Source of the DNA: an uncultured Atopobiaceae bacterium
Lineage (GTDB): Bacteria > Actinomycetota > Coriobacteriia > Coriobacteriales > Atopobiaceae
Length of the DNA stretch: 64,000 nucleotides
Assembly: GCA_947599965.1 (NCBI GenBank)
Contig: CANQFP010000001.1
Location: 1-64,000 of the forward strand
Reading direction: 5' to 3'
The notes under the pieces were generated by a model. The model did not search any database. It was not told the origin of the DNA and was given only the letters and a program-made list of their open reading frames with translations. Of the stretch, positions 1 through 64,000 are shown piece by piece; the first letter of the stretch is position 1, and each line of letters starts with the position of its first letter. Made by a program: the position numbers and the translations under genes.

Positions 1-207
1 CGGGATGTTGATGCCGACGGGGCAGCCCTCGACGCACTTCGGACGCTTGCAGTCGAGGCAGCGGTTGGCCTCCTCGATGGCGTTCTCGATGGTGTAGCCC
101 GTGTCGACGGGGCGGAAGTCCTTCGCACGCTCGAACGCCGGCTCCTCGTTGGCCGCCACGCGCGGAGCCTTGGGATTGGGAACGTACTTGCCGTTTACTT
201 GTGGCAT
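1..207 (-). CDS. gltA: Glutamate synthase (NADPH) GltA / sulfide dehydrogenase-type subunit, N-terminal part only
   Basis: Only the first 69 codons lie in the window; the gene runs off the left edge. The visible N-terminus ends in a cysteine-rich segment, CLDCKRPKCVEGCPVGINIP, which is the first Fe-S cluster motif (CxxCxxxCxxxCP) of the small subunit of bacterial glutamate synthase and related NADPH-dependent oxidoreductases. The family couples flavin and Fe-S electron transfer to NADP(H). The ATG at 207 overlaps the 3' end of the ferredoxin-NADP reductase gene by 13 bases, so the two are probably co-translated and form one complex, as in the NfnAB/SudAB pairs of anaerobes. The exact reaction (glutamate synthase, NfnB or sulfide dehydrogenase) cannot be decided from this fragment. 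Confidence 0.8.
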   Translation of the reverse strand, partial: MPQVNGKYVPNPKAPRVAANEEPAFERAKDFRPVDTGYTIENAIEEANRCLDCKRPKCVEGCPVGINIP

Positions 208-1031
208 GCGCAGGTCTCCTTCCTGTGCTCCATGGCGGTGGCCTCCTCAGCGCGGTAGGAAGCCTGGCGAGCCGAGAGGTCGGCCCAGTTGACCTTGGTG
301 GCGTCGAAATCGGGGCCGTCGACGCAGGCGAACTTGGTCTTGCCGTCCACCTCGACGCGGCAGCAGCCGCACATGCCCGTGCCGTCGACCATGATGGGGT
401 TCAGCGAGGCGATGATGGGCATGTCGTACTTCGCGCAGGTGAGCGCCGAGAACTTCATCATCGGCACGGGGCCCACGGCGAAGACGTGCTCGATCTCGTG
501 ATCGATGCAGAGACGCTCGAGCGGCTGGGTGACCACGCCCTTCTCGCCGTAGGAGCCGTCGTCGGTGGTGATGTAGAGGTTCTCGAGCGGAAGCTCGCGG
601 AACTGATCCTCGAGCAGGAGCAGGTCCTTGGTGCGAGCGCCCATGATGACGCGCACCTTGGCGCCCTGGGCGCAGAGCGCGCGGGCCACGGGGTAGGCGA
701 TCGCGAGGCCGACGCCGCCGCCGATGACGCACCAGGAGCCGTCGTCCATCTCGGTGGGCTTGCCGAGCGGCCCGGTGAGGTCGGCGATCTCGTCGCCGGC
801 GTTCAGCTGGGAGAGATCGGTGGTGGTCTTGCCGATCACCATGAAGATGAACTCGATCCAGCCTTCCTCGGCGTTCCAGTCGGCGAAGGTGAAGGGCACC
901 CGCTCGCCGGTCTCGTTCGCACGCACCATCAGAAACTGGCCGGCATGGGCATGCTTGGCCATCTGAGGCGCGTGAACTCGGAACTTGTACACGTTTTCCG
1001 AGTATTGCGTCTTCTCGAGGATCTTGAACAT
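195..1031 (-). CDS. Ferredoxin-NADP reductase / sulfide dehydrogenase alpha subunit-like flavoprotein
   Basis: This 278-residue protein has the fold order of the ferredoxin reductase family. An N-terminal FAD-binding barrel (VPFTFADW, about residues 45-52) is followed by an NAD(P)-binding domain with a glycine-rich loop (VIGGGVGLAIAYPVARAL). A C-terminal cysteine cluster (DGTGMCGCCRVEV) binds a 2Fe-2S centre in dihydroorotate dehydrogenase electron-transfer subunits and in NfnA/SudA. I chose the ATG at 1031 because GAGGAG precedes it; the longer reading frame to 1076 lacks such a site. It overlaps the GltA-like gene downstream, and the pair matches electron-bifurcating NADH-dependent ferredoxin:NADP oxidoreductase or sulfide dehydrogenase. 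The choice between those is inference. Confidence 0.85.
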   Translation of the reverse strand: MFKILEKTQYSENVYKFRVHAPQMAKHAHAGQFLMVRANETGERVPFTFADWNAEEGWIEFIFMVIGKTTTDLSQLNAGDEIADLTGPLGKPTEMDDGSWCVIGGGVGLAIAYPVARALCAQGAKVRVIMGARTKDLLLLEDQFRELPLENLYITTDDGSYGEKGVVTQPLERLCIDHEIEHVFAVGPVPMMKFSALTCAKYDMPIIASLNPIMVDGTGMCGCCRVEVDGKTKFACVDGPDFDATKVNWADLSARQASYRAEEATAMEHRKETCACHK

Positions 1032-1170
1032 GTAGTGGGTCTCCTCTCGATCTCCCTCGCGCACCCCTGAGCCCATGGACGTCGATGCGACTCACGGGAT
1101 TCCTACGGGCTGTACTCGGGCCTCATTGTCGCACGATGCCGCCGCCTCGGGGCCGAGGTTTGGCACCGAG

Positions 1171-1190
1171 ACAAAACAGCCATCCGGCTC
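1171..1190 (-). terminator. Weak hairpin after the glycosyltransferase gene
   Basis: On the minus strand the short stem AGCC/GGCT with loop GGAT is followed by GTTTTGTC, 13 bases past the glycosyltransferase stop codon. The stem is only four base pairs, so this is at best a weak intrinsic terminator. A second small hairpin (CCTCG-GGGC-CGAGG) lies at 1145-1158. Confidence 0.3.
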
Positions 1191-1202
1191 AAGCAAGTAG
1201 GT

Positions 1203-2273
1203 TTAACGATTCGCCTTGAGCGTCGAGAACATGCGCGCGTTGTGGCGCTTCACGAAGGCGATGAAGCGTCCCTCGTTCAAGGTGAGTGCCACATCCTGGC
1301 GCCGGATGGGCCAGAGCATGACGCGCATCATAGTCGAGCGGGGCTTGGCCTCGGCGACGGCGCGTTGGGCGCGCTCTGAGGAGATCATCTGCCGCACGAG
1401 CTCCTTGCGCTCGTCGGGATCGAGCGTGCAGGCCGGCTCGCAGACGTTCTCGATGCAACCCACGAGCCGTTCGATGTAGCGACGCTGGACCATTTCCCAG
1501 CTCGCCGGATCGTTCGTGAGATCCCAGTGCTCGAGGAGATCGAGCATCCACTCGTGCTCCTCCTCGCGCTTCTCGTACATGTCGGGGCGCCACTTCGAGG
1601 TCTCGCTCTCGGCGCGCGTGCGCTGGAAGTGGTAGTAGCAGTGCTCGAGGATGCCGACGCGCTCGACGTCGCGGATGTAGTCGAGCACGAAGGGGAAATC
1701 GTCCCAGAACGTGTCTTTGAATCGGATGTCGAGCTCGCGGATGCGGCTCGCCCGGAAGAGCTTGTTCCAGGGGGTGTAGAGGAGGTTCTCGTCGAAGAGC
1801 TCGTGGGCGGCGGCGCGAAACTCCCGCGGGCCGTCGAACACCCGCGAGGAGAGCGTCTTGTCCTCGACGATGCGCGAGCCCTCCTCGTCCCACTGGGTCT
1901 CGATGACGAACCCCGTGATCACGAGATCGAGATCGTGGGCCTCGGCGAAGCCCACCTCGTCGGCGAGCATCGTGGGCTCTGCCCAGTCGTCGGCGTCGAA
2001 GAAGGCGATCCATGTGCCCCGCGCCCGCTCGAGGGCGAGGTTGCGGGCGGCCGGAGCACCGCGGTTCTCGGTGTGGATGACCTCGATCCGCCAATCGCGC
2101 TCGGCGATGCGATCGACGATGCGGCCGGTGCGATCGGTGGAGCCGTCATCGATGACGATGAGCTCGAGGTCGCGCAGGGTCTGCGCCCGAACGCTCTCCA
2201 CGGCACGCGCCACGTAGGCCTCCACGTTGTAGGCCGGCATGATGACCGAGACTGTGGGCTTCGAGGGCGACAT
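1203..2273 (-). CDS. Family 2 glycosyltransferase
   Basis: The 356-residue protein has a clear GT-A fold at its N-terminus: VSVIMPAYNVEAYVARAVES, then VIDDGSTDRTG (nucleotide-binding Asp pair) and the metal-binding motif FFDADDW. The family moves sugars from nucleotide-sugar donors to surface glycans on the inner face of the membrane. No transmembrane segment is evident. The ATG at 2273 is preferred over an upstream start at 2327 because AGAGGA precedes it and the family N-terminus begins here. It stands alone, about 35 kb from the surface-glycan cluster at 36783-41915, which has its own GT2 gene. Donor and acceptor cannot be told from sequence. Confidence 0.85.
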   Translation of the reverse strand: MSPSKPTVSVIMPAYNVEAYVARAVESVRAQTLRDLELIVIDDGSTDRTGRIVDRIAERDWRIEVIHTENRGAPAARNLALERARGTWIAFFDADDWAEPTMLADEVGFAEAHDLDLVITGFVIETQWDEEGSRIVEDKTLSSRVFDGPREFRAAAHELFDENLLYTPWNKLFRASRIRELDIRFKDTFWDDFPFVLDYIRDVERVGILEHCYYHFQRTRAESETSKWRPDMYEKREEEHEWMLDLLEHWDLTNDPASWEMVQRRYIERLVGCIENVCEPACTLDPDERKELVRQMISSERAQRAVAEAKPRSTMMRVMLWPIRRQDVALTLNEGRFIAFVKRHNARMFSTLKANR

Positions 2274-2454
2274 GATCCTCTGGGCAACTCCTGCGAGCGG
2301 GTGGATGGGCGCACGTGCGCTCAGCAAGCAAGGGTATCAGTCCGCAGGTTGCGCCCTCGAGGCGAGTGCGGCCCATCACAGAGCCGCCACGTTCGTGGGA
2401 CTTTTGTGGTCGGAGTTCGGATCGCACCTATCCGGGACTCACGCCTTTCCACGA

Positions 2455-2556
2455 GGCGTCTCGGGGTGCCCGAGATGCGGGGGTTTTGCGGCCGTAGCGC
2501 AACTTCGCTACTCGAGGCCGCAAAATCGCGCGCAGATCGGGTGCATCCGGGACGCC
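2455..2556 (-). repeat. Structured palindromic repeat, copy 1 (3' of the EIIC gene)
   Basis: Two nested inverted repeats. The outer arms are 2455-2473 (starting GGCGTCTCGG) and 2537-2556 (ending CCGGGACGCC). The apical hairpin at 2484-2525 has stem TTTTGCGGCC/GGCCGCAAAA and, inside it, GTAGCG-CAACTT-CGCTAC. It begins 4 bases after the EIIC stop codon, reading in the gene's direction. Copies at 7345-7447 and 18297-18399 keep the same layout. No transposase or open reading frame is inside. The 180 bases to the right (2274-2454) hold only a GCGCACGTGCGC palindrome at 2309-2320 and nothing else I recognise. A role as terminator, mRNA 3'-end stabiliser or mobile palindrome is possible. Confidence 0.8.
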
Positions 2557-2560
2557 GCAG

Positions 2561-3802
2561 TCAGAAATCCAGGGATCCCGGCACCACCGCATCCGCCTCG
2601 GCTTCGGCCTCCGTGGTCGCGAGCTCCGCGGCCGTGAAGCCGAAGAGGTAGGTCACGATCGCGCTCACCACCAGCGCGAGCACGGCCGTGGCCACGCCGA
2701 AGGCCACGTTCACGAGGCCGCCCGGCAGGTAGTTCAGGAAGACGAGGAAATTCGAGCCGCCGCCCGCGATGTAGTAGGTCACGCCGAGCAGGCACGCCGC
2801 CACGGAGCTCACGGCGCCGCCCACGAACATGCCGAGGAAGGTGCGGCGATAGCGCATGTTGATGCCGAAGAGCGTGGGCTCGGTGACGCCGCCCACCACG
2901 GCCGCCACGAGGTAGCCGAGCGATTGGGCCTTCTGGTCCTTGTCGCGCAGGCGCAGGAACGCCCCCAGCGCGCAGCCCCACACGGCAAAGGAGCAGCAGT
3001 TGGCGGCCACGAAGATGTAGGGGTCGTAGCCCACCTGGATGATCTGCACCTGCGCGAGGAGGATGATCGGCATGTGGATCTGCGCGATGACGAAGAGCTG
3101 CCAGAACGCCCCCATGAGGGCCATGAAGACGAGGATCGCGAAGCCGCCGAGGTCGGCGAGTGCGAAGAGCGCCTCTCCGATGGCCATGCCGATGAGGTTG
3201 CCGAGCGGCGCCAGCACGATGAGCACGATGGGCACGGCGATGACCATTGTCAAAAACGGCGTGAAGATGGTGGAGAGCGCGTCGGGCATCCAGCTCTTGA
3301 TCCAGCGTTCCAGCACGTAGATGAGCGGCACGGCGAGCATGATCGGCAGCACCGACTGGCTGTAGTTGGCCGCGGCGATCTCGAAGCCGTAGACGCTGAT
3401 CGTGCCGCCGCCCTCCTGCGCGGCCGCGGCGACGATGCCGGGGGAGATGAGGACGCCGCCCATGAGGGCGCCGAGCACGGGCGTGGCGCCGATCTTTCGA
3501 GCCGACGTGAAGCCGAGGTAGATGGGGATGAAGTAGAAGCACGCGTCGAAGAGGATGGTGTTGAAGAAGAGGTAGGTGGGGCTCTCCGGGCTGATGAGGT
3601 TCAGCAGATCGGGCCCCAAGACCACCGCGAAGGAGCGGAAGAGACCTCCCGCCATGATGAGCGGGATGAGCTGGATCATCGAGCCCGTGAAGAAGTCGAG
3701 CACCTTGTCCGCCGCGCGGCGCACCGGGCCCTTGGGCGTGGCGTCCTCTTCCCTCTCGGGGATCAGACCTTCGCCGACGAGGGGATTCTCGCTCTCAGCC
3801 AT
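2561..3802 (-). CDS. PTS EIIC membrane permease, glucose/beta-glucoside family, without EIIB domain
   Basis: This 413-residue hydrophobic protein is the sugar-translocating subunit of a glucose-superfamily PTS. It carries the family signatures LIPLIMAGGLF, GATPVLGALMGG and GGVTEPTLFG, the loop that contacts sugar. It is closely related to the EIIC part of the gene at 5517-6986 over its whole length, including ISVYG.EIAAANYSQSVLPIML, so the two arose by duplication. No EIIB domain is fused or adjacent, so it must borrow phosphate from the EIIB of its paralogue or serve as a variant-specificity channel. It follows the glycosidase gene by 6 bases, with GAGGA before its ATG, and is the last gene of the operon. 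A palindromic element begins 4 bases past its stop. Confidence 0.9.
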   Translation of the reverse strand: MAESENPLVGEGLIPEREEDATPKGPVRRAADKVLDFFTGSMIQLIPLIMAGGLFRSFAVVLGPDLLNLISPESPTYLFFNTILFDACFYFIPIYLGFTSARKIGATPVLGALMGGVLISPGIVAAAAQEGGGTISVYGFEIAAANYSQSVLPIMLAVPLIYVLERWIKSWMPDALSTIFTPFLTMVIAVPIVLIVLAPLGNLIGMAIGEALFALADLGGFAILVFMALMGAFWQLFVIAQIHMPIILLAQVQIIQVGYDPYIFVAANCCSFAVWGCALGAFLRLRDKDQKAQSLGYLVAAVVGGVTEPTLFGINMRYRRTFLGMFVGGAVSSVAACLLGVTYYIAGGGSNFLVFLNYLPGGLVNVAFGVATAVLALVVSAIVTYLFGFTAAELATTEAEAEADAVVPGSLDF

Positions 3803-3808
3803 GGTTCC

Positions 3809-5419
3809 TCAGGCTTTCTCCGCCACCAAGAGCCAGTCTTCTGCGCTCGGCTTCTCCGGCAGCGGCCACGCTCCCTCGATGGTAGCTTCCCACGGCTCGC
3901 CGTAGGCGCCCGTGCGGGGGTCGAACCATCGAAGGCGCCACGTACCCGCCGCAAGGCCCGCGACGGCGAGCGGCTTGCGCACCGATTCCGAGTAGTAGGC
4001 CACGAGCCTGCTCCCGTCCTCGGCGACGCTCGCGAGCGGCTTCGCGCGTCCGAGCACGGCGCTTCCCGCCTCGCCCGCATAGGGCACGAGGTGCGAGAAG
4101 TCCTGCTCCTCGTAGAAGCGCCGCATGACGCCCATCTGCGCGCCTCCGGGCGCGTCGATCGCGTCCACCCACGTCACGCGGTTTCGGTTGAAGGTGTTCG
4201 CGAGATGGCGGCTCATCGGATCGGCCTCGAATTGCGACGCGTCCCAGATGTCGTCCCAGATGCCCTGGGCTCCGTAGGTGTAGCCGGCCGCGCCGAGCTG
4301 CATCGCGGTGTAGGCCACGCGTCGGAGCATCACCGGCGTGATCTCGCGCGGGCCGTTGACCTCGAGCGACGAGCAGAGCTCGTACATGGACTCGCCCTCG
4401 ATGAAGGGCTTGGTTCCATGCGCGGCGAAGAACTCGCGATAGTCGCTCTCGGCGATGACGAAATCGCCGTGGCCGGCTTGGTTGAGCGTGAAGTCGAACC
4501 AGTCCTCGTCGTGGTAATAGCTCGCGAAGGGGCGTTCGTTGGTGTAGTGCGCCGTCTGGAGGTGGCCGTAGCCGTCGCACTCCTCGAAGACCTTCGCCAC
4601 CTCACGCCAGCGATCGATGAGCGTCTCTCGCATCTCGGGGTTGTAGCCCGCGATCTCGCCAGCGAGCGTCCACACCATGGGGTAGGCGCCGTAGCGCGCC
4701 ACGATGTAGCGCGCCGTGGCGGCCATCGCGCGCGGGCCCTCGGGCGAGAGGATCGAATCGTTCCAGGCGATGCCGAGCGCATCCACGAGGCCGGCATTTG
4801 CCACGTATGCCATGCGACGATCGAGTTCTTGCTGGTAGAAGGCCACGTTCGGCACGAGACGCTCGAGGTCGCCGTCCACCCAGTAGCGCTCCACGCCGTG
4901 GAAATCCGTGCGCAGGTTCGTCTGGTAGACCGTGAAGCCCTGCTCCACGCGGCGATCGACCATGCCACGGAACATCGAGCTCATGGCGGGGTGGTTCGAT
5001 TCGTCCCAGCGCTCACCGTAGGCGAACTCCCAGTGCGTGTCGCCCAGCCAGAAGAAGGGCGTGCCATCGGCGTAGGCGAGATGACGCCCGTCATCGGCCA
5101 CGCGGATGAAGCCGTGGCGATAGAGCGCGAGCTCACCCTCGTAGGGACGCGCCTCGAGCGAGCCCGCGAGGCCGTCGAGCGTGGGATCCTCCGCGCAGGA
5201 GGTGTGCCAGTGCCACTCCCCCGGCTCCGTGGGCGCGAAGGAGACGCGATAGACGCATCCGCCGTCCCAGTAGGCCTCGCGACGGATGACGCGCCCGGAG
5301 GGTGCCTCGAAGCGGGCCAGGAGGTGCAGATCGTCGAGCGGACGCTCGGGCGTCCACGCCGCCTCGAACGTCAAGATCTCCGGCCGCCAGCAGATGGCTC
5401 GAACGGGCTCTGCGCTCAT
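3809..5419 (-). CDS. Intracellular apiosidase-like glycoside hydrolase (DUF5060-DUF4038-Collagen_bind_2)
   Basis: A 536-residue enzyme with three regions. Residues about 5-95 form a DUF5060-type beta domain (EPGEWHWHTS). A TIM barrel of the DUF4038 family, which includes the GH140 apiosidases, starts at HGFIRV...FFWLGDTHW. The C-terminal module has WRLRWFDPRTG and ends in DWLLV. Candidate catalytic glutamates are Glu255 in TLAGE and Glu341 or Glu343 in PFIEGE. There is no signal peptide, so it acts in the cytosol. It lies between two PTS permease genes, implying that it cuts an imported, probably phosphorylated, glycoside. The ATG at 5419 is preferred because GGGGAGGAG precedes it. Apiose specificity is inferred from the family and from the transketolase operon nearby; other beta-glycosides are possible. 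Confidence 0.85.
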   Translation of the reverse strand: MSAEPVRAICWRPEILTFEAAWTPERPLDDLHLLARFEAPSGRVIRREAYWDGGCVYRVSFAPTEPGEWHWHTSCAEDPTLDGLAGSLEARPYEGELALYRHGFIRVADDGRHLAYADGTPFFWLGDTHWEFAYGERWDESNHPAMSSMFRGMVDRRVEQGFTVYQTNLRTDFHGVERYWVDGDLERLVPNVAFYQQELDRRMAYVANAGLVDALGIAWNDSILSPEGPRAMAATARYIVARYGAYPMVWTLAGEIAGYNPEMRETLIDRWREVAKVFEECDGYGHLQTAHYTNERPFASYYHDEDWFDFTLNQAGHGDFVIAESDYREFFAAHGTKPFIEGESMYELCSSLEVNGPREITPVMLRRVAYTAMQLGAAGYTYGAQGIWDDIWDASQFEADPMSRHLANTFNRNRVTWVDAIDAPGGAQMGVMRRFYEEQDFSHLVPYAGEAGSAVLGRAKPLASVAEDGSRLVAYYSESVRKPLAVAGLAAGTWRLRWFDPRTGAYGEPWEATIEGAWPLPEKPSAEDWLLVAEKA

Positions 5420-5439
5420 GGGGCGCTCCTCCCCATACA

Positions 5440-5505
5440 CGTGGGGCGACCGCGTTTCCGCAGCCGCCCCACGCCGGTCAGCTCACTTCGCTGTGCTCAG
5501 CGAGG
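5440..5505 (-). other. Two stem-loops in the spacer between EIIBC and the glycosidase
   Basis: The 97-base gap between these co-directional genes holds two perfect hairpins. One is a 9-bp stem CGTGGGGCG/CGCCCCACG (5440-5448 and 5465-5473). The other is an 8-bp stem at 5486-5505 with core TCGCTG/CAGCGA and loop TGCT (written on the plus strand). Neither is followed by a T-run in the gene direction, so they look more like RNA-processing or stability barriers that set different levels of permease and hydrolase than terminators. That role is inference. Confidence 0.6.
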
Positions 5506-5516
5506 GTTTGCAAATC

Positions 5517-6986
5517 CTAATAGTCCATGGCGCCGGGCAAAACCGCATCGGCGTCGGCCTCTTCCTCGGTCGTACCGAGCTCCTCCTTCGTGAAGCCGAA
5601 CATCATGGTCACGACGGCACCCACCACGATGGAGCACGCGGCACCGATGAGCATGCAGATGAGGTTCTGCATGCCACCCTGCATGTACTGGAGGGCGATG
5701 AGGAAGTTGGTGGCGCCGCCGCCGGGATAGACGACCACGCCGAGGAGGCCGGAGAGCACGGCACCCGCGGCACCGCCGGCGAACATGCCGAGCATGGTGC
5801 GACGATAGCGGAGGATGACGCCGAAGAGGCCGGGCTCGGTGACGCCGCCGAGGACGGCAGCCACGAGGTAGCCCCAGCACAGGCTCTTCTCGTCCTTGTC
5901 ACGCAGACGAAGCGCCGCGCCGAGGACGCAGCCCCAGACCGCCCACATGGCGCAGTTCGTGGAGACGAAGATCACGGGGTCCATGCCCGCCTGGGCGAGC
6001 TGGACGATGGCGACCATGATGATCGGCATGTGCATGCCGGCCACGACGAAGAGCTGCCAGAAGGCGCCGAGGATCGCCATGACGAGGAACGTGAAGACGC
6101 CACCGATGTCGGCGATGCCGAAGAGCGCGGCGCCGATGCCGTTACCGATGAGGGCGCCGAGCGGCGCGAGGATGATGAGGGAGATCGGGACGACGATCAC
6201 CATCGTGAGGAACGGGGTGAAGATCGTGGAGAGCGCGTCGGGCATCCAGCTCTTGATCCACTTCTCGATGAAGTAGATGCACGGGACGGAGAGCATGATC
6301 GGCAGCACCGACTGGCTGTAGTTCGCAGCGGCGATTTCGATGCCGTAGACGCTGATGATCCCGCCACCCTCCTGGGCAGCAGCGGAGATGATGCCCGGGG
6401 ATATGAGGATGCCGCCCATGAGGGCGCCGAGGACGGGCGTGGCGCCGATCTTGCGGCAGGCGCAGAAGCCGAGGTAGATCGGCAGGAAGTAGAACGCCGC
6501 GTCGTACATGATGTTGTTGAAGAAGATGTACGCGGCGCTGTCCTCGGCGAGGATGTTGAGCATGGTCGGGCCGAGCACGACGGCGAAGGTGCGGAAGAGA
6601 CCGCCTGCCATCATGAGCGGGATCAGCTGGACCATGGAGCCGGAGAGGAAGTCGAGCGCGTTATCCCAAACCTTCTTCGGGGTGAGCGGCTCCTTCTCCG
6701 CGTCGCCCAGGTCCTCGTCCACGGAGCCGCCGCCGGCGACGCCCATGCCCGTGACCTCGGCGTAGACCTTCGGCACGTTCTGGCCGATGATCACCTGGAA
6801 CTGGGGGCCGGCCCACACGGCGCCGAGCACGCCCTTGACGCCCTTGACGGCGTCTTCGTCGACCAGGCTCTTGTCCTTCACGGTGAGACGAAGGCGCGTC
6901 ATGCAGTGCGTGGCGTTGCCCACGTTCTCGGGACCACCGACTGCGGCAAGGACGCCTTCGGCGATCGCTTTGTTGTCAACGGCCAT
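5517..6986 (-). CDS. PTS EIIBC, glucose/beta-glucoside family
   Basis: The 489-residue protein starts with an EIIB domain (residues 1-80). Its phosphorylated cysteine is Cys28 in NATHCMTRLRL, the classical HCxTRLR motif. A linker with GGGSVDEDLGDAEKEP leads into an EIIC membrane domain (about 110-475) with LIPLMMAGGLF, GATPVLGALMGG and GGVTEPGLFG. It takes phosphate from EIIA and phosphorylates the sugar during import. There is no fused EIIA; the stand-alone EIIA at 17556-18068 is the obvious donor. It is the first gene of its operon, with a sigma-70-like promoter and an operator-like palindrome upstream. Its EIIC part is a paralogue of the EIIC gene at 2561. Substrate is not determined by sequence; context suggests apiosyl- or rhamnosyl-glucosides. 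Confidence 0.93.
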   Translation of the reverse strand: MAVDNKAIAEGVLAAVGGPENVGNATHCMTRLRLTVKDKSLVDEDAVKGVKGVLGAVWAGPQFQVIIGQNVPKVYAEVTGMGVAGGGSVDEDLGDAEKEPLTPKKVWDNALDFLSGSMVQLIPLMMAGGLFRTFAVVLGPTMLNILAEDSAAYIFFNNIMYDAAFYFLPIYLGFCACRKIGATPVLGALMGGILISPGIISAAAQEGGGIISVYGIEIAAANYSQSVLPIMLSVPCIYFIEKWIKSWMPDALSTIFTPFLTMVIVVPISLIILAPLGALIGNGIGAALFGIADIGGVFTFLVMAILGAFWQLFVVAGMHMPIIMVAIVQLAQAGMDPVIFVSTNCAMWAVWGCVLGAALRLRDKDEKSLCWGYLVAAVLGGVTEPGLFGVILRYRRTMLGMFAGGAAGAVLSGLLGVVVYPGGGATNFLIALQYMQGGMQNLICMLIGAACSIVVGAVVTMMFGFTKEELGTTEEEADADAVLPGAMDY

Positions 6987-7040
6987 AGGGTTCCCCTCTC
7001 TCTTGGCCGATCTCTACACAAACTCATCACACGTACGAAC

Positions 7041-7089
7041 TCTATAAAGCATGGCCTTCCGAGTTGTGAAGGCCGAGATTTAGTAAATC
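7041..7089 (-). promoter_or_regulatory. Promoter and TTTAGTAAA operator of the EIIBC operon
   Basis: On the minus strand TTCACA (plus 7065-7070) and TTATAG (plus 7042-7047) are 17 bases apart and resemble -35 and -10 boxes. Just upstream, 7077-7089 is GATTTAGTAAATC, a palindrome centred on 7083. The core TTTA(G/C)TAAA recurs at 12302-12310 and 18140-18148, upstream of the other two operons, so it is a candidate shared operator. A 7-bp hairpin GGCCTTC/GAAGGCC (7053-7074) overlaps the promoter. Confidence 0.6.
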
Positions 7090-7112
7090 CTTTAATCCCC
7101 TCCTCGCGATGA

Positions 7113-7168
7113 GTAATCGTTTACCTAGTGCCGCTTTGCAGTGTAGCAGATTGCGTAAACGTTTGCGC
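7113..7168. promoter_or_regulatory. Paired LacI-type operator candidates
   Basis: Two palindromes with a central CG, typical of LacI-family sites, lie upstream of the EIIBC promoter. GTAATCGTTTAC is at 7113-7124, and GCGTAAACGTTTGCGC is at 7153-7168 (7 of 8 pairs match). Their centres are 42 bases apart, about four helical turns, which would suit looping by one tetrameric repressor or two dimers on the same face. The LacI-family regulator encoded at 12396 is the likely binder, by inference. Confidence 0.55.
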
Positions 7169-7230
7169 GGAGATGTTCGCCCAGATTGGCCGCTCACCGA
7201 TGGAGGGGCCACCGGTTCGGCCAACCGCCA

Positions 7231-7340
7231 GCGAGGCGTTTCGGGGCGCCCGGTATGGAAAGAGCCACGGGGATTCGAAACGTCAGCGAGAAGCTTCGGG
7301 GTGCCCGGTATGGAAAGAGCCACAGGGATTCGAAACGTCA
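7231..7340 (-). repeat. Tandem 55-bp direct repeats
   Basis: Two adjacent 55-base units (7231-7285 and 7286-7340) share the core GGTATGGAAAGAGCCAC and GATTCGAAACGTCAGCGAG. Each begins with a version of the outer left arm of the palindromic element, and the full element at 7345 continues the series as a third start. Unit 1 has the GGCGTTTCGGGGCGCC form of the arm. Unit 2 has AAGCTTCGGGGTGCC, the form used by the element copy at 18297. The sequence around 18283-18310 also matches a unit junction. This looks like an array of partial element copies. Confidence 0.75.
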
Positions 7341-7344
7341 GCGA

Positions 7345-7447
7345 GGCGTTTCGGGGCGCCCGAGATGCGGGTGATTTTGCGGCCGTAGCGCAACTTCGCT
7401 ACTCGAGGCCGCAAAATCGCGCGCAGATCGGGTGCATCCGGGACGCC
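7345..7447 (-). repeat. Structured palindromic repeat, copy 2 (3' of the FGGY kinase gene)
   Basis: The outer arms are 7345-7363 and 7428-7447; the apical hairpin 7374-7417 has stem ATTTTGCGGCC/GGCCGCAAAAT around GTAGCG-CAACTT-CGCTAC. It begins 6 bases beyond the kinase stop codon. It is nearly identical to the copy at 2455 except in the left arm, where GGCGTC...GGTGCCC becomes GGCGTT...GGCGCCC, and in the bases between arm and apical stem. Confidence 0.8.
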
Positions 7448-7453
7448 GCAGCG

Positions 7454-8953
7454 TCATTGCCGATGCATGGTTTGGTAGAGCGCCGATTCCCACCTGGCCA
7501 GCCGCTCCTCGCGCTCGCCCTCGCCCATCTTCGGCTCGTAGACGGTGCGCTCGATGGCGTCGTAGATGGCGTTGCCGCGATAGACGCCGGCCTTGGAGCC
7601 GGCCACGTAGGCCACGCCGCCCGCCGAGAGCTCGGCCAGGCTCGAGACCACGACCGTCACCCGGGCGAGATCGGCTTGGAGCTGCATGAGGTAGGCGTTA
7701 TGGGAGGGCCCGCCGTCGGCGCGGAGCTCCGCCACCGGGAAGCCGCTGTCGGCGCGCATGCCGAGCACGAGCGAGGTGTCTTGCAGGCAGATGCTGTCGA
7801 CGACCGCCTTCACCATCTCGTTTCTGCCGGTCGTGCGCGTCACGCCCGTGAGGAGGCCCGTCGCGTCGCCGTCCCACCAGGGTGCACCGAGCCCGGTGAA
7901 GGCCGGCACGAAGACGGCGCGATCCCTCGGGTTCGCCTTGGCGCAGATCTCCTCGGTCTCGCCCGGCTCGTGGATGAGCTTCATGTCGTCGATGAGCCAG
8001 GTGATGACGGCGCCGGAGTAGTTGATGTTGCCCTCGAGGATGTAGGAGACCTTGCCGCCGAAGTCCCAGGCGATGGAGCTCACGAGCCCGCTTCGGCTCT
8101 GGATGAGCCGATCGCCCGTCTGGAGCACCACCGAGGAACCCGTGCCGTAGGTGGCCTTGAGCTCGCCCGCGTCGAGGCAGTTCTGCGCCGCGAGCGCCGC
8201 CTGGGAATCGCCGAGGACGCCGCAGACGGGGATGGGATCGTCGAAGAGCCCGCCCATGGTGGTGGTGCCGAAGACGCTGTCGGAGTGCACGACCTCGCCG
8301 AGCGCCTCGATGGGCAGGCCGAAGAAGTCGCAGAGCTCTCGGCTCCACGCCACCTCGCGAAGGTCGAGGAGCTGGGTGCGGCACGCGTTCGAGGGCTCCG
8401 TCTTGAAGGGATGCTCGCGGCAGAGCTTGAAGCAGAGCCAGGAGTCGATCGTGCCGAGGGCGAGCGTGCCGCGCTCGGCGGCGTCGGCCACGGGCGGGAT
8501 GTTCTCGAGGAGCCACGCCATCTTCGAGGCGGAGAAGTAGGGCGAGAGCTCGAGCCCCGAGAGCTCGCGGACGCGCTCCACCTCCCCCGCCTTCTCGGCG
8601 GCGAGCCGGGCGCAGAGCTCCTGGGCTCGGCCGTCCTGCCAGACGATGGCGTTCGCGAGGGCCTGGCGCGTCTCCTTGTCCCAGGCGAGGCAGGTCTCGC
8701 GCTGGTTCGAGAGGCCGATGCAGGCCACCTCCCCGTCGAGGACGCCCGCCTGGGTGCAGGCGTCGCGCGCCACGGCGAGCACGTTGGTGACGATCTCCTC
8801 GGGGTCGTGGGAGACCCAGCCCCGATCGTTCACGATCTGGCGGTGCGGTCGGGAGGTCTTCACCACCGCGCGGCCGAACTTGTCGAAGAGGACCGCCTTG
8901 GTCCCCTGGGTGGACTGGTCGATGGCGAGGACGAAGGGCGCGTTCTCGTGCAT
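7454..8953 (-). CDS. FGGY-family carbohydrate kinase, candidate D-apulose kinase
   Basis: The 499-residue protein is a full FGGY kinase: an N-terminal ATPase core motif AIDQSTQGTKAVLFD, then NQRETCLAWD, TYGTGSSVV and FVPAFTGLGAPWWDGDATGL, and near the C-terminus ADGGPSHNAYLMQ. Its closest look is to glycerol kinase, but glycerol kinases read AIDQGTTSSR in the first motif, so another substrate is likely. It is the last gene after an isomerase and two transketolase halves. In characterised apiose pathways an FGGY kinase makes D-apulose 4-phosphate, which a split transketolase uses, and this operon fits that scheme. GAGGAGG precedes the ATG. Substrate is inferred from context. Confidence 0.85.
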   Translation of the reverse strand: MHENAPFVLAIDQSTQGTKAVLFDKFGRAVVKTSRPHRQIVNDRGWVSHDPEEIVTNVLAVARDACTQAGVLDGEVACIGLSNQRETCLAWDKETRQALANAIVWQDGRAQELCARLAAEKAGEVERVRELSGLELSPYFSASKMAWLLENIPPVADAAERGTLALGTIDSWLCFKLCREHPFKTEPSNACRTQLLDLREVAWSRELCDFFGLPIEALGEVVHSDSVFGTTTMGGLFDDPIPVCGVLGDSQAALAAQNCLDAGELKATYGTGSSVVLQTGDRLIQSRSGLVSSIAWDFGGKVSYILEGNINYSGAVITWLIDDMKLIHEPGETEEICAKANPRDRAVFVPAFTGLGAPWWDGDATGLLTGVTRTTGRNEMVKAVVDSICLQDTSLVLGMRADSGFPVAELRADGGPSHNAYLMQLQADLARVTVVVSSLAELSAGGVAYVAGSKAGVYRGNAIYDAIERTVYEPKMGEGEREERLARWESALYQTMHRQ

Positions 8954-8980
8954 GGCTCCTCCTCAGGTGCTCGCGGTGCG

Positions 8981-9919
8981 CTAGGCCTTGGCCAAGAGCT
9001 CCCCGGCGCTCTTCGCGATGCCGGCGGCGTCGAGGCCGTAGCGCTCGAAGATCTGGGCCTTCGTGCCCGTCTTCACGGGGGCGTCCGGCAGCGCGAGGGT
9101 CTTCACCGGGCGGGGGCACGTCTCCCCCACCACCTGGGCCACCATGGAACCGAGCCCGCCGAAGGGCGCGGCCTCCTCGGCTGTGAGCACGACCTTCGCA
9201 CCGCGGGCGGCCCGGAGCACGGCCTCCACGTCGAGGGGCTTCACGCAGTACATGTCCACGACCGTGGTGGAGACGCCCTCGGCCTCGAGGGCCTTCGCGG
9301 CCTCCAGGCACGCGTGCACGAGCTCGCCCGTGGCGATGAGGGCCACGTCGGAGCCCTCGCGGAGCACGTTCGCATGGTCGAGCTCGAAGGGGCAGTCGTC
9401 GTCGGCGTAGACGTCGGGCACCACGGAGCGGCCCACGCGCACGTAGGCGCACTTCTCGTCGTCGAGCAGGGCGTTCATGAGCTTGCGCGTCTGGTGCTGG
9501 TCGCTCGGCAGGTAGACCCGCATGTTGGGCACGGCGGCGAGCGCCGCGATGTCCTGGGCGCTCTGGTGCGTCATGCCGAGCTCGCCGTAGGAGACGCCGC
9601 CGGAGATGCCCACGAGGGTGACGTTGGTGTCGGAGTAGGCGCAGTCCACGCGCGCCTGCTCAAAGGAGCGCGTGGCGAGGAAGCTCGCCGGCGAGACGGC
9701 GACGGCCTTCTTGCCGCAGCGCGCGAGGCCGGCGGCCATGCCCACGAGATCCTGCTCGGCGATGCCGACCTCCACGGCCTGCTCGGGGTAGGTCTCGTAG
9801 AAGGGGTCGAGTGCGGCCGACCCGCGCGAATCGGAGCAGAGCACCACGATGTCGCGATCGCTTGCGGCTCGCTTCATGAGCACGTCCGCGATGACGGCGC
9901 GGTTCGCGAGATTAGCCAT
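8981..9919 (-). CDS. Transketolase C-terminal half, candidate apulose-4-phosphate transketolase subunit B
   Basis: The 312-residue protein matches the pyrimidine-binding and C-terminal domains of transketolase. It has VEVGIAEQDLVGMAAGLA, which holds the glutamate that activates thiamine diphosphate, and a C-terminal domain with LIATGELVHACLEAA. It works only as a complex with the N-terminal half encoded just upstream. The ATG at 9919 overlaps the end of that gene by 8 bases and uses a GAGGAGG site inside it, so the halves are made in step. Split transketolases occur in pentose pathways; the pairing with a dedicated kinase and a glycosidase of the apiosidase family points to apulose 4-phosphate plus glyceraldehyde 3-phosphate giving xylulose 5-phosphate and dihydroxyacetone phosphate. 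Confidence 0.9.
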   Translation of the reverse strand: MANLANRAVIADVLMKRAASDRDIVVLCSDSRGSAALDPFYETYPEQAVEVGIAEQDLVGMAAGLARCGKKAVAVSPASFLATRSFEQARVDCAYSDTNVTLVGISGGVSYGELGMTHQSAQDIAALAAVPNMRVYLPSDQHQTRKLMNALLDDEKCAYVRVGRSVVPDVYADDDCPFELDHANVLREGSDVALIATGELVHACLEAAKALEAEGVSTTVVDMYCVKPLDVEAVLRAARGAKVVLTAEEAAPFGGLGSMVAQVVGETCPRPVKTLALPDAPVKTGTKAQIFERYGLDAAGIAKSAGELLAKA

Positions 9920-10757
9920 GGCGCACCTCCTCGGCACGGGCCTTGAGCTCGGCCTTGATCTGCTCGTACTGCTCGGCGTTCGGCACCTGGTGGTGCCAGC
10001 CGGCCTTGTTCTCCATGAGCGGGCTGCCGTAGCCCTTCACCGTGTTCGCGATGATCATCGTCGGAGCGCCCTTGGTGGCCTCGGCCTCGGAGAAGGCGTC
10101 GTCGAGCGCCTCGAGGTCGTGGCCGTCCACCTCGATCACGTGCCAGCCGAAGGCCTTCCAGCGCTCGGCCTGGGAATCGAGCTTCATCACGGCCTCGGTG
10201 TCGCCCGAGATCTGCAGGCGGTTGCGATCGATGAGGCCGCAGAGGTTGTCGAGCTCGAAGTTCGAGCCGCTCATGGCCCCTTCCCAGACGGAGCCCTCGG
10301 CGAGCTCGCCGTCGCCCATGAAGCAGTAGGTGCGATAGGAGAGGCCGTCCATCTTGGCGGCCAACGCCATGCCGCAGGCGATGGGCAGGCCGTGGCCGAG
10401 CGAGCCGGTGTTCATCTCGATGCCCGGGATGCCGCGGTTCGGGTGGCCGATGTAGGGGCTGCCGTTCTTGGCGTAGGTGCCGATGACCTCCTTCACGTCG
10501 ATGAAGCCCGCGGCGGCGAGCACCGCGTAGAAGGCCTCCACCGCGTGGCCCTTCGAGAGCAGGAAGCGATCGCGGTTCTTGTCATCGCGCTGCTCCGGGC
10601 TCATGTTCAGATGGCGGAAGTAGAGCACGAGCATGGCGTCCAACACGGAGAAATCGCCTCCGAGGTGCCCGGTTTTCCCGTTGAAGACCATGTCGAGCGC
10701 GTCGCCGCGCAGCTTCCAGCGCAGATCCTCCAGCTCTGTGAGCTCTTTACGCTCCAC
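9912..10757 (-). CDS. Transketolase N-terminal half, candidate apulose-4-phosphate transketolase subunit A
   Basis: This 281-residue protein is the thiamine-diphosphate-binding half of transketolase. Visible are KTGHLGGDFSVLDAML, RDRFLLSKGHAVEAFYAVLA, GSLGHGLPIACGMALAAK and the GDG...N motif MGDGELAEGSVWEG...LIDRNRLQ that binds magnesium and cofactor. A GTG start at 10757 lies 6 bases past the isomerase stop, with AGGGGAGAG before it. With the next gene it makes one active site per heterodimer. The substrate is not readable from sequence; the apiose assignment is by context. Confidence 0.9.
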   Translation of the reverse strand: MERKELTELEDLRWKLRGDALDMVFNGKTGHLGGDFSVLDAMLVLYFRHLNMSPEQRDDKNRDRFLLSKGHAVEAFYAVLAAAGFIDVKEVIGTYAKNGSPYIGHPNRGIPGIEMNTGSLGHGLPIACGMALAAKMDGLSYRTYCFMGDGELAEGSVWEGAMSGSNFELDNLCGLIDRNRLQISGDTEAVMKLDSQAERWKAFGWHVIEVDGHDLEALDDAFSEAEATKGAPTMIIANTVKGYGSPLMENKAGWHHQVPNAEQYEQIKAELKARAEEVRHG

Positions 10758-10763
10758 GAAGGT

Positions 10764-12182
10764 TCACTCTCCCCTCAGATAGGCCTTGACCTCTTCCTCG
10801 ATGGGATCGTAGAGGTCGGGCATGATGCCGAGATACTTTCCGCAGGCCTCGTAGAGGATCGGCACGACGTTGCCGTGGATCGCCGTGCAGTGGTGGATGT
10901 AGGGACCCTCGACGATCTTGGCCTCGAGGCGCTTGATGTTCGCCACCTTGATCCAGAGGTAGGTTCCCTTGCCCATCGGCCCGTCGATGCCCTCGGCGTT
11001 GCCGAGGAGCAAGGAATACCGTCCGTGGTCGCCGTCGAAGCGGGCGATGGTGAGCTCGCCGTGCTTGGCCTCGGCGGTGACGGCGCCGTTGTAGTTGAAG
11101 GCGAGCGGCAGCGTCACCTTCGGACGCTCGCAGGCAACCGAGCAGGGCCAGGGGCCGCAGTGCTGCAGGAGCTCGCCGTTGGGCTCGTCGGGGTGGCGGA
11201 TCGTCCAGTCGGCGAAGAAGGAGCGCTTCTCGTTCATGGCCGCAGCCTCCACGAGGAGCGAGGTGATGGAGCCGTGCACGTCCGTCTCGCAGGAGATGGG
11301 GAAGCCCTCCTCGTTCAAGATCGAGTTCGCCGCGCAGGGCATGATGCCGAGCTCGTGCTGGAGCTCGTTCCAGCACTGGATGCAGCCGGCCGTGCAGTGG
11401 TAGGCCTCGAGCATGCGGCGCATGGCCACCGCCATGCCGGCCACGGTCTCGAGCTGCTCCTCGGAGCAGTTGATGTCGTAGCGCTCGCGGATCCAGGCGA
11501 TCTGCCTCTCGATGGCGGATCCGCCGTCGCCCGTGGCCTCGCCCTTGGCCTCGGCCACGGCGCGCGTGAGCTCGGGCAGGGGCACGGGCACGCATTCGAT
11601 GTTGAAGCGCTCGAGGAGCTCGCCCTCGTTGCACATGGTGGAGTAGAACTCGTAGGGCCTGGGGCCGATCTGGAGGATGCGCGCCTCGCGGAAGACCTTC
11701 ACGACGTTGCAGACGGCGAGGAAGTCGCGCAGGCCGCGCTCGAAGACGGGGTCGTCCACCCGGCAGTTCGTCATGTAGGTGAAGGGGACGTTGAAGCGGC
11801 GGAGCACCTTGCCCGTGGCGAAGAGGCCGCACTGGCTGTCACGCGGACGCGTGCCGTCGGGCTCGGGGCGCTCGTCGAGCGGGCCCCAGAGGAGCACCGG
11901 CACGTCGAGATCCTTGGCGAGGCGGGCGCACATGAACTCCGTGCCGAAGTTGCAGTGGGGCAGGAAGAGGCCGTCGACGTGCTCGGCCCTGAACTTCTCG
12001 AGGATCTTCAGGCGATCCTCCTCGCAGAAGAGGAGGCCCTCCTCGTTGACGTCGTCGATGTCGACGTAATCGATGCCGAGCTCGTCGAGCTTGTCGGCGA
12101 TGATGCCGCGATACTTGCGCGCATCGGGCGCCGAGAAGATGCTGCGGCGCGTCGGAGCGTATCCCAGGCGAATCGTTGCCAC
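10764..12182 (-). CDS. L-fucose/L-arabinose isomerase-family protein, candidate apiose isomerase
   Basis: This 472-residue protein has the length and outline of the FucI/AraA-fold ketol isomerases. It has an N-terminal Rossmann-like region (LFLPHCNFGTEFMCARLAKD), a middle region (CTAGCIQCWNELQHELGIMPC) and a C-terminal sugar-binding part with conserved histidines (GPYIHHCTAIHG). The family converts aldoses to ketoses with manganese held by Glu, Asp and His. It is unusually cysteine-rich. It is the first gene of the kinase-transketolase operon, so its product should be the ketose that the kinase phosphorylates. If the pathway is for apiose, this would be the apiose-to-apulose isomerase. The start is GTG at 12182, with GGAGGAAAGGGG upstream. 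Family assignment is good; substrate is inference. Confidence 0.75.
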   Translation of the reverse strand: MATIRLGYAPTRRSIFSAPDARKYRGIIADKLDELGIDYVDIDDVNEEGLLFCEEDRLKILEKFRAEHVDGLFLPHCNFGTEFMCARLAKDLDVPVLLWGPLDERPEPDGTRPRDSQCGLFATGKVLRRFNVPFTYMTNCRVDDPVFERGLRDFLAVCNVVKVFREARILQIGPRPYEFYSTMCNEGELLERFNIECVPVPLPELTRAVAEAKGEATGDGGSAIERQIAWIRERYDINCSEEQLETVAGMAVAMRRMLEAYHCTAGCIQCWNELQHELGIMPCAANSILNEEGFPISCETDVHGSITSLLVEAAAMNEKRSFFADWTIRHPDEPNGELLQHCGPWPCSVACERPKVTLPLAFNYNGAVTAEAKHGELTIARFDGDHGRYSLLLGNAEGIDGPMGKGTYLWIKVANIKRLEAKIVEGPYIHHCTAIHGNVVPILYEACGKYLGIMPDLYDPIEEEVKAYLRGE

Positions 12183-12232
12183 TGCTACCAGCCCCTTTCC
12201 TCCCCGTGAGGGCGTTGCAAAAGCCTAAATTT

Positions 12233-12345
12233 GGCCGTTTACCACGAGTTTTCCTGAAGAGATTGTAGAGTCGGCCGCTCGGCGCCGATCACGGTTCGCC
12301 TTTTACTAAACTTTAGATCCTAAATTGAGCATCGTTTTAGAAACG
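12233..12345. promoter_or_regulatory. Divergent control region between the isomerase operon and the LacI gene
   Basis: This AT-rich stretch holds three palindromes within 45 bases: TTTACTAAA (12302-12310), TTTAGATCCTAAA (12312-12324) and CGTTTTAGAAACG (12333-12345). The first is the inverse of the TTTAGTAAA site found upstream of the other two operons. A TACAAT box on the minus strand (plus 12262-12267) is a likely -10 for the isomerase operon, and CCGTTTACC (12234-12242) is a half-site downstream of it. Control by the adjacent LacI-family protein of itself and of the operon is the natural reading. Confidence 0.6.
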
Positions 12346-12395
12346 AGGCGCGCGCGTTGTACAACGACTCCGAAGTCTTGGAGAAGTGGAGCTCG

Positions 12396-13472
12396 ATGAA
12401 GGTCACCGCGCGCGACGTGGCACGGGAGGCCGGGGTCTCCCCGGCCACCGTCTCTTTGGTGTTCCAGCAAAAGCCCGGCGTCTCGCGATCGACGCGCGAG
12501 CGCGTCTTCGAGGTGGCCGCCCGTCTCGGCTACGTCTACGAGGCGCGCACCGCCGATCGGGCCACCTCCACGATCCTCTTCGTCATGTACAAGAAGCACG
12601 GTCAGGTGGTCTACGAGACGCCCTTCTTCGAGGAGCTTTTGAAGGGCGTCACCGACGCCACCTACCGCCACGGCTATCACAAGCTCGCGGTTTCCTATTT
12701 CTACGGCCGCGAGAGCGCCTACGAGCAGATGAAGTCCGTGCAGTCGGTGCGCTGCGCGGGGCTCGTGCTCCTCGCCACCGAGGCCATGGCCACCGACATC
12801 GCCCAGTTCGAACGCCTCGGCGTGCCGATCGTGCTTCTGGACAGTTGGTTTCCCACCAAGAGCCTCGACAGCGTCATCATCGACAACACGCGCGGTGCCT
12901 ACGACGCGGTGCGCTACCTCATTTCCAAGGGCCATTCCGACATCGGCTACCTGCACTGCGGCGTCTCGATCCGCAACTTCCTCGAGCGCCAGAGCGGCTT
13001 CTCGAGCGCCATGCGCGAGATCGCCCCGCGCACCGACAAGCTCCCGCCGATCGTGCGCGTGGGCTCCACCTTCGAGGATTCCTACGCCGACATGAGCGCC
13101 TACCTCGACGCCGGCATCGAGCTGCCCACGGCCTACTTCGCCGACAACGACATCATCGCCTACGGCTGCATCAAGGCCCTCACCGACCACGGCTACCGCG
13201 TGCCCGCAGACGTCTCCGTCATCGGTTTCGACGACATGGTGTTTCCCGAGGTCATGGTGCCCAGACTCACGACGATGGCCGTGCCCAAGGACGCCATGGG
13301 CGAGCTCGCGGTGAAGCGCCTCGCCGACCTCATCAAGGGCGAGACGAACGGCGAGACCATCCGCCTCGCCGTCCAGACCAAGGTGGTCGAGCGCGACAGC
13401 GTGCTCGACCTGCGCGCGGGCGGCGCGCCCGAACCGAGCACCCACCCCTCGGCGAGAGAGAGCGAGAGATGA
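12396..13472 (+). CDS. LacI-family transcriptional regulator
   Basis: The 358-residue protein has an N-terminal helix-turn-helix with hinge (KVTARDVAREAGVSPATVSL, residues 2-21) and a periplasmic-binding-protein-like effector domain (ILFVMYKKH onward, with VSVIGFDDMVFPEVMVPRLT near residue 285). The ATG at 12396 is preferred over a TTG 39 bases upstream because GGAG precedes it and LacI proteins begin here. It reads divergently from the isomerase operon and shares ATGA with the HPr gene. CcpA-type LacI proteins use phospho-Ser46 HPr as corepressor; whether this one contacts its coupled HPr is an open question raised by the arrangement. Effector is likely a sugar or sugar phosphate of the locus. 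Confidence 0.9.
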   Translation: MKVTARDVAREAGVSPATVSLVFQQKPGVSRSTRERVFEVAARLGYVYEARTADRATSTILFVMYKKHGQVVYETPFFEELLKGVTDATYRHGYHKLAVSYFYGRESAYEQMKSVQSVRCAGLVLLATEAMATDIAQFERLGVPIVLLDSWFPTKSLDSVIIDNTRGAYDAVRYLISKGHSDIGYLHCGVSIRNFLERQSGFSSAMREIAPRTDKLPPIVRVGSTFEDSYADMSAYLDAGIELPTAYFADNDIIAYGCIKALTDHGYRVPADVSVIGFDDMVFPEVMVPRLTTMAVPKDAMGELAVKRLADLIKGETNGETIRLAVQTKVVERDSVLDLRAGGAPEPSTHPSARESER

Positions 13473-13726
13473 TCCAGAACGTATGCACCCTAAAGGATCC
13501 CGCCGGCCTGCACGCGCGCCTGGCGGCGCGCATCGCCGAGGCGGCACGGGGCTGCGAGAGCTCTCTCTCGATCTCCTTCAAGGGGATCGAGGCGAAGGCC
13601 ACCGACATCCTCGGCCTCATGCAGATCGACGCGAACGAGAACGACCTGCTCCTCGTGGTCTCGGACGGACCAGACGAGGATCACGCGCTCTCCCAGGTTC
13701 GAAGCATCATCGAGACCGTGGGCTAG
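13469..13726 (+). CDS. HPr-like phosphocarrier with Asp at position 46
   Basis: The 85-residue protein aligns without gaps to HPr. The phosphorylated histidine is His15 in AGLHARLAA. It should carry phosphate from enzyme I (not in this window) to the EIIA at 17556-18068. Two positions are odd. Ser46, the HPr-kinase target in Firmicutes, is Asp (KATDILGL), and Pro18 after HAR is Leu. Asp46 is the change commonly engineered to imitate phospho-Ser46. The gene starts at ATG 13469, overlapping the LacI-family stop as ATGA, so both are made together. It may be a dedicated HPr for this sugar system or the cell's only HPr; the window does not say. Confidence 0.9.
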   Translation: MIQNVCTLKDPAGLHARLAARIAEAARGCESSLSISFKGIEAKATDILGLMQIDANENDLLLVVSDGPDEDHALSQVRSIIETVG

Positions 13727-13731
13727 CGCGG

Positions 13732-13750
13732 CGCAATCCCGGGGATTGCG
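13732..13750. terminator. Hairpin between convergent HPr and rhaD genes
   Basis: A perfect 8-bp stem CGCAATCC/GGATTGCG with loop CGG fills the 27-base gap between the two stop codons. It reads the same in both directions, so it may end both transcripts. No T-run follows on either side, so efficiency is uncertain. Confidence 0.6.
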
Positions 13751-13753
13751 AGG

Positions 13754-14572
13754 CTACGCGAGATCGAGATAGCCCTCGCGCGGCGTCACGTGGAACCAGT
13801 CGGCGATCTCGCGGAGCTCGTCGTCGGTGATGGTCTGCAGGATGGGCATCTGCGCGATCTTGAGGTAGATCTCGGCGGCCTTCTCGGCGGTCTCGATGAG
13901 CCCGAAGGTCTCGTCCAAATCTGCGCCGGCTCCGTAGATGCCGTGTTGGCCCCACACCACGAGCCGCGAACGCCTCATCTTCTCGGCCGTGGCCTCGCCG
14001 ATCTCGTTCGTGCCGCAGAGCATCCACGGCAACACGCCGATGCCGTCGGGGAAGACGATCATGCATTCGGTGCACATCTGCCAGAGCGTCCGGGTGAAGG
14101 CGCGCTCGTCGAGATCGTGGACGAAGGTCATCGCCAGCAAGTTGGCCGGATGGCAGTGCATGATCACGCGATTCGCCGGGTTCTCGGCGAGGCGCACGGC
14201 GTGGCTCATGAGGTGCGCGGGGAGCTCCGAGGTGAATGAGCCGCCGTCGGCGTAGCCCCAGAGGAGCTCGGCGGTGCGGCCGCTGTCCGTCACGCGGATG
14301 ACACCGAGGTTGTTCTCGGGATCGTACTGCACGTTCTTGAAGTACTTGCCGGTTCCCGTCACGAGGAAACAGCGGCCGTCGAGCGTCGGCGCATCGAAGC
14401 CCGTGGGAATGGAGCGCAGGGGATGGGAGACGTCGAGGTAGCGCGCGAGCTCCTCCTCGTCCACGAGCAGGCTGATGTTGCCGCCGTTTCGCTCGTCCCA
14501 TCCGTGGTCGTACATGTTGGTGGTGGTGCGGATGAGCTCGACCATGAAGGGCGCGTCGAGGATGGTTTCCAT
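13754..14572 (-). CDS. rhaD: Rhamnulose-1-phosphate aldolase
   Basis: At 272 residues it matches RhaD of E. coli (274) in length and motifs. It is a class II aldolase that splits L-rhamnulose 1-phosphate into dihydroxyacetone phosphate and L-lactaldehyde using zinc. Visible are GWDERNGGNISLLVDE near the N-terminus, FLVTGTGKYFKNVQ, the zinc pair in RVIMHCHPANLLAM, and VVWGQHGIYGAG with the third zinc histidine. It is the last gene of the EIIA-kinase-isomerase-aldolase operon, 10 bases after the isomerase. No lactaldehyde reductase or dehydrogenase is nearby, so lactaldehyde must be handled elsewhere. Confidence 0.95.
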   Translation of the reverse strand: METILDAPFMVELIRTTTNMYDHGWDERNGGNISLLVDEEELARYLDVSHPLRSIPTGFDAPTLDGRCFLVTGTGKYFKNVQYDPENNLGVIRVTDSGRTAELLWGYADGGSFTSELPAHLMSHAVRLAENPANRVIMHCHPANLLAMTFVHDLDERAFTRTLWQMCTECMIVFPDGIGVLPWMLCGTNEIGEATAEKMRRSRLVVWGQHGIYGAGADLDETFGLIETAEKAAEIYLKIAQMPILQTITDDELREIADWFHVTPREGYLDLA

Positions 14573-14582
14573 GAGGGCTCCC

Positions 14583-16001
14583 CTATCTCGTGACGATCGT
14601 GACCGGGACGTCGAAGATCTTCGCGACCTTCAGAATGGTATCGATATGGCGGCCGGAGGCGGCGGCCATGTGGTGCGTGGGGCCGGCTTCGCTCCACCGA
14701 TCGCAGAACGCGCGTGCGCCGCAGGAGAAGCGCGTGCGCATGTTCGTGTCGCCGAAGGTGAAGATGGGTCCGGGCTCGTTCACGCCCTCGGCCACCACGA
14801 ACGCGAAGTGCCCGTCGGCGTCCTGCGTGATGGCGAGGTAGGTCACGGGCCCGAGGTGCGGATAGAACTGGGTGAGGTAGCCGCCGCCGGTCTTGCCGTG
14901 GAAGACGGGCACGATCCTCATGGTCGGCTTCTCGGCCGAGATGTCCGCGTCGCCCGAGCCGGAGTGGCCGATGATGCAGATGTCCTCGTCGAAATCGATG
15001 GAGTACATCTCGGAGAGCTGCCCCGTGCCGGCGATGGTCTTCAAGATCCCCATCGCCATGGCCACCTTGATGTCACCTTCCACGGCGCAGGCCACGCCCT
15101 GCTTGATGAGCATGGAGAAGGCCGGGATGAGCATGGAATCGAGGATGCCCGCCTTACCTTGGGCGTAGCCGTCGTAGTGGGAGGCCACGAAGCCGAGCCG
15201 CTCCTCGCGCACCCAGGCCTCGAACGCCACCACGTAGCGCGCCATCTCCCAGACGGTCTCGACCGTGGCGCCGCCCTCGATGTCGAAGGTGGCGAGGATC
15301 TCCTCGGCCTTCGCGCGAATGGCCGCCTCGTCGGTGACGTCGTCGGCGATGGCCCAGAGCCTCTCCCAGTCGAACTGCTTGGTGTAGAGCCCCATGCGAT
15401 GGTAGAGGTTCGTCTCGTCGATGTAGAGATCCATCATGCCGGGGTAGGGCCGACCGATCTGGGCGAGGTTGAGCGAGCGGAAGCGCCGGCGCACCTGCGC
15501 CGCACGGCACCAATCCTCGATCTGGGCCCACGCCTCGGGATCTCCGCCCTCCTGGACGCCGGTGATGACGGCGTGGCGTTTGCCGGCACGCTCGAGGTCG
15601 GCCACCATCTCGCCCACCGCGCCGCATGCGTAGAGCTCCCCCAGCCAGGTGGCCGTGTCGGTGTGCTCGTAGTCGGGCGCCCGGAGCTTCTGGAGGTTCA
15701 CGAGCACCACCGGCACGTCGAGGTCGCGCACGGCCGGCAGCAGGTTGTAGCTCGTGGCGTAGGTGAGGAGCTGGCAGATCACGAGGTCCACGTCGGCGGC
15801 GCGGAAGGCCTCTCCCGCGGCCATGGCGAGCTCCTTGGTGGTGACGAGCCCGCCGTCCACGACGTCGACCGTGCCCGGCATCTGCGCGAGGAAGCTCGCG
15901 TACTGGGTACGGAACTCGCCCTCCAAGCTCGGAAACTGCGGAAGATACGCCCCGAGGGCGATGGAGAAGACGCCGACCTTGGCCCGGGTGTCGATGAGCA
16001 C
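14583..16001 (-). CDS. L-arabinose/L-fucose isomerase-family protein, candidate rhamnose isomerase substitute
   Basis: The 472-residue protein resembles AraA-like isomerases: LVICQLLTYATSYNLLPAV, VPVVLVNLQKLRAPDYEHT, then AVEGDIKVAMAMGILKTIAG and FHGKTGGGYLTQFYPHLGPV. It sits between rhamnulokinase and rhamnulose-1-phosphate aldolase, exactly where RhaA is expected. It does not resemble RhaA, a xylose-isomerase-like TIM barrel. It is therefore a likely non-homologous replacement that makes L-rhamnulose. I take the GTG at 16001, with AAGGGAGG seven bases upstream, over a longer frame to 16043. It is only distantly similar to the isomerase at 10764, despite equal length. Confidence 0.8.
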   Translation of the reverse strand: MLIDTRAKVGVFSIALGAYLPQFPSLEGEFRTQYASFLAQMPGTVDVVDGGLVTTKELAMAAGEAFRAADVDLVICQLLTYATSYNLLPAVRDLDVPVVLVNLQKLRAPDYEHTDTATWLGELYACGAVGEMVADLERAGKRHAVITGVQEGGDPEAWAQIEDWCRAAQVRRRFRSLNLAQIGRPYPGMMDLYIDETNLYHRMGLYTKQFDWERLWAIADDVTDEAAIRAKAEEILATFDIEGGATVETVWEMARYVVAFEAWVREERLGFVASHYDGYAQGKAGILDSMLIPAFSMLIKQGVACAVEGDIKVAMAMGILKTIAGTGQLSEMYSIDFDEDICIIGHSGSGDADISAEKPTMRIVPVFHGKTGGGYLTQFYPHLGPVTYLAITQDADGHFAFVVAEGVNEPGPIFTFGDTNMRTRFSCGARAFCDRWSEAGPTHHMAAASGRHIDTILKVAKIFDVPVTIVTR

Positions 16002-16049
16002 GATGGATCCTCCCTTTGGTCGATCGAAGCGTGCGGAGCGCAACGCGCG

Positions 16050-17540
16050 CTATTCGGGGTCGAAGCGCACGAGCTCGAACGAGTTCGCGATGATGCGTCG
16101 GGCGATGGCGAGGTTCGGGATGCTCCCGGCCGAGATCATCTGCACGACGAGGTTGCCGGCGCTCGTGGCCTCCACCGGTCCGGCGATGACGGGCTTGCCG
16201 CAGGCGTTGGCCGTGATCTGGTTGAGATGGCCGTCCTGCGATCCGCCGCCCACGATGGAGATGGCCCCGTAGCTCGCGTGCGTGATGGCCTCGATGCCCG
16301 CCACCGCGCGCTCGTAGGCGCTCCCGAGGCTGCGATAGATGCAGGTCATGAGCTCGCCCACCGTCGTCGGCAGCGGCTCGTTCGCCCCCGCGCACCAAGC
16401 GCAGACGGCCTCCATCATGGAGTGGGGCGCGAGGAATGCGTCGTCGTCCACGTCCACGAGGGAGGAAAAGTCCGGGGTCTCCACGGCGCAGGCGATGAGG
16501 TCCTCGAAGCCCACGGCCCGGTCGAGCCCGAGCGGCGCGATGGCGCCCGAGAGGGGTCGCGCGGCCTCCTCGCGACCGCTCACGTAGGAGACGCCGTTCA
16601 GCTCGCGGCGCACGGACTGGATCATCCAGAGCCCCATGATGTTCTTGAGGAAGCGGTAGGTTTTCGCGAAGCCGCCCTCGTTCGTGTAGTTGCCGTCGCG
16701 CGCGGCAGCGCTGAGCTCGGGTTCCCCTCGCTCGACGCCGAGCAGGCTCCACGTTCCCGAGGAGAGGATGATCGAGTTGCGCTCCGTCGCGGCGAGGTAG
16801 GCCGAGCCCGTATCGTGCGAGGCCACGAGCACGACGTTCGTGTCGTAGCCGATGCGCTCGGCGACCTTCGTCGTCACCTTGCCGAGGACGCGCCCTGGGA
16901 AGGAGAGCTCGCCGAAGAGCGCGCGCGGAATGCCGTAGGCGTCGAGGAGCCCCTCGTCCCAGGTCCTCGAGCGCGCGTTCACGAGCCCCGTCGTCGTGGC
17001 GTTCGTGTACTCCTGCGCCTTCACGCCCGTGAGGAGAAAGCCGAGGTAGTCGGGGACCATGAGGAGCGCTCGGGCCTCTGCGAACGCGTCCGGCGTCTCG
17101 CGTCTTTGGGCCAGGAGCTGGTAGACGGTGTTGATGGGGTTTCGTTGGATGCCGGTTCTCGCCCAGGCCACGCGCGGAGGCACGAGCGCGTCGGCGACGG
17201 CGAACATGCCGTCGGTGCGCAGATCGCGGTAGGCCACCACGTCGCCGATCAGGCGATCCTCGGCGTCGAGGAGCGCGTAGTCCACGCCCCAACTGTCGAT
17301 GGCCACGCTCGCGGGCTCGAAGCCGTGCTCCCTGCACAGGGCGAGCCCCTCGAGGATCTCCTCGAAGAGCTCGTCGATCTTCCAGCAATCGTGGCCCGCG
17401 GTGCGCCGCTGGCCGTTCTCGAAGCGATGGATCTCCTCCGAACGCAGGAGATCGTCGTGCTCGAGCCAGCCCACGACGACGCGACCGCTCGACGCGCCGA
17501 GGTCGATGGCGGCATGGCAGTGCCTGCGCATCTTCCCCAT
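16050..17540 (-). CDS. rhaB: Rhamnulokinase
   Basis: The 496-residue FGGY kinase has the RhaB-type first motif AAIDLGASSGRVVVGW, then DSWGVDYALLD, NPINTVYQLL, SHDTGSAYLA, ILSSGTWSLLG and IVGGGSQDGHLNQITANACG. It phosphorylates L-rhamnulose to L-rhamnulose 1-phosphate. It follows the EIIA gene by 15 bases and precedes the isomerase by 48. Two ATGs three codons apart (17540, 17531) are possible starts; neither has a strong ribosome site, so coupling to the EIIA gene is likely. The need for a free-sugar kinase shows that rhamnose is not phosphorylated by the PTS itself but released inside the cell. Confidence 0.95.
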   Translation of the reverse strand: MGKMRRHCHAAIDLGASSGRVVVGWLEHDDLLRSEEIHRFENGQRRTAGHDCWKIDELFEEILEGLALCREHGFEPASVAIDSWGVDYALLDAEDRLIGDVVAYRDLRTDGMFAVADALVPPRVAWARTGIQRNPINTVYQLLAQRRETPDAFAEARALLMVPDYLGFLLTGVKAQEYTNATTTGLVNARSRTWDEGLLDAYGIPRALFGELSFPGRVLGKVTTKVAERIGYDTNVVLVASHDTGSAYLAATERNSIILSSGTWSLLGVERGEPELSAAARDGNYTNEGGFAKTYRFLKNIMGLWMIQSVRRELNGVSYVSGREEAARPLSGAIAPLGLDRAVGFEDLIACAVETPDFSSLVDVDDDAFLAPHSMMEAVCAWCAGANEPLPTTVGELMTCIYRSLGSAYERAVAGIEAITHASYGAISIVGGGSQDGHLNQITANACGKPVIAGPVEATSAGNLVVQMISAGSIPNLAIARRIIANSFELVRFDPE

Positions 17541-17555
17541 GGCGCGACGCCCGGG

Positions 17556-18068
17556 CTAGCTGACGGTGATGACCGGCTGGCCGGCCTTCACGGGCTGCGG
17601 GTCGATGGAGTTCACGGAATCGTACTCGGCGGTGTTGGAGATGAGGACCATGACGTCGTCGGGGTGCCCGGCCTTCTTGATCTTGGCGCGGTCGAAGGTG
17701 ACGAGCGGCTGGCCGGCCTTCACCTTCTCATCCTGCTTGACGTACATCTGGAAGCCCTCGCCCTTCATCTGGACGGTGTCCACGCCGATGTGGATGAGGA
17801 CCTCGACGCCGTCATCGGAGAGCAGGCCGACGCCGTGGCCGGAGCCCATGGTGGCGGAGACGGTGCCGTTGAAGGGAGCGTAGGCCACCGAGCCGGAGGG
17901 CTTGATGACGATGCCCTGGCCGAGGATGCCCTGGGCGAAGACGGGATCCGGGGCCTCGGAAAGCGCGACGGCCTCACCGTCGACGGGCGCGAGCACGGTC
18001 TTGGGCGCCGGCGTGCAGGCGATCGGCTCGGGCTTGGACGGCTTCTTGAACTTATCGAAGAGACCCAT
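17556..18068 (-). CDS. crr: PTS EIIA, glucose family
   Basis: The 170-residue soluble protein is an EIIA-Glc domain: an unstructured start with MGLFDKFKK, then VLAPVDGEAVALSEAPDPVFA and FAQGILGQG. The active-site histidine is in EVLIHIGVDTVQMKGEGF. It accepts phosphate from HPr and gives it to EIIB. No EIIB or EIIC is fused to it, so it is the natural partner of the EIIBC at 5517-6986 and the EIIC at 2561-3802, which lack EIIA. It leads the rhamnose operon, which ties that operon to the PTS operon. AAGGA precedes the ATG. Confidence 0.93.
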   Translation of the reverse strand: MGLFDKFKKPSKPEPIACTPAPKTVLAPVDGEAVALSEAPDPVFAQGILGQGIVIKPSGSVAYAPFNGTVSATMGSGHGVGLLSDDGVEVLIHIGVDTVQMKGEGFQMYVKQDEKVKAGQPLVTFDRAKIKKAGHPDDVMVLISNTAEYDSVNSIDPQPVKAGQPVITVS

Positions 18069-18138
18069 GGGATTCCTTTCGTCGGGGTATTTTCTGTTTT
18101 GTACTGCGCAACCTCGGCACCCCCCACTCCGTGGCCAC

Positions 18139-18150
18139 GTTTAGTAAATC
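18139..18150. promoter_or_regulatory. Operator-like site upstream of the EIIA-rhamnose operon
   Basis: GTTTAGTAAATC shares its ten-base core GTTTAGTAAA with the reverse complement of 12302-12311, and its last eleven bases match the palindrome at 7077-7089. It lies 71-82 bases before the EIIA start. No convincing -10/-35 pair is visible between it and the gene. The remaining 340-base gap (18069-18408) also holds element copy 3; the stretch 18151-18280 shows nothing else I can name. Confidence 0.55.
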
Positions 18151-18296
18151 ATGCAACCCCCACACCACGTTCGCTCGCCAATCCGCGAACGGCACGCGAG
18201 CGCCCATCGGCTACGGGTTCGTTCAAACGTCAGGGAGATGGCTCTGGAATGCTGCTCCGGCGATTGCAGAGCTGCAGGTCATCGAAACGCCGGCGA

Positions 18297-18399
18297 GAAG
18301 CTTCGGGGTGCCTCGGATAGACGGGATCTCGGGCGCGTAGCGCAACTTCGCCCCTCGAGCGCCCGAGATCGCGGCTCGATGAGGTGCATCCGGAGCTTC
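18297..18399 (-). repeat. Structured palindromic repeat, copy 3 (3' of the P-type ATPase gene), with compensating changes
   Basis: The outer arms are 18297-18314 (GAAGCTTCGGGGTGCCTC) and 18381-18399 (ending CCGGAGCTTC). The apical stem is GATCTCGGGCGC/GCGCCCGAGATC (18325-18336, 18359-18370) around GTAGCGCAACTTCGC. Relative to copies 1 and 2, the outer arm changes GGCGTC:GACGCC to GAAGCT:AGCTTC, and the apical stem is replaced on both sides while pairing stays perfect. The core GTAGCGCAACTTCGC, CGGGGTGCC and GGTGCATCCGG are kept. It starts 9 bases past the ATPase stop codon. Confidence 0.8.
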
Positions 18400-18408
18400 G
18401 CGGCGTCG

Positions 18409-20766
18409 TCAAAGCCTCGTGATCATCAACCGCATCCCGTTCAGGATGACGAGGAGGGCGACGCCGGTGTCGGCGAAGATGGCGGCGCCCATGCCGGCGA
18501 GACCGAGGACGGCGAGCACCATCACGACGAACTTCACGATGATGGCGAAGGCGATGTTCTCGCGCACCACGCGAAGCGTGCGCTTCGACAGCTTGAGGAA
18601 GGCGGGCAGCGCCGAGAGATCGCCGGCGAGAAGCGCCACGTCGGCCACCTCGAGGGCGGTATCGGAGGCGGCGGCGCCCATGGTGATGCCGAGATCGGCC
18701 TGGGCGAGCGCCGGCGCGTCGTTGATGCCGTCGCCCACCATGGCGACGATGCGCCCCCGCTCCTCGAGCTCCCGGATGGCGGCGAGCTTGTCGTCGGGCA
18801 GGAGCCGGGCGCGCACGGTGGTGATGCCGAGGGAGGCCGCCACGGCCGTTGCCGCGCGTTCGTTGTCGCCGGTGAGCATGACCGTTTGGGCGACTCCGGC
18901 CGAAGCGAGGCGGGCGATGGCCTCGGCGCTCGAGGCGCGCACCGCGTCGCGCAGTCCGAGCACGCCGAGGAGCTCGGCCGAGGCGCCCGTGCCCCGCACG
19001 ACGCCGAGGGCCGTGCCACCGTCGCGCTCGATCTCGGCGATCGCCTCGGCGGCGAAGGCCGGGAGCTCGCCGAGCGCCTCGCGCACAAAGGAGGGCTTGC
19101 CCACGCGAAGCTCGGCTCCCTCGGCCTCGCCCTCCATGCCGTGGCCCGCCACCTCGCGCACGCCCTCGGCCTTGAGCGCCCGGGCGACGCCCACGGCCTC
19201 GGCGGCGTCCACGACGGCGAGGGCGAGCGGGTGCGTGGAATCGGCCTCGAGCGCGGCAGCGGCGGCGAGCACATCGGCCTCCACCTCGCCCGGAGCGCAG
19301 ACGACCCGCACCACCGAGGGACGCCCCTCGGTGACGGTGCCCGTCTTGTCGAAGGCGACCGCGTCCACCTTCGATGCGATGTCGAGGTAGGCTCCGCCCT
19401 TCACGAGCACGCCGATCTTGGCGGCCCGCGTGATGGCGGAGACGAAGGAGACGGGTGTCGAGATCACGAGCGCGCAGGGACAGGCGATGACGAGCAGCGT
19501 GAGCGCGCGCCAGATCCAGGCGAGCCACTCCACCGGCTGGCCGAAGAGCGCGAGGACGAGGGGCACGCCGAGCCCCACGACGAGTGCGACGGCCACGACG
19601 ATGGGCGTGTAGACGGCGGCGAAGCGGTCGACGAAGGATTCGTAGGGCGCACGCTCGGCCTGAGCACCCTGCACGAGGTTCACGATACGCGCGAGCGTGC
19701 CGCAGTCGGCGTCATCGGTCACCCGCACCGTGAGCGTGCCCACGGTGTTGAGCGTGCCGCCGAAGACGGCGTCGCCGGGGCCCTTGTCGAGCGGCACGGA
19801 TTCACCCGTCACGGGCGATTCGTCGAGCGCCGAATCGCCCTCGAGGATGACTCCGTCCAAGGGCACGCGCTCGCCGGGCAGCACGCGGACGGCCCAGCCC
19901 TCCTCCACGTCGTCGAGCTCCACGTCGCGCGTGGCGTCGCCCTCCACCACGTGGGCGATCTCGGGCGCGAGCGCCATGAGGTTCTCGATCGAGCCGCGGG
20001 TCTTGCGCATCGACCAGCCCTCGAGCCACTCCCCGATCTGGTCGAGGAAGATGACGATGGCGGCGTCGCGGAAGGTGTCGAGCGCGTCCATGCCTGCTCC
20101 GAGCTCGTAGAAGCCCATGATGAGCGCGCCGAGGACGGCGATGCCCATGAGGACGTTCATGTCGGCGGTCCTGCGCCCGAGGGCGGCTTGGGCCATGGGG
20201 CCGACGAAGACGAGCCCCGCCGCGGCCGCGATCGTGTAGACGACGACCGAGGGGGCGAGCGCACCCAGCGCGAACTCGAGGATGAGGCCGAGCGCGATGC
20301 CCGCCCCGGAGACGCCCATGAGGAGCACCTCGCGATGCTCGTCCCACCAGGAACGCGAGGCGTCGAGGCGCTCGAGTTCCTCCTCGGGAAGGTCGAGGTC
20401 GAGCCCGCAGGAGCGCACCGCGCCGAGCACGGCCTTCTCCACGCTCACGGCGCTCGCGTCGGGCGCGGCGATGACGGTGAGCGTGGACGTGACGTAGTCG
20501 AGCGAGGCGTCGACGACGCCGTCGGCGATGCGCACGGCGTTCTCCGCGCCCTTGGCGCAGGAGGGGCAGTCGATGCCCGTGACGGTGAAGGTGAAATCGG
20601 GATCGGCGTCGAGATGATGGGAGACGATCGCCGCGTGGGCGTGGTCGTGCTCGCGGGCGCACGCCCCGTCGAGCTCGCGGGCGCAGGGCTCGCCGGCGGC
20701 GGGCGCACTCGCAGGTGAGGGCGCTTCGGCCCCTTCGATCGGACGTTCCAAGGTGACGGTCGACAT
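18409..20766 (-). CDS. P1B-type heavy-metal ATPase (Zn/Cd/Pb exporter type)
   Basis: A 785-residue pump. Its N-terminus has a His-rich stretch (HDHAHAAIVSHH) and one heavy-metal-associated domain with GIDCPSCA. The membrane core contains the ion motif CPC in VIACPCALVIS. Cytosolic motifs are TGES, the phosphorylated Asp in DKTGT, the STHPLA motif of P1B pumps and GDGINDAP. The CPC plus His-rich entry, together with the SmtB-like sensor beside it, favours the zinc/cadmium/lead group over copper. It starts 9 bases after the ArsR-family stop codon, so both share a promoter at about 21198. It exports metal when cytosolic levels rise. Confidence 0.93.
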   Translation of the reverse strand: MSTVTLERPIEGAEAPSPASAPAAGEPCARELDGACAREHDHAHAAIVSHHLDADPDFTFTVTGIDCPSCAKGAENAVRIADGVVDASLDYVTSTLTVIAAPDASAVSVEKAVLGAVRSCGLDLDLPEEELERLDASRSWWDEHREVLLMGVSGAGIALGLILEFALGALAPSVVVYTIAAAAGLVFVGPMAQAALGRRTADMNVLMGIAVLGALIMGFYELGAGMDALDTFRDAAIVIFLDQIGEWLEGWSMRKTRGSIENLMALAPEIAHVVEGDATRDVELDDVEEGWAVRVLPGERVPLDGVILEGDSALDESPVTGESVPLDKGPGDAVFGGTLNTVGTLTVRVTDDADCGTLARIVNLVQGAQAERAPYESFVDRFAAVYTPIVVAVALVVGLGVPLVLALFGQPVEWLAWIWRALTLLVIACPCALVISTPVSFVSAITRAAKIGVLVKGGAYLDIASKVDAVAFDKTGTVTEGRPSVVRVVCAPGEVEADVLAAAAALEADSTHPLALAVVDAAEAVGVARALKAEGVREVAGHGMEGEAEGAELRVGKPSFVREALGELPAFAAEAIAEIERDGGTALGVVRGTGASAELLGVLGLRDAVRASSAEAIARLASAGVAQTVMLTGDNERAATAVAASLGITTVRARLLPDDKLAAIRELEERGRIVAMVGDGINDAPALAQADLGITMGAAASDTALEVADVALLAGDLSALPAFLKLSKRTLRVVRENIAFAIIVKFVVMVLAVLGLAGMGAAIFADTGVALLVILNGMRLMITRL

Positions 20767-20775
20767 CTCGGCCCC

Positions 20776-21144
20776 CTACTCCGGCCAGTGCCCGGCGTGC
20801 TCGAGGCCCACGGCGATGAGCGTGGCCACGTGCTCGTCGGCGAGCGCGTAGATGGAGCGCTGCCCCTCGCGCCGCATGGTCACGAGACCGCGATCGCGGA
20901 GGAGCCGCAGCTGGTGCGAGATGGCGGATTGCGAGACGCCGCAGAGGCGCTGGAGCTCGCCCACCGAGCGCTCGCTCGTGGTGAGTGCACCGAGGATGCG
21001 GAAGCGCGTGTAGTCGGCGAGCGCGTCGAAGATCTGCGTCGTGGCGTAGATGACGTCGTCATCCTCGAGGTAGGACGCCCATTCGTCGGGCGCTTCCTCC
21101 CCATCGACGAGGTGGAGCTCCTTCCCCCGCACCGCATCCGCCAT
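20776..21144 (-). CDS. ArsR/SmtB-family metal sensor repressor
   Basis: The 122-residue winged-helix protein has the recognition region GVSQSAISHQLRLLRDRGLV followed by a beta wing (MRREGQRSIYAL). At the C-terminal helix, Asp103, His105, His116 and His119 fit the alpha-5 zinc site DxHx10HxxH of SmtB/CzrA. The alpha-3 site cysteines of cadmium/lead sensors are not present (SVGELQRLCGV has a single Cys). It should release DNA on binding zinc. It precedes the ATPase in one operon and has an operator-like palindrome in its own leader, giving autorepression. Confidence 0.93.
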   Translation of the reverse strand: MADAVRGKELHLVDGEEAPDEWASYLEDDDVIYATTQIFDALADYTRFRILGALTTSERSVGELQRLCGVSQSAISHQLRLLRDRGLVTMRREGQRSIYALADEHVATLIAVGLEHAGHWPE

Positions 21145-21163
21145 GGCATCCTCCCATCAAATA

Positions 21164-21198
21164 TATGAACACATGCTCATACCTTTGATAGAAGTATA
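21164..21198 (-). promoter_or_regulatory. Metal-operon promoter and ArsR/SmtB-type operator
   Basis: TATACT on the minus strand (plus 21193-21198) fits a -10 box. Just downstream, 21164-21181 reads TATGAACACATGCTCATA, an imperfect palindrome (7 of 9 pairs) of the kind bound by SmtB/CzrA repressors. Its position over the transcript start suits repression. GGGAGG then precedes the repressor ATG. Confidence 0.65.
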
Positions 21199-21274
21199 GC
21201 CACCGGCGCGACCCGCGCACCGTCTCGCCCCCTGCAATCCGCGAGCGGTCGGCTCCTCGCGTGAATCGGGGAAC

Positions 21275-21316
21275 GGCCCCGCCGCCTGCTCCCGCGAGGG
21301 GCTCGGCGACGGGGCC
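21275..21316 (-). terminator. Hairpin after the dipeptidase gene
   Basis: GGCCCCG (21275-21281) pairs with CGGGGCC (21310-21316), with further GC pairing inside. It lies 27-68 bases past the dipeptidase stop and before the metal operon promoter. No T-run follows, so it is only a candidate terminator. Confidence 0.45.
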
Positions 21317-21342
21317 TCGTCTGCGCGAAGGATGTGACGCGC

Positions 21343-22788
21343 TTAGAGATCGAGCAGCATCAAGCGGCCGATGGCGTCGATGTAGACGGCGAGGGCGGTC
21401 TTCAAGAGATCCTCGCGAATGCCCTCGTTTGCGCCGTGGACATCTCCCACCCACTCGGGCTTGGGGTCTTCAGGCTCCTCGGGGCCGAAGGCGACGGCCT
21501 TCTCGAAGTGGCGCGCGTAGGTGCCGCCGCCGATGGTGTAGGCCGGCTCGTCTCGGCCGGTACGCTCGCGATAGACGGCCATGAGCGCGTTGATCTCGGG
21601 CGAATCCGGCTTCACGTAGAAGGGCACGTTGTCCGCGAGCCTCTCGAAGGTGCAGGCGTGCTCCGCCGCCGCAGCGGAGAGGACATCGACGATCTCCTCG
21701 CCGGTGATGCTCGTCACGTAGCGGGAGTCGACGGTCTGGGTGAAGCGGCCGTCCTCGGTGGTGCGCACGACGCCGCCCACCACCGTGCTCCTCCCGAAGA
21801 GCTCGTCGGTGGCGGCGATGCCGATCTGCTCGCCGTAGTCGTCCGCGAGAAGGGTCGCCTGGAGCTCGAGGAACGGACGCTGAGCCTCGTCGAAGAGAGC
21901 GTTTTCGAGGAGATAGGCGTTCAGGAGCTTGATCGCGTTCAGCGTGCCCTCGGGCCTGGAGGCGTGCCCCGCGATGCCCCTGGCGCAGAGCCTGGCGCGT
22001 CCCTCGCCGCACGGCTCGACGGTGATTCCATCCGCGGGCGGCAGGAGCTCGGCCGCCACCGCCACCACGGCCTCGGCCTTGGAGGGAACGGCGTTCGCCA
22101 CGGTGCCGCCGTCGAAGGACACGAGCTTCGCGCCGGCCACGGGAGCGGAGGTGAAGAGCCCGTGGAAGATGCCCTTCTCGCCGTAGCAGACGGGGAAATC
22201 GGCGTCGGGCGTGAAGAGGAAGGCGGGGCTCCCCTCGTGCGCCTCGTAGACGTCCGCGTCACGCATGCCCGTCTCCTCGTTGGAGCCGATGATCGCACGC
22301 AGGGTGTAGGGCAGTCGCACGCCCTCTTCCTTGAGCTTGGCGAAGAAGGCCGCCGCCCAGAGCGTGAGGATGAGCGGGCCCTTGTCGTCGGCGACGCCGC
22401 GGCCCACGAGCCAGCCCTCGCGCTCGACCATCTCGAAGGGATCGCTCTCCCAATCCTGCCCGCCCACGGGCACCACGTCGGCGTGGCACATGGTGGCGAG
22501 GATCCGCGTGCTCTCACCGGGCACGTCCGCCCAGGCCACGTAGCCGTGGTCGTCGTGCGCCTTGAGCCCGAGACGCTCGGCGATCTCGAGCGCGCAGTCG
22601 ACGGCCTTGCGCGGCCCCGGGCCGTAGGGGGCGCCCGGCACGGCGGCCTTCAGATCCTCGACGCTCTCGATGGCCACGATCGAGCGGATGTCCTCGATCA
22701 CCTGCAGCCAGACCTTGTCGATGTAGGCGTCGACCACGCCCCTCCATTCGGGCGTGGTGGGATCGAGAACGCGGTCGTCGAGTGACAT
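21343..22788 (-). CDS. pepV: M20-family dipeptidase (PepV-like)
   Basis: The 481-residue protein has the co-catalytic zinc motifs of M20 peptidases: MCHADVVPVG, GRGVADDKGPLI (bridging Asp) and GSNEETGMRD (general-base Glu and ligand). Later come AGHASRPEGTLNAIKLL and the C-terminal ligand region TIGGGTYARHF. Length and motifs fit PepV, a cytosolic enzyme that cuts dipeptides including those with D- or beta-amino N-termini. I place the start at ATG 22788, after GGAGGG; the reading frame extends further upstream to 23088 but that part is shadow coding. No linked transporter is present. Confidence 0.9.
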   Translation of the reverse strand: MSLDDRVLDPTTPEWRGVVDAYIDKVWLQVIEDIRSIVAIESVEDLKAAVPGAPYGPGPRKAVDCALEIAERLGLKAHDDHGYVAWADVPGESTRILATMCHADVVPVGGQDWESDPFEMVEREGWLVGRGVADDKGPLILTLWAAAFFAKLKEEGVRLPYTLRAIIGSNEETGMRDADVYEAHEGSPAFLFTPDADFPVCYGEKGIFHGLFTSAPVAGAKLVSFDGGTVANAVPSKAEAVVAVAAELLPPADGITVEPCGEGRARLCARGIAGHASRPEGTLNAIKLLNAYLLENALFDEAQRPFLELQATLLADDYGEQIGIAATDELFGRSTVVGGVVRTTEDGRFTQTVDSRYVTSITGEEIVDVLSAAAAEHACTFERLADNVPFYVKPDSPEINALMAVYRERTGRDEPAYTIGGGTYARHFEKAVAFGPEEPEDPKPEWVGDVHGANEGIREDLLKTALAVYIDAIGRLMLLDL

Positions 22789-22892
22789 GGGCCCTCCAAA
22801 GGACGCGATGGACATCGGATGTGCGATGATCGATCCCCATTCTAGGATGCGACCGTCACGATGATTCCCCATGCATCGGAGGAGGGAGCCCC

Positions 22893-23624
22893 ATGGCCGA
22901 GGAACGTCGCACGCTCGCATCGATCGCCGATCTGCTGCCAACCGGGGGCTCCGGCGCACCGCTGCCCTTCGACGGGGCGATCTTCGACTTCGACGACACC
23001 ATCGCGCTTTCGGGCCCCATCTGGCACACGGTCGATACGATGTTCTTCGAGCGTCGGGGGCTCCCGCTCGAGCCGGACGTGCCGGCACGCCTCGCCGCCC
23101 TCGGGTTTCGCGAGGGCGCGGAGTTCGTGATCGGGCGCTACGGCTTCAGCGAGACGCCGCAGGAGATCATGGACGAGTGGAACGAGCTCGGAAGCGAACT
23201 CTACCGTGAGAACGTAGCGCTGAGACCGGGCGTCGAGGCGTATCTCACCGCGCTTCGCGAGGCGGGCGTCCCTGTCGCACTCGCCACGACGAACCACCCC
23301 GACGTGCTCTCGGCCCTCGCGCCGAGAATCGACGTCGACGCGCTCTTCGACACGGTGGTCACGTCCGTGGACGTCTCGGTGCCGAAGGACGAACCCGACA
23401 TCTACCTCGAGGCCGCGCGCCGCATCGCCACCGCTCCCCGCCGCACCGTCGTCTTCGAGGACATCCCCTTCGGGCTCGAGGCGGCGCATCGCGCGGGCTT
23501 CCTCACGGTGGGCGTGATCTCGGGCGACGTGAACCAAGATGTGGAGGCCGTTCGCGCCGCCGCGGATCTCCTCATCGACGGCTGGGAGGCCCTCGGGAAC
23601 CCGTGCGGGCTCCCCGAAGCGTGA
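22893..23624 (+). CDS. HAD-superfamily hydrolase, beta-phosphoglucomutase/phosphatase-like
   Basis: The 243-residue protein has all four HAD motifs: FDFDDTIA (nucleophile Asp), LATTN, the lysine in VPKDEPD, and VVFEDIPFGLEAAHRAG. A small helical cap lies between the first two, as in beta-phosphoglucomutase and sugar phosphatases. It is the only plus-strand gene in this stretch, with GGAGGGAG before ATG 22893, and reads divergently from the dipeptidase. Substrate is unknown; the family covers sugar phosphates, phosphoglycolate and nucleotides. Confidence 0.88.
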   Translation: MAEERRTLASIADLLPTGGSGAPLPFDGAIFDFDDTIALSGPIWHTVDTMFFERRGLPLEPDVPARLAALGFREGAEFVIGRYGFSETPQEIMDEWNELGSELYRENVALRPGVEAYLTALREAGVPVALATTNHPDVLSALAPRIDVDALFDTVVTSVDVSVPKDEPDIYLEAARRIATAPRRTVVFEDIPFGLEAAHRAGFLTVGVISGDVNQDVEAVRAAADLLIDGWEALGNPCGLPEA

Positions 23625-23657
23625 AAAAAGCGGAACCGGGATTGCTCCCGATCCCGC
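23624..23657 (-). terminator. Intrinsic terminator of the cold-shock gene
   Basis: Read on the minus strand, GCGG-GAT-CGGGA-GCAA-TCCCG-GTT-CCGC is followed by six T. The loop is a GNRA tetraloop (GCAA) and the outer four pairs close a symmetric internal loop. It overlaps the stop codon of the convergent HAD gene, and the same hairpin can end that transcript, though without a T-run on its side. A second small hairpin (CTCGA...TCGAG) lies at 23681-23700, nearer to the cold-shock stop. Confidence 0.85.
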
Positions 23658-23699
23658 CTTCCATTCACAGATGAGCGGGGACTCGAAGGAAACCTCGAG

Positions 23700-23906
23700 T
23701 TAGCCGATCTTGCGAACGTTGGAAGCCTGAAGCTTGCCGTTCTGGCCCGTGGTCACCTCGAATTCGACGAGCTGGCCCTCGTCGAGGGTCTTATAGCCGT
23801 CCATCTGGATCTCGGAGAAGTGCACGAAGAGATCGTCGCCACCCTCGCGAGAGATGAAGCCGTAGCCCTTCTCGGGGTTGAACCACTTGACCGTACCTGT
23901 TTCCAT
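23700..23906 (-). CDS. cspA: Cold-shock protein
   Basis: The 68-residue protein is a single CSD/OB-fold domain with the RNP motifs KGYGFIS and DLFVHFS, which bind single-stranded RNA and DNA. The start [15 protein letters not shown] is diagnostic. It melts structured mRNA and may act in cold adaptation or general transcription antitermination. AAGAAAGG precedes ATG 23906; a longer frame to 23966 is not supported. The leader to the right is AT-richer than its surroundings. Confidence 0.97.
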
Positions 23907-24050
23907 CTCGAGCCTTTCTTCCTTCTTCCCGCAGCTCACGGGCAGATCCTCAGGGTGCCGAAGCACCGATGTTCATAAAGTCGTCAGTACAACGGCGCTA
24001 GTCTAGCAAAGCATCGGAAGCATATCCGCATGAATCTTCGGCCATTCACA

Positions 24051-24064
24051 TTCATTGCAATGAA
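24051..24064. promoter_or_regulatory. Perfect 14-base palindrome between cspA and fhs
   Basis: TTCATTGCAATGAA is a perfect palindrome in the AT-rich leader upstream of the cold-shock gene and 5 bases from the hairpin after fhs. It could be an operator for the cold-shock gene. No cognate regulator is evident nearby. Confidence 0.4.
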
Positions 24065-24068
24065 CGGT

Positions 24069-24100
24069 GGAGCTCCCGGAACACAGGGTCCGGGAGCTCC
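24069..24100 (-). terminator. Strong hairpin after fhs
   Basis: A perfect 12-bp stem, GGAGCTCCCGGA (24069-24080) with TCCGGGAGCTCC (24089-24100), and an 8-base loop. It lies 33 bases past the fhs stop codon. No T-run follows on the minus strand, so it may work with Rho or as a 3' stabiliser. Confidence 0.7.
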
Positions 24101-24133
24101 TCTGAGATCGATGGATTCGAACGCGTTCCCGCC

Positions 24134-25801
24134 CTAGAAGAGCCCGGTGATCGTGCCGTCGTCGGTGACGTCGATGCCTGAGGCCGCCGGGCGCTTGGGA
24201 AGCCCGGGCATGGTCATGATCGAGCCCGTGAGCAGGACGACGAAGCCGGCCCCGGCGTCGACCTTGGCTTCGCGCACCGTGATGGTGAAGCCCCGGGGCT
24301 CCCCCAGCTTGGCGGGGTCGTCGGTGAGCGAATACTGGGTCTTGGCGATGCAGACCGGCAGCTCCCCGAAGCCGAGACGATGGAGATCGGCCACCTGGCG
24401 CGTGGCCTGCGGCGTGAAGTCGACGCCGTCCGCGCCGTAGACGCGCGTGGCCACGGCCTCTGCCGCCTCCTCGATGGAGACGCCGGTGGGATAGGAGAAG
24501 TCGAAGGAGCTCGGTTCCTCCACGAGGCGCAGCACCTCATGGGCGAGCTCGATGCCGCCCTCGCCGCCCTTGGCCCAGACCTCGGAGAGGGCCACGTTCA
24601 CGCCGAGCTGCTCGAGCTCGGAGCGCAGAAGCTCGAGCTCGGCCTCCGTATCGGAGGGGAAGCGGTTGATGGCGACGGTGCAGGGCAGGCCGTAGACCTC
24701 GCGCATCACGCGGACGTGATGGAGCAGGTTCGGCAGCCCGGCGGCGAGCGCCTCGAGGTTCTCCTCGCCGAGGGAGGCCTTGGGGGCACCGCCGTTGTAC
24801 TTGAGGGCGCGCACGGTCGCCACCACGACGACCGCGTCGGGGGCGAGGCCCGCCATGCGGCACTTGATGTCGAGGAACTTCTCGGCGCCGAGATCGGCGC
24901 CGAAGCCCGCCTCGGTGACCGCGATGTCGGCGTAGCGCTGGGCCATGCGCGTGGCCATGACGGAGTTGCAGCCGTGGGCGATGTTGGCGAAGGGGCCGCC
25001 GTGCACGAAGGCCGGCGTGCCCTCCAAGGTCTGGACGAGGTTCGGGCTGAGCGCGTCCTTCAGGAGCGCCGCCATGGCGCCCTCGGCCTCGAGGTCGGAG
25101 GCCGTGACGGGTTCGCGATCGTAGGTATAGCCCACGACGATGCGCCCGAGACGCTCCTTGAGATCGCGGATGGAGGTGGCGAGGCAGAGCACGGCCATGA
25201 TCTCCGAGGCCACGGTGATGTCGAAGCCGTCCTCGCGCGGCACGCCGTTGGCGGGACCGCCGAGACCGTCCACCACGGAGCGCAGCTGACGATCGTTCAT
25301 GTCGACGCAGCGCTTCCAGGTGATGCGTCGAGGGTCGAGGTTCAGCGGATTGCCCTGCTGGATCGAGTTGTCCACCATGGCGGCGAGCAGGTTGTTGGCC
25401 GCGCCGACGGCGTGGAAATCGCCGGTGAAGTGGAGGTTGATGTCCTCCATGGGAACGACCTGCGCGTAGCCGCCGCCGGCGGCGCCGCCCTTGATGCCGA
25501 AGACGGGGCCGAGGGAGGGCTCGCGCAGCGCCACCGCCACGTTCTCGCCGAGGCGCCTCAGGGCGTCGGCGAGGCCGATCGTGGTCGTCGTCTTGCCCTC
25601 GCCCGCCGGCGTGGGGTTGATGGCCGTGACGAGCACGAGCTTGGCGGAGTGCTCCGAGGGGCGATCGAGGACGCGATAGTCGACCTTGGCCTTGTTGCGA
25701 CCGTAGGGCACGAGGTCGGCGTCGTCGATGCCGAGGCGCTCGGCCACGACGGAGATGGGCTCGGTGACGGCCGCTTGGGCGATTTCGATATCGGAGAGCA
25801 T
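24134..25801 (-). CDS. fhs: Formate-tetrahydrofolate ligase
   Basis: The 555-residue cytosolic enzyme makes 10-formyl-THF from formate, THF and ATP. It has the P-loop [20 protein letters not shown], then [23 protein letters not shown] and [19 protein letters not shown], all highly conserved in the family. It feeds purine synthesis and formyl-Met-tRNA in anaerobes. AAGGAG precedes ATG 25801. It follows ruvB by 98 bases in the same direction and may share its transcript. Length matches the family (about 555). Confidence 0.97.
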
Positions 25802-25899
25802 GGGGCTCCTTCGCGATGGGAGACGACAGAGGCCGCGGCCGTTCTCGGGCCGCGCGCCCATGGTACAACCGAGCTGTGGTGTGGACGTGAGGGCACCGA

Positions 25900-26940
25900 T
25901 CAGAAGCCCGGCAGCGTGAGCCCGAGGTGCTCGTAGGCGGCGGGGAGGGCGCGTCTCCCCGAGGGCGTGCGCTCGATGAGCTGCTGCTTGATGAGGTAGG
26001 GCTCGTTCACGTCCTCGAGGGTCGACGGATCCTCTCCGATGGCGCTCGCGAGCGTGGCGAGGCCCATCGGACGCCCGCCAGGCTGGGCGCAGAGCACGCG
26101 GAGCACGGCCTGGTCCACGACGTTCAGGCCGAGGGAATCGATGGCGAAGAAGTCGAACGCCTCGGAGGCGACGCTCGCCGTGAGGTGGCCGTCCGCCCGC
26201 ACCTCGGCGTAGTCGCGCACGCTCTTCAGGTTGCTGTTCGCGATGCGCGGCGTGCCCCGGGAGCGCCGGGCGAGCTCCACCACCGCGGCATCGTCGATGT
26301 CGACGCCGAGGAGCGAGGCGCTCCGGAGAATGATCTCGGAGAGCTCGTCCACGGAGTAGTAGTCCAGGTGCTGCACGATGCCGAAGCGATCGCGGAGCGG
26401 CCCCGTGAGGAGGCCCGTGCGCGTGGTGGCGCCGACGAGGGTGAAGCGCGGAAGGTCGAGGCGGATGGAGCGAGCCGCCGGGCCCTTGCCGATGACGATG
26501 TCCAGGGCGAAATCCTCCATGGCGGGATAGAGCACTTCCTCCACGGAGCGGTTCAGCCGGTGGATCTCGTCGATGAAGAGGATCTCGCCCGGTTCGAGGT
26601 TCGTGAGGATGGCGGCGAGATCGCCGGTGCGGGCGATGGCCGGGCCGGAGGTGATGCGGATCTTCGCGCCCATCTCGCGGGCGAGGATGTTCGCGAGCGT
26701 CGTCTTGCCGAGGCCCGGGGGGCCGTAGAAGAGCACGTGGTCGAGGGGCTCCTTGCGCGCGCGGGCGGCCGAGATGTGCACGCGCAGGGCGTCTTTCACG
26801 CGGGTCTGGCCGAGATAGTCGTCGAGCGTCTTGGGCCGGAGGCTCCGATCGATCTCGAGATCGGCCGCATGCAGTTCGCCGTCGAGGGCGGGTGCGGCGT
26901 CGGCGAAGAGGTCCTTCGAGGGATCGGCTTCCCAGCTCAT
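25900..26940 (-). CDS. ruvB: Holliday junction branch-migration helicase RuvB
   Basis: The 346-residue AAA+ motor has Walker [12 protein letters not shown], Walker [10 protein letters not shown], sensor GATTRTGLL, the arginine finger in PLRDRFG and a C-terminal winged helix ([13 protein letters not shown]). It drives branch migration with RuvA. The usual RGTPRIAN motif is kept (SRGTPRIAN) but continues SNLKS in place of the more common RLLRR. It overlaps ruvA by 4 bases. Confidence 0.97.
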
Positions 26941-27560
26941 CCGGCCCCACCTCCCAGGCGCTTCAAGCCGAGGGCCACGAGATCCTCGAGACGCTCGTCG
27001 CCGGAGGCGTCCTCGAAGGCGAGCACGACTTCGCGCTCGGTGAAGCCGAGGGACATGAGCGCCTCCTTGGCCTCGACGAACGCGGCCGAGGCGCCGCGGG
27101 CAGGAGCCGCGGGAGCGCCCGGCGAAGTGCCGGCGAGATCCCTCAACACGGGATCGTTCGCGAAGGAACCCTCGAGATCGACGAGGAGGCGGTTGGCCGT
27201 CTTCTTTCCGATGCCCTTCGCCTCGGTGAGCCGCGAGGCGTCGCCCGAGGCGACGATGGCGGCGAGATCCACCGGCGAGAAGGCCGAGAGGATGGCGAGG
27301 GCGCCCTTGGGGCCGACCCCCGAGACGGCCGTGAGCCGCTCGAAGAGCGCCCGCTCCTCGACGGTGGAGAAGCCGAAGAGCGAGATGGCGTCCTCCTTCA
27401 CGCGCATCACGCAGAAAAGCCGCACGGCCGGCGTTCCCACCGGAGGCAACGAGGAGCGTGTGGAGAGGGAGATGCCGAGGAGGTAGCCGACGCCGTTGAC
27501 GTCGAGGACGCAGCTATCCGCCTGCGCCTCCACCAACGTGCCCGTGAGCCGCTCGATCAT
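26937..27560 (-). CDS. ruvA: Holliday junction binding protein RuvA
   Basis: The 207-residue protein has the three RuvA regions: an OB fold ([20 protein letters not shown]), two helix-hairpin-helix motifs ([17 protein letters not shown] and [19 protein letters not shown]) and a C-terminal three-helix domain ([20 protein letters not shown]) that contacts RuvB. It binds the four-way junction as a tetramer. It overlaps ruvC and ruvB by 4 bases each, so the three are one translational unit. Confidence 0.97.
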
Positions 27561-28120
27561 CGCGCATACCTCGCATTCGTGCCGCCCGGGAGCGCCTCGC
27601 GAAGTTCGGGGGCGGAGTTCGCGCCGACCCGCGCGGCGTAGAGGGTGGCGGTGGAGGAGAGGTGGGCGTGGCAGATGGCGGCGGCGAGGGCGTCGGCCGC
27701 GTGATCGGGCTTCGGATCGTGGTCGAGGGCGAGCAGGCGCCGCACCATGAAGGTCATCTGGATCTTATCCGCGTCTCCCGAGCCGGTGACGGACTGCTTG
27801 ATCTCGGCCGGGGCGTACTCCCCCACCGGGCACCCGGCCACCGAGCATGAGGCGAGGGCCGCCCCGCGCGCCTGGGCCGTGGCGATGGCCGACTTGGCGT
27901 TTTGGCCGAAGTAGATCTTCTCGATGGCCACGGCCTCGGGCTCATAGCGCGCGATCACGCGGGAGAGTTCGCGGAAGATGGCGCCGAGACGGGTGTCGAC
28001 GGGGGTCTTGGCCTCGGTCTCGATGCAGCCGTAGGCACGCGCCCTGCAGAGGGTGCCACGCGTCTCCACGATGCCCCAGCCCGTGTGCGCGAGACCGGGA
28101 TCGATGCCGAGGATGACCAC
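27557..28120 (-). CDS. ruvC: Holliday junction resolvase RuvC
   Basis: The 187-residue nuclease has the catalytic Asp in ILGIDPGLAHTGWG, the Glu in VAIEKIYFGQNAKSA and the C-terminal Asp pair in HDPKPDHAADALAAAICH. It cuts junctions moved by RuvAB. I take GTG 28120, five bases after GAGGAGG, rather than the longer frame to 28153, because the family begins at VILGIDPG. It overlaps ruvA by 4 bases. The gene order ruvC-ruvA-ruvB is the usual one. Confidence 0.96.
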   Translation of the reverse strand: MVILGIDPGLAHTGWGIVETRGTLCRARAYGCIETEAKTPVDTRLGAIFRELSRVIARYEPEAVAIEKIYFGQNAKSAIATAQARGAALASCSVAGCPVGEYAPAEIKQSVTGSGDADKIQMTFMVRRLLALDHDPKPDHAADALAAAICHAHLSSTATLYAARVGANSAPELREALPGGTNARYAR

Positions 28121-28192
28121 GCTCACCTCCTCGAAGCGAACAGGCGTTCCCATCAGTCTAGCACGCCGGCGCGCACGCGCCGCGAGCGTGAT

Positions 28193-30031
28193 TCAGTTCT
28201 TGGAGAAGAGGCCCTGCCCCCAGAGATCGTCGCCGGAGCCGTCGAGCCCTCCCCCGCTCGCGAAATCCTTGAGGTAGCGCAGCACGTCGCCGGGAAGGCT
28301 CCGGAGCATGTCCTGCGGCAGCGTGAGGGAGAGCGAGGAGCCGCCGGAGGCGCCTCCGAAGGAGGCGAGGGCGTCGGCACCCTCCGGCGTCCCCACCTCC
28401 TCCTCGGGCTCATCGGCGAGGTGATCGTGCCAGGCGCAGGGCACCGGCCGCTCGCGCTCCACGAGGGCGCAATCCGAGATGACGGGACCCGTCGGGCACT
28501 CGCGCCGGGCGAGTTCCGTCGCGTCGAGGCGGCGGAGCAGGCGCTCGGCGAAGCCAGGGTCGATGCCGTGCTCCACCATGCCCCGGAGCATGTGACCGTG
28601 CTCGATGTGGGTGAGGAGCGCCGCATCCACCACGGAAAGCCTGCGCTCGTCGGTGGGTGCGAGCTCCTCGAGCCCGAGCCCCTCGGGCACGGAGAGCCGC
28701 CTCAGGGCCCCGCGCGGCACGACGGGCGAGACGAGGTTGCGCTCGGGCGCGAGCGAGACGAGATCGGAGCGATAGACGTCGCGGAAGGGCGCGTAGCTCG
28801 CGCAACAGTAGCCGTCGGGATCCTGGCCGAGGGCGAGGCCGGTCTTGTCGACCGCGGAGAGGGCGATGAGCTCGTCGTCGTGCTTGGCGCGGAGGAGCCA
28901 CGCCCCCGAGAGCAGGGTCGGATCCTCGAGCACGAGGCCCTCGGCTCTCGGATCCCCCGATCTCGACGCGGACGTGAGGCTGCGGGAGAGCACGCGTTCG
29001 AGCCCGGCGGCCTCCACCCCGCCCAGATCCGTGACGTCGAGCCCCAAGGCGCGGGCAAGCTCCCGGGCATCCGCAAGGGCGCTCGCCTCGAGGAAGGGCG
29101 GAATGAGGGCCCTCACGCGCGTGGGGCCGAGGGCGTCGCTCGCGAGCACGGCGAGGGCGCTCGAGAGGAGATCGCCGGTGAGGCAGAGCGCCACGCCCCG
29201 CGCCCCCTGCTTGGACACGAAATCCGAGAGCGCCAGCGAGAGCGCCTCCCAGATGAAGGCCTTGCGCCTATAGGCGGGAGCCTCCACGCGCTCGGCGAGG
29301 GGGCCTTCCATCAAAAGATCGATGTTGGCCGTGAGCAGGCATTCCTCGAAGGAGGGCGCCACGGCGGCGAGCTCTCCCCAGGGCGTGAGCACGAAGGAGC
29401 CGCCGGTGTAGACCACGTCGTCCCATCCGCCGACGGCGCCCACCGCCACGAGCCAGCTGTTCGCGTTCACCGCCGTGCGCACGAAGGCGCCGTCGGAGAG
29501 CGACGGGGCGAGCGCCGTGGATTCGTCATCGGTCTCGAAGGGGTCGAAGGGCAGGTAGATGATCACATCGGCGTCGAGGGCACCCGCCGCGAAGGATTGG
29601 AGCGCCGAGTAGCTCGTGCACACGGCCACGTCCATGTCGCCGAGGGCGAAGGAAGCCTTGGGCTCCTCCCCCATGAGCAGGCCCTGGTTCATCATCGATT
29701 TGATGAAGGCCGCCATGCGAAGCGGCACCATCTCGCCGTCTCTGATGTAGCCCACCTCGGTGGCCGGGGAGCCTCCGAGCGCCGTGTAGAAGGGCACGAG
29801 CGCGGGTGTCTTCGCCTCGGCGCTGAACGCCTCGAGGGCATTCGCCACATCCCGCATGAACGGCTCGGTATCCGAGAGAACGCCGAGGTCGTAGCCCGTG
29901 AGGACGGGCATCGGAAAGACCGTGAGGTCGCAGCCCGCCTCGCGCGCGCGGCGAGTCTGGTCGACCATCTTCCTCACCGTGCCCTCGAAATCGCCGAGGC
30001 GGGTGTTGATCTGGGCGAGAGCGATCTTCAC
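28193..30031 (-). CDS. NAD-synthetase-like protein (nitrilase plus synthetase domains) with damaged catalytic motifs
   Basis: The 612-residue protein has the layout of glutamine-dependent NAD synthetase: a nitrilase domain (about 1-250) and an adenine-nucleotide alpha-hydrolase domain (about 260-420). Key residues are missing. The catalytic Glu of the nitrilase motif FPE is Met41 (FPMPVLTGYD), although Cys138 remains. The pyrophosphatase loop SGGxDS is TGDLLS (285-290). The GNKxE motif is VDKTG, while the following region (APFRDVYRSDLVSLAPERN) is well kept. About 160 extra C-terminal residues end in a glycine- and serine-rich, partly acidic tail. It starts at GTG 30031 after AAGGGAAGGGG. It is probably not an active NAD synthetase; its role is unknown. 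It lies between dnaE and ruvC. Confidence 0.8.
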   Translation of the reverse strand: MKIALAQINTRLGDFEGTVRKMVDQTRRAREAGCDLTVFPMPVLTGYDLGVLSDTEPFMRDVANALEAFSAEAKTPALVPFYTALGGSPATEVGYIRDGEMVPLRMAAFIKSMMNQGLLMGEEPKASFALGDMDVAVCTSYSALQSFAAGALDADVIIYLPFDPFETDDESTALAPSLSDGAFVRTAVNANSWLVAVGAVGGWDDVVYTGGSFVLTPWGELAAVAPSFEECLLTANIDLLMEGPLAERVEAPAYRRKAFIWEALSLALSDFVSKQGARGVALCLTGDLLSSALAVLASDALGPTRVRALIPPFLEASALADARELARALGLDVTDLGGVEAAGLERVLSRSLTSASRSGDPRAEGLVLEDPTLLSGAWLLRAKHDDELIALSAVDKTGLALGQDPDGYCCASYAPFRDVYRSDLVSLAPERNLVSPVVPRGALRRLSVPEGLGLEELAPTDERRLSVVDAALLTHIEHGHMLRGMVEHGIDPGFAERLLRRLDATELARRECPTGPVISDCALVERERPVPCAWHDHLADEPEEEVGTPEGADALASFGGASGGSSLSLTLPQDMLRSLPGDVLRYLKDFASGGGLDGSGDDLWGQGLFSKN

Positions 30032-30109
30032 GCGTGCCCCTTCCCTTGAGCGGGCTCCGGCCGATTAGGCCCGTGCCCGCGATCGTTCGAAATCCCCGTG
30101 CCCCGGGGC

Positions 30110-33100
30110 CTAGGCCACCTTCACCCGGCCCTCGGGCCCCACGTACTCGTTGGCCTCGCCCACGAGGAGCATGTTCTTCGCGTCAACCGAGATGGGAAGC
30201 GCGATCCTCAACGTCGAGGCGTCCTCGCCCGACACGAAGAGCTCCACGCGATCGTTTCCGGGATAGCTCGAGAAGAGGCCCTGGAGCCGCTCCATGAGAA
30301 GGCCCGTGAGGTGGTGCTTCGGAAGCTCCAGCGTGAGGGTCTTCGGCCGGTTCGTGGTCTCGTTCAGGATGAGCGGCTGGATCTCCTGGGCTTTGAACTG
30401 GACGCTCATCTGGTTCGTGCGCTCGCTGCGCTCCACGGTGCCGCGGATGCGGATGAAGACGTCCATCGTCTCGTCCTCGAGCAGCTCGCGGCAGGAGGCG
30501 AAGAGATCGGGGAAGACCACGACGCCGAGCTCCCCGTCGAGATCTTGCAGCGTGAGGGTGGCCATGGCCTTGCCCCGTTTGGTCGTCTTGCGGGAGAGCT
30601 CGCTCACCATGCCGCAGAGCCAGATGGGCGTGTCCTCGGGCACGAGGTAGCGCCCCGAGCCATCCGCCTCGGCGAGCACGTCGGCGATGGCGTAGTCCCG
30701 GGCTTCGGCCATGGCGTAGGCGAAGGGCGAGAGCGGGTGATCGGAGACGTAGAGGCCGAGGGCATCCTTCTCGTGGGCGAGCTTCGTGAGCCTGTCCCAC
30801 TCCAGATCCGAGGGCGGCGGCACCTCGAGCTCGAAACCCGTATCCTCGCCGACGTCGAAGAGATCGAAGAAGGAGGTCTGGCCGACGGCGCGGCTCTTCT
30901 GGCGATTCTGCGCCTGCGCGAGCACGTTCTCCGGGTTGTTCTTGTCGACGAAGCCCATGAGCTGGCGCCGCGGGTAGCCCGAGAAGTCGAAGGCCCCGGC
31001 CTTGATGAGGCACTCGACGGCGCTCCTGTTCAGGCACTGGGCCGGCACGCGATCGACCAGATCGTGGAGGTTCTCGTAGGGCCCGTTGGCCTCGCGCTCG
31101 GCGATGATGGCCTCGGCCACGGCGGAGCCGAGGTTCTTGATGCCGGCGAGGCCGAAGCGCACACCCTCGGGCGTGGCCGTGAAGTCGACGCCGGATTCGT
31201 TCACGTCGGGCGGCAGGACCGCGATCCCCTCGCGACGGCAGGCGTTCATGTAGTGGACGATCTTGTCGGTCTTGCCGATGTAGCTCGTGAGCACGGCCGC
31301 CATGAATTCCTTGGGGTAGTGCGCCTTGAGCCAGGCGGTCTGCATGACGAGGATCGCGTAGCCGGCGGAGTGCGACTTGTTGAAGGCGTAGGAGGCGAAC
31401 TCGAGGACGTCGTCCCAGATGCGCTCGGCGACCGCGCGGTCGTAGCCGTTGCGGACGGCGCCCTCCTTCCAGTGCTGCTCCATCGTCTCGTCGGCGCCGT
31501 CTTCCCAGTGCTGCACCGCCTCGGTCATGAGCTTGATCTTCTTCTTGGCCACGGCCTTGCGCACGCGGTCGCTCTCGCCGGCCGAGAAGCCGCTCATGAC
31601 CATGGAGATCTGCATGACCTGCTCTTGGTAGACGATCGTGCCGTAGGTCTCGTCGAGGATCCTCGAGAGGCGCTCGTCGTAGAAGACGACCGGCTCGATG
31701 CCGTTCATGCGGTTGATGTAGGTATCGACCATGCCGGCGCGCAGCGGACCCGGGCGATAGAGGGCGATGATGGCCACCACGTGCTTGAACTCCGAGGGAC
31801 GCATGGCCTTGATCGTGGCCGTCATGCCCTCCGACTCCACTTGGAAGACGCCCGCCGTGCGACCGGAGGAGAGGAGCTCGTAGATGGCCGGGTCGTCGAA
31901 GGGGATGTGGTCGATGTCGACGTCGATGCCGTGGTTCGCCTTGATGTTGGCGAGGGTCTTGGAGATGACCGTGAGGGTGCGCAGCCCCAGGAAATCCATC
32001 TTGAGAAGGCCCATCTCGGCGATGGCGTGGCCTTCGTACTGCGTGATCTCCACGGCCTGCTTCGTGTCGAGCTTCGTGGGCACGTGCTCGTTGACCGCGT
32101 CGGGCGCGATGAGCACGGCGCAGGCGTGCACGCCCTCGCCGCGGAGGAACCCCTCGATGGAGAGGGCGGAGTCGATGACCTGGCGGGCATCGGGATCGCT
32201 CTGATAGGCCTTGGCGAAATCCGGCGAGAAGGCCTCGGGATGCTCGGGGTTGCGCTGGAGCACGTCCTTCAGCTTCGGATCGAGGCCGCTCACCATCTTC
32301 GTGAGCTTGTCCGCGAGGAAGATCGGCTGGTCGAGCACGCGCGCGGCGTCGCGGATGGCCTGGCGCGCCTTGATGGTGCTGTAGGTGATGACGTGGGTGA
32401 CGCATTCCTTGCCGTAGCGCCTGCGCACGTAGTCGATCACCTCGAGGCGGCGGTCGTCGTCGAAATCCATGTCGATATCGGGCATCTCCGTGCGCTCCGG
32501 GGAGAGGAAGCGCTCGAAGAGGAGGCCGTTCTCGAGGGGATCGAAGGTGATGATGTCGAGCGCGTAGGCCACGATGGAGCCGCCTGCCGAGCCGCGGCCC
32601 GGGCCGACGCCGATGCCGTTTCGCTTGGCCCAGCCCACGTAATCGGCCACGATGAGGAAGTAGGCGGCGAAGCCCTTGCCGCAGATGATCTCGTACTCGT
32701 GTTCGAAGCGCTCGACCACATCCGGCCGCGCGCTCTTCCAATCCTTCCCGTAGCGCTTGGCGAGGCCGATCTCGCAGTCGCGCCTGAGTTGGCTCTCGTT
32801 CGTCTCGCCCTCATCGAGCGGGAACTTCGGCAGGAGGATGTTGTTCCACTCGAACTCGACGTTGCACTTCTCGGCGATCTCGAGGGTCGTATCCGCGGCT
32901 TCGGGGATCCAATCGAAGAGCGCGCGCATCTCCTCCTCGCTCTTCATGTAGAAATCGCCGAGCCCGTCCTCGGTGCGCTTCATCTTGAAGCGATCGGGGT
33001 CGGAGAGGATCTTGCCGTTGCCGACGCAGGCGAGGATGTCCTCGGAGAGCGCGTCTTCGCGATTGAGGTAGTGGAAGTCGTTCGTGCAGACCACCTTGCA

Positions 33101-33880
33101 GCCGATCTTCTTGGCGATGGCCACGAGCTGCTCGGAGATCTGGCGATCGGTCTTGGGGTTCGGATCGCGGGTGTAGGTGAGGCCGTGCTCCTGGATCTCG
33201 ATGTAGAAATCGCCCGGGGCGAACATGTCGCGCAGCGTCTCGGCCCACCTGAGGGCGTCTTCCGGGTTGTCTTCGCGGATGCGCCTCGCGACGATGCCGT
33301 TCACGCAGGCGGACGTGGCAATGAGGCCCTCGGCGTGCTCACGCAGCGAATCCACCGTGACGCGGGGCTTGTAGTAGAAGCCGTTCACGGCCGCGTCGGA
33401 GACGATCTTCATGAGGTTGACGTAGCCGGTCTTGTTCTTGGCGAGCAGGATGAGGTGGTAGAGCTCGGGCTTATGCCCCTTCGCGAGGGTCGAATCGGGA
33501 GTGAGGTAGACCTCGCAGCCGTAGATGGGCTTGATGCGCGGGGCGGGCTTGATCTCATCGAGCGGCCGGCCGGAGGCGATGGCCGCCTGGTCGGCCTCCC
33601 ACTGGGCGTGCGAGCGGGGGTTTGCGGGATCGAGCTCCGTCTGGGGGCGGCCGTGCTCCAAGTTATCCTTGTCGTGGAACCACTGCTGCCAATCGGGCTC
33701 GGCGTGGTTCACGCGATCCGTCTCGCTCGCGAGCTCGGGAACGCCGTACATGTAGCCGTGATCGGTGATTGCCACGGCGGGCATGCCCAGCTTGACGGCC
33801 TTGTTCACCATGTCCCTCACGCGCGTCGCGCCGTCGAGCATGGAGTAGTCGGTGTGGTTGTGGAGATGTACGAACGCCAT
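30110..33880 (-). CDS. dnaE: DNA polymerase III alpha subunit
   Basis: The 1256-residue replicative polymerase begins with a PHP domain (FVHLHNHTDYSMLDGA and ITDHGYMYG). The palm holds the catalytic aspartates in PDIDMDFDDDRR, preceded by GVGPGRGSAGGS. Next come the fingers (YRPGPLRAGMVDTYINR), a helix-hairpin-helix region and a C-terminal OB fold (GMVSELSRKTTKRGKAMATLTLQD). It has no exonuclease insertion, so it is DnaE rather than PolC. I take ATG 33880, eight bases after AAGGGG, over an in-frame GTG three codons upstream. It is the first gene of a run that continues into the NAD-synthetase-like gene and ruvCAB. Confidence 0.98.
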   Translation of the reverse strand: MAFVHLHNHTDYSMLDGATRVRDMVNKAVKLGMPAVAITDHGYMYGVPELASETDRVNHAEPDWQQWFHDKDNLEHGRPQTELDPANPRSHAQWEADQAAIASGRPLDEIKPAPRIKPIYGCEVYLTPDSTLAKGHKPELYHLILLAKNKTGYVNLMKIVSDAAVNGFYYKPRVTVDSLREHAEGLIATSACVNGIVARRIREDNPEDALRWAETLRDMFAPGDFYIEIQEHGLTYTRDPNPKTDRQISEQLVAIAKKIGCKVVCTNDFHYLNREDALSEDILACVGNGKILSDPDRFKMKRTEDGLGDFYMKSEEEMRALFDWIPEAADTTLEIAEKCNVEFEWNNILLPKFPLDEGETNESQLRRDCEIGLAKRYGKDWKSARPDVVERFEHEYEIICGKGFAAYFLIVADYVGWAKRNGIGVGPGRGSAGGSIVAYALDIITFDPLENGLLFERFLSPERTEMPDIDMDFDDDRRLEVIDYVRRRYGKECVTHVITYSTIKARQAIRDAARVLDQPIFLADKLTKMVSGLDPKLKDVLQRNPEHPEAFSPDFAKAYQSDPDARQVIDSALSIEGFLRGEGVHACAVLIAPDAVNEHVPTKLDTKQAVEITQYEGHAIAEMGLLKMDFLGLRTLTVISKTLANIKANHGIDVDIDHIPFDDPAIYELLSSGRTAGVFQVESEGMTATIKAMRPSEFKHVVAIIALYRPGPLRAGMVDTYINRMNGIEPVVFYDERLSRILDETYGTIVYQEQVMQISMVMSGFSAGESDRVRKAVAKKKIKLMTEAVQHWEDGADETMEQHWKEGAVRNGYDRAVAERIWDDVLEFASYAFNKSHSAGYAILVMQTAWLKAHYPKEFMAAVLTSYIGKTDKIVHYMNACRREGIAVLPPDVNESGVDFTATPEGVRFGLAGIKNLGSAVAEAIIAEREANGPYENLHDLVDRVPAQCLNRSAVECLIKAGAFDFSGYPRRQLMGFVDKNNPENVLAQAQNRQKSRAVGQTSFFDLFDVGEDTGFELEVPPPSDLEWDRLTKLAHEKDALGLYVSDHPLSPFAYAMAEARDYAIADVLAEADGSGRYLVPEDTPIWLCGMVSELSRKTTKRGKAMATLTLQDLDGELGVVVFPDLFASCRELLEDETMDVFIRIRGTVERSERTNQMSVQFKAQEIQPLILNETTNRPKTLTLELPKHHLTGLLMERLQGLFSSYPGNDRVELFVSGEDASTLRIALPISVDAKNMLLVGEANEYVGPEGRVKVA

Positions 33881-34108
33881 CGAGCGCACCCCTTCGAGCC
33901 TTCGTTCACGCCGCCTTCAGCCGGCGAGGGGAAGCCTACCACGCGAGCGTCACAACAATTCAGCCCCTTCGCGCCCCGCTCGAAACCTCCGCGAAACGCC
34001 CGCGCGCGAATCGGCGAGCACACCCTCTGAGCTGGGTATAGACCCTTCGTGGAGTCGCGGCGCGCCCGACGCTCCACCGAGTGGTCCGAGACGAGGGAGG
34101 CGAGCGGG

Positions 34109-36655
34109 GTGTTGGCACCGGTGCACGTGCTCTGGATCATCGGACTCGCCCTCGGCATCGTCTCGCTCATAGCCCTCGGGGCCTCCATCATGAGCGAGCG
34201 GTTCATGCGCTGGTTCCCCTGGTCGTCGAAGATGGCGGGCAAGCTCGGCATCGTCATCGTCGGCGCCTTCGTGCTCGTCTTTCCCATCGCGGCCTTCGAC
34301 ATGGACGGCTCAGGCGGCCTCGTCTGGCGGACGCTCTCCGAATCCATCCCCGGCGCCATCTACGAGACCGCCCAGGTGCTCGTGCTCCAGGTCTCCCTCG
34401 ACACGTGGTCGCTCGAGGTCTTCGCCGCCGTCGGCGAGGGACTGCTCGGCCACGTCTATTTCTGGCTCCTCGTCTTCTTCGCCATCGCCTGCCCCGTCGT
34501 CTTGGCCATGACGGCCATCGACGTGGTGTTGAACGGCCTCGCCGGGTTCGCCGTGCGGATGAAGAGCCTGAAGAAGGCCGTGCGGGGCCTTCCCATCTAC
34601 GTCTTCTACGGCCTCTCCGACAACACGGTCACCCTCGCCCTCGACCTGCTCGAGCACGTGGGCTCCGCCGACGCGGCGCCCTCCGAGCGCATGCCGCTCC
34701 TCATCTTCACCAACGTGAGCGGCGAGAGCGGCGCCTCGGGCGAATCCTTCGAGGGCCAGGTGCGCGAGGCGGCCGCGGGCGTGGCCGACATCGTGATCAC
34801 GCCACTCGTGCTCGAGGACGTGCCGGGCCACATCTGCCCGTGGGCGAGGAAGCGCTGCCAGACGCACTACCTCGTGCTCTCCAACGACGAGGCACTGAAC
34901 GTGCGCACGACGATCCGCCTCGCCGACACCTTCACCGAGGAGCTCCTCACGGCCGAGCTCGAACGGCTCGGTTGGAACGTGGACGCCATCGGCGAACATC
35001 CCGAGATCGCCCCCGCGACGCGCCGCCTCGCCGAAAACATCCACGTCTGGTGCACGCACGCCAACCCCGACGACGACCTCGTCTTCGATTCGCTTCCCTA
35101 CCGCGGCCCCTCCGAGGAGATCATGGCCGCCCTTTTGCGCGCCCACGCGGGCCGGGAGAGCTCTCGCTCGAGGACCCTCATCGCACGGCGCGTCCTGCCC
35201 CTCGAGCAGCGGATACGCAGCCTCTTCGAGGTGCGGCTCATCTTCGAGAAACGCGAGATGGTCTGGGACGCGCTCGTGGAGCATCCGCTCACGGAGGTAC
35301 TCGACCCCATCGACCTCTCCGCGGCGGAGCCTCCCCGCCAGCGCCTCCTCGTCCTCGTCGTCGGGCTCGGCGAGAGCGGGCTCGAGGCCTTGAAGGCCGC
35401 CTTCTGGTTCGGCAGGTTGCCGAACGTGGAACTCAGCATCATCGCCGTGGATGCCGGCGCCCGGGGAAAGCTCGCCCGGCTCGCCGCCTCGGCCCCGGGG
35501 CTCGTCGCCGATCGCCACGCCGGGCCGGGCGCGGGATCGCCCACCGTCGCCTTCGTCGAGGCCGATCCGCGCTCCCACGACCTCGAGCGGCTCCTCGACG
35601 GCGAGACCCTCTCCGCCCTCACCGTCGAAGGCGACGACATCTCGAGCTACGACGTCTCCCTTCCCGACGATGCGCGCGTCTACGCCATGGTCACGCTCGA
35701 CGATGACGACGTGGACGTGACCGTGGCCCTGAGGGTCCAGCGCGCGCTCGCAACCCGCGCCCTCGCGGGGAGGCTGCCGGGCGCGCTTCTCAAGAGGCCC
35801 GTGGTCTCGCTCGAGATCGTGGACGAGGAGCTCTTCGATTCCGTCTCCCACCTCGCGGACGGCGAGGAGGCCTTCCCGCTCGTGCCCTTCGGCGCAACCT
35901 ACCGCACCTTCTCCTACGAATCCGTCTTCGCCGCCCCGTGGGAGCGCGCGGCCTTGAACCTCCAGGGCGCCCACGACACCGCCTTCGCCCTCGCGCGCGG
36001 CGGCTCGGCCTCGGTGGACGCCTCCGAGGCCGTCGAGTCCTACAACTCCCTCGAGGTACGCAAGCTCTCCGATCGCGCCGAGGTGCGCTTCGCCATCTAT
36101 CGTCTCTGGTGCCTCGGGCTCGACCACGGCACCTCCGCCTCCGCCGACCTCCACGACGCCTGGCTCGAGAAGCTCGACGCCACGGGCGTGCTTAAGGCCG
36201 TGCGGGCGGGAGACGCAGAGGCCAGGGCCTGCGTCGCGGGAACGGCGTTCACCACCTCCGCCATGGACGCCGCCTCGCGCGCCGAACGCGTGGCCCAGAC
36301 CATGGCCGAATCGGAACTCGCACGAAGGCGTTGGCCCGTGCTCTGCGCCCTCGGCGACCTCGAGCACGCGCGCTGGTGCGCGTTCTTCCGCGCCCAGGGG
36401 TGGCGCGGCATCGCCGATTTCGCGGAGCTCGAACGCATGATGGCCCTGGTCGGGCGCGCCGACGACCCGGCTTGGCCCTACCCGCACCAGTCGACGCGCC
36501 TCCTCGCCCACTACTACCTCGTGGACGATCCCCTCGAGGCGGCGAGGCGGGGCGCCGAGTGCCGAGACGACCCCTGCTCCGACGATCGGCTCATCGTACT
36601 CGAGACCATCCGCGCCCTGCGCGGCGAGATCGTGGGCATCCCGAACGAAGGCTAG
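34109..36655 (+). CDS. Uncharacterised membrane protein with two Rossmann-like nucleotide-binding segments and a RyR-like C-terminus
   Basis: I do not recognise a named family. The 848-residue protein has three transmembrane helices near the N-terminus (WIIGLALGIVSLIALGASI, LGIVIVGAFVLVFPIAAF and FWLLVFFAIACPVVLAMTAI). A cytosolic part follows. One segment begins IYVFYGLSDNTVTLALDLL and a second RLLVLVVGLGESGLEALKAA; both look like the start of TrkA/RCK-type Rossmann folds. The C-terminus (LGDLEHARWCAFFRAQGWR) resembles RyR-type repeats. This pattern recalls ligand-gated ion channels or signalling receptors, but no K+-filter motif is visible. I use GTG 34109, after GGAGG, over an upstream GTG at 34049. 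The 228 bases before it show no clear element. Confidence 0.6.
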   Translation: MLAPVHVLWIIGLALGIVSLIALGASIMSERFMRWFPWSSKMAGKLGIVIVGAFVLVFPIAAFDMDGSGGLVWRTLSESIPGAIYETAQVLVLQVSLDTWSLEVFAAVGEGLLGHVYFWLLVFFAIACPVVLAMTAIDVVLNGLAGFAVRMKSLKKAVRGLPIYVFYGLSDNTVTLALDLLEHVGSADAAPSERMPLLIFTNVSGESGASGESFEGQVREAAAGVADIVITPLVLEDVPGHICPWARKRCQTHYLVLSNDEALNVRTTIRLADTFTEELLTAELERLGWNVDAIGEHPEIAPATRRLAENIHVWCTHANPDDDLVFDSLPYRGPSEEIMAALLRAHAGRESSRSRTLIARRVLPLEQRIRSLFEVRLIFEKREMVWDALVEHPLTEVLDPIDLSAAEPPRQRLLVLVVGLGESGLEALKAAFWFGRLPNVELSIIAVDAGARGKLARLAASAPGLVADRHAGPGAGSPTVAFVEADPRSHDLERLLDGETLSALTVEGDDISSYDVSLPDDARVYAMVTLDDDDVDVTVALRVQRALATRALAGRLPGALLKRPVVSLEIVDEELFDSVSHLADGEEAFPLVPFGATYRTFSYESVFAAPWERAALNLQGAHDTAFALARGGSASVDASEAVESYNSLEVRKLSDRAEVRFAIYRLWCLGLDHGTSASADLHDAWLEKLDATGVLKAVRAGDAEARACVAGTAFTTSAMDAASRAERVAQTMAESELARRRWPVLCALGDLEHARWCAFFRAQGWRGIADFAELERMMALVGRADDPAWPYPHQSTRLLAHYYLVDDPLEAARRGAECRDDPCSDDRLIVLETIRALRGEIVGIPNEG

Positions 36656-36782
36656 GGCCCTCGGGCGGCGTCCTCGGCGACGCCCCCTGCGCAGGCGGGA
36701 GGCGTCGGCGGGCTGCTCTACACTTTTCCCGATGGCCGGATGCCCGCTGGCATCCGTTGACGGCGAGCGAGGGGGAGGTGCG

Positions 36783-38204
36783 GTGGCGGCCCTCGACCTG
36801 AAGCGCCTCACCGGCGACTTCCTCTACGCCGCGTCGGCGCAGGCGGTGGGGCTCCTCGTCGGCTTCGCCAACACGCTCCTCCTCCCGAAGCTCCTCTCCG
36901 TGCCCGTCTACGGCTACTGGCAGCTCTTCCTCTTCTACGCGGGCTACACGGGTGTCTTCGCCTTCGGCCTCGTGGACGGCGTCTACCTCGTCCTCGGGGG
37001 CGAGCGACGCGAGGGGCTCGATCGCCGGGCGGTGAACGCGCAGTTCTGGTGCTGCGCCGTGATGCAGCTCGCGGTGAGTGCGATCCTTCTTGCCGCGGGC
37101 TTCGCCGAGGGCGGCCCCGAGAGAAGCGTCGTCATCTTCGGCGTGGCGCTCTACCTCGTCTTCTTCAACACCGCGAACTTCCTCGGCTATCTCTTCCAGG
37201 CCATCGGCGAGACGAGGCGCTATTCGCTCTCCGTCATCGTCGAATCGCTCGTCTTCTTCGCCGGCATGCTCGGCCTCATCCTCGTCGGCGTCGTGGATCT
37301 CGCGCCCTACGTGATCGCCTACGTCGTCTCGCGCGCTTGCCGCCTCGGTTATTGCGCCTGGTATGCGAGGGACATCCTGCGCTCGGGATTCCTCGAGCTC
37401 AAGGAGGCCGTGCGGCTCTCCCTTGCCTCCATGCGGGTGGGCGTGAAGCTCCTCGTCTCCAACCTCGCGGCGCTCTTCATCGTCGGGGTCGCGCGGCTCG
37501 TCATCGACCTCTCCTGGGACATCGAGGCCTTCGCCGTCGTCTCGCTCGCGCTCGCGCTCGTGAACGTCTTCATGACCTTCACGAGCCAGGTGGCGATGGT
37601 GCTCTTCCCGGCGCTCCGCCGGGTGGAGGCGGGCGAGCTCTCCGCGCTCTTCCTGCGACTTCGCGACTGGCTCTCGCTCATCCTGCCCGTGCTCTACGTG
37701 CTCTACGGCCCGGTCGTGCTCGTGCTCGGCGCCTGGCTTCCCGCCTACGCCGAGGCCTTCTCGCTCTTCGCGCTGCTGCTTCCGCTCTGCGTCTACAACG
37801 GCAAGATGGACGTGGTGGGTTTCACGATGCTCAAGGTGCTCAGGCGTGAGGACGCGCTCTGGCGCATCAACGTCATCACCTGCCTCGTGAGCTCGGCGGG
37901 GGCACTCGCGGGTGCCTTCTGGCTCCACTCTATCCCGGCGATCCTCATCTGGATCGTGGCCGCCGTCATCGCCCGTTGCCTCTTCGCCGAGCGCTACGTC
38001 ACGCGCGCCCTCGGGCTCCCGGGCGGTTTCATCAACCTCGGCTCCGTCGTCGTGAGCGTCGTCGCGATCGTTGCCAACGTATGGCTCGGCCTCGGTTGGA
38101 GCACCCTCGTGGTGGCGCTCGCCTATATCATGTATCTCGGTGTCTTTCGAAACGAGACGGCGAAGCTCGTCGCCCGCGCGCGACGACTTGGCCCTCGATC
38201 CTAG
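36783..38204 (+). CDS. Polysaccharide flippase (Wzx/MATE-like)
   Basis: The 473-residue protein is made of 12 or more hydrophobic helices with few charges, the outline of oligosaccharide flippases (MVF superfamily). The start (LKRLTGDFLYAASAQAVGLLVGF) and the motif near LPKLLSVPVYGYWQLFLFYAGY fit polysaccharide biosynthesis exporters. It would turn a lipid-linked glycan to the outer face of the membrane. The GTG at 36783 follows GGGGGAGG by four bases and is preferred to a frame start at 36732. It heads five co-directional surface-glycan genes, ending with LicD at 41915. Confidence 0.85.
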   Translation: MAALDLKRLTGDFLYAASAQAVGLLVGFANTLLLPKLLSVPVYGYWQLFLFYAGYTGVFAFGLVDGVYLVLGGERREGLDRRAVNAQFWCCAVMQLAVSAILLAAGFAEGGPERSVVIFGVALYLVFFNTANFLGYLFQAIGETRRYSLSVIVESLVFFAGMLGLILVGVVDLAPYVIAYVVSRACRLGYCAWYARDILRSGFLELKEAVRLSLASMRVGVKLLVSNLAALFIVGVARLVIDLSWDIEAFAVVSLALALVNVFMTFTSQVAMVLFPALRRVEAGELSALFLRLRDWLSLILPVLYVLYGPVVLVLGAWLPAYAEAFSLFALLLPLCVYNGKMDVVGFTMLKVLRREDALWRINVITCLVSSAGALAGAFWLHSIPAILIWIVAAVIARCLFAERYVTRALGLPGGFINLGSVVVSVVAIVANVWLGLGWSTLVVALAYIMYLGVFRNETAKLVARARRLGPRS

Positions 38205-38213
38205 GGAGGGGCG

Positions 38214-38960
38214 ATGGGTTCGAGGCCCGTCACGGTCGCGGTCATCTTCGCCGGCGGCACCGGCTCGCGCATGAACGGCGCCACGCGCCCCAAGCAGTTC
38301 CTCGAGCTCGGCGGCCGCCCGATCATCGCCCATACGCTCCAGCACTTCGAGGAGCACGAGCAGGTGGCGGCGATCTTCATCGCCTGCCTCGAGCCGTGGA
38401 TCGCCTATCTCGAGGGCATCGTCGAGCGCTTCGGGTTCGAGAAGGTGGCGGGCATCGTCGCCGGGGGCGAGACCTGCCAGCTCTCCATCGCGAACGGCCT
38501 CGAGGCGGCGGCCGCTTGGACGTCGAAGCGCGGCGCCGACGACGCCATCGTGCTCGTGCACGACGGCGTGCGCCCGCTCATCGACCACGAGACCATCAGC
38601 CGCTGCATCGCGTCGGTGGAGGCGCGTGGGGCCACGGCCACGGTGGCGAACGCCCAGGAGACGGTGATCGTCTCCGACGGCGACGTCGTGTCGGAGGTCA
38701 TGGATCGCAACCGCTGCCTCCTCGCGCGAGCGCCCCAGGGCTTTCGGCTGGAAGACCTCCTCGTCGCCGAGAGGCGGGCCATCGCGAGCGGCAGGGTGGA
38801 CTACATCGACTGCGTCTCGCTCATGGCCGCCGCCGGGGCGACGATCCACACGATCCCGGGGCCGCCCGACAACATCAAGATCACGACCCGCCGCGACTTC
38901 TTCGCGTTCAAGGGCTACATGGACTACAAGGAAATGGAGCAACTATGGGAGAGCTCGTAG
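38214..38960 (+). CDS. IspD/TarI-like cytidylyltransferase
   Basis: The 248-residue protein has the cytidylyltransferase signature AVIFAGGTGSRMNGATRPKQ, then VLVHDGVRPLID and a C-terminal DNIKITTRRDF. That fold is shared by IspD (methylerythritol phosphate pathway) and TarI/Bcs1 (CDP-ribitol for teichoic acids and capsules). Its place between a flippase and an epimerase, in front of LicD, favours the TarI-type role of making CDP-ribitol or a related CDP-polyol. A chromosomal ispD elsewhere would confirm this. GGAGGGG precedes ATG 38214. The next gene overlaps its end by 16 bases. Confidence 0.85.
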   Translation: MGSRPVTVAVIFAGGTGSRMNGATRPKQFLELGGRPIIAHTLQHFEEHEQVAAIFIACLEPWIAYLEGIVERFGFEKVAGIVAGGETCQLSIANGLEAAAAWTSKRGADDAIVLVHDGVRPLIDHETISRCIASVEARGATATVANAQETVIVSDGDVVSEVMDRNRCLLARAPQGFRLEDLLVAERRAIASGRVDYIDCVSLMAAAGATIHTIPGPPDNIKITTRRDFFAFKGYMDYKEMEQLWESS

Positions 38961-40024
38961 CGTTTCTCGAGGCGAGGGCGGCCGCCCTCGCCGAAGACGA
39001 GACCGTGCCCTGGGATGCCCTCGACGGCGCGACCTTCTGCGTGACCGGCGCCACCGGGCTCATCGGATCCCAGCTCGTGCGCACCCTGAAGGCGCGCAAG
39101 CTCGCCAAAGGCGACCTCACCCCCATCGTGCTGCCCGTGCGCAACGTCCACAGGGCCCAGCGCATGTTCGGCAAGCTGCTGCCCTGCGCCTACGTGGGAT
39201 GGCAGGCGGGCTTCGAACTCCACGCCGCGCCGGCGCCCGATTACATCGTCCACGGCGCCTCCCCCACCGAGAGCGCGGCGTTCGTGAACCACCCGGCCGA
39301 GACCATCCAAGCCATCCTCGACGGCTCCCAGGCCGTGCTCTACCTCGCCGAGGACGCCTCCTCGAAGAAGGTGCTCCTGCTCTCCACCATGGAGGTCTAC
39401 GGCGGCGCCTACGGCAAGGTGGACGAGACCACGTTCGGCCCGCTCGATCCGATGCAGGTGCGCAGCAGCTACCCCGAGGCGAAGCGGATGGCGGAGTGCC
39501 TGTTCGCCGCCTACGCCTCCGAGTTCGGCATGCCGGCCTCGGTGCTGAGGCTCGCCCAGACCTTCGGCGAGGGCGTGATGCCCACGGACACCCGCGCCTT
39601 CGCGGAGTTCGGCCGCCAGGCGCTCGCGGGCTCCGACGTGACCCTCGTGACCTCGGGCACGAAGCGAAACCCCTATCTCTCCGTGGACGACGCCGTGCGC
39701 GCCATCCTCATCGGCCTCGTGAGGGCCGAGCCGGGCGAGGCCTACAACGTGGCCAACGAGGCCACCTACGTCTCCGTCCGCGAGCTCGCGGAGACCGCGA
39801 TCGCGACGCTCTCCCCTTCGCCCGACGCCAAGGTGGTCTACAAGCTGGACGCGACCCGCGAGGGCTCGTTCCGCCCCGCCTCCGAGCTCGACCTCGACAC
39901 CGCGAAGTTCCACGCCCTCGGCTGGGAGCCCACGGAGGATCTTCCGGCCATGTTCAGCGCCATGGCGAAGGGCTGGGAGGCAAACCGAGACGATCTCATC
40001 GCCCGCGGCGTCCTCGAGCCGTGA
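38945..40024 (+). CDS. NAD-dependent epimerase/dehydratase
   Basis: The 359-residue protein is an extended SDR enzyme. It has the glycine-rich NAD loop in FCVTGATGLIGSQLVRTL and the serine in LLLSTMEVYG. The Tyr-x3-Lys pair is in SSYPEAKRMAE. The C-terminal half has NPYLSVDDAVRAI and AYNVANEATYVSVRELAE. These enzymes act on nucleotide sugars or, beside a TarI-like gene, may act as a reductase that makes the polyol phosphate. ATG 38945 follows GGAG and lies inside the cytidylyltransferase gene, so the two are coupled. The exact reaction is not known. Confidence 0.85.
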   Translation: MGELVAFLEARAAALAEDETVPWDALDGATFCVTGATGLIGSQLVRTLKARKLAKGDLTPIVLPVRNVHRAQRMFGKLLPCAYVGWQAGFELHAAPAPDYIVHGASPTESAAFVNHPAETIQAILDGSQAVLYLAEDASSKKVLLLSTMEVYGGAYGKVDETTFGPLDPMQVRSSYPEAKRMAECLFAAYASEFGMPASVLRLAQTFGEGVMPTDTRAFAEFGRQALAGSDVTLVTSGTKRNPYLSVDDAVRAILIGLVRAEPGEAYNVANEATYVSVRELAETAIATLSPSPDAKVVYKLDATREGSFRPASELDLDTAKFHALGWEPTEDLPAMFSAMAKGWEANRDDLIARGVLEP

Positions 40025-40043
40025 GAACGCGCGCGAGCGCCTC

Positions 40044-41039
40044 GTGATGGGGGATTCGCGACATTGCCCCTCCCGGGGCACGCCGCGCGTGCTCGTGCTC
40101 ATGGCGGCCTACAACGGCGCCCGCACGCTCGAGGCCCAGGTGGCTTCGATCCTCGCCCAGGAGGGCGTGCGCGTCGCCATCGCCATCCGAGACGACGGGT
40201 CCGAGGACGCGACGCTCGCCTGCGCGCGCCGGTTGGCGGCCGGGCATCCCGAGATCACCGTCACGCAAAACCCGCGCAACCTCGGCATCGCCGAGACCTT
40301 CATGGGCCTCGTGGGCTCCGTGCGCGAACGCGGCTTCGACTACTACGCCTTCGCCGATGACGACGACCTCTGGCATCCGGGTAAGCTCGCCCGCGCCGTC
40401 TCCACGCTCGAGGCGGCGCACGGGATCGCCGGCGCCAAGCGAGGCCGGCTCTACTACAGCGACGTCCGCCACGTGGACCGGGCGACGGGGCGAGCCCTCC
40501 CCTCGGAGGCCGCGAAGTTCATCGGCCACGAGCGGGAGTTCTCGACGCTGCTCGTTTCCAACTGGGCGGCCGGCTGCACGATGGTCTTCGACGAGCCGCT
40601 CCGACGCCTGCTCTGCCGGGCTCGGCCCGCGCGCTACCCGCGCATCCACGACGCCTGGGTGCACCTCGTGGCGCTCTCCTCGGCGATGACGGTGCCCGAT
40701 CTCGAGTTCGCCGGCATCGACCACCTCGTGGGGGCGTCGAATGCCACCGTGGGGCGCGTCGACCGGGGCTTCGGCTCCCTTTCCGCCAAGCGCCTGCGCT
40801 CGGCCCTCGCCCAGCTCCCCGGCGAGCGCACGCACCCCTTCGCCGATGCCGCGGCGGCGCTCCTCTCGCTCTACGCTCCCCTCATGGACGCGCACGACAG
40901 GGAACTCGCCTCGCTTCTCGCGGCGCTTCCGAGCTCCGCGCCCCTGCGAGCCCGCACGGCGCTCGCGGGGCCGTTCCACCTGCCCGGCGCAACCGAGGAC
41001 GCGCTCCTTCGCGCCCGCATCCTCATGAACAGGCTCTAG
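40044..41039 (+). CDS. Family 2 glycosyltransferase (rhamnosyltransferase-like)
   Basis: The 331-residue protein has a GT-A fold: VLVLMAAYNGARTLEAQVAS, IRDDGSEDATL, NLGIAETFM and the metal-binding YYAFADDDDLWHPGKL. The latter wording is frequent in rhamnosyl- and galactosyltransferases of capsule clusters. A GTG at 40044 is directly followed by an ATG at 40047; neither has a clear ribosome site, so coupling to the epimerase gene 19 bases upstream is likely. Donor sugar is unknown. Confidence 0.85.
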   Translation: MMGDSRHCPSRGTPRVLVLMAAYNGARTLEAQVASILAQEGVRVAIAIRDDGSEDATLACARRLAAGHPEITVTQNPRNLGIAETFMGLVGSVRERGFDYYAFADDDDLWHPGKLARAVSTLEAAHGIAGAKRGRLYYSDVRHVDRATGRALPSEAAKFIGHEREFSTLLVSNWAAGCTMVFDEPLRRLLCRARPARYPRIHDAWVHLVALSSAMTVPDLEFAGIDHLVGASNATVGRVDRGFGSLSAKRLRSALAQLPGERTHPFADAAAALLSLYAPLMDAHDRELASLLAALPSSAPLRARTALAGPFHLPGATEDALLRARILMNRL

Positions 41040-41048
41040 GGAGGTTCC

Positions 41049-41915
41049 ATGCAGCTTCGCCGCGACGAGGCACTCGCCAAGCTCCAAGCCACGATCCTCG
41101 AGATTCTCGACGCCATCGCCTCCTTCTGCGCCGAGCACGAGATCACATGGTTCCTCGATTCGGGGACGACGCTCGGAGCCCTTCGCCACGACGGATTCAT
41201 CCCCTGGGATGACGACGCGGACGTGGGGATGCTCCGCGCCGACTGGGAGCGCTTCACGAGGCTCGCCCGCGATCGCTTCATCCCCGGCTTCTCCGTCCAC
41301 ACGGCGAAGGACACCGAGGGCTTCGACGGCATCATGGCCAAGGTCTACAGGGACGGCACGCGCTTCATCGATCGCCGCGCCGAAAACGAGGGGTTCGAGC
41401 AGGGGATCTTCGTGGACGTCTTTCCCTACGACGCCCTCTTCGCCGATGAGCGCCGGGCGCGGGCGCAGCTGAGACGCGCGCGGTTTTGGACCTACGTCCT
41501 CTATCTCGCGGGGTCGGGCGACGTGAACGTGCCCCATGGCGGGGCCCTCGGCGCCACCGAGCGGCTCGGAGCCGCCCTCGCGAACCCCCTCGTACACGCG
41601 CTCTTCTCGAAGGAGCGAGCGCTCGGGAACTTCGAGCGGGCGATTCCGCGCCCGGGAGACGCCGTATCGGACATCGTGGTGCCGCTTCCCTACGAACTTC
41701 GACATCCGATCGAGACGCTCGTGCCCCCGGCGACCCACGAGTTCTGCGGCCGGCAGTTTCCCGTGCCGGCGGACGCCGAGGACTACCTCCGCGTGAAGTA
41801 CGGCGATTGGCGTCGGCTCCCGCCGCCCGAGGCGCGCAAGAGCCACCTGCCCGTGCTCATCGACTTCGGCGACGGCGACGTCTACGGCAAAGACGAAGCG
41901 CAAGCTACGAGTTGA
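41049..41915 (+). CDS. licD: LicD-family phosphotransferase
   Basis: The 288-residue protein has the LicD/fukutin nucleotidyltransferase motif: FLDSGTTLGALRHDGFIPWDDDADVGM, with the metal-binding aspartates in DDDAD, then GIFVDVFPYDAL. LicD proteins attach phosphocholine or other phospho-groups to teichoic acids and surface sugars. It closes the glycan cluster, so the polymer probably carries a phospho-substituent. GGGAGG precedes ATG 41049. No choline kinase or CTP:phosphocholine cytidylyltransferase is in the window; the TarI-like gene might supply a CDP-activated donor. Confidence 0.9.
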   Translation: MQLRRDEALAKLQATILEILDAIASFCAEHEITWFLDSGTTLGALRHDGFIPWDDDADVGMLRADWERFTRLARDRFIPGFSVHTAKDTEGFDGIMAKVYRDGTRFIDRRAENEGFEQGIFVDVFPYDALFADERRARAQLRRARFWTYVLYLAGSGDVNVPHGGALGATERLGAALANPLVHALFSKERALGNFERAIPRPGDAVSDIVVPLPYELRHPIETLVPPATHEFCGRQFPVPADAEDYLRVKYGDWRRLPPPEARKSHLPVLIDFGDGDVYGKDEAQATS

Positions 41916-41949
41916 TGCGAAGAGTCACGGGTTCGGCCAAACAACAGGA

Positions 41950-41965
41950 AGCCGCAGCGTCGGCT
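41950..41965. terminator. Small hairpin between convergent licD and gatB
   Basis: AGCCG/CGGCT with loop CAGCGT sits in the 49-base gap between the two stop codons and touches the gatB stop. It has five pairs and no strong T-run, so it is a weak candidate for ending both transcripts. Confidence 0.35.
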
Positions 41966-43593
41966 CATGTGAGCGATTCGCGTAGCAGCTCGTTGAAGCG
42001 CTTGGGGTTGCCCGTTCCATTGCAAGCTCGCATGCACTGGCCGACGAGGTAGCCGATGACCTTCGTGTTGCCGGAGCGGTACTGGGCCGCCTGATCGGGG
42101 CACGCGGCGAGCACCTGCTCCACCACCGCCATGAGGGCGTCGTCATCGGTCTCCTGGCGAAGGCCGCGCGCGTCCACGATGGCCTCGGCGCTCTCCCCCG
42201 TCTCGGCCATGGCGGCCGCCACCTCGCGCGCCTGGGCGCTCACGATGGCTCCCTCGGCCACGAGATCGGCGAGCCCCGCCACCTGCGCGGGCGTGAGGCT
42301 CGAGCTCTTCGCGTCCTCGCCCGCGGCCCTCCACTGGCCGAGGACGACGTTCAGGAGCACGTTCGCCACGCTCACGGCGCCCCGTGCGGCGGCGCCGGCG
42401 GCGGTCTCGAAGAAGCTCGCGAGAGCGGGATCGGCGGCCAGTGCCTCCGCGTCGGCGCGCTTGAGGTTGAACGTCGCCTCGAAGCGATCGCGCTTGGCGT
42501 CCGGCAGCTCGCCGAGCTCGGCGCGGCAGCTCTCGATGAAGTCGTCCGAGAGGTCGAAGGGCGCGAGGTCGGGGTCGGGGAAGAGTCGATAGTCGTCCGC
42601 CGTCTCCTTCACGCGCATGACCACCGTGCGCTTCCTGGCGGGCTCGAAGTGGCGCGTCTCCTGGAGGACGACGCCACCCTCCTCGAGCACCTGGGCTTGG
42701 CGACAGATCTCGTATTCGAGCCCGTCATGGAGGCTCTTGAAGGAGTTCAGGTTCTTGAGCTCGGTCTTCGTGCCGAGGGTCGTCTCGCCCTTGCGGCGAA
42801 GCGACACGTTGCCGTCGCAGCGCATCGAGCCGCTCTCGAGCGAGCAGTCGGAGATGCCGATGGCGAGGAAGACACGGCGGAGCTTCTCCATGAAGAGCCG
42901 GGCCTCCTCGGGCGTGCGCAGATCCGGCTCGGTCACGAGCTCGATGAGCGGGGTGCCGCAGCGGTTGTAGTCGATGAGGGATTCGGCGGCGCCTCCGATG
43001 CGACCCTCGGATCCGCCGAGGTGCGTCATCTTCGCCGCGTCCTCCTCCATGTGGATGCGCAGGATGCGGATGGGCACGGTGTAGCCGTCGTCGGTGCGCG
43101 TGAGCAGCCCCTCGCCGGCCGCGTCTTCGTCGAGGGCGAGCGCACCGGTGCCGCCGTGGGCGTTCATGGCCGAGGAGGGGGTGCTCGCCCTGCGGTCCTC
43201 GGGCGCGTCGGCCGGCAGCTCGGCCGCCCCCTGCCCGCGGATCTCGAGATCGAGGTGCCCGTGCATGCAGAAGGCGACGGGGCCCTGCGTGGTCTGGAAG
43301 TTCTTGGCCATATCGGGATAGAAGTAGTGCTTGCGATAGAACATCGAGCGCTTCTGGATCTCGCAGTCGGTGGCGAGACCGGCCTTCACGATGCTTCGGA
43401 TGGCCTCCTTGTTGGGCACGGGCAGCGCGCCCGGGAGTCCGAGGCACACGGGGCAGACGTCGGCGTTCGGGTCGTCTTCATGGGAGAGCCGGCACCCGCA
43501 GAACATCTTCGTCTCGAGGGTCGTGAGCTCGGTGTGCACTTCGAGGCCGATCACGGCCTCCCAATCGCGGAGCACTTCTGAGAGGGTCTTCAC
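41965..43593 (-). CDS. gatB: Aspartyl/glutamyl-tRNA amidotransferase subunit B
   Basis: The 542-residue subunit binds the misacylated tRNA and activates its Asp or Glu. Visible are VIGLEVHTELTTLETKMFCGC, CPVCLGLPGALPVPN, DYNRCGTPLIELVTEPD and a C-terminal YqeY-like tail (GNTKVIGYLVGQCMRACNG). Between the sheet strand LDLEIRG and RILRIHMEEDAAK there is an insertion of about 45 residues, rich in Ala, Asp and Gly, that typical GatB proteins lack. The GTG at 43593 overlaps the gatA stop as GTGA, with GGGAGG upstream. It is the last gene of gatCAB. Confidence 0.96.
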   Translation of the reverse strand: MKTLSEVLRDWEAVIGLEVHTELTTLETKMFCGCRLSHEDDPNADVCPVCLGLPGALPVPNKEAIRSIVKAGLATDCEIQKRSMFYRKHYFYPDMAKNFQTTQGPVAFCMHGHLDLEIRGQGAAELPADAPEDRRASTPSSAMNAHGGTGALALDEDAAGEGLLTRTDDGYTVPIRILRIHMEEDAAKMTHLGGSEGRIGGAAESLIDYNRCGTPLIELVTEPDLRTPEEARLFMEKLRRVFLAIGISDCSLESGSMRCDGNVSLRRKGETTLGTKTELKNLNSFKSLHDGLEYEICRQAQVLEEGGVVLQETRHFEPARKRTVVMRVKETADDYRLFPDPDLAPFDLSDDFIESCRAELGELPDAKRDRFEATFNLKRADAEALAADPALASFFETAAGAAARGAVSVANVLLNVVLGQWRAAGEDAKSSSLTPAQVAGLADLVAEGAIVSAQAREVAAAMAETGESAEAIVDARGLRQETDDDALMAVVEQVLAACPDQAAQYRSGNTKVIGYLVGQCMRACNGTGNPKRFNELLRESLT

Positions 43594-45086
43594 GCGAGCT
43601 CGCCTCCCTTCCCGGCGAAGGCGGGTGCCACGGCGCACTCTCCCTCGAAGGCCCGCTCGACGGCGCGCGCGAAGGTGAGCAGGCGACGATCCTTGAACGC
43701 GGGCCCCTGGAGCTGCACCGCCACGGGCAACCCCGTCTCACGGCCGAGCCCCGCGGGCACCGAGATGGAGCCGTTGCCGGCGATGTTGCTCGAGATGGTG
43801 CAGAGGTCGGAGGCGTACATCTCGGTGGGGTCGGAGATCTCGCCGAACTTGAACGCAGTGCGCGGCGAGGAGGGCAGGAGCAGCACGTCGGCCTTCTCGA
43901 AGGCGTTCGCGTAGGAGCGCGTGATGAGCGTGCGGGCCTGCTGGGCCTTGTAGTAGTAGCGATCGTAGACGCCGCTCGAGAGCAGGTAGGCGCCGAGCAT
44001 CTGGCGACGCTTCGCCTCGGCGCCGAAGCCCTTGGCACGGCTCTTCTCGCTCTGCTCGGCGAGCGTGGCGCACCCCGGCTCCTGGTAGCCGTAGCGCACG
44101 CCGTCGAAGCGCGCGAGGTTGGAGAAGGCCTCGCAGGGGCCGATCACGTAGTAGGCGGCGATGGAATCCTCGATGTGGGGCAGCGCCACCTCCACGAGCT
44201 CGGCGCCCTGGTCTTGAAGCGCCCGCGCCGCCGCGTACACGACGGCCTTGACCTCGGCCGAGACGCCCCTCGCCTCCACGAGCTCCGAGACGACGCCGAT
44301 CCGCAGGCCGCGGACGCCATCCTCGAGATGCTCGAGGAAATCCACCGGGCAATCCTGGCTCGTGGAATCCAGCGGATCGCGCCCCGGGCCCACGAGCGCG
44401 TTCATGGCGAGGGCCACGTCCTCCACGCGCCTCCCGAACGGCCCCACCTGATCGAGCGAGGAGCCGAAGGCCACCACGCCGTAGCGGCTCACGGCACCGT
44501 ACGTGGGCTTCAAGCCCACGACGCCGCAGAAGGACGCCGGCTGGCGAATGGAGCCGCCGGTGTCGGAGCCGAGGGCGAGCGTCACCTCGCCGGCGGCCAC
44601 CGCGGCGGCCGAGCCGCCCGAGGAACCGCCGGGAACGCGCTCCACATCCCAGGGATTGGCGGTCTTGCCGAAGTAGCTCGTCTCGGTGGACGACCCGAAG
44701 GCGAACTCGTCCATGTTGGCCTTGGCGACGGGCAGGCAGCCGGCTTCGACCATCCGCGCCACGCATGTGGCCGTGTAGGGCGATTCGTAGTCCTCGAGCA
44801 TCCGGGATCCGCAGGTGGTGCGGCTGCCGATGAGGTTCATGTTGTCCTTCACGGCGAGCGGCACGCCCGCGAGCGGCGGCAGCTTCTCGCCGGCGGCGCG
44901 AGCGCGATCGAGCTCACGGGCCCGCTCGAGGGCGAGCTCCTCCGTCACCTGGAGAAACGCGTGGATGCTCGGCTCCCTCGCCTCGATGGCGTCGAGCGAG
45001 GCCCGCGCCACCTCCTCGGCCGAGAAGTCGCCCGCGGCCACACCGGCGGCGATCTCGGCCGCCGAAAGCTCGTCGAAGCTCCTCAT
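43590..45086 (-). CDS. gatA: Aspartyl/glutamyl-tRNA amidotransferase subunit A
   Basis: The 498-residue amidase supplies ammonia from glutamine. Its Ser-cisSer-Lys triad is visible: Lys in PLAVKDNMN, the first Ser in GGSSGGSAAAVAAG and the nucleophile in GSDTGGSIRQPASFCG. It works with GatB and GatC to make Gln-tRNA and/or Asn-tRNA. Its ATG overlaps the gatC stop by 4 bases and it shares GTGA with gatB. Length is usual for the family. Confidence 0.97.
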   Translation of the reverse strand: MRSFDELSAAEIAAGVAAGDFSAEEVARASLDAIEAREPSIHAFLQVTEELALERARELDRARAAGEKLPPLAGVPLAVKDNMNLIGSRTTCGSRMLEDYESPYTATCVARMVEAGCLPVAKANMDEFAFGSSTETSYFGKTANPWDVERVPGGSSGGSAAAVAAGEVTLALGSDTGGSIRQPASFCGVVGLKPTYGAVSRYGVVAFGSSLDQVGPFGRRVEDVALAMNALVGPGRDPLDSTSQDCPVDFLEHLEDGVRGLRIGVVSELVEARGVSAEVKAVVYAAARALQDQGAELVEVALPHIEDSIAAYYVIGPCEAFSNLARFDGVRYGYQEPGCATLAEQSEKSRAKGFGAEAKRRQMLGAYLLSSGVYDRYYYKAQQARTLITRSYANAFEKADVLLLPSSPRTAFKFGEISDPTEMYASDLCTISSNIAGNGSISVPAGLGRETGLPVAVQLQGPAFKDRRLLTFARAVERAFEGECAVAPAFAGKGGELA

Positions 45087-45388
45087 GAGAGCCCACCTCC
45101 GCCGAGGATCGAGGGGACGCGGAAGAGGCGTCCCTCCTTCGCGTGGGCGTTCTCGAGCGCCGCCTCGAGGGAGAGCCCGGGGCGCTCCTCGTCATCGCGC
45201 ATCACGTCGGACAGGTCGCCGATCGGATGGAACGTGGGGTCGACCCCAGCCGGGTCGAATTCCACGATGGGTCTCAACAGCTCGACGGCGTCGTTCATAT
45301 AGGCCGTCATGGCCGTGAGTTCCTCGTCATCGAGGCCGATGCGCGCGTACTCGGCGATCGCGCGCACGTCATCTTCGGAAAGCGCCAT
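45083..45388 (-). CDS. gatC: Aspartyl/glutamyl-tRNA amidotransferase subunit C
   Basis: The 101-residue protein begins ALSEDDVRAIAEYARIGLDDEE, the typical GatC helix that wraps GatA, and ends LFRVPSILGGG like the family C-terminus that reaches GatB. It stabilises the GatAB complex. It is the first gene of gatCAB and overlaps gatA by 4 bases. The 400-base gap upstream of it contains two palindromic structures. Confidence 0.95.
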   Translation of the reverse strand: MALSEDDVRAIAEYARIGLDDEELTAMTAYMNDAVELLRPIVEFDPAGVDPTFHPIGDLSDVMRDDEERPGLSLEAALENAHAKEGRLFRVPSILGGGGLS

Positions 45389-45520
45389 GGACCTCCCTCG
45401 GCCGCCTAACGTCGAACGCCATTCTACGAGACGAGCTTTCAGACGATGGCCACTGGTAACGCAACGGTTTCAGGCGACCATCGTGCGCGAGCTCGAGAGC
45501 ATTGCCACCACCTTCTGCAC

Positions 45521-45547
45521 GGGCGAGGACCATATGGTCTCTCGCCC
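45521..45547. other. Near-perfect 27-base palindrome upstream of gatC
   Basis: GGGCGAGGACCAT (45521-45533) is followed directly by ATGGTC-T-CTCGCCC, its inverse with one inserted T. The thirteen paired bases have no spacer, so it would form a cruciform in DNA or a hairpin with a tight loop in RNA. It lies 133 bases before gatC. It may be an operator or an end of the msrAB transcript. Confidence 0.6.
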
Positions 45548-45583
45548 CCACGAACAGCAGAGACGCTCCTGAGTGAGGCGGGG

Positions 45584-45760
45584 CATATTCGGTGCTCCGG
45601 CCTCCTGCGGGAGCAGCGGTTGGCAGGCGTCCGCGAGGGCCATTCGAGAAGATCCGTCGGCGCCGAGCCCCGAGGGCATCGGAGGTGTGCGTCCCGAGCG
45701 GACGCCGGAGGAGCCCCGGCACCCGTGCGATGCGGAGCCGGGGCCGGAGCACCAAATATG
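45584..45760. repeat. 177-bp inverted-repeat element between msrAB and gatC
   Basis: The ends are 19-base inverted repeats matching at 18 positions: 45584-45602 (CATATTCGGTGCTCCGGCC) and 45742-45760 (GGCCGGAGCACCAAATATG). Inside is a perfect 9-base inverted repeat, GGCGTCCGC (45626-45634) and GCGGACGCC (45698-45706). No coding frame fits its neighbours. It begins 28 bases past the msrAB stop. The shape suits a MITE-like insertion or a folded RNA; no target duplication is visible. The rest of the 400-base gap (45389-45520) shows no element I can name. Confidence 0.7.
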
Positions 45761-45788
45761 ACACGCTTCAAACCGTGCGCGCGGGGTG

Positions 45789-48313
<2,525 letters not shown>

Positions 48314-48341
48314 TCCCCGAGACGCTCGGGCGATAAGCTCG

Positions 48342-48374
48342 AAAAGCCCCCGGCCGAGAGGTCGGGGGCTTTTT
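48342..48374 (+). terminator. Intrinsic terminator of enolase
   Basis: A long GC stem (AGCCCCCGGCC, loop GAGA, GGTCGGGGGCT) is flanked by AAAA and followed by TTTTT. It lies 28 bases past the enolase stop and is a textbook Rho-independent terminator. Confidence 0.95.
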
Positions 48375-48408
48375 CACGGCGAGGGCGCGTGCCTCCTCGC
48401 CAGACGAA

Positions 48409-48434
48409 GGGAGCCGCCCTTTCGAGCGGCTCCC
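48409..48434 (-). terminator. Hairpin after the 5'-nucleotidase gene
   Basis: A perfect 9-bp stem GGGAGCCGC/GCGGCTCCC with an 8-base loop lies 24 bases past the nucleotidase stop codon. On the minus strand it is followed by CTTCG and no T-run, so it may back up the enolase terminator or act with Rho. Confidence 0.6.
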
Positions 48435-48458
48435 GTTTCGTGTGAGATCTGGGGGCGT

Positions 48459-50729
48459 CTAGGATTGCAGCGCCTCGATGGCGTACCAGGCCACGTCCTC
48501 ATACGACCAGCCGAGGTCGACCAGGGTGTCCTTCTCCGTCACGGACGTCGTCCAGAGGTGGCTGCCGGCGCCGCCATCGGCCTTCATGTTGGGGTTGAAG
48601 AGGCGATAGACCGGCACGTCGGAGCTCGTGGGCGCCAGGAAGGCCATCCCCTCGGACACCCAGCCCTCGTTGTTCGGCATGAGCTGGACGAGCGCGGCGA
48701 CCTCCTCGGCCGAGGTCGTGTAGAGGTGGTCTCCGTTTCCGCGGTTGTAGAGGCGGTACACGATCTCGAGATCGCCCGTCCCCGCGAAGATGTCCGGGTC
48801 ATCCGTGTCGCCGTATTCGGTGAAGCGCGCGCCCTCGCTCCTCCACCCGAGGCCCACGAGGGTCTGGAGCTCGTTCACGTCGACGGTGAAGAGATGCTCG
48901 CCGTTGTTCGGATTGTAGAGGCGATAGACCGTGATCGGACCTTCTTCGAGGTTGATGCGGCCTTGGCCGTCGGGGTTCTCGTACATGCGCCCGATGGTGC
49001 CGTCGAGCTCATCCTGCAGGTACGAGACGAGGGCGTCGTAATCGAGCCCCGCATCGGGACGCAGGTACGTGCAGTCCTCGAACATCGTGTAGTCGCCCGA
49101 GAGAAGGAGCGGGATCGTGGCGAGCCGGTAGGTGCCGTGCGGGTCGATGGGCTCGCCCATCACCTTCACGTCGCTCACGCGGCGCGTGAGAAGCGGGTTC
49201 ACCGAGACGAAATGATCATCGGCATCCACCACCACGGGGCTCGGGATGGCGATGTTCGCGGTGAAGGTGAGACCGGAAACCTGCAGGAAGGATCCCGTGC
49301 TCTCCGTCTCGTCGTCCATGGCGGGCGTGAGCATGCGCACACTGTACTCGAGCGCGTCGAGGATATCTTGCCCACTCACCTCCACGAGCTGGAGGGAGTT
49401 CGCGAATGAGTTGATGGAGATGAAATCCGAATACGTGAGCGGGCCGGCGGCCTTGCCGAAGGTGCCGTTGGCGAGCGGCTCCACCCAGGTCTGCGGAGCG
49501 CGGATGCCCCCGCCGTTGATGAAGGCGATGTCGGCGTCGAGAAGCGCGCGGTAGGCGTCGGCCACGTAGTCGCCGAGGTTCGTCTCGTGCATGCGCGCCG
49601 CCCACCACCAGGGGTTGCCCTCGTCATCGGGCGCGTAGACGGAGAGGCCCACCTGGGATGTGCCCACGGTCTGGCCGAGCTCCTCGTCGAGCGCCTCCTG
49701 CTTGGCGGCCACCGCGGCCGCCACCGTGGCGTCTTGCGCGACGGGCTCCGCGAGATCCCTGGCCACGACGACCTCGCTCTTCACGTCCTCGGGGCCGGGC
49801 GTGTCGTCGGGGGTGATCGTCATCTCGCCGTAGGCTTGGAACTGCGTGCCGCACTGCGCCACCGGGATCATCTCGCCGTCCTTGTTCGGCAGCGTGACGT
49901 TGTAGATCTCGTGCGTGTGGCCGTCGATCACGCCGTCGATGCCGGTCGTGTTCGCCACGACGGCCGTGGAGGTGTAGCACTCGGGCACGGACGAGGAAGC
50001 TCCCTTGCCGAGGTGCGCGACGGCGATCACGTACTCCGCGCCCGCCGCCTTGGCGGCGTCCACGGTCTTCTGCACCTGATCGTAGAGGGCCTGGCCGTCG
50101 TTCTCCCCGTAGAAGCTCCAGACGGTGGCGCCGGAGGCGTTCTGGAAGATCGTGGGCGTCTCGGACGTGAGCGTCGTGGGCGTCGTGATGCCGACGTAGG
50201 CCACATCCACCTGGTTTCCGTCGACCATGTAGGTCTCGAGCTGATAGGCGTCGAAGAGCGGCGTGTTCGTCTCCGTGTTCACCACGTTGCAGGACACATA
50301 GGGATAGCTCGCGCTCTTCGCGAGCTCCTGGAGGCGCGGAATGCCGTAGTCGAACTCATGGTTGCCGGGCACCGCGATGTCATAGGCCGCGGCGTCCATG
50401 AGGTCCACGAGATCGGCACCCGTGGAAAGCGTGCCGATGGGCTGGCCCTGGATGGCGTCGCCGGCGTCAACGAGCGTCACGTTGTCCGCGCCGTAGGTGG
50501 TCCGAGCGTCGTTTGCCGCCTGGGCGATGCCGGCGTAGCCGATGGCGCTCGCGCTCGTGGCGAGCCCCGCGCAGTGGACGTCGTTTGAGTGGATGATGGC
50601 GATGCCCGAGCCCTGCGCGCTGTATTCGGCGGCCTTGGCCACAGCGGGGGCGAGGCCGAGCACGGCGGTGGCGAGCAGGGTGGCTGCCACGATTCGAAGC
50701 GGACGATGACGGTGGTTTCTCGCTCTCAT
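48459..50729 (-). CDS. Secreted 5'-nucleotidase/metallophosphatase with three DUF5648 repeats
   Basis: The 756-residue protein has a signal peptide (basic start, VAATLLATAVLGL, cleavage near VAKA-AEY). The calcineurin-like metal site follows: IIHSNDVHCAG, LVDAGDAIQG, VPGNHEFDYG, VAHLGKG and DGHTHE. Next is the 5'-nucleotidase C-terminal domain (INGGGIRAP, TYSDFISINSFANSL). The last 150 residues are three repeats of about 45 residues, each starting VYRL(Y/F)N and containing HL(F/Y/W)T, as in DUF5648 wall-associated modules. It would release phosphate or nucleosides outside the cell. ATG 50729 is chosen for its fit to the signal peptide; the upstream frame is shadow. Confidence 0.92.
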   Translation of the reverse strand: MRARNHRHRPLRIVAATLLATAVLGLAPAVAKAAEYSAQGSGIAIIHSNDVHCAGLATSASAIGYAGIAQAANDARTTYGADNVTLVDAGDAIQGQPIGTLSTGADLVDLMDAAAYDIAVPGNHEFDYGIPRLQELAKSASYPYVSCNVVNTETNTPLFDAYQLETYMVDGNQVDVAYVGITTPTTLTSETPTIFQNASGATVWSFYGENDGQALYDQVQKTVDAAKAAGAEYVIAVAHLGKGASSSVPECYTSTAVVANTTGIDGVIDGHTHEIYNVTLPNKDGEMIPVAQCGTQFQAYGEMTITPDDTPGPEDVKSEVVVARDLAEPVAQDATVAAAVAAKQEALDEELGQTVGTSQVGLSVYAPDDEGNPWWWAARMHETNLGDYVADAYRALLDADIAFINGGGIRAPQTWVEPLANGTFGKAAGPLTYSDFISINSFANSLQLVEVSGQDILDALEYSVRMLTPAMDDETESTGSFLQVSGLTFTANIAIPSPVVVDADDHFVSVNPLLTRRVSDVKVMGEPIDPHGTYRLATIPLLLSGDYTMFEDCTYLRPDAGLDYDALVSYLQDELDGTIGRMYENPDGQGRINLEEGPITVYRLYNPNNGEHLFTVDVNELQTLVGLGWRSEGARFTEYGDTDDPDIFAGTGDLEIVYRLYNRGNGDHLYTTSAEEVAALVQLMPNNEGWVSEGMAFLAPTSSDVPVYRLFNPNMKADGGAGSHLWTTSVTEKDTLVDLGWSYEDVAWYAIEALQS

Positions 50730-50878
50730 CAAAGCACCTGCTATCCCTCGATGCGATTGCGGGCGTGGAGACGCCCGCCGCTTTGCGATCGCGCCCGATG
50801 GGCCCCGTCGCACCCCCCCTACGATAGCGCGCACGCACTTCGACCACGCGCTTCGAGGCCAAAAGGCACTCGCATGGT

Positions 50879-50915
50879 AAAAAACCGCCCCGAGGCTCGA
50901 GGGCCCCGGGGCGGT
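50879..50915 (-). terminator. Intrinsic terminator of the ribosomal alpha operon
   Basis: On the minus strand ACCGCCCCG pairs with CGGGGCGGT around a GC-rich loop and is followed by TTTTTT. It lies 23 bases past rplQ and ends the long ribosomal protein transcript. The gap 50730-50878 up to the nucleotidase start shows no other element. Confidence 0.93.
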
Positions 50916-50937
50916 GTGCGAACGTTCGATCGCGGCG

Positions 50938-51483
50938 CTACTCGGTGGCGTCCGCGGCGGCGTCGGTGATGGCGCCCGTGGCATCGGCCGTCTCGTCGGA
51001 AATGGCGTCGACGTCGCCTTCGGCCATCTCCTCGGCGGCCTCGGCCTCGGCCACCGTCTCGGGCTCCGGCTCCACCTTGGTGGGCGCGGCGGCACGCGGG
51101 GTGTCCTTCTTGGGCATCACCGGATCGGTGACGATCTCGATGAGCGCCACCTCGGCGTTGTCGCCCTTGCGGGGACCGAGCTTCATGATGCGCGTGTAGC
51201 CGCCGTTTCGGCCGTCCCAGAGACCCTGGGCGGCCTTCTCGAAGGTCTCGCGCACGAGCTCCTTATCCCCCACCTCGGCGATGGCGAGACGACGAGCGTG
51301 CAGATCGCCGCGCTTGGCCCAGGTGATCACACGGTCCACGTCGCCGCGGATGGCCTTGGCGCGGGGCAGCGTGGTCTTGATGCGATCGTGCTCGAGGAGG
51401 GAGCGCAGGAGGTTGCGCTTCATGGCGCGGGTGTGCGCCGGGCTCGAGCCCAGTTTCATACCGTGGTTCTTGGCGTGTCTCAT
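50938..51483 (-). CDS. rplQ: Ribosomal protein L17 with long acidic tail
   Basis: The first 115 residues are a standard L17 (MRHAKNHGMKLGSSPAHTRA, LLEHDRIKTTLPRAKAIR, GGYTRIMKLGPRKGDNAEVA). It sits near the exit tunnel of the large subunit. A tail of about 55 residues rich in Glu, Asp and Ala follows (VEPEPETVAEAEAAEEMAEG and on), making the protein 181 residues against the usual 115-130. Acidic L17 tails occur in some Actinobacteria; function is not known. It ends the operon, 6 bases after rpoA. Confidence 0.97.
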   Translation of the reverse strand: MRHAKNHGMKLGSSPAHTRAMKRNLLRSLLEHDRIKTTLPRAKAIRGDVDRVITWAKRGDLHARRLAIAEVGDKELVRETFEKAAQGLWDGRNGGYTRIMKLGPRKGDNAEVALIEIVTDPVMPKKDTPRAAAPTKVEPEPETVAEAEAAEEMAEGDVDAISDETADATGAITDAAADATE

Positions 51484-51489
51484 AGCGGT

Positions 51490-52431
51490 TTACTCCTTGA
51501 GGGAAAGACCCATGGACTCGAGCTTGTCCTTGACTTCCTCCACCGACTTGACCCCGAAGTTGCGGATGTTCATGAGGTCGTTCTCGGAGAGGTTCACGAG
51601 CTGGCGCACGTAGTCGATGTTGGCGCGTTTCAGGCAGTTGTAGGAGCGCTGGGAGAGATCCAGCGCCTCGATGGGCCGATCGAGATCGGAGGATTCATCG
51701 GCCACCTCGGTGGTGAAGATGGATGCGTCGGATTCCACCTCCGGCTCCTCCGAGAGATCCATGAAGGCCTTCATGTGCTGGTCGATGATGTTGGCGCTCT
51801 CCACCACGGCCTCCTCGGGCGTGATGGCGCCGTTGGTCTCCACCTCGAGCACGAGGCGATCGTAGTCGGTGCGCTGGCCCACGCGGCAGGGCTCCACGTA
51901 CTTGGCGCAGCGGCGCACGGGGCTGAACAGCGAGTCCACGCGGATGAGGCCGATGGGATCGCCATCCTGCTCGTTATCCTCGCCGCTCACGTAGCCGCGA
52001 CCCGTTGAGATGGAGAGGACCATGGAGAGGTGGGCGCCCTCGCCGAGATGGCAGAGCACGAGTTCGGGGTTCACGAGCTCGAAGCCAGCCGGGAGATCGA
52101 GGTCGGCGGCCGTGAGGGTCATGGGGCCGTCGGCCACCACGGAGGCCTCGCCGCTCTCGATGGAACTCACGGCCTTGAAGACGAGTTTCTTGACGTTCAA
52201 GACGATGTCGGTGACGTCCTCGTAGACGCCCTCCACCACGGAGAACTCGTGCTGGACGCCCTCGATGCGGATGGCGTCGACCGCGACGCCCGTGAGCGAG
52301 GAGAGCAGGACCCGGCGCATGGAGTTGCCGAGCGTATCGCCGTAGCCGCGCTCGAGGGGCTCAACGTAGATGCGGGCGATGGTGGGGGTGACTTCCTTCA
52401 CCGACACGCGGGGTCGAATGAATTCGGACAT
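51490..52431 (-). CDS. rpoA: RNA polymerase alpha subunit
   Basis: The 313-residue protein has the dimerising N-terminal domain (VEPLERGYGDTLGNSMRRVLLSS) and the C-terminal domain that contacts promoter UP elements and activators (LDLSQRSYNCLKRANIDYVR and NFGVKSVEEVKDKLESMGL). The ATG at 52431 follows GGGAAGG; an in-frame TTG two codons earlier is less likely. It lies between rpsD and rplQ, the usual alpha operon order. Confidence 0.98.
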   Translation of the reverse strand: MSEFIRPRVSVKEVTPTIARIYVEPLERGYGDTLGNSMRRVLLSSLTGVAVDAIRIEGVQHEFSVVEGVYEDVTDIVLNVKKLVFKAVSSIESGEASVVADGPMTLTAADLDLPAGFELVNPELVLCHLGEGAHLSMVLSISTGRGYVSGEDNEQDGDPIGLIRVDSLFSPVRRCAKYVEPCRVGQRTDYDRLVLEVETNGAITPEEAVVESANIIDQHMKAFMDLSEEPEVESDASIFTTEVADESSDLDRPIEALDLSQRSYNCLKRANIDYVRQLVNLSENDLMNIRNFGVKSVEEVKDKLESMGLSLKE

Positions 52432-52458
52432 GGGCAACCTTCCCGTCTCGACTCGGCG

Positions 52459-53055
52459 TTACCTGGAGTAGAGCTCGACGATGAGCTGAGCGTCGATGTC
52501 GAGGTCGATCTGGTCGCGCACGGGCACCTGGAGCACCTGGCCCGAAAGCTTCTCGATGTCCACCTCGAGCCATGCCGGCACGGCCATGGACTGGGAGGCG
52601 ATGATGGCCTCCTTGATGGGCAGCAGGTCGCGATACTTCTCCGCGACGGCCACGGTGTCGCCGGCCTTCACGCGGTAGGAGGGGATGTCGACGCGCTTGC
52701 CGTTCACGGTGATGTGGCCGTGGCGGACGGTCTGGCGAGCCTCCTTGCGGGTGCGGGCGAAGCCGAGACGGAAGACGACGTTGTCGAGGCGGGTCTCGAG
52801 GATCGACATGAGGATGTCGCCCGTGATGCCCTCGTACTTGAGGGCGAGGTCGTAGTAGCCGCGGAACTGCTTCTCGAGCACGCCGTAGATGAACTTGGCC
52901 TTCTGCTTCTCGCGAAGCTGGCGGCCGTATTCGGATTCCTGACGGCGCTGGCGGCGGGCGGGCTGGCGGGTGGACTGCTTGTTGTAGCCCATGACCTGCG
53001 GCTCGATACCCAGCTGGCGGCAGCGCTTGAGGACGGGAGTCCTATCTATTGCCAT
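52459..53055 (-). CDS. rpsD: Ribosomal protein S4
   Basis: The 198-residue protein binds 16S rRNA early in 30S assembly. It has an S4 RNA-binding domain (RLDNVVFRLGFARTRKEARQ and VRHGHITVNGKRVDIPSYRV). The N-terminal cysteines of zinc-type S4 are absent (only one Cys, in KRCRQLG). It sits between rpsK and rpoA; in many bacteria S4 represses this operon by binding its leader. Confidence 0.98.
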   Translation of the reverse strand: MAIDRTPVLKRCRQLGIEPQVMGYNKQSTRQPARRQRRQESEYGRQLREKQKAKFIYGVLEKQFRGYYDLALKYEGITGDILMSILETRLDNVVFRLGFARTRKEARQTVRHGHITVNGKRVDIPSYRVKAGDTVAVAEKYRDLLPIKEAIIASQSMAVPAWLEVDIEKLSGQVLQVPVRDQIDLDIDAQLIVELYSR

Positions 53056-53074
53056 GGGGATTCTCCTTGGGATG

Positions 53075-53476
53075 CTACACGCGGCGACGCTTGCTCGGAC
53101 GGCAACCGTTGTGCGCGATGGGGGTCTTGTCCTGGACGCTCGACACCTCGAGGCCGGCGGCCTGCAGCGAGCGGATGGCGGTCTCGCGGCCGGATCCGGG
53201 CCCGCGCACGTAGACGGCCACCTTCTTCATGCCGTGCTCCATGGCGGTGCGGGCACAGGCCTCGGCCGCCATCTGCGCCGCGAAGGGCGTGGACTTGCGG
53301 GATCCCTTGAACCCCACGGTGCCCGCCGACTGCCAGGCGATGACGTTGCCCTGGGGGTCGGTGATGGAGATGATCGTGTTGTTGAACGAGCTCTTGATGT
53401 GGGCCTGGCCCACGACGACGTTCTTGCGGTCGGCGCGCCGGATGCGCGTCTGCTGGTTGCGATTGCGTGCTGGCAT
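53075..53476 (-). CDS. rpsK: Ribosomal protein S11
   Basis: The 133-residue protein shapes the platform of the small subunit near the Shine-Dalgarno helix. Conserved parts are [39 protein letters not shown] and the C-terminus [18 protein letters not shown]. It follows rpsM by 3 bases. Confidence 0.98.
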
Positions 53477-53479
53477 GGG

Positions 53480-53851
53480 CTAGCCCCTCTTCTTCGCGCC
53501 GATTTGACGCCTCTTGCCCTTGCGGGTGCGGGCGTTGGTGTGGGTGCGCTGGCCGCGCACGGGGAGCCCGCGACGATGGCGCAGGCCGCGATAGCAGCCG
53601 ATGGCCATGAGGCGATCGATGTTGGTGCGGGACTCGCGACGGAGGTCGCCCTCGACGGTGAGGTGGGAATCGATGTAATCGCGAATGCGGCTGGTCTCGT
53701 CCTCGGAGAGGTCGTTGACCTTGGTGGCGGGATCGACGCCGGTGGCTTCGCAGATCTTGGAGGCCGTGGTGCGCCCGATGCCGTAGATGTAGGTGAGACC
53801 GATGTCCACGCGCTTCTCGCGCGGGAGGTCGACGCCGGAGATACGTGGCAC
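53480..53851 (-). CDS. rpsM: Ribosomal protein S13
   Basis: The 123-residue protein sits at the head of the 30S subunit and contacts P-site tRNA and the large subunit. It shows [35 protein letters not shown], a [20 protein letters not shown] signature and the basic tail [13 protein letters not shown]. It starts the run rpsM-rpsK-rpsD-rpoA-rplQ. Confidence 0.98.
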
Positions 53852-53867
53852 TTGCGAGGCTCCTCTC

Positions 53868-53981
53868 TTAACCCTGACGCTGCTTATGGCGCGGGTTGTC
53901 GCAAATGACGAAGACCTTGCCGTGACGGCGAATGATCTTGCATTTGTCGCACATCTTCTTGACCGAAGGACGGACCTTCAT
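53868..53981 (-). CDS. rpmJ: Ribosomal protein L36, zinc type
   Basis: A 37-residue protein in the gap between infA and rps[21 protein letters not shown] followed by [17 protein letters not shown]. The Cys-x2-Cys...Cys...His set (CDKC, CDNPRH) binds zinc, so this is the C+ form. It belongs to the large subunit near helix 91. The ATG at 53981 follows AGGAGCAC. Confidence 0.96.
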
Positions 53982-54074
53982 GGAGTGCTCCTTAGAAAAA
54001 CCGTGGCTTCGCTTTCTATGAAAACGCCCAGCCGCAGGCGTGGATGGTCGAGGTCGGATCGGTTCGTCTCGCCG

Positions 54075-54293
54075 CTACTTGTAGCGGTAGGTTATGCGAC
54101 CGCGAGTGAGGTCGTAGGGGGAGATCTCCACGACCACGCGGTCGCCCGGGAGGATGCGGATGTAGTTCATGCGGATCTTCCCGGAGATGGTGCAGAGAAT
54201 CGTGCGGCCGTTCTCCAGCTCGACGTTGAACATGGCGTTGGGCAGCGGTTCTTTGACCGTACCCTCGAGCTCGATGGCGTCCTGCTTGCTCAC
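54075..54293 (-). CDS. infA: Translation initiation factor IF-1
   Basis: The 72-residue S1/OB-fold protein blocks the A site during initiation. It matches the family throughout: [40 protein letters not shown] and [20 protein letters not shown]. It lies between map and rpmJ; the spacers on both sides (about 93 bases each) are longer than elsewhere in the operon, so an internal promoter is possible. Confidence 0.98.
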
Positions 54294-54387
54294 GAAATCC
54301 CTTTCCCGCTGGTAGCGCGCAAACCTCTATCGTAGTGGTTGCGTGCCGGTTTTGCCATGGAATCAACCTCGAAGTCGGGCAAATTCC

Positions 54388-55179
54388 TCATGCGAGCGCC
54401 CCGCCTTCCATGGGGCACCACGGACCCTCGGCGTCCTGCGTGAGGATGACGGGGCCGTCGTCGGTGATGGCGATGGTGTTCTCATAGTGGGCGGCCGTTG
54501 AGCGATCCCTCGTGACGACGGTCCAGCGATTGGGCATCGTCTCGTTCTTGGGATTGCCGCGGGTGATCATCGGCTCGATCGCGATGACCATGCCGGCCTG
54601 GAGGCGAACGCCGCGGCCGCGGCGCCCGTAGTTGGGGACGTTGGGCTCCTCGTGCATCACGTGGCCCACGCCGTGGCCCACGTACTCGCGCACGATCCCG
54701 AAGCCGTGGCGCTCGGCGTACTCCTGCACGGCGGCGCCGATGTCGCCGAGGTGGTTGCCCGGGATGGCCATGGCGATGGCGCGCTTGAGGCAGTCGCGCG
54801 TGACCTCGCAGAGCTCGCGATCGATCGGATCGGGCTCGCCGCAATAGAACGTCCAGGCGTTGTCCCCCACCCAGCCGTCGACGACGGCGCCGGTGTCGAT
54901 GGAGACGATGTCACCCTCCTCGAGCACGGTTTCCGTGGAGGGGATGCCGTGGACGATCTGGGCGTTCACGGAGGAGCAGATGCTGGCCGGGAAGCCCCCG
55001 TAGCCCTTGAAGGCGGGCACGCCGCCGTGGAGGCGGATGATCTGCTCGGCGATGCGATCGAGCTCGGCGGTGGTGACCCCGGGGCGAATGTGGGCGCCCA
55101 CCCGCCGAAGCGCCATCTTGGAGAGCGCTCCGGCAGGCTTCATCGCCTCGATTTCCTCTGGGGTCTTGAGCTTGATCAA
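54388..55179 (-). CDS. map: Methionine aminopeptidase type I
   Basis: The 263-residue enzyme removes N-terminal Met from new proteins. Metal ligands are visible: Asp in SIDTGAVVDGW, Asp in GDNAWTF, His in GHGVGHVMHEEP and Glu in AIEPM. The only good start is TTG at 55179, which overlaps the adk stop (TTGA), ten bases after AAGGAGC. It lies in the secY-adk-map-infA order usual for Gram-positive spc operons. Confidence 0.95.
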   Translation of the reverse strand: MIKLKTPEEIEAMKPAGALSKMALRRVGAHIRPGVTTAELDRIAEQIIRLHGGVPAFKGYGGFPASICSSVNAQIVHGIPSTETVLEEGDIVSIDTGAVVDGWVGDNAWTFYCGEPDPIDRELCEVTRDCLKRAIAMAIPGNHLGDIGAAVQEYAERHGFGIVREYVGHGVGHVMHEEPNVPNYGRRGRGVRLQAGMVIAIEPMITRGNPKNETMPNRWTVVTRDRSTAAHYENTIAITDDGPVILTQDAEGPWCPMEGGALA

Positions 55180-55802
55180 AGGCCCAGACGCTCCTTCACC
55201 TCGGCGTAGACCTCGTCGACGTCGCGATCGCCGTCGACCGTGATGAGGAGATCCCTCTCGGCGTAGTAGCCCAGAAGCGGCTCCGTCTCGGCGGCGTAGA
55301 CGTCGAGGCGGTGCTTGATGGTCTCGGGCTTGTCGTCGTCGCGCTGATACATCTCGCCGCCGTCCTTGGGGCAGACGGCGTCGGCGGAGGTGCCGGTGTA
55401 GCCGCAGGTGCGGCAGACGCGACGATTGGAGAGGCGCTCGATGATGACCTCGGGCTCGACCTCCACGAGAAGCGCGGCGTCGATGGCCACGCCGAGCTCG
55501 GGAAGGGCGGCGTCGAGGGCGCGCGCCTGGTCGAGGTTGCGGGGGAAGCCATCGAGGATGAAGCCCTGCTTGGCGTCGTCGGCCGCCAAGCGCTCCTTCA
55601 CGAGGCCGATGACGAGCTCGTCGGGCACGAGCGCGCCGGCGTCCATGTAGCCCTTGGCCTCGACGCCAAGCGGCGTGCCGGCCTTCACGGCCGCGCGCAG
55701 GAGATCGCCCGTGGAGATGTGGGCGTAGCCGAACTCGTCGACGAGCTTCTGTGCCTGGGTTCCCTTGCCGGCGCCCGGCGCTCCCAAGAGGACGATGTTC
55801 AT
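55176..55802 (-). CDS. adk: Adenylate kinase with zinc-type lid
   Basis: The 208-residue enzyme balances ATP, ADP and AMP. It shows the P-loop GAPGAGKGTQAQ, HISTGDLLRAAVKAGTPLG and the DGFPRNLDQA signature. The lid carries CRTCGYTG...CPKDGG, three cysteines and probably an Asp that hold a structural metal, as in Gram-positive Adk. It overlaps map by 4 bases and follows secY by 45. Confidence 0.97.
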   Translation of the reverse strand: MNIVLLGAPGAGKGTQAQKLVDEFGYAHISTGDLLRAAVKAGTPLGVEAKGYMDAGALVPDELVIGLVKERLAADDAKQGFILDGFPRNLDQARALDAALPELGVAIDAALLVEVEPEVIIERLSNRRVCRTCGYTGTSADAVCPKDGGEMYQRDDDKPETIKHRLDVYAAETEPLLGYYAERDLLITVDGDRDVDEVYAEVKERLGL

Positions 55803-55847
55803 CGATGCTCCCTTCCGAGCGGGCCCCGAGGGCCCCGGTCCGTCCGA

Positions 55848-57137
55848 CTAGCGGATGAAGAGCCCGTCGTAGTCGTGGGTCTTCAGCTGGCTCTCGATCT
55901 GGGTGATCGTATCGAGCGCGACGCCCACCATGATGAGGATCGACGTGCCGCCGAAGGCCTGGATGAGGGCGTTGTTGGTGAAGGTGAAGAGGATCGAGGG
56001 CACCACGGCGATGAGCGCGAGGAAGAGCGCGCCCGGCAGCGTGATGTGGCGCAGCGTGTTGCGGATGTAGCGCGCCGTCGCGGCACCCGGACGCACGCCG
56101 GGGATGAAGCCGCCCTGCCTGCGGAGCTGATCCGCCGTGTCTTCGGGGTTGAACACGATGGTCGTGTAGAAGTAGGCGAAGAGCACGATGAGGATCACCG
56201 TGAGGATCCAGTTCACCCAGCCGTTGGAGATGGCGTTGGCCACGGCCTGGATCCAGCCGACCGTGGGGAAGAACACCGCGATCTGGGCCGGGAAGTAGAG
56301 GATGGCCGAGGCGAAGATGATGGGGATGACGCCCGCGGTGTTCACCTTTACGGGGAGGTAGGTGGACTGGCCGCCCATCACCCGGCGCCCCACGACGCGC
56401 TTTGCGTACTGGATGGGGATCCTGCGCTGGCCGCGTTCGATGTAGATGATGAGCGGGATGATCACGAGGGTGATGAGGATGATCGCCACCGTCATGATGA
56501 CGCCCGTGATGTCGTTGCCCAGCGAGGAGATGATCGAGGTCGGCAGGCCGCTCATGATGTTGCAGAAGATGATGAGGCTCATGCCGTTGCCGATGCCGTA
56601 CTGGGTGATGACCTCGCCGAGCCACATGATGATGATCGCGCCGGCGAGCATCGTCACGACGACGATGGTGGAGGTGAGCCAGAGCGGCGCGTCGATGGCC
56701 GTGAAGTCGATGCCGTAGGCGTCGCTCTGGAAGAGGAAGAGGTAGCCCACGGAGTTCAAGAGCGCGAGACCCACCGTGAGATAGCGGGTGTACTGCGTGA
56801 TCTTGCGCTGGCCGGCCTCGCCCTCCTTGGCGAGCGCCTGGAGCGACGGCACCACGCTCTGCAGCATCTGGATGATGATCTGCGAGGTGATGTAGGGCAT
56901 GATTCCGAGGCTGAAGACCGACATCCTGGCCAGTGCGCCGCCCGAGAAGAGGTTGAGCAACGCGAGCGCGCTCTGGTCGGAGAGCGCGGTCTGGAACTGG
57001 TTCAGCATCCCCTCGAAGGGAATGCCGGGAATCGGCACGTAGGCACCCACGCGATAGAGCAAGAGGATCGCCAGCGTGATGGCGATCTTCTTGCGCACAT
57101 CGTGGACCTTGAGCGCCCGGCTGACGGATTCAAACAC
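55848..57137 (-). CDS. secY: Protein translocase channel SecY
   Basis: The 429-residue protein has ten membrane helices and the SecY signatures YRVGAYVPIPGIPFEGML, LGIMPYITSQIIIQMLQSV and the cytoplasmic loop with YAKRVVGRRVMGGQSTYLPV. It forms the secretion channel with SecE/SecG. The GTG start at 57137 shares one base with the rplO stop (TAGTG), so translation is coupled. Confidence 0.98.
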   Translation of the reverse strand: MFESVSRALKVHDVRKKIAITLAILLLYRVGAYVPIPGIPFEGMLNQFQTALSDQSALALLNLFSGGALARMSVFSLGIMPYITSQIIIQMLQSVVPSLQALAKEGEAGQRKITQYTRYLTVGLALLNSVGYLFLFQSDAYGIDFTAIDAPLWLTSTIVVVTMLAGAIIIMWLGEVITQYGIGNGMSLIIFCNIMSGLPTSIISSLGNDITGVIMTVAIILITLVIIPLIIYIERGQRRIPIQYAKRVVGRRVMGGQSTYLPVKVNTAGVIPIIFASAILYFPAQIAVFFPTVGWIQAVANAISNGWVNWILTVILIVLFAYFYTTIVFNPEDTADQLRRQGGFIPGVRPGAATARYIRNTLRHITLPGALFLALIAVVPSILFTFTNNALIQAFGGTSILIMVGVALDTITQIESQLKTHDYDGLFIR

Positions 57138-57577
57138 TAGGCCACCTTCCCGCCGGCAGCTTCGATCTTCTCCTTGGCTTTCGCCGAGACCTTGGCGACG
57201 GAGACGGTGAGTGCCTTCGTGAGCTCGCCGTCGGCGAGGACCTTCACGAGCGTGCCGGGTTTCTTGATGACGCCCTTGGCCACGAGCGCAGCGTTGTCGA
57301 CCGTGTCACCGGCCTCGAAGAGATCCTCGAGACGGCCCACGTTCACCGGGGCGTACTCGACGCGGTTGTGGTTCGTGAAGCCGGGCAGCTTCGGGAGGCG
57401 CATCGCGAGGGGCATCTGCCCGCCCTCGAAGCCCGAACCCTTGCCGCCGCCGGAGCGGGAAAGCTGGCCCTTGTAGCCGCGACCCGCCGTGGTGCCCTGG
57501 CCGGAGGAGTTTCCGCGGCCGACGCGCTTGCGGTTCTTCTTGGCGCCCGCTTGGGGCGCGAGGTCGTGCAGCTGCAT
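57137..57577 (-). CDS. rplO: Ribosomal protein L15
   Basis: The 146-residue large-subunit protein begins with the glycine-rich basic arm ([20 protein letters not shown] and KSG-like repeats to [16 protein letters not shown]). It ends with the L18e-like fold ([19 protein letters not shown]). It lies four bases after rpmD and one base into secY. Confidence 0.97.
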
Positions 57578-57581
57578 GGGG

Positions 57582-57767
57582 CTAAACCTCCTCGACCTTC
57601 ACGAGGTGCTTGATCTTGAAGAGCATGCCGCGGACGCTCGGGTTGTCCGGCTTTTCCACGACGTCGCCCGTATGGCGCAGGCCGAGGGCGTGCACGGTGG
57701 CGCGCTGATCCTTCTTCACGGAGGCCTGGGCGCCCTTCACGAGCGTGATCTTGAGAGTGGAGGCCAT
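57582..57767 (-). CDS. rpmD: Ribosomal protein L30
   Basis: The 61-residue protein matches L30: [40 protein letters not shown] and [15 protein letters not shown]. It is a peripheral large-subunit protein. Gaps of 3-4 bases to rpsE and rplO show tight coupling. Confidence 0.97.
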
Positions 57768-57770
57768 GGG

Positions 57771-58301
57771 CTACTCATTCTCCTTCTTCGCGGAGCCGAA
57801 CATGTGGCCCACGGTGATGCCGCGACGCGCGGCGGTCTGCTCGGGACTCTGCAGCTCCTTCAGGCCCTCGGCCGCGGCCTTGATGATGTTCAGGGCGTTG
57901 TTGGTGCCGAGGGACTTCGAGAGGACGTTCTTGATGCCGGCGAGCTCGAAGAGCGGGCGCACGGGGCCGCCGGCGATGACGCCGGTTCCCTCGATTGCCG
58001 GCTTGATGAGCACGCGGCCGGCGCCGAAGCGACCCTCCACCGCATGGGGGATGGAACCGCCCTCGGTGATGGGCACCTCGAACATGTTCTTCTTGGCGTC
58101 TTCGACGGCCTTGGAAATGGCGATGGGCACCTCGGCGGACTTGCCCATGCCGAGACCCACCTTGCCCTTGCCGTCGCCGACGACGACGAGTGCGGCCAGA
58201 GAGAAGCGGCGGCCGCCCTTGACGACCTTGGACACCCTGTGGATGAAGACGACGCGCTCCTGGAGCTCGGAAGCTTCGCGCGGACGTCGAGTGCGTGGCA
58301 T
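57771..58301 (-). CDS. rpsE: Ribosomal protein S5
   Basis: The 176-residue protein lines the mRNA entry tunnel and affects decoding accuracy. It has the double-stranded-RNA-like domain ([39 protein letters not shown]) and the C-terminal fold with [19 protein letters not shown]. The loop around KVVKGGRR is where spectinomycin resistance changes occur; it looks wild type. Confidence 0.97.
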
Positions 58302-58312
58302 CTTGCTACCTC

Positions 58313-58681
58313 CTAGAACTCCAGGCCCGCTTCGCGGGCACCCTCGGCCAGAGCCTGAACGCGACCGTGGTAAACGCGGCCACCGCGGTCGAAGCGCACC
58401 TGCTTCACGCCGGCGGCGACGGCGCGCTTGCCCACCATCTCGCCCACCAGCTTGGCGGCCTCCTTGTTGGAGCCGAGCTTGCCCGTGGCGCGGAACTCGG
58501 GATCCAGCGTGGAGCCGGCGCAGATGGTGTGGGCGTCGACGTCATCGATGACCTGCGCGTAGATGTGCTTGTTCGTGCGGGTCACGGCAAGGCGCGGACG
58601 ATCGGGAGTGCCCCGAAGCTGGTCCTTGCCGCGGCGATGGCGGTGCTTCAAGCCCTGGTGCTTAGCCTTCATCTTGTTCAT
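58313..58681 (-). CDS. rplR: Ribosomal protein L18
   Basis: The 122-residue protein binds 5S rRNA with L5. It shows [32 protein letters not shown] and the end [20 protein letters not shown] with AREAGLEF. It lies between rplF and rpsE. Confidence 0.97.
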
Positions 58682-58731
58682 GGATCGCTACGTCTCCTTC
58701 GGCGTATCACGCGCGATGCGCGGGTCGTGCT

Positions 58732-59268
58732 CTACTTGGCGGCCTTACCGAGCTTCCGGCGGACATGCTCGTTCTCGTAGCGGACGCCCTTGCCCTTGTA
58801 GGGCTCGGGGGGACGCTTGGAGCGGATATCGGCCGCCACCTGACCCACGCGCTCCTTGGAGATGCCCTTCACGGAGATGTGGGTGTTATCGGGAACCTCG
58901 AAGGAAATGCCCTCGGAGGCCTGGATTTTCACGGGGTGCGAGTAGCCGAGCGAGAGCTCGAGATCGCGGCCCTTGAGCTGGGCGCGATAGCCGACGCCCA
59001 CCAGCTGGAGCTTCTTCTCGAAGCCCTCGGAGACGCCCGTCACCATGTTGTGCACGAGGGTGCGGGTGAGGCCGTGCTGGGCGTTGGCCTCCATGCTCTC
59101 GTCCACCGGCTTGACGACGAGGGTCGAACCCTCCTCGGAGATGGTGACGAGCGGGGAGAAGGTGCGGGTGAGCTCGCCCTTGGGGCCCTTCACGGCCAGC
59201 GTTTGCCCGTCGATGGTGCAGGTGACGCCTGCGGGGATGTCGACGGGGACCTTTCCGATGCGCGACAC
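58732..59268 (-). CDS. rplF: Ribosomal protein L6
   Basis: The 178-residue protein has two similar domains: SRIGKVPVDIPAGVTCTIDG with VKGPKGELTR, and GVGYRAQLKGRDLELSLGYS. The C-terminal signature RPPEPYKGKGVRYENEHVRR is intact. It sits near the factor-binding site of the large subunit. It follows rpsH by 22 bases. Confidence 0.98.
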   Translation of the reverse strand: MSRIGKVPVDIPAGVTCTIDGQTLAVKGPKGELTRTFSPLVTISEEGSTLVVKPVDESMEANAQHGLTRTLVHNMVTGVSEGFEKKLQLVGVGYRAQLKGRDLELSLGYSHPVKIQASEGISFEVPDNTHISVKGISKERVGQVAADIRSKRPPEPYKGKGVRYENEHVRRKLGKAAK

Positions 59269-59290
59269 GACGTATCCTTTCGCTTTTCAG

Positions 59291-59689
59291 TTACCAGACG
59301 TAGGCGATGACTTCGCCGCCGACGCCCTGTGCACGGGCGTCGCGATCGCACATCACGCCCTTGGACGTGGAGACCACGGCCGTGCCGAGGCCACCGAGGA
59401 CGCGGGGCAGATCCTCGACGGAGCTGTAGATGCGCAGGCCCGGCTTGGAGATGCGCCGGATCCCGCGGATGACCCGCGTCTTCTTGGGCCCGTACTTCAG
59501 GGTGATGGTGAGGGTCTTCTGGGGCTCGGTGTCCTCGACGACGTAGGACTCGATGTAGCCCTCCTCCTCGAGAACCCGCGCGATCTCGTCCAGCACCTTG
59601 CTGGACGGCATGGAGACCGTGTCTTTGTGGGCCGTTCCCGCGTTGCGGATGCGGGTGAGCATGTCGGCGATGGGATCTGTGACGTTCAT
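59291..59689 (-). CDS. rpsH: Ribosomal protein S8
   Basis: The 132-residue protein binds the central domain of 16S rRNA. It has [20 protein letters not shown] at the start and the signature [20 protein letters not shown] near the end. I take ATG 59689; the frame runs on to 59800 without support. In many bacteria it represses the spc operon. Confidence 0.97.
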
Positions 59690-59765
59690 CCTCGAACTCC
59701 TTGCGTGACGATGGCGCGTCCGACCTCGGCTCGACGCCGAGGGCAAGCCGGCCTCTCGCGATCGG

Positions 59766-59951
59766 TTACCAGCTGGCCTTGCGGACGCCCGGAAGCTCAC
59801 CGGCGAGCGCGAGCTCGCGCAGGCACACGCGGCAGAGGCCGAACTTGCGATAGACCGAGTGGGGCCTGCCGCAACGCTGGCAGCGCCGGACCGTGCGGCA
59901 GCTGTACTTCGGGGTACGTTGGGATTTGACGATCATCGACGTCTTGGCCAC
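59766..59951 (-). CDS. rpsN: Ribosomal protein S14, zinc-binding type
   Basis: The 61-residue short form (S14 type Z) has two Cys-x2-Cys pairs, CQRCG and CRVC, that bind zinc, and ends [17 protein letters not shown]. It takes part in the head of the small subunit. A zinc-free longer copy, made under zinc limitation in some Actinobacteria, is not in this window. Confidence 0.97.
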
Positions 59952-59984
59952 GGGGAAATCCTTTCGTGCGAAGAGGCGGGGCGC

Positions 59985-60584
59985 CTAGGCGGCGTCGCGG
60001 CGGAACGGGAAGCCGAACCCTTCGAGGAGCGCCTTGCCCTCCTCGTCGGTGGTGGCGGTGGTGACGATGGTGATGTCCATGCCGCGGGTGCGGTCCACCT
60101 TGTCGAAGTCGATCTCCGGGAAGATGGTCTGCTCCGTCACGCCCATGGAGAAGTTGCCGCGTCCGTCGAAGCTCGTCGCCGGGATGCCGCGGAAGTCGCG
60201 GATGCGCGGGATGGCCACGGAGATGAGGCGATCGAGGAAGTCCCACATACGATCGCCGCGCAGCGTCACCTTGGCGCCGATGCGCATGCCGGCGCGCAGC
60301 TTGAAGCTCGCGATGGACTTCTTGGCCTTGGTGATGAGTGGCTGCTGCCCGCAGATCGCGCGCAGATCGTCGACGGCGCCGTCGATGGCCTTGGCGTCCG
60401 TCGCGGCCTCGCCGACGCCCATGTTCACCACGATCTTCTCGATCTTGGGGACCATCATCGGGTTCGCGTAGTGGAAGCGTTCCTCGAGCTGGTCCTTCAC
60501 GGTGTCGGTGTAGAGGGTCTTCAGCCTGGGGACATAGGCGTCCTCGGCCGAGGCCTTCGTTTCCTTGGTCTCCTTGGTGGCCAT
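59985..60584 (-). CDS. rplE: Ribosomal protein L5
   Basis: The 199-residue protein binds 5S rRNA and contacts tRNA in the P site. Motifs include [53 protein letters not shown] and GITEQ-like [17 protein letters not shown]. The first 20 residues ([15 protein letters not shown]) are a Thr/Lys/Glu-rich extension not found in short L5 proteins. Confidence 0.97.
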
Positions 60585-60673
60585 GGTTTCCTTCCTAAAA
60601 GAGAGGTTTTGTGCGCGGGGTTTCCGATCTCGCGCCCTCCGGGATCACCCGGAGGCCTCGGTGGCGCGGTTCC

Positions 60674-60988
60674 CTAGAAATGGGCGCCGCACTTCTTGCA
60701 AACGCGGACCTTCTTGCCGTTCTCCACGGCGTGGCCCACGCGGGTCCGTTCGGAGCACTTCGGGCACACGAGCATGACGGTGGAGGCGTCCACCGTGCCC
60801 TCGCGATCGATGATGCCGCCGGGGTTGTTCGGCCCCTGGGCCCTCTGGTGCTTCTTGATCATCGCGACGCCCTCGACCGTCACGCGGCCGGTCTCGGGAT
60901 AGGCGCGGCGCACCTCGCCACGCGCTCCCTTGTCCTTGCCGGAGATGACCTCGACGGTGTCGCCCTTACGAACGTGCAGGCTGTTCAT
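60674..60988 (-). CDS. rplX: Ribosomal protein L24
   Basis: The 104-residue protein starts large-subunit assembly and lies at the exit tunnel. It has a KOW motif (VRKGDTVEVISGKDKGARGE) and ends with two Cys-x2-Cys pairs (LVCPKCSERTRV and VRVCKKCGAHF) typical of actinobacterial and other Gram-positive L24, which probably bind zinc. Confidence 0.97.
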   Translation of the reverse strand: MNSLHVRKGDTVEVISGKDKGARGEVRRAYPETGRVTVEGVAMIKKHQRAQGPNNPGGIIDREGTVDASTVMLVCPKCSERTRVGHAVENGKKVRVCKKCGAHF

Positions 60989-60997
60989 CTTCCACTC

Positions 60998-61366
60998 CTA
61001 GAGGGTCTCGGGAGCCAGGGAGACGATCTTCATGTAGCGGCGATCGCGCAGCTCGCGCGCCACCGGCCCGAAGATGCGGGTCCCGACGGGGCCGCCGTCC
61101 TTGTCGATGAGGACGCAGGCGTTCTGGTCGAAGCGAATGTAGGAGCCGTCCTTGCGGCGCAGCGCCTTCTTCGTGCGCACGACGACGCAGCGCACGACAT
61201 CGCCCTTCTTGACGTTGCCGCCGGGCGTGGCCTCCTGGACGGCGCAGACGATGACGTCCGCGATGCCGGCATAGCGGCGCTTGGAGCCACCGAGTACCTT
61301 GATGCACCTCACCTTGCGCGCGCCGGAGTTGTCGGCGACGGTGAGCATCGTCTGCATCTGGATCAT
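60998..61366 (-). CDS. rplN: Ribosomal protein L14
   Basis: The 122-residue protein is at the subunit interface and is the target of the silencing factor RsfS. It matches the family throughout: [40 protein letters not shown] and [20 protein letters not shown]. Confidence 0.98.
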
Positions 61367-61412
61367 GGATTCCTCCGAAAGTTGCGATCGTCGGCCTTGG
61401 CAGCCCTTGCGG

Positions 61413-61679
61413 CTACTCGGCCTTCTCCACCACGTCCACGAGCCGCCAGCGCTTGGTCTTGGAGAGCGGGCGGGTTTCCATGACGCGCACGGTGTCGCCC
61501 ACGGCGGCCTCGCCGTGCTCGTCGTGCACGTGGAGCTTCTTGGAGCGGTTCATCATCTTCTTGTACTTGGGGTGCGGTATCCGCTCGTTGATCGTCACGG
61601 TGACGGTCTTGGCGCCGGACACCGAGGTGACGAGCCCCTGGCGCACCTTTCGGCGGTTGCGGCCCTCAGTCTCAGCCAT
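61413..61679 (-). CDS. rpsQ: Ribosomal protein S17
   Basis: The 88-residue OB-fold protein binds 16S rRNA early. It shows [40 protein letters not shown] and the signature [20 protein letters not shown]. It follows rpmC by 11 bases. Confidence 0.98.
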
Positions 61680-61690
61680 CGATGGGCTCC

Positions 61691-61897
61691 TTACTCGGCG
61701 CGAGCCGCGGCCAGCTCACGGGCGCGGATCTCGGTTTGGATGCGGGCGATGTCGCGCTTGACGGTGGTCACGCGGGCCGTGTTGTCCAGGCGGCTCGTGG
61801 CCATCTGGAAGCGGAGGTTGAAGAGCTCCACGCGACCATCCTCGAGCTTCTGCTTGAGCTCGTCGTCGCTCAAGGCCCTCACGTCTGCGGGCTTCAT
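61691..61897 (-). CDS. rpmC: Ribosomal protein L29
   Basis: The 68-residue two-helix protein sits at the tunnel exit, where trigger factor and SRP dock. It reads MKPADVRALSDDELKQKLED and VELFNLRFQMATSRLDNTAR. I choose ATG 61897, seven bases after GGGAGG, over an ATG two codons upstream that sits too close to that site. Confidence 0.95.
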   Translation of the reverse strand: MKPADVRALSDDELKQKLEDGRVELFNLRFQMATSRLDNTARVTTVKRDIARIQTEIRARELAAARAE

Positions 61898-61910
61898 GGT
61901 CATTCCTCCC

Positions 61911-62327
61911 TTACACCTCGTCGGCGCGAGAGACGATCTTCGTCTTGATGGGCAGCTTGTGCTGCGCGAGGCGCAGGGCCTCCTTGGCCACGTCCTCGGG
62001 GACGCCATCGATCTCGAACATGATGCGACCGGGCTTGACCACGGCCACCCACTCCTCGGGGTTGCCCTTGCCCGAGCCCATGCGGGTCTCGGCGGGCTTC
62101 TTGGTGATGGGCTTGTCCGGGAAGATGTTGATCCACACCTTGCCGCCACGGCGCATGCGACGGGTCATGGCGATACGGGCGGCCTCGATCTGGCGGTTCG
62201 TGATCCAGTGGCGCTCCTCGGCGCGGATGCCCCAGGAACCGAAGTTCAACGTGGTGCCGCCCTTGGCCTTGCCCTTCATGGAACCGCGCTGGACCTTGCG
62301 GTGGAGTACGCGTTTGGGTGCGAGCAT
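61911..62327 (-). CDS. rplP: Ribosomal protein L16
   Basis: The 138-residue protein organises the A site of the large subunit. It has [40 protein letters not shown] and [20 protein letters not shown]. Its start directly abuts the rpsC stop codon with no spacer. Confidence 0.98.
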
Positions 62328-63038
62328 CTAGCGACCCCTCCTCTCCATGCGACGGCGCGGCCTCGTGGACGTGCCCTCGAGCGCCGGGTTCGTGAACACC
62401 TGGCCGGGCAGCTGCTCGCCCAGGTAGATCCAAGTCTTCACGCCGCAGGCGCCCATGATGGTGCGCGCGGTGGCGGTGGCGTAGTCGATCTTGGCGCGCA
62501 GCGTTTGCAGCGGCACGCGGCCGTCGCGGTACCACTCGCGCCTGCCCATCTCGGCGCCGCCGAGACGGCCGGAGCACTGGATGCGGATGCCCTTGGCGCC
62601 GGCGTTGGAGGCGTTCTGCACGGCCTTGCGCATGGCGCGGCGGAAGGCGATGCGCTGCTCCAGCTGCTCGGCGATGGACTGGGAGACCAGCTGCGCGTCG
62701 AGCTCGGGGCGCTTGATCTCGACGACGTCCACGTGGACGGAGCCCTTGGGGGCGCCGGCGAGCGCCTCGAGTTGCTCGCGCAGCTCGTTGATGTCCTTGC
62801 CCTTCTTTCCGATGACGATGCCGGGGCGCCCGGAGTAGATCGTCACCTTGATATCCTGGCCGGCGCGCTCGATCTCCACGTGCGAGAGGGCGGCACGGGC
62901 GAGCTTCTTCTTCAGGAACTTGCGGATCTTGAGGTCGCCGCCGACGTTGGCGGCGTAGTCCTTATCGGCGTACCAGCGAGAACGCCAGTTCTCGGTGACG
63001 CCGAGACGAAAGCCGGTGGGAGAGACCTTCTGGCCCAT
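62328..63038 (-). CDS. rpsC: Ribosomal protein S3
   Basis: The 236-residue protein lies at the mRNA entry channel and helps unwind mRNA. It has the start [20 protein letters not shown], a KH domain with [20 protein letters not shown] and the C-terminal domain with [20 protein letters not shown]. It ends with a basic tail ([14 protein letters not shown]). Confidence 0.98.
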
Positions 63039-63042
63039 GGCG

Positions 63043-63408
63043 CTACGCCTCCCTTCGAGGTGCGACGGTGACGGTGATGTGGCTCGTGCGCTTGTTGATG
63101 CGCGACGCGGAGCCCTTGGCCCTCGGGCGGATGCGCTTCAGGGTCGGGCCCTCGTCGACATAGGTCTCGAGGATGTAGAGATCTTCCTCGCGGATGCCGT
63201 TGTTCTCGTAGGCGTTTGCCACGGCGCTCCGAAGGACCTTCTCCACGTCGGTGGCCACGGCCTTGGGGCTGAAGCGCAGCAGGTCGAAGGCGTCGGCGAC
63301 GTTCTTCTTGCGGATCTGGTCCACCACGAGGCGCGCCTTGCGCGGAGCCACGCGAACGTACTTCGCCGTCGCGGAGACGTGGTTGGGATTGGTGTCGGTC
63401 TTGACCAT
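63043..63408 (-). CDS. rplV: Ribosomal protein L22
   Basis: The 121-residue protein lines the exit tunnel with a beta-hairpin, the site of some macrolide-resistance changes. Visible are [19 protein letters not shown] and the hairpin signature [20 protein letters not shown], which looks wild type. It follows rpsS by 23 bases. Confidence 0.98.
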
Positions 63409-63431
63409 GGGTTACGGTCTCCTTAGCGCGC

Positions 63432-63689
63432 TCAGGACTTGTGTCCGCGGAAGGTGCGGGTGGGAGCGAATTCACCGAGCTTGTGGCCCACCATCGACTC
63501 CGTCACGTACACGGGCACGTGGCGACGCCCGTCGTGGACGGCGATGGTGTGGCCCACCATGTCGGGGAAGATGGTGGACGCCCGGGACCACGTCTTGATG
63601 ACGTCGTGGGTGCCGGCCTCGTTCTGCGCGATGACGCGCTGGAGGAGGCGGGTCTCGACGTAGGGTCCCTTTTTAAGGCTTCTGCTCAT
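63432..63689 (-). CDS. rpsS: Ribosomal protein S19
   Basis: The 85-residue protein sits in the head of the small subunit next to S13. It matches from [20 protein letters not shown] through [20 protein letters not shown] to [17 protein letters not shown]. It follows rplB by 19 bases. Confidence 0.98.
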
Positions 63690-63708
63690 GAGGTGGACTC
63701 CTTTGGCG

Positions 63709-64000
<292 letters not shown>

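Follow-up and report, generated by a model that had tools for sequence, protein, structure and literature searches.

Which sugars are handled by a gene cluster that combines sugar isomerases, a split transketolase, two sugar kinases, an aldolase and a phosphotransferase system (PTS) distributed over several operons? The window, by which we mean the whole analysed stretch of 64,000 nt of contig CANQFP010000001.1 (host genome 1.43 Mb, 96% complete), carries such a cluster at positions 2561–18068. A sequence-only reading had described three minus-strand operons and a divergent LacI-HPr pair that join apiose-type to rhamnose catabolism, and we found all of these genes, with family support and in the orientation given. 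Apiose, a pentose with a branched carbon chain, occurs in many plant glycosides and in RG-II, a pectin. We consider it fairly probable that the locus encodes a PTS-coupled variant of the transketolase D-apiose route under one LacI-type repressor. As homology and co-occurrence prove no substrate, what we say about the sugar itself stays at the level of inference.

The central operon (minus strand) encodes isomerase 1, a proposed D-apiose isomerase (10764–12182), the N-terminal (9912–10757) and C-terminal (8981–9922) halves of a transketolase, and an FGGY kinase (7454–8953). The apiose-type character proposed for this cassette held up, as all four proteins match the enterobacterial apt set, with identities of 29–45%: 45% over 244 aa between the N-terminal half and AptA of E. 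coli SE15, 39% over 293 aa between the C-terminal half and AptB, 37% between the kinase and AplK, and 29% over 436 columns between isomerase 1 and the isomerase of enterobacterial apt clusters (hhalign probability 99.9%, E 6e-33), which its place in the apt cluster suggests to be ApsI. Closeness to AptA by itself is not discriminating, as rhizobial split transketolases are equally close to it (46–49%) and 319 plasmid records match. The cassette of isomerase, split transketolase and FGGY kinase is complete in all 70 related loci that have at least 4.5 kb downstream, and a search of relatives for the gene set, as the earlier reading had suggested, recovered it in Coriobacteriia and also in Clostridia, Negativicutes and Listeria. 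Isomerase 1 has the L-arabinose/L-fucose isomerase fold (Z 30.5 to AraA), yet profile matches at E 0.026 and 0.029 speak against a FucI or AraA orthologue. Neither it nor the second isomerase of the locus reaches the cut-off of any curated family, and both show weak Fucose_iso_C/Arabinose_Iso_C matches. Among curated families, the sulfoquinovose isomerase SftI scores best with isomerase 1, and we rejected a sulfo-transketolase/SftI role because the score lies far under the cut-off (96 versus 700 bits). Foldseek/VIA lists indicate shared folds only. The substrates and reactions of the cassette enzymes, apiose included, are predicted from these similarities.

The kinase, for which we propose apulose as substrate, has glycerol kinase as its best profile (TIGR01311, 520 bits against a curated cut-off of 590), as does E. 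coli AplK (495 bits), and its identity to AplK is no higher than that to GlpKs (33–40%). A tree with long branches placed AplK, GlpK and the Listeria kinase together at low support and leaves the kinship unsettled. At two positions of GlpK, Gln246 and Phe270, which contact glycerol, 72/72 cassette kinases (the window and 71 loci) and 4/4 AplKs have Ser, whereas the GlpK comparison set has Gln in 8/8 and Phe in 7/8. This suggests a substrate larger than glycerol or dihydroxyacetone. A separate kinase of the same genome has the usual GDQQ/GTGCF motifs and groups with E. coli GlpK, and we rejected a GlpK role for the cassette kinase. The pocket also bears on a different order of steps for the same sugar, in which the transketolase would act on unphosphorylated apulose to give dihydroxyacetone, and the GlpK-like enzyme would be a dihydroxyacetone kinase. 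Transketolases that act on unphosphorylated 6-deoxy-6-sulfofructose have been described, and the cassette kinase is GlpK-like by score and retains GlpK residues R83, E84, W103, Y135 and D245, including the Tyr135 that is Leu in AplK; set against the Ser/Ser pocket that it shares with AplK, we regard this order as very improbable.

What ties the operons together is a candidate operator, TTTA(G/C)TAAA, which occurs at exactly four sites in the 1.43-Mb genome where about 0.5 (0.48) are expected. Three of these lie in the window: upstream of the EIIBC-glycosidase-EIIC operon (7079–7087), in the gap between isomerase 1 and lacI (12302–12310), and upstream of the EIIA-rhaB operon (18140–18148). The fourth precedes a gene for an Sde182-like (PF07632) protein on contig C49, so that the regulon extends past the window; the genes that follow there, read by eye as TruA-like, a permease and an aldo/keto reductase, have no part in sugar release, and downstream of the four operators we saw neither a rhamnosidase nor a GH1 gene. 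The LacI-family regulator (12399–13472, plus strand; PF00356 and PF13377) adjoins one of the sites, has orthologues next to the cassette in related genera, and is followed by an HPr-like phosphocarrier (13469–13726, plus strand; PF00381 61.8 bits, TIGR01003 above cut-off). Eleven of the 14 coriobacterial loci carry this site ahead of isomerase 1; L043, L044 and L045 have none before the isomerase, and L016 and L017 have none anywhere. A fifth operator-like site, in G013 (C3:428), has no relevant gene downstream and was taken as chance, and a sigma-70 promoter scan gave 0 matches against 1.5 expected. The rarity of the sites, their position before regulon operons and their retention in relatives bear out the proposed single regulon, and control of these operons by one LacI-type protein, which would bind the operator, is strongly supported.

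The PTS is of the Glc/beta-glucoside type (EIIB PF00367, EIIC PF02378, EIIA PF00358), and its parts are split between operons, as had been pointed out. All three genes are on the minus strand. EIIBC (5517–6986; PF00367 and PF02378) scores 352 bits with TIGR01995, below the cut-off for a full IIABC, and its operon lacks an EIIA of its own but includes a second, beta-glucoside-type EIIC without EIIB (2561–3802; PF02378 85.8 bits), whose same-genus orthologue is 92% identical. The Glc-family EIIA (17556–18068; PF00358 159 bits) is in the rhamnose operon; apart from it, PF00358 matches the genome only once, in a 658-aa open frame elsewhere. Among related loci, a PF13204 glycosidase stands beside 10 of the 13 PTS-type cassettes and 1 of the 23 with a ribose-type ABC importer, and GH1 genes are found at 8/13 and 1/23, respectively; neither transporter type was seen nearby in 46/82 loci (23/45 among those with 5 kb on both sides). 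The GH1 genes that adjoin the PTS in relatives favour glucosides as cargo, and the transported compound may be an apiose- or rhamnose-bearing glycoside, of either flavonoid or RG-II origin.

The glycosidase (3809–5419, minus strand) combines a DUF5060 domain with a PF13204 (Apiosidase-like) domain and, as proposed, appears cytosolic, with no signal peptide seen by eye. The earlier assignment to DUF4038/GH140 apiosidases stands for the catalytic domain (PF13204, 207 bits versus a cut-off of 26.5) and gives way at one catalytic residue. In GH140, Asp is the acid/base and Glu the nucleophile; the nucleophile Glu (residue 344 of the 537-aa query) is invariant in 21/21 sequences, whereas the acid/base position reads LAGE in place of the GGD/SGD of GH140. 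Because of this Glu in place of Asp, we call the enzyme GH140-like and do not file it as GH140. The structures nearest to its model are 4n0r, the GH5 mannanase ManDH5 and GH140 8t9w/5msy, and ManDH5 fits equally well as GH140. Apiosidase activity is a prediction. In favour of the D-apiose reading as a whole, PF13204 genes occur in 15/25 genomes with isomerase 1 and in 2/115 without (p 7e-12), the two exceptions being genus-mates with cut contigs. PF07632, the family of the Sde182-like hydrolase, is enriched in genomes with isomerase 1, yet not exclusive to them (14/25 versus 16/115, p 2e-5).

This distribution enters into a broader alternative, namely that the cassette serves another sugar from plant glycosides (e.g., a different ketopentose, or a hexose that is branched or substituted at position 6) and that family names have misled us towards apiose. 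AraA/FucI-fold isomerases, FGGY kinases and transketolases take many sugars, we found no enzyme of this cassette with a tested activity, and the closest curated name of isomerase 1 is SftI; the match of all four core proteins to the apt set, the kinase signature and the near-exclusive pairing of PF13204 with isomerase 1 within the family make this explanation unlikely in our view.

The third operon (minus strand) encodes, besides EIIA, a RhaB-type rhamnulokinase (16050–17540), which falls below the cut-off of its own profile (TIGR02627, 492 versus 528 bits) and groups with E. coli RhaB in a tree, isomerase 2 (14583–16001) and the rhamnulose-1-phosphate aldolase RhaD (13754–14572; TIGR02624, 414.6 bits versus 401). 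The likeness to the L-rhamnose pathway RhaA/RhaB/RhaD comprises RhaD and this RhaB-type kinase. RhaA (PF06134) has 0 matches in the 96% complete genome, the same search being positive in 3/14 as a control, and an AraA/FucI-like isomerase stands in its place. Isomerase 2, our proposed RhaA replacement, has weak PF11762/PF02952 matches, and its homologue adjoins rhamnose mutarotase/ABC genes in Deinococcus. It lies outside the two types of L-rhamnose isomerase, RhaA and RhaI, given in PMC3870299.

The claimed union of rhamnose and apiose-type genes holds in this genome through the common operator and the EIIA in the rhamnose operon, but not as part of a conserved core: RhaB/RhaD are near the cassette in just 2/82 related loci (L032, same genus, and L057 from Megasphaera) and in none of five long stretches from other genera, which places them outside it. 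The rhamnose operon might be a mere neighbour that came to share EIIA and regulator when genes were rearranged in this genus, and whose task is the use of free rhamnose with no link to the glycoside. That the operon begins with the EIIA that the PTS needs, shares the operator, has no transporter of its own and has a counterpart in Megasphaera, where the cassette lies beside RhaB, RhaA and RhaD, leads us to consider this unlikely.

Under the PTS-coupled D-apiose reading, a LacI-type repressor would control all operons of the regulon, and the beta-glucoside-type PTS (EIIBC and the second EIIC, with EIIA from the rhamnose operon) would import and phosphorylate an apiose-bearing glucoside, in this genus possibly also a rhamnose-bearing one. 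The PF13204 glycosidase, probably together with the co-regulated Sde182-like hydrolase, would cut it inside the cell. Free apiose would be converted to apulose by isomerase 1 and phosphorylated by the AplK-like kinase, and the two-part transketolase would form DHAP and xylulose-5-phosphate from phosphorylated apulose and glyceraldehyde-3-phosphate; this reaction scheme is that of the described apiose pathway. Released rhamnose would pass through the AraA/FucI-like isomerase, RhaB and RhaD. We advance only tentatively, at somewhat less than even prospects, the joint proposal that PTS import of intact apiosyl-beta-glucosides (in this genus also rhamnose-bearing ones) as sugar phosphates is widespread in the gut, that a non-GH140 PF13204 enzyme and an Sde182-like furanosidase of nucleoside-hydrolase fold free apiose inside for the transketolase route, that RhaB/RhaD are supplied by an L-rhamnose isomerase of a third kind, and that Listeria lmo1030–lmo1036 is the same system. 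The open-access literature searched contained no whole-glycoside uptake route for apiose-bearing glucosides. If the proposal is true, such glucosides can be imported whole by Listeria and by many Clostridia and Coriobacteriia of the gut, isomerase 2 is a possible third L-rhamnose isomerase, and an orphan Listeria operon, a PF13204 branch and the Sde182-like (DUF1593) proteins, which a single paper of the searched literature mentioned under either name, gain a testable function.

The closest described system is the D-apiose transketolase pathway of Pectobacterium/Escherichia (ApsI, AplK, AptA, AptB), which shares a homologous isomerase, FGGY kinase and two-part transketolase with the window. 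PMC13001218 names the E. coli SE15 genes aplK, aptA and aptB and reports growth on apiose for strains that carry the E. coli apt cluster, a cluster without apsI. The enterobacterial clusters in the records examined have a ribose-type ABC importer and no glycosidase, whereas the window encodes a PTS together with a LacI regulator and a glycosidase that appears cytosolic. The Listeria monocytogenes operon (L027, lmo1030–lmo1036 by gene order) has the same seven functions as the window, all in a single stretch, in the order LacI, isomerase, transketolase, kinase, PTS IIBCA and DUF4038, with an isomerase 62% identical to isomerase 1; it differs by a single IIBCA gene, a short GH140-like enzyme and no adjoining rhamnose genes, and the parts of the literature searched name no sugar for it. 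GH140 apiosidases (BT_1012, 8t9w) have the PF13204 domain, the fold (Z 28–29) and the nucleophile Glu in common with the window enzyme, which differs by its DUF5060 N-terminal domain, Glu for Asp at the acid/base position and an identity of 22–25%. Finally, the system of a beta-glucoside PTS and a GH1 6-phospho-beta-glucosidase resembles the locus in its EIIB, EIIC and EIIA families and in the GH1 genes of relatives, whereas the window has two EIICs, an EIIA in the rhamnose operon and a PF13204 glycosidase that replaces GH1.

The three minus-strand operons and the divergent lacI-HPr pair described in the sequence-only reading were all located in the window, which has a G+C content of 67%. The operons comprise EIIBC, a glycosidase (DUF5060 + PF13204) and EIIC (6986-2561, minus strand); isomerase 1, transketolase N and C halves and an FGGY kinase, hereafter the cassette (12182-7454, minus strand); and EIIA, RhaB, isomerase 2 and RhaD (18068-13754, minus strand). 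The lacI-HPr pair lies at 12399-13726 on the plus strand. The FGGY kinase scored highest as glycerol kinase, under that family's curated cut-off, RhaD exceeded its curated cut-off, RhaB fell short of its own, and none of the curated families searched for the two isomerases scored above cut-off. HPr (13469-13726) has Asp (TDILGLM) at the position of the regulatory Ser of canonical HPr, and this Ser is missing in two relatives as well. Repeat analysis found three 55-nt direct copies, an inverted repeat with 29-nt arms, and related hairpins where other genes end, all intergenic (7223-7387, 7356-7435, 2460-2477, and 18319-18376).

A short palindrome was found upstream of each operon when the intergenic DNA was inspected. 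The genome (1,431,216 bases) contains three copies of GTTTAGTAAA and exactly four of the 9-mer TTTA(G/C)TAAA (0.48 expected from base composition), with no sites for the reversed-pattern control. Three candidate operators precede window operons: one at 7079 ahead of EIIBC, one at 12302 in the gap separating isomerase 1 from lacI, and one at 18140 ahead of EIIA-rhaB; the fourth, at position 256 of another contig (C49), precedes a PF07632 gene outside the original finding. The claim of a single regulon is strongly supported. A related genome (G013) has five sites, four inside the cluster and one without a relevant gene. The site lies upstream of isomerase 1 in 11 of 14 coriobacterial loci, the exceptions being L043, L044, and L045; it is absent altogether from L016 and L017, and in L042 it also precedes GH1, EIIBC, and PF07632 genes. 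Judged by these putative operators, the regulon is real and tightly defined.

The additional member (C49:351-1772) is a PF07632/PF21027 protein (Sde182-like, nucleoside-hydrolase-like, DUF1593), and its putative operator is a perfect 13-nt palindrome, CGTTTACTAAACG (operator and gene together, C49:256-1772; stretches L024 and L212). The operator flagged this gene, and relatives confirm its membership, since two other genera (L014, L015) also carry the family within the cluster, and two MAGs (L034, L035) have it directly 3' of the kinase. On Selenomonas ruminantium pSRC2, a DUF1593 gene stands in a row with alpha-L-rhamnosidase, an MBL protein, beta-glucoside PTS IIABC, and GH1. Among solved structures, the Sde182-like protein matches only the cellulose-binding protein 2yhg by sequence. 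Nucleoside hydrolases cleave ribofuranosides and the apiose of plant glycosides is a furanose, which makes a predicted furanosidase role a fair idea for this protein.

The glycosidase has matches at E <= 1e-20 in 9 of 140 genomes of the family. All six long stretches around it (L013-L018) encode isomerase 1, both transketolase halves, LacI, and EIIBC, and five encode the kinase; the contig of the sixth stops in transketolase. Searching named genomes with isomerase profile A1 returned at least 526 relatives among 595 stretches, and the best 80 were kept, which by their titles come from Atopobiaceae, other Coriobacteriia, Clostridia, Selenomonadaceae, and Megasphaera. Adding one locus each from Monoglobus pectinilyticus (L026) and from Listeria monocytogenes (L027), both taken from plasmid records, gives 82 compared loci (best 80 of at least 526, plus two). 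Wherever a locus extends 4.5 kb or more downstream (70 loci), both transketolase halves and the kinase are present; by gene content, the catabolic cassette is widespread.

The Listeria genes run LacI-isomerase-transketolase N-C-kinase-PTS IIBCA-DUF4038, an arrangement that corresponds to lmo1030-1036; this stretch is listed as a disparately distributed cluster (PMC2996996), and its PTS is named, without a sugar, in passages of PMC8190317, PMC8079631, and PMC10580955. In M. pectinilyticus, whose species name refers to pectin, the cassette and a DUF5060 glycosidase are followed by an SGNH hydrolase, a large Ig-like protein, and an S-layer homology protein. L016, L017, and L018 carry a second LacI and a second PF13204 enzyme beside the cluster, as well as a phosphoketolase (in L017 by sequence; in L018 its start), a likely fate of xylulose-5-phosphate. 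L014 encodes a 916-aa protein with neither Pfam nor NCBIfam match (15010-17760) and a weakly prolyl-oligopeptidase-like 475-aa protein (13566-14993), whose family is common to several clusters and lies behind an operator in L042. A genus-mate (G011; L010/L021) has a glycosidase fragment with in-frame stops at a contig end, possibly a pseudogene.

Transport genes divide the 82 loci: 13 have a PTS, 23 a ribose-type ABC transporter, none both, and 46 neither (8, 14, and 23 neither among the 45 with 5 kb on each side). A PF13204-type glycosidase is near 10/13 PTS, 1/23 ABC, and 13/46 other loci (PTS versus ABC, p 1e-5), and GH1 near 8/13, 1/23, and 1/46, respectively. This fits import of the free sugar by ABC and of a glycoside by PTS. 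Across the 140 family genomes, PF13204 occurs in 17, isomerase 1 in 25, and both in 15 (p 7e-12, with same-genus genomes not independent); by genus, PF13204 is found in 9/13 with isomerase 1 versus 0/22 without (p 1e-5). Only G011 and G012, genus-mates of the window with contigs cut inside the cluster, have PF13204 without isomerase 1. A search of the open-access literature turned up no PTS route for apiosides.

By gene neighbourhood, the proposed union with rhamnose catabolism is seen in the window's genus, where RhaB/RhaD and isomerase 2 accompany the cassette (L021, L032), and in one Megasphaera (L057), but not elsewhere among the 82 loci, of which only L032 and L057 have RhaB/RhaD in the cassette neighbourhood. 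In L057, the cassette adjoins RhaB, a true RhaA (PF06134, 669 bits), and RhaD; this second lineage joining the two sugars also has MFS-type transporters in the region. RhaA is absent from the window's genome. A 34.5% homologue of isomerase 2 in Deinococcus sp. QL22 adjoins L-rhamnose mutarotase and rhamnose ABC genes, but rhizobial homologues, labelled arabinose isomerase, lie in a different gene context; PMC3870299 gives two isomerase types for L-rhamnose, RhaA and RhaI. The rha operon's sole transport gene encodes EIIA of the PTS, a domain present only twice in the genome; this suggests that rhamnose may enter as part of a PTS glycoside. None of the three GH1 genes elsewhere in this genome is preceded by an operator in the genome-wide site search.

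The glycosidase, in which no N-terminal signal peptide was seen by eye, scores 207 bits against PF13204 and 83 bits against the apiosidase 8t9w. Its model (pLDDT 84) matches 4n0r (Z 31.7) and the GH5 mannanase ManDH5 (Z 29.8), followed by the GH140 enzymes 8t9w (Z 28.9, 25% identity) and BT_1012 (Z 28.2). Glu344, the nucleophile, is the same in all rows of a 21-row alignment, and the acid/base position is Glu in the window and three close relatives (LAGE) and in clostridial DUF5060 proteins (LANE), and Asp in shorter enzymes (SGD, or GGD in L091). The window enzyme is therefore predicted to work like GH140, though it is not assigned to that family.

Among systems with growth data, the E. coli apiose cluster comes closest; it lacks apsI in the account of PMC13001218, and its SE15 copy served for comparison. 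Against AptA and AptB, the window transketolase halves show 45% and 39% identity, and the kinase shows 37% to AplK. Isomerase 1 is 29% identical (hhalign 99.9%) to the isomerase encoded next to AptA/AptB/AplK homologues in Klebsiella, Rahnella, and Sodalis, a far better match than to FucI, AraA, or isomerase 2, and its model (pLDDT 84) adopts the AraA/FucI fold (Z 30.5; the next unrelated match, Z 10.4). By overall identity, AplK and GlpK cannot be told apart as relatives of the kinase. Ser/Ser occupies the sites equivalent to E. coli GlpK Q246/F270 in the window kinase, 71/71 kinases of the compared loci, 4/4 AplK, and one rhizobial apt-like kinase, versus Gln in 8/8 GlpKs and Phe in 7/8 (Val in one); at Y135, cassette kinases have Tyr and AplK Leu. 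The cassette resembles the apt genes, and apiose is the most likely sugar; it stays at the level of inference because apt-like transketolases are abundant in rhizobia and the identities are modest.

Follow-up and report, generated by a model that had tools for sequence, protein, structure and literature searches.

Why does a gene for a GH140-type glycosidase lie between two PTS permease genes, and on what would its product act? The question is raised by positions 3809–5419 of the window (the whole stretch of DNA analysed, 64,000 nt from an uncultured Atopobiaceae bacterium).

Organization of the locus

The gene forms part of a minus-strand operon transcribed in the order isomerase, transketolase N half, transketolase C half, FGGY kinase, EIIBC, GH140 and EIIC, with EIIBC 97 bp upstream of the GH140 gene and the EIIC-only gene 6 bp downstream. 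Beyond the LacI and HPr genes lies an L-rhamnose gene set, the first gene of which encodes a glucose/beta-glucoside-type EIIA.

2561–3802, minus strand: EIIC-only PTS permease, EIIB domain absent, 65% identity to the adjacent EIIBC (C domain)
3809–5419, minus strand: GH140 apiosidase-like enzyme, predicted cytoplasmic, DUF5060 plus PF13204, likely catalytic pair E255/E343
5517–6986, minus strand: PTS EIIBC, beta-glucoside-like glucose family, phospho-acceptor Cys28 present (CMTRLR)
7454–8953, minus strand: FGGY kinase, AplK-like (apulose kinase), DS in the pocket where glycerol kinase has DQ
8981–9937, minus strand: split transketolase, C-terminal half, AptB-like, probable start at an internal ATG (9919)
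9912–10757, minus strand: split transketolase, N-terminal half, AptA-like
10764–12182, minus strand: L-fucose/L-arabinose-isomerase-family enzyme, predicted D-apiose isomerase
12357–13472, plus strand: LacI-family regulator, divergent from the apiose operon
13469–13726, plus strand: HPr-family phosphocarrier, His-15 motif, 4-bp overlap with the LacI gene
13754–14572, minus strand: RhaD aldolase, L-rhamnose set
14583–16043, minus strand: isomerase-family protein, L-rhamnose set
16050–17540, minus strand: RhaB, L-rhamnose set
17556–18068, minus strand: PTS EIIA, glucose/beta-glucoside type, His93, in the L-rhamnose operon

Both permeases belong to the beta-glucoside-type glucose PTS family; neither reaches the curated cut-off of any named PTS family, so annotation does not fix their substrate. 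A PTS of the beta-glucoside type is complete (EIIC, EIIB with its active Cys, EIIA, HPr and EI, the last encoded in the source genome) and the PTS active residues are intact. The EIIA of the L-rhamnose operon could serve EIIBC, and the HPr-like protein is possibly a phosphocarrier dedicated to the operon. An HPr-like gene also adjoins the regulator in two other loci (L002 and L020), and the EIIC-only paralogue recurs in near-relative loci (L002 and L003). In the L-rhamnose set, the product of 14583–16043 matches L-arabinose/sulfoquinovose isomerase models weakly, at the place expected for rhamnose isomerase between RhaD and RhaB. An intergenic repeat that includes a hairpin (GATTTTGCGGCCGTAGC...GGCCGCAAAATC) occurs at 2440–2560 and 7000–7453, and a ~50-bp unit is present in near-tandem copies between EIIBC and the kinase; these repeats possibly represent a repeat family of the source genome.

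A long-type GH140 protein

The orf is genuine, with a Shine-Dalgarno-like GGAGGAG preceding its ATG at 5419. Its 536-aa product, the sole PF13204 protein of the source genome, consists of an N-terminal DUF5060 domain (55.7 bits in a profile search) and an Apiosidase domain (GH140/PF13204; 207.5 bits vs a curated cut-off of 26.5). Among named relatives, the closest belong to uncultured Atopobiaceae and to Kribbibacterium, and NCBIfam holds no model for this GH140 type. The AlphaFold prediction (mean pLDDT 91.6) matched the solved GH140 apiosidases 8t9w and 5msy (BT1012) in Foldseek (E about 1e-24), with TM-scores of 0.75–0.82 on target.

Two GH140 subtypes can be distinguished: a long type with DUF5060, to which the window protein belongs, and a short type, represented in Listeria, of some 430 aa. 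Both are found beside PTS genes and both are without a signal peptide. E343 is invariant across the two, while in the long type E341 and E255 hardly vary (position 255 is Glu in 25/25 long-type sequences of one alignment). From family knowledge we take E343 to be the nucleophile and E255 the acid/base; the latter position is occupied by Asp in BT1012 and in the short type. The first-pass annotation, which had called a DUF4038/GH140-type glycosidase at 3809–5419, set between EIIBC and EIIC genes and with Glu255 and Glu341/343 as catalytic candidates, is thus upheld by profile scores, gene positions and conservation alike.

The N-terminus (MSAEPVRAICWRPE) contains no hydrophobic stretch, its maximum 11-residue hydropathy being 0.79, compared with 3.1–3.2 in the positive controls, two GH140 proteins from Bacteroidota. 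No signal-peptide-like stretch was found in any of 46 sequences comprising the window protein and its relatives (maximum hydropathy 1.9). The earlier reading of the protein as a cytosolic enzyme lacking a signal peptide agrees with these values, with the presence of cytoplasmic apiose enzymes in the operon and with a PTS in 20/20 Coriobacteriia loci, and a cytosolic location is strongly supported at the level of sequence. What that reading had missed is that the operon appears to be a D-apiose catabolic operon.

Probable D-apiose pathway genes

The four genes at the start of the operon resemble a known pathway. Identity to AplK, AptA and AptB of E. coli SE15 is 37% for the kinase, 45% for the N-terminal and 39% for the C-terminal transketolase half. 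On a Klebsiella plasmid, the same genes for transketolase and kinase are accompanied by one for an isomerase 29% identical to that of the window. The names aplK, aptA and aptB were given in E. coli SE15, and carriers of the cluster grew on D-apiose (PMC13001218). Homologous kinase, split transketolase and isomerase genes lie in one cluster in Pectobacterium, E. coli ST131 and Klebsiella, as they do in the window. On the basis of the 29% identity to the Klebsiella cluster member and of synteny, the product of 10764–12182 is predicted to be a D-apiose isomerase. The pathway of Carter et al. 2018 (as cited in PMC13001218) reportedly runs from apiose to apulose, then to apulose-4-phosphate and the transketolase products.

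The overall similarity of the kinase is to glycerol kinase, and a separate glycerol kinase is present in the source genome. In a tree, AplK-type kinases form neither a single clade nor a group cleanly separated from glycerol kinases; it is a pocket residue that separates them, with D-S in 19/19 apiose-cluster kinases compared (E. coli AplK included) vs D-Q in 4/4 glycerol kinases (that of the source genome among them). In E. coli GlpK the Gln of this pair contacts glycerol. By homology, apulose is well supported as the predicted substrate of the window kinase.

Elsewhere, in Klebsiella and Monoglobus, the isomerase-transketolase-kinase block is accompanied by ribose-type ABC genes, which makes free apiose the likely entry point. 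This bears on the possibility that the PTS phosphorylates the apiosyl residue itself, so that GH140 would free an apiose phosphate. The adjacency of permease and GH140 genes would fit such a route, but the operon retains both an isomerase acting on free sugar and a kinase bearing the AplK pocket signature, and together with the ABC pairing this makes it scarcely credible.

Linkage and distribution

In a survey of 298 Coriobacteriia genomes, PF13204 exceeded its cut-off in 27 and the isomerase was found in 31. The two occur together in 25 genomes, with GH140 only in 2 and the isomerase only in 6 (Fisher p about 1e-28, relatedness ignored). This co-occurrence and the synteny with the apiose pathway also weigh against a GH140-like enzyme of another specificity, a reading for which one could cite the low identity of the long type to characterised GH140 enzymes (20–24%), the additional DUF5060 domain and the replacement of Asp by Glu at the acid/base position, and which we consider unlikely. 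Since the GH140 gene sits in a D-apiose catabolic operon, the leaving sugar would be apiose, and the predicted release of apiose by this enzyme is supported by that context.

A PTS permease adjoins the GH140/DUF4038 gene in 20/20 Coriobacteriia loci (19 genomes, many genera), where about 5% of random genes would be expected to fall within 3 kb of an EIIC. The permeases at these loci come from two unrelated families, mostly EIIBC of the glucose/bgl type, with Lac/cellobiose-family permeases at several loci in Collinsella and relatives. Because all 20 loci pair the genes, and do so via two PTS families, the GH140-PTS link is not a matter of chance. Outside Coriobacteriia, GH140 and PTS genes occur together with the apiose block, complete or partial, in Floccifex, Hungatella and Clostridium zeae, and a Lachnoclostridium locus combines GH140 with PTS and GH1 genes. 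The PTS might still import other beta-glucosides and share only a neighbourhood with the GH140 and apiose genes, Coriobacteriia being rich in PTS genes (5–22 EIIC genes per genome); given that the pairing holds at 20/20 loci across many genera, with two unrelated families, and recurs in Listeria and Clostridia, this is very improbable.

In many Clostridia and Collinsella loci an Abhydrolase_10 gene precedes the long GH140 gene (e.g. L016, 8568–10001; L004, 8469–9938), and its product may de-esterify acylated apiosides. In genome G587 the GH140 gene (L070, 9352–11044) looks frameshifted.

Proposed route and the question of phosphate

We therefore regard it as probable that the GH140 protein is an intracellular apiosidase in a PTS-fed operon, with import through the PTS and both cleavage and apiose degradation in the cytoplasm. 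Observed directly are the gene content, the linkage and the lack of a signal peptide; what is imported, and that it is phosphorylated, is inferred. EIIBC, working with HPr, EI and an EIIA (for example that of the gene 11 kb upstream), would bring in a small apioside of plant origin, most probably an apiosyl-beta-glucoside, which would become phosphorylated on its glucosyl part. As family membership and conservation suggest, GH140 would then cleave this compound at its apiosyl bond inside the cytoplasm, E343 serving as nucleophile and E255 as acid/base. By homology to E. coli and Pectobacterium, the free D-apiose would be converted to apulose by the isomerase and phosphorylated by the AplK-like kinase, and the two-part transketolase would yield pentose-phosphate and triose-phosphate intermediates. 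The leftover glucoside-6-phosphate could be hydrolysed by GH1 6-phospho-beta-glucosidases. The source genome has three GH1 genes, located on other contigs outside the apiose operon, all of which best match 6-phospho-beta-glucosidase profiles (one over the curated cut-off), and 6-phospho-beta-glucosidase genes recur near GH140 in several clusters.

Specificity of the enzyme for phospho-glycosides is plausible because the PTS family is that of beta-glucosides, 6-phospho-beta-glucosidases recur and all three GH1 proteins match them, which suggests that the substrate arrives as a glucose-6-phosphate derivative. Apiose itself should be released unphosphorylated, since a free-sugar isomerase and a kinase follow in the pathway; with free apiose as the starting point of the pathway, the +1 glucose is where any phosphate would be expected. 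The O6 of that glucose must then be free, so apiose would be linked elsewhere, as in apiin (2-O). A phospho-apiosidase in the full sense, that is a GH140 subfamily specialised for PTS-delivered 6-phospho-apiosylglucosides, is a tentative proposal to which we give somewhat less than an even chance. Rhamnogalacturonan-II was considered as a substrate and thought unlikely, as a PTS is not known to import such oligosaccharides.

The competing reading of specificity, which fits the rest of the proposed route, is that of a cytoplasmic apiosidase without phosphate recognition, either using unphosphorylated apiosides or tolerating a phosphate that it does not need. Four close GH140 relatives (L011–L014) share most active-site residues and are adjacent to ABC-transporter genes in place of PTS genes; in a tree these long-type sequences nest within PTS-linked members, apart from the divergent second copies of L011 and L012. 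PTS- and ABC-linked relatives differ at few positions (T293, E295, the 303 position and K482), and the sole difference seen in the active-site loop, HYTNERPF in the former vs HYDNHRPF in the latter, offers no clear phosphate site. The contrast rests on four ABC sequences that are not independent and was for that reason set aside as evidence for a phosphate site, the loop signature being only suggestive in this respect. Absence of phosphate recognition is harder to reconcile with the PTS at every Coriobacteriia member examined and with the recurrent 6-phospho-beta-glucosidase genes, and we place it close to an even chance.

Relation to known systems

The window protein shares Pfam family and fold with BT1012 (5msy) and with the mangrove-metagenome apiosidase (8t9w), and keeps the catalytic Glu of the GExxYE motif. 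It differs from both in having an N-terminal DUF5060, no signal peptide, Glu255 in place of Asp and a PTS-linked operon. The E. coli and Klebsiella apiose clusters examined encode a ribose-type ABC importer and no glycosidase, whereas the window combines a PTS with a predicted intracellular apiosidase instead. With bgl/arb-type operons (beta-glucoside PTS plus GH1 6-phospho-beta-glucosidase) the locus has in common the permease family and the coupling of PTS import to an intracellular glycosidase, but here the glycosidase next to the permease is GH140 and a pentose pathway lies within the operon.

The same operon is found in Listeria monocytogenes as lmo1030-lmo1036 (LacI, isomerase, two transketolase halves, kinase, PTS IIBCA and DUF4038), with the short DUF4038 type in Listeria and the long type in the window. 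In the literature found on lmo1036, the product is called a beta-glucosidase or a hypothetical protein and an apiose role is not named. According to a review, RliI, a small RNA, binds the transcript of lmo1035-lmo1036. Literature searches on apiose with PTS, apiosyl with phospho-beta-glucosidase and DUF4038 with PTS returned nothing relevant, and a gene set of apioside PTS, GH140 and apiose pathway was not found described as a unit.

The proposal gives a testable function to a PTS-linked operon carried by many gut Coriobacteriia, Clostridia and Erysipelotrichia, and by L. monocytogenes, the parts of which are currently annotated as beta-glucoside PTS, glycerol kinase, transketolase and hypothetical protein. 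If it is correct, apiosides, which are common plant glycosides, would join the substrates of the PTS, and GH140 would reach beyond the extracellular breakdown of pectin to the use of glycosides inside the cell. Should the enzyme prove to be a phospho-apiosidase, plant apiosides would be used wholly inside the cell by Gram-positive gut bacteria and Listeria.
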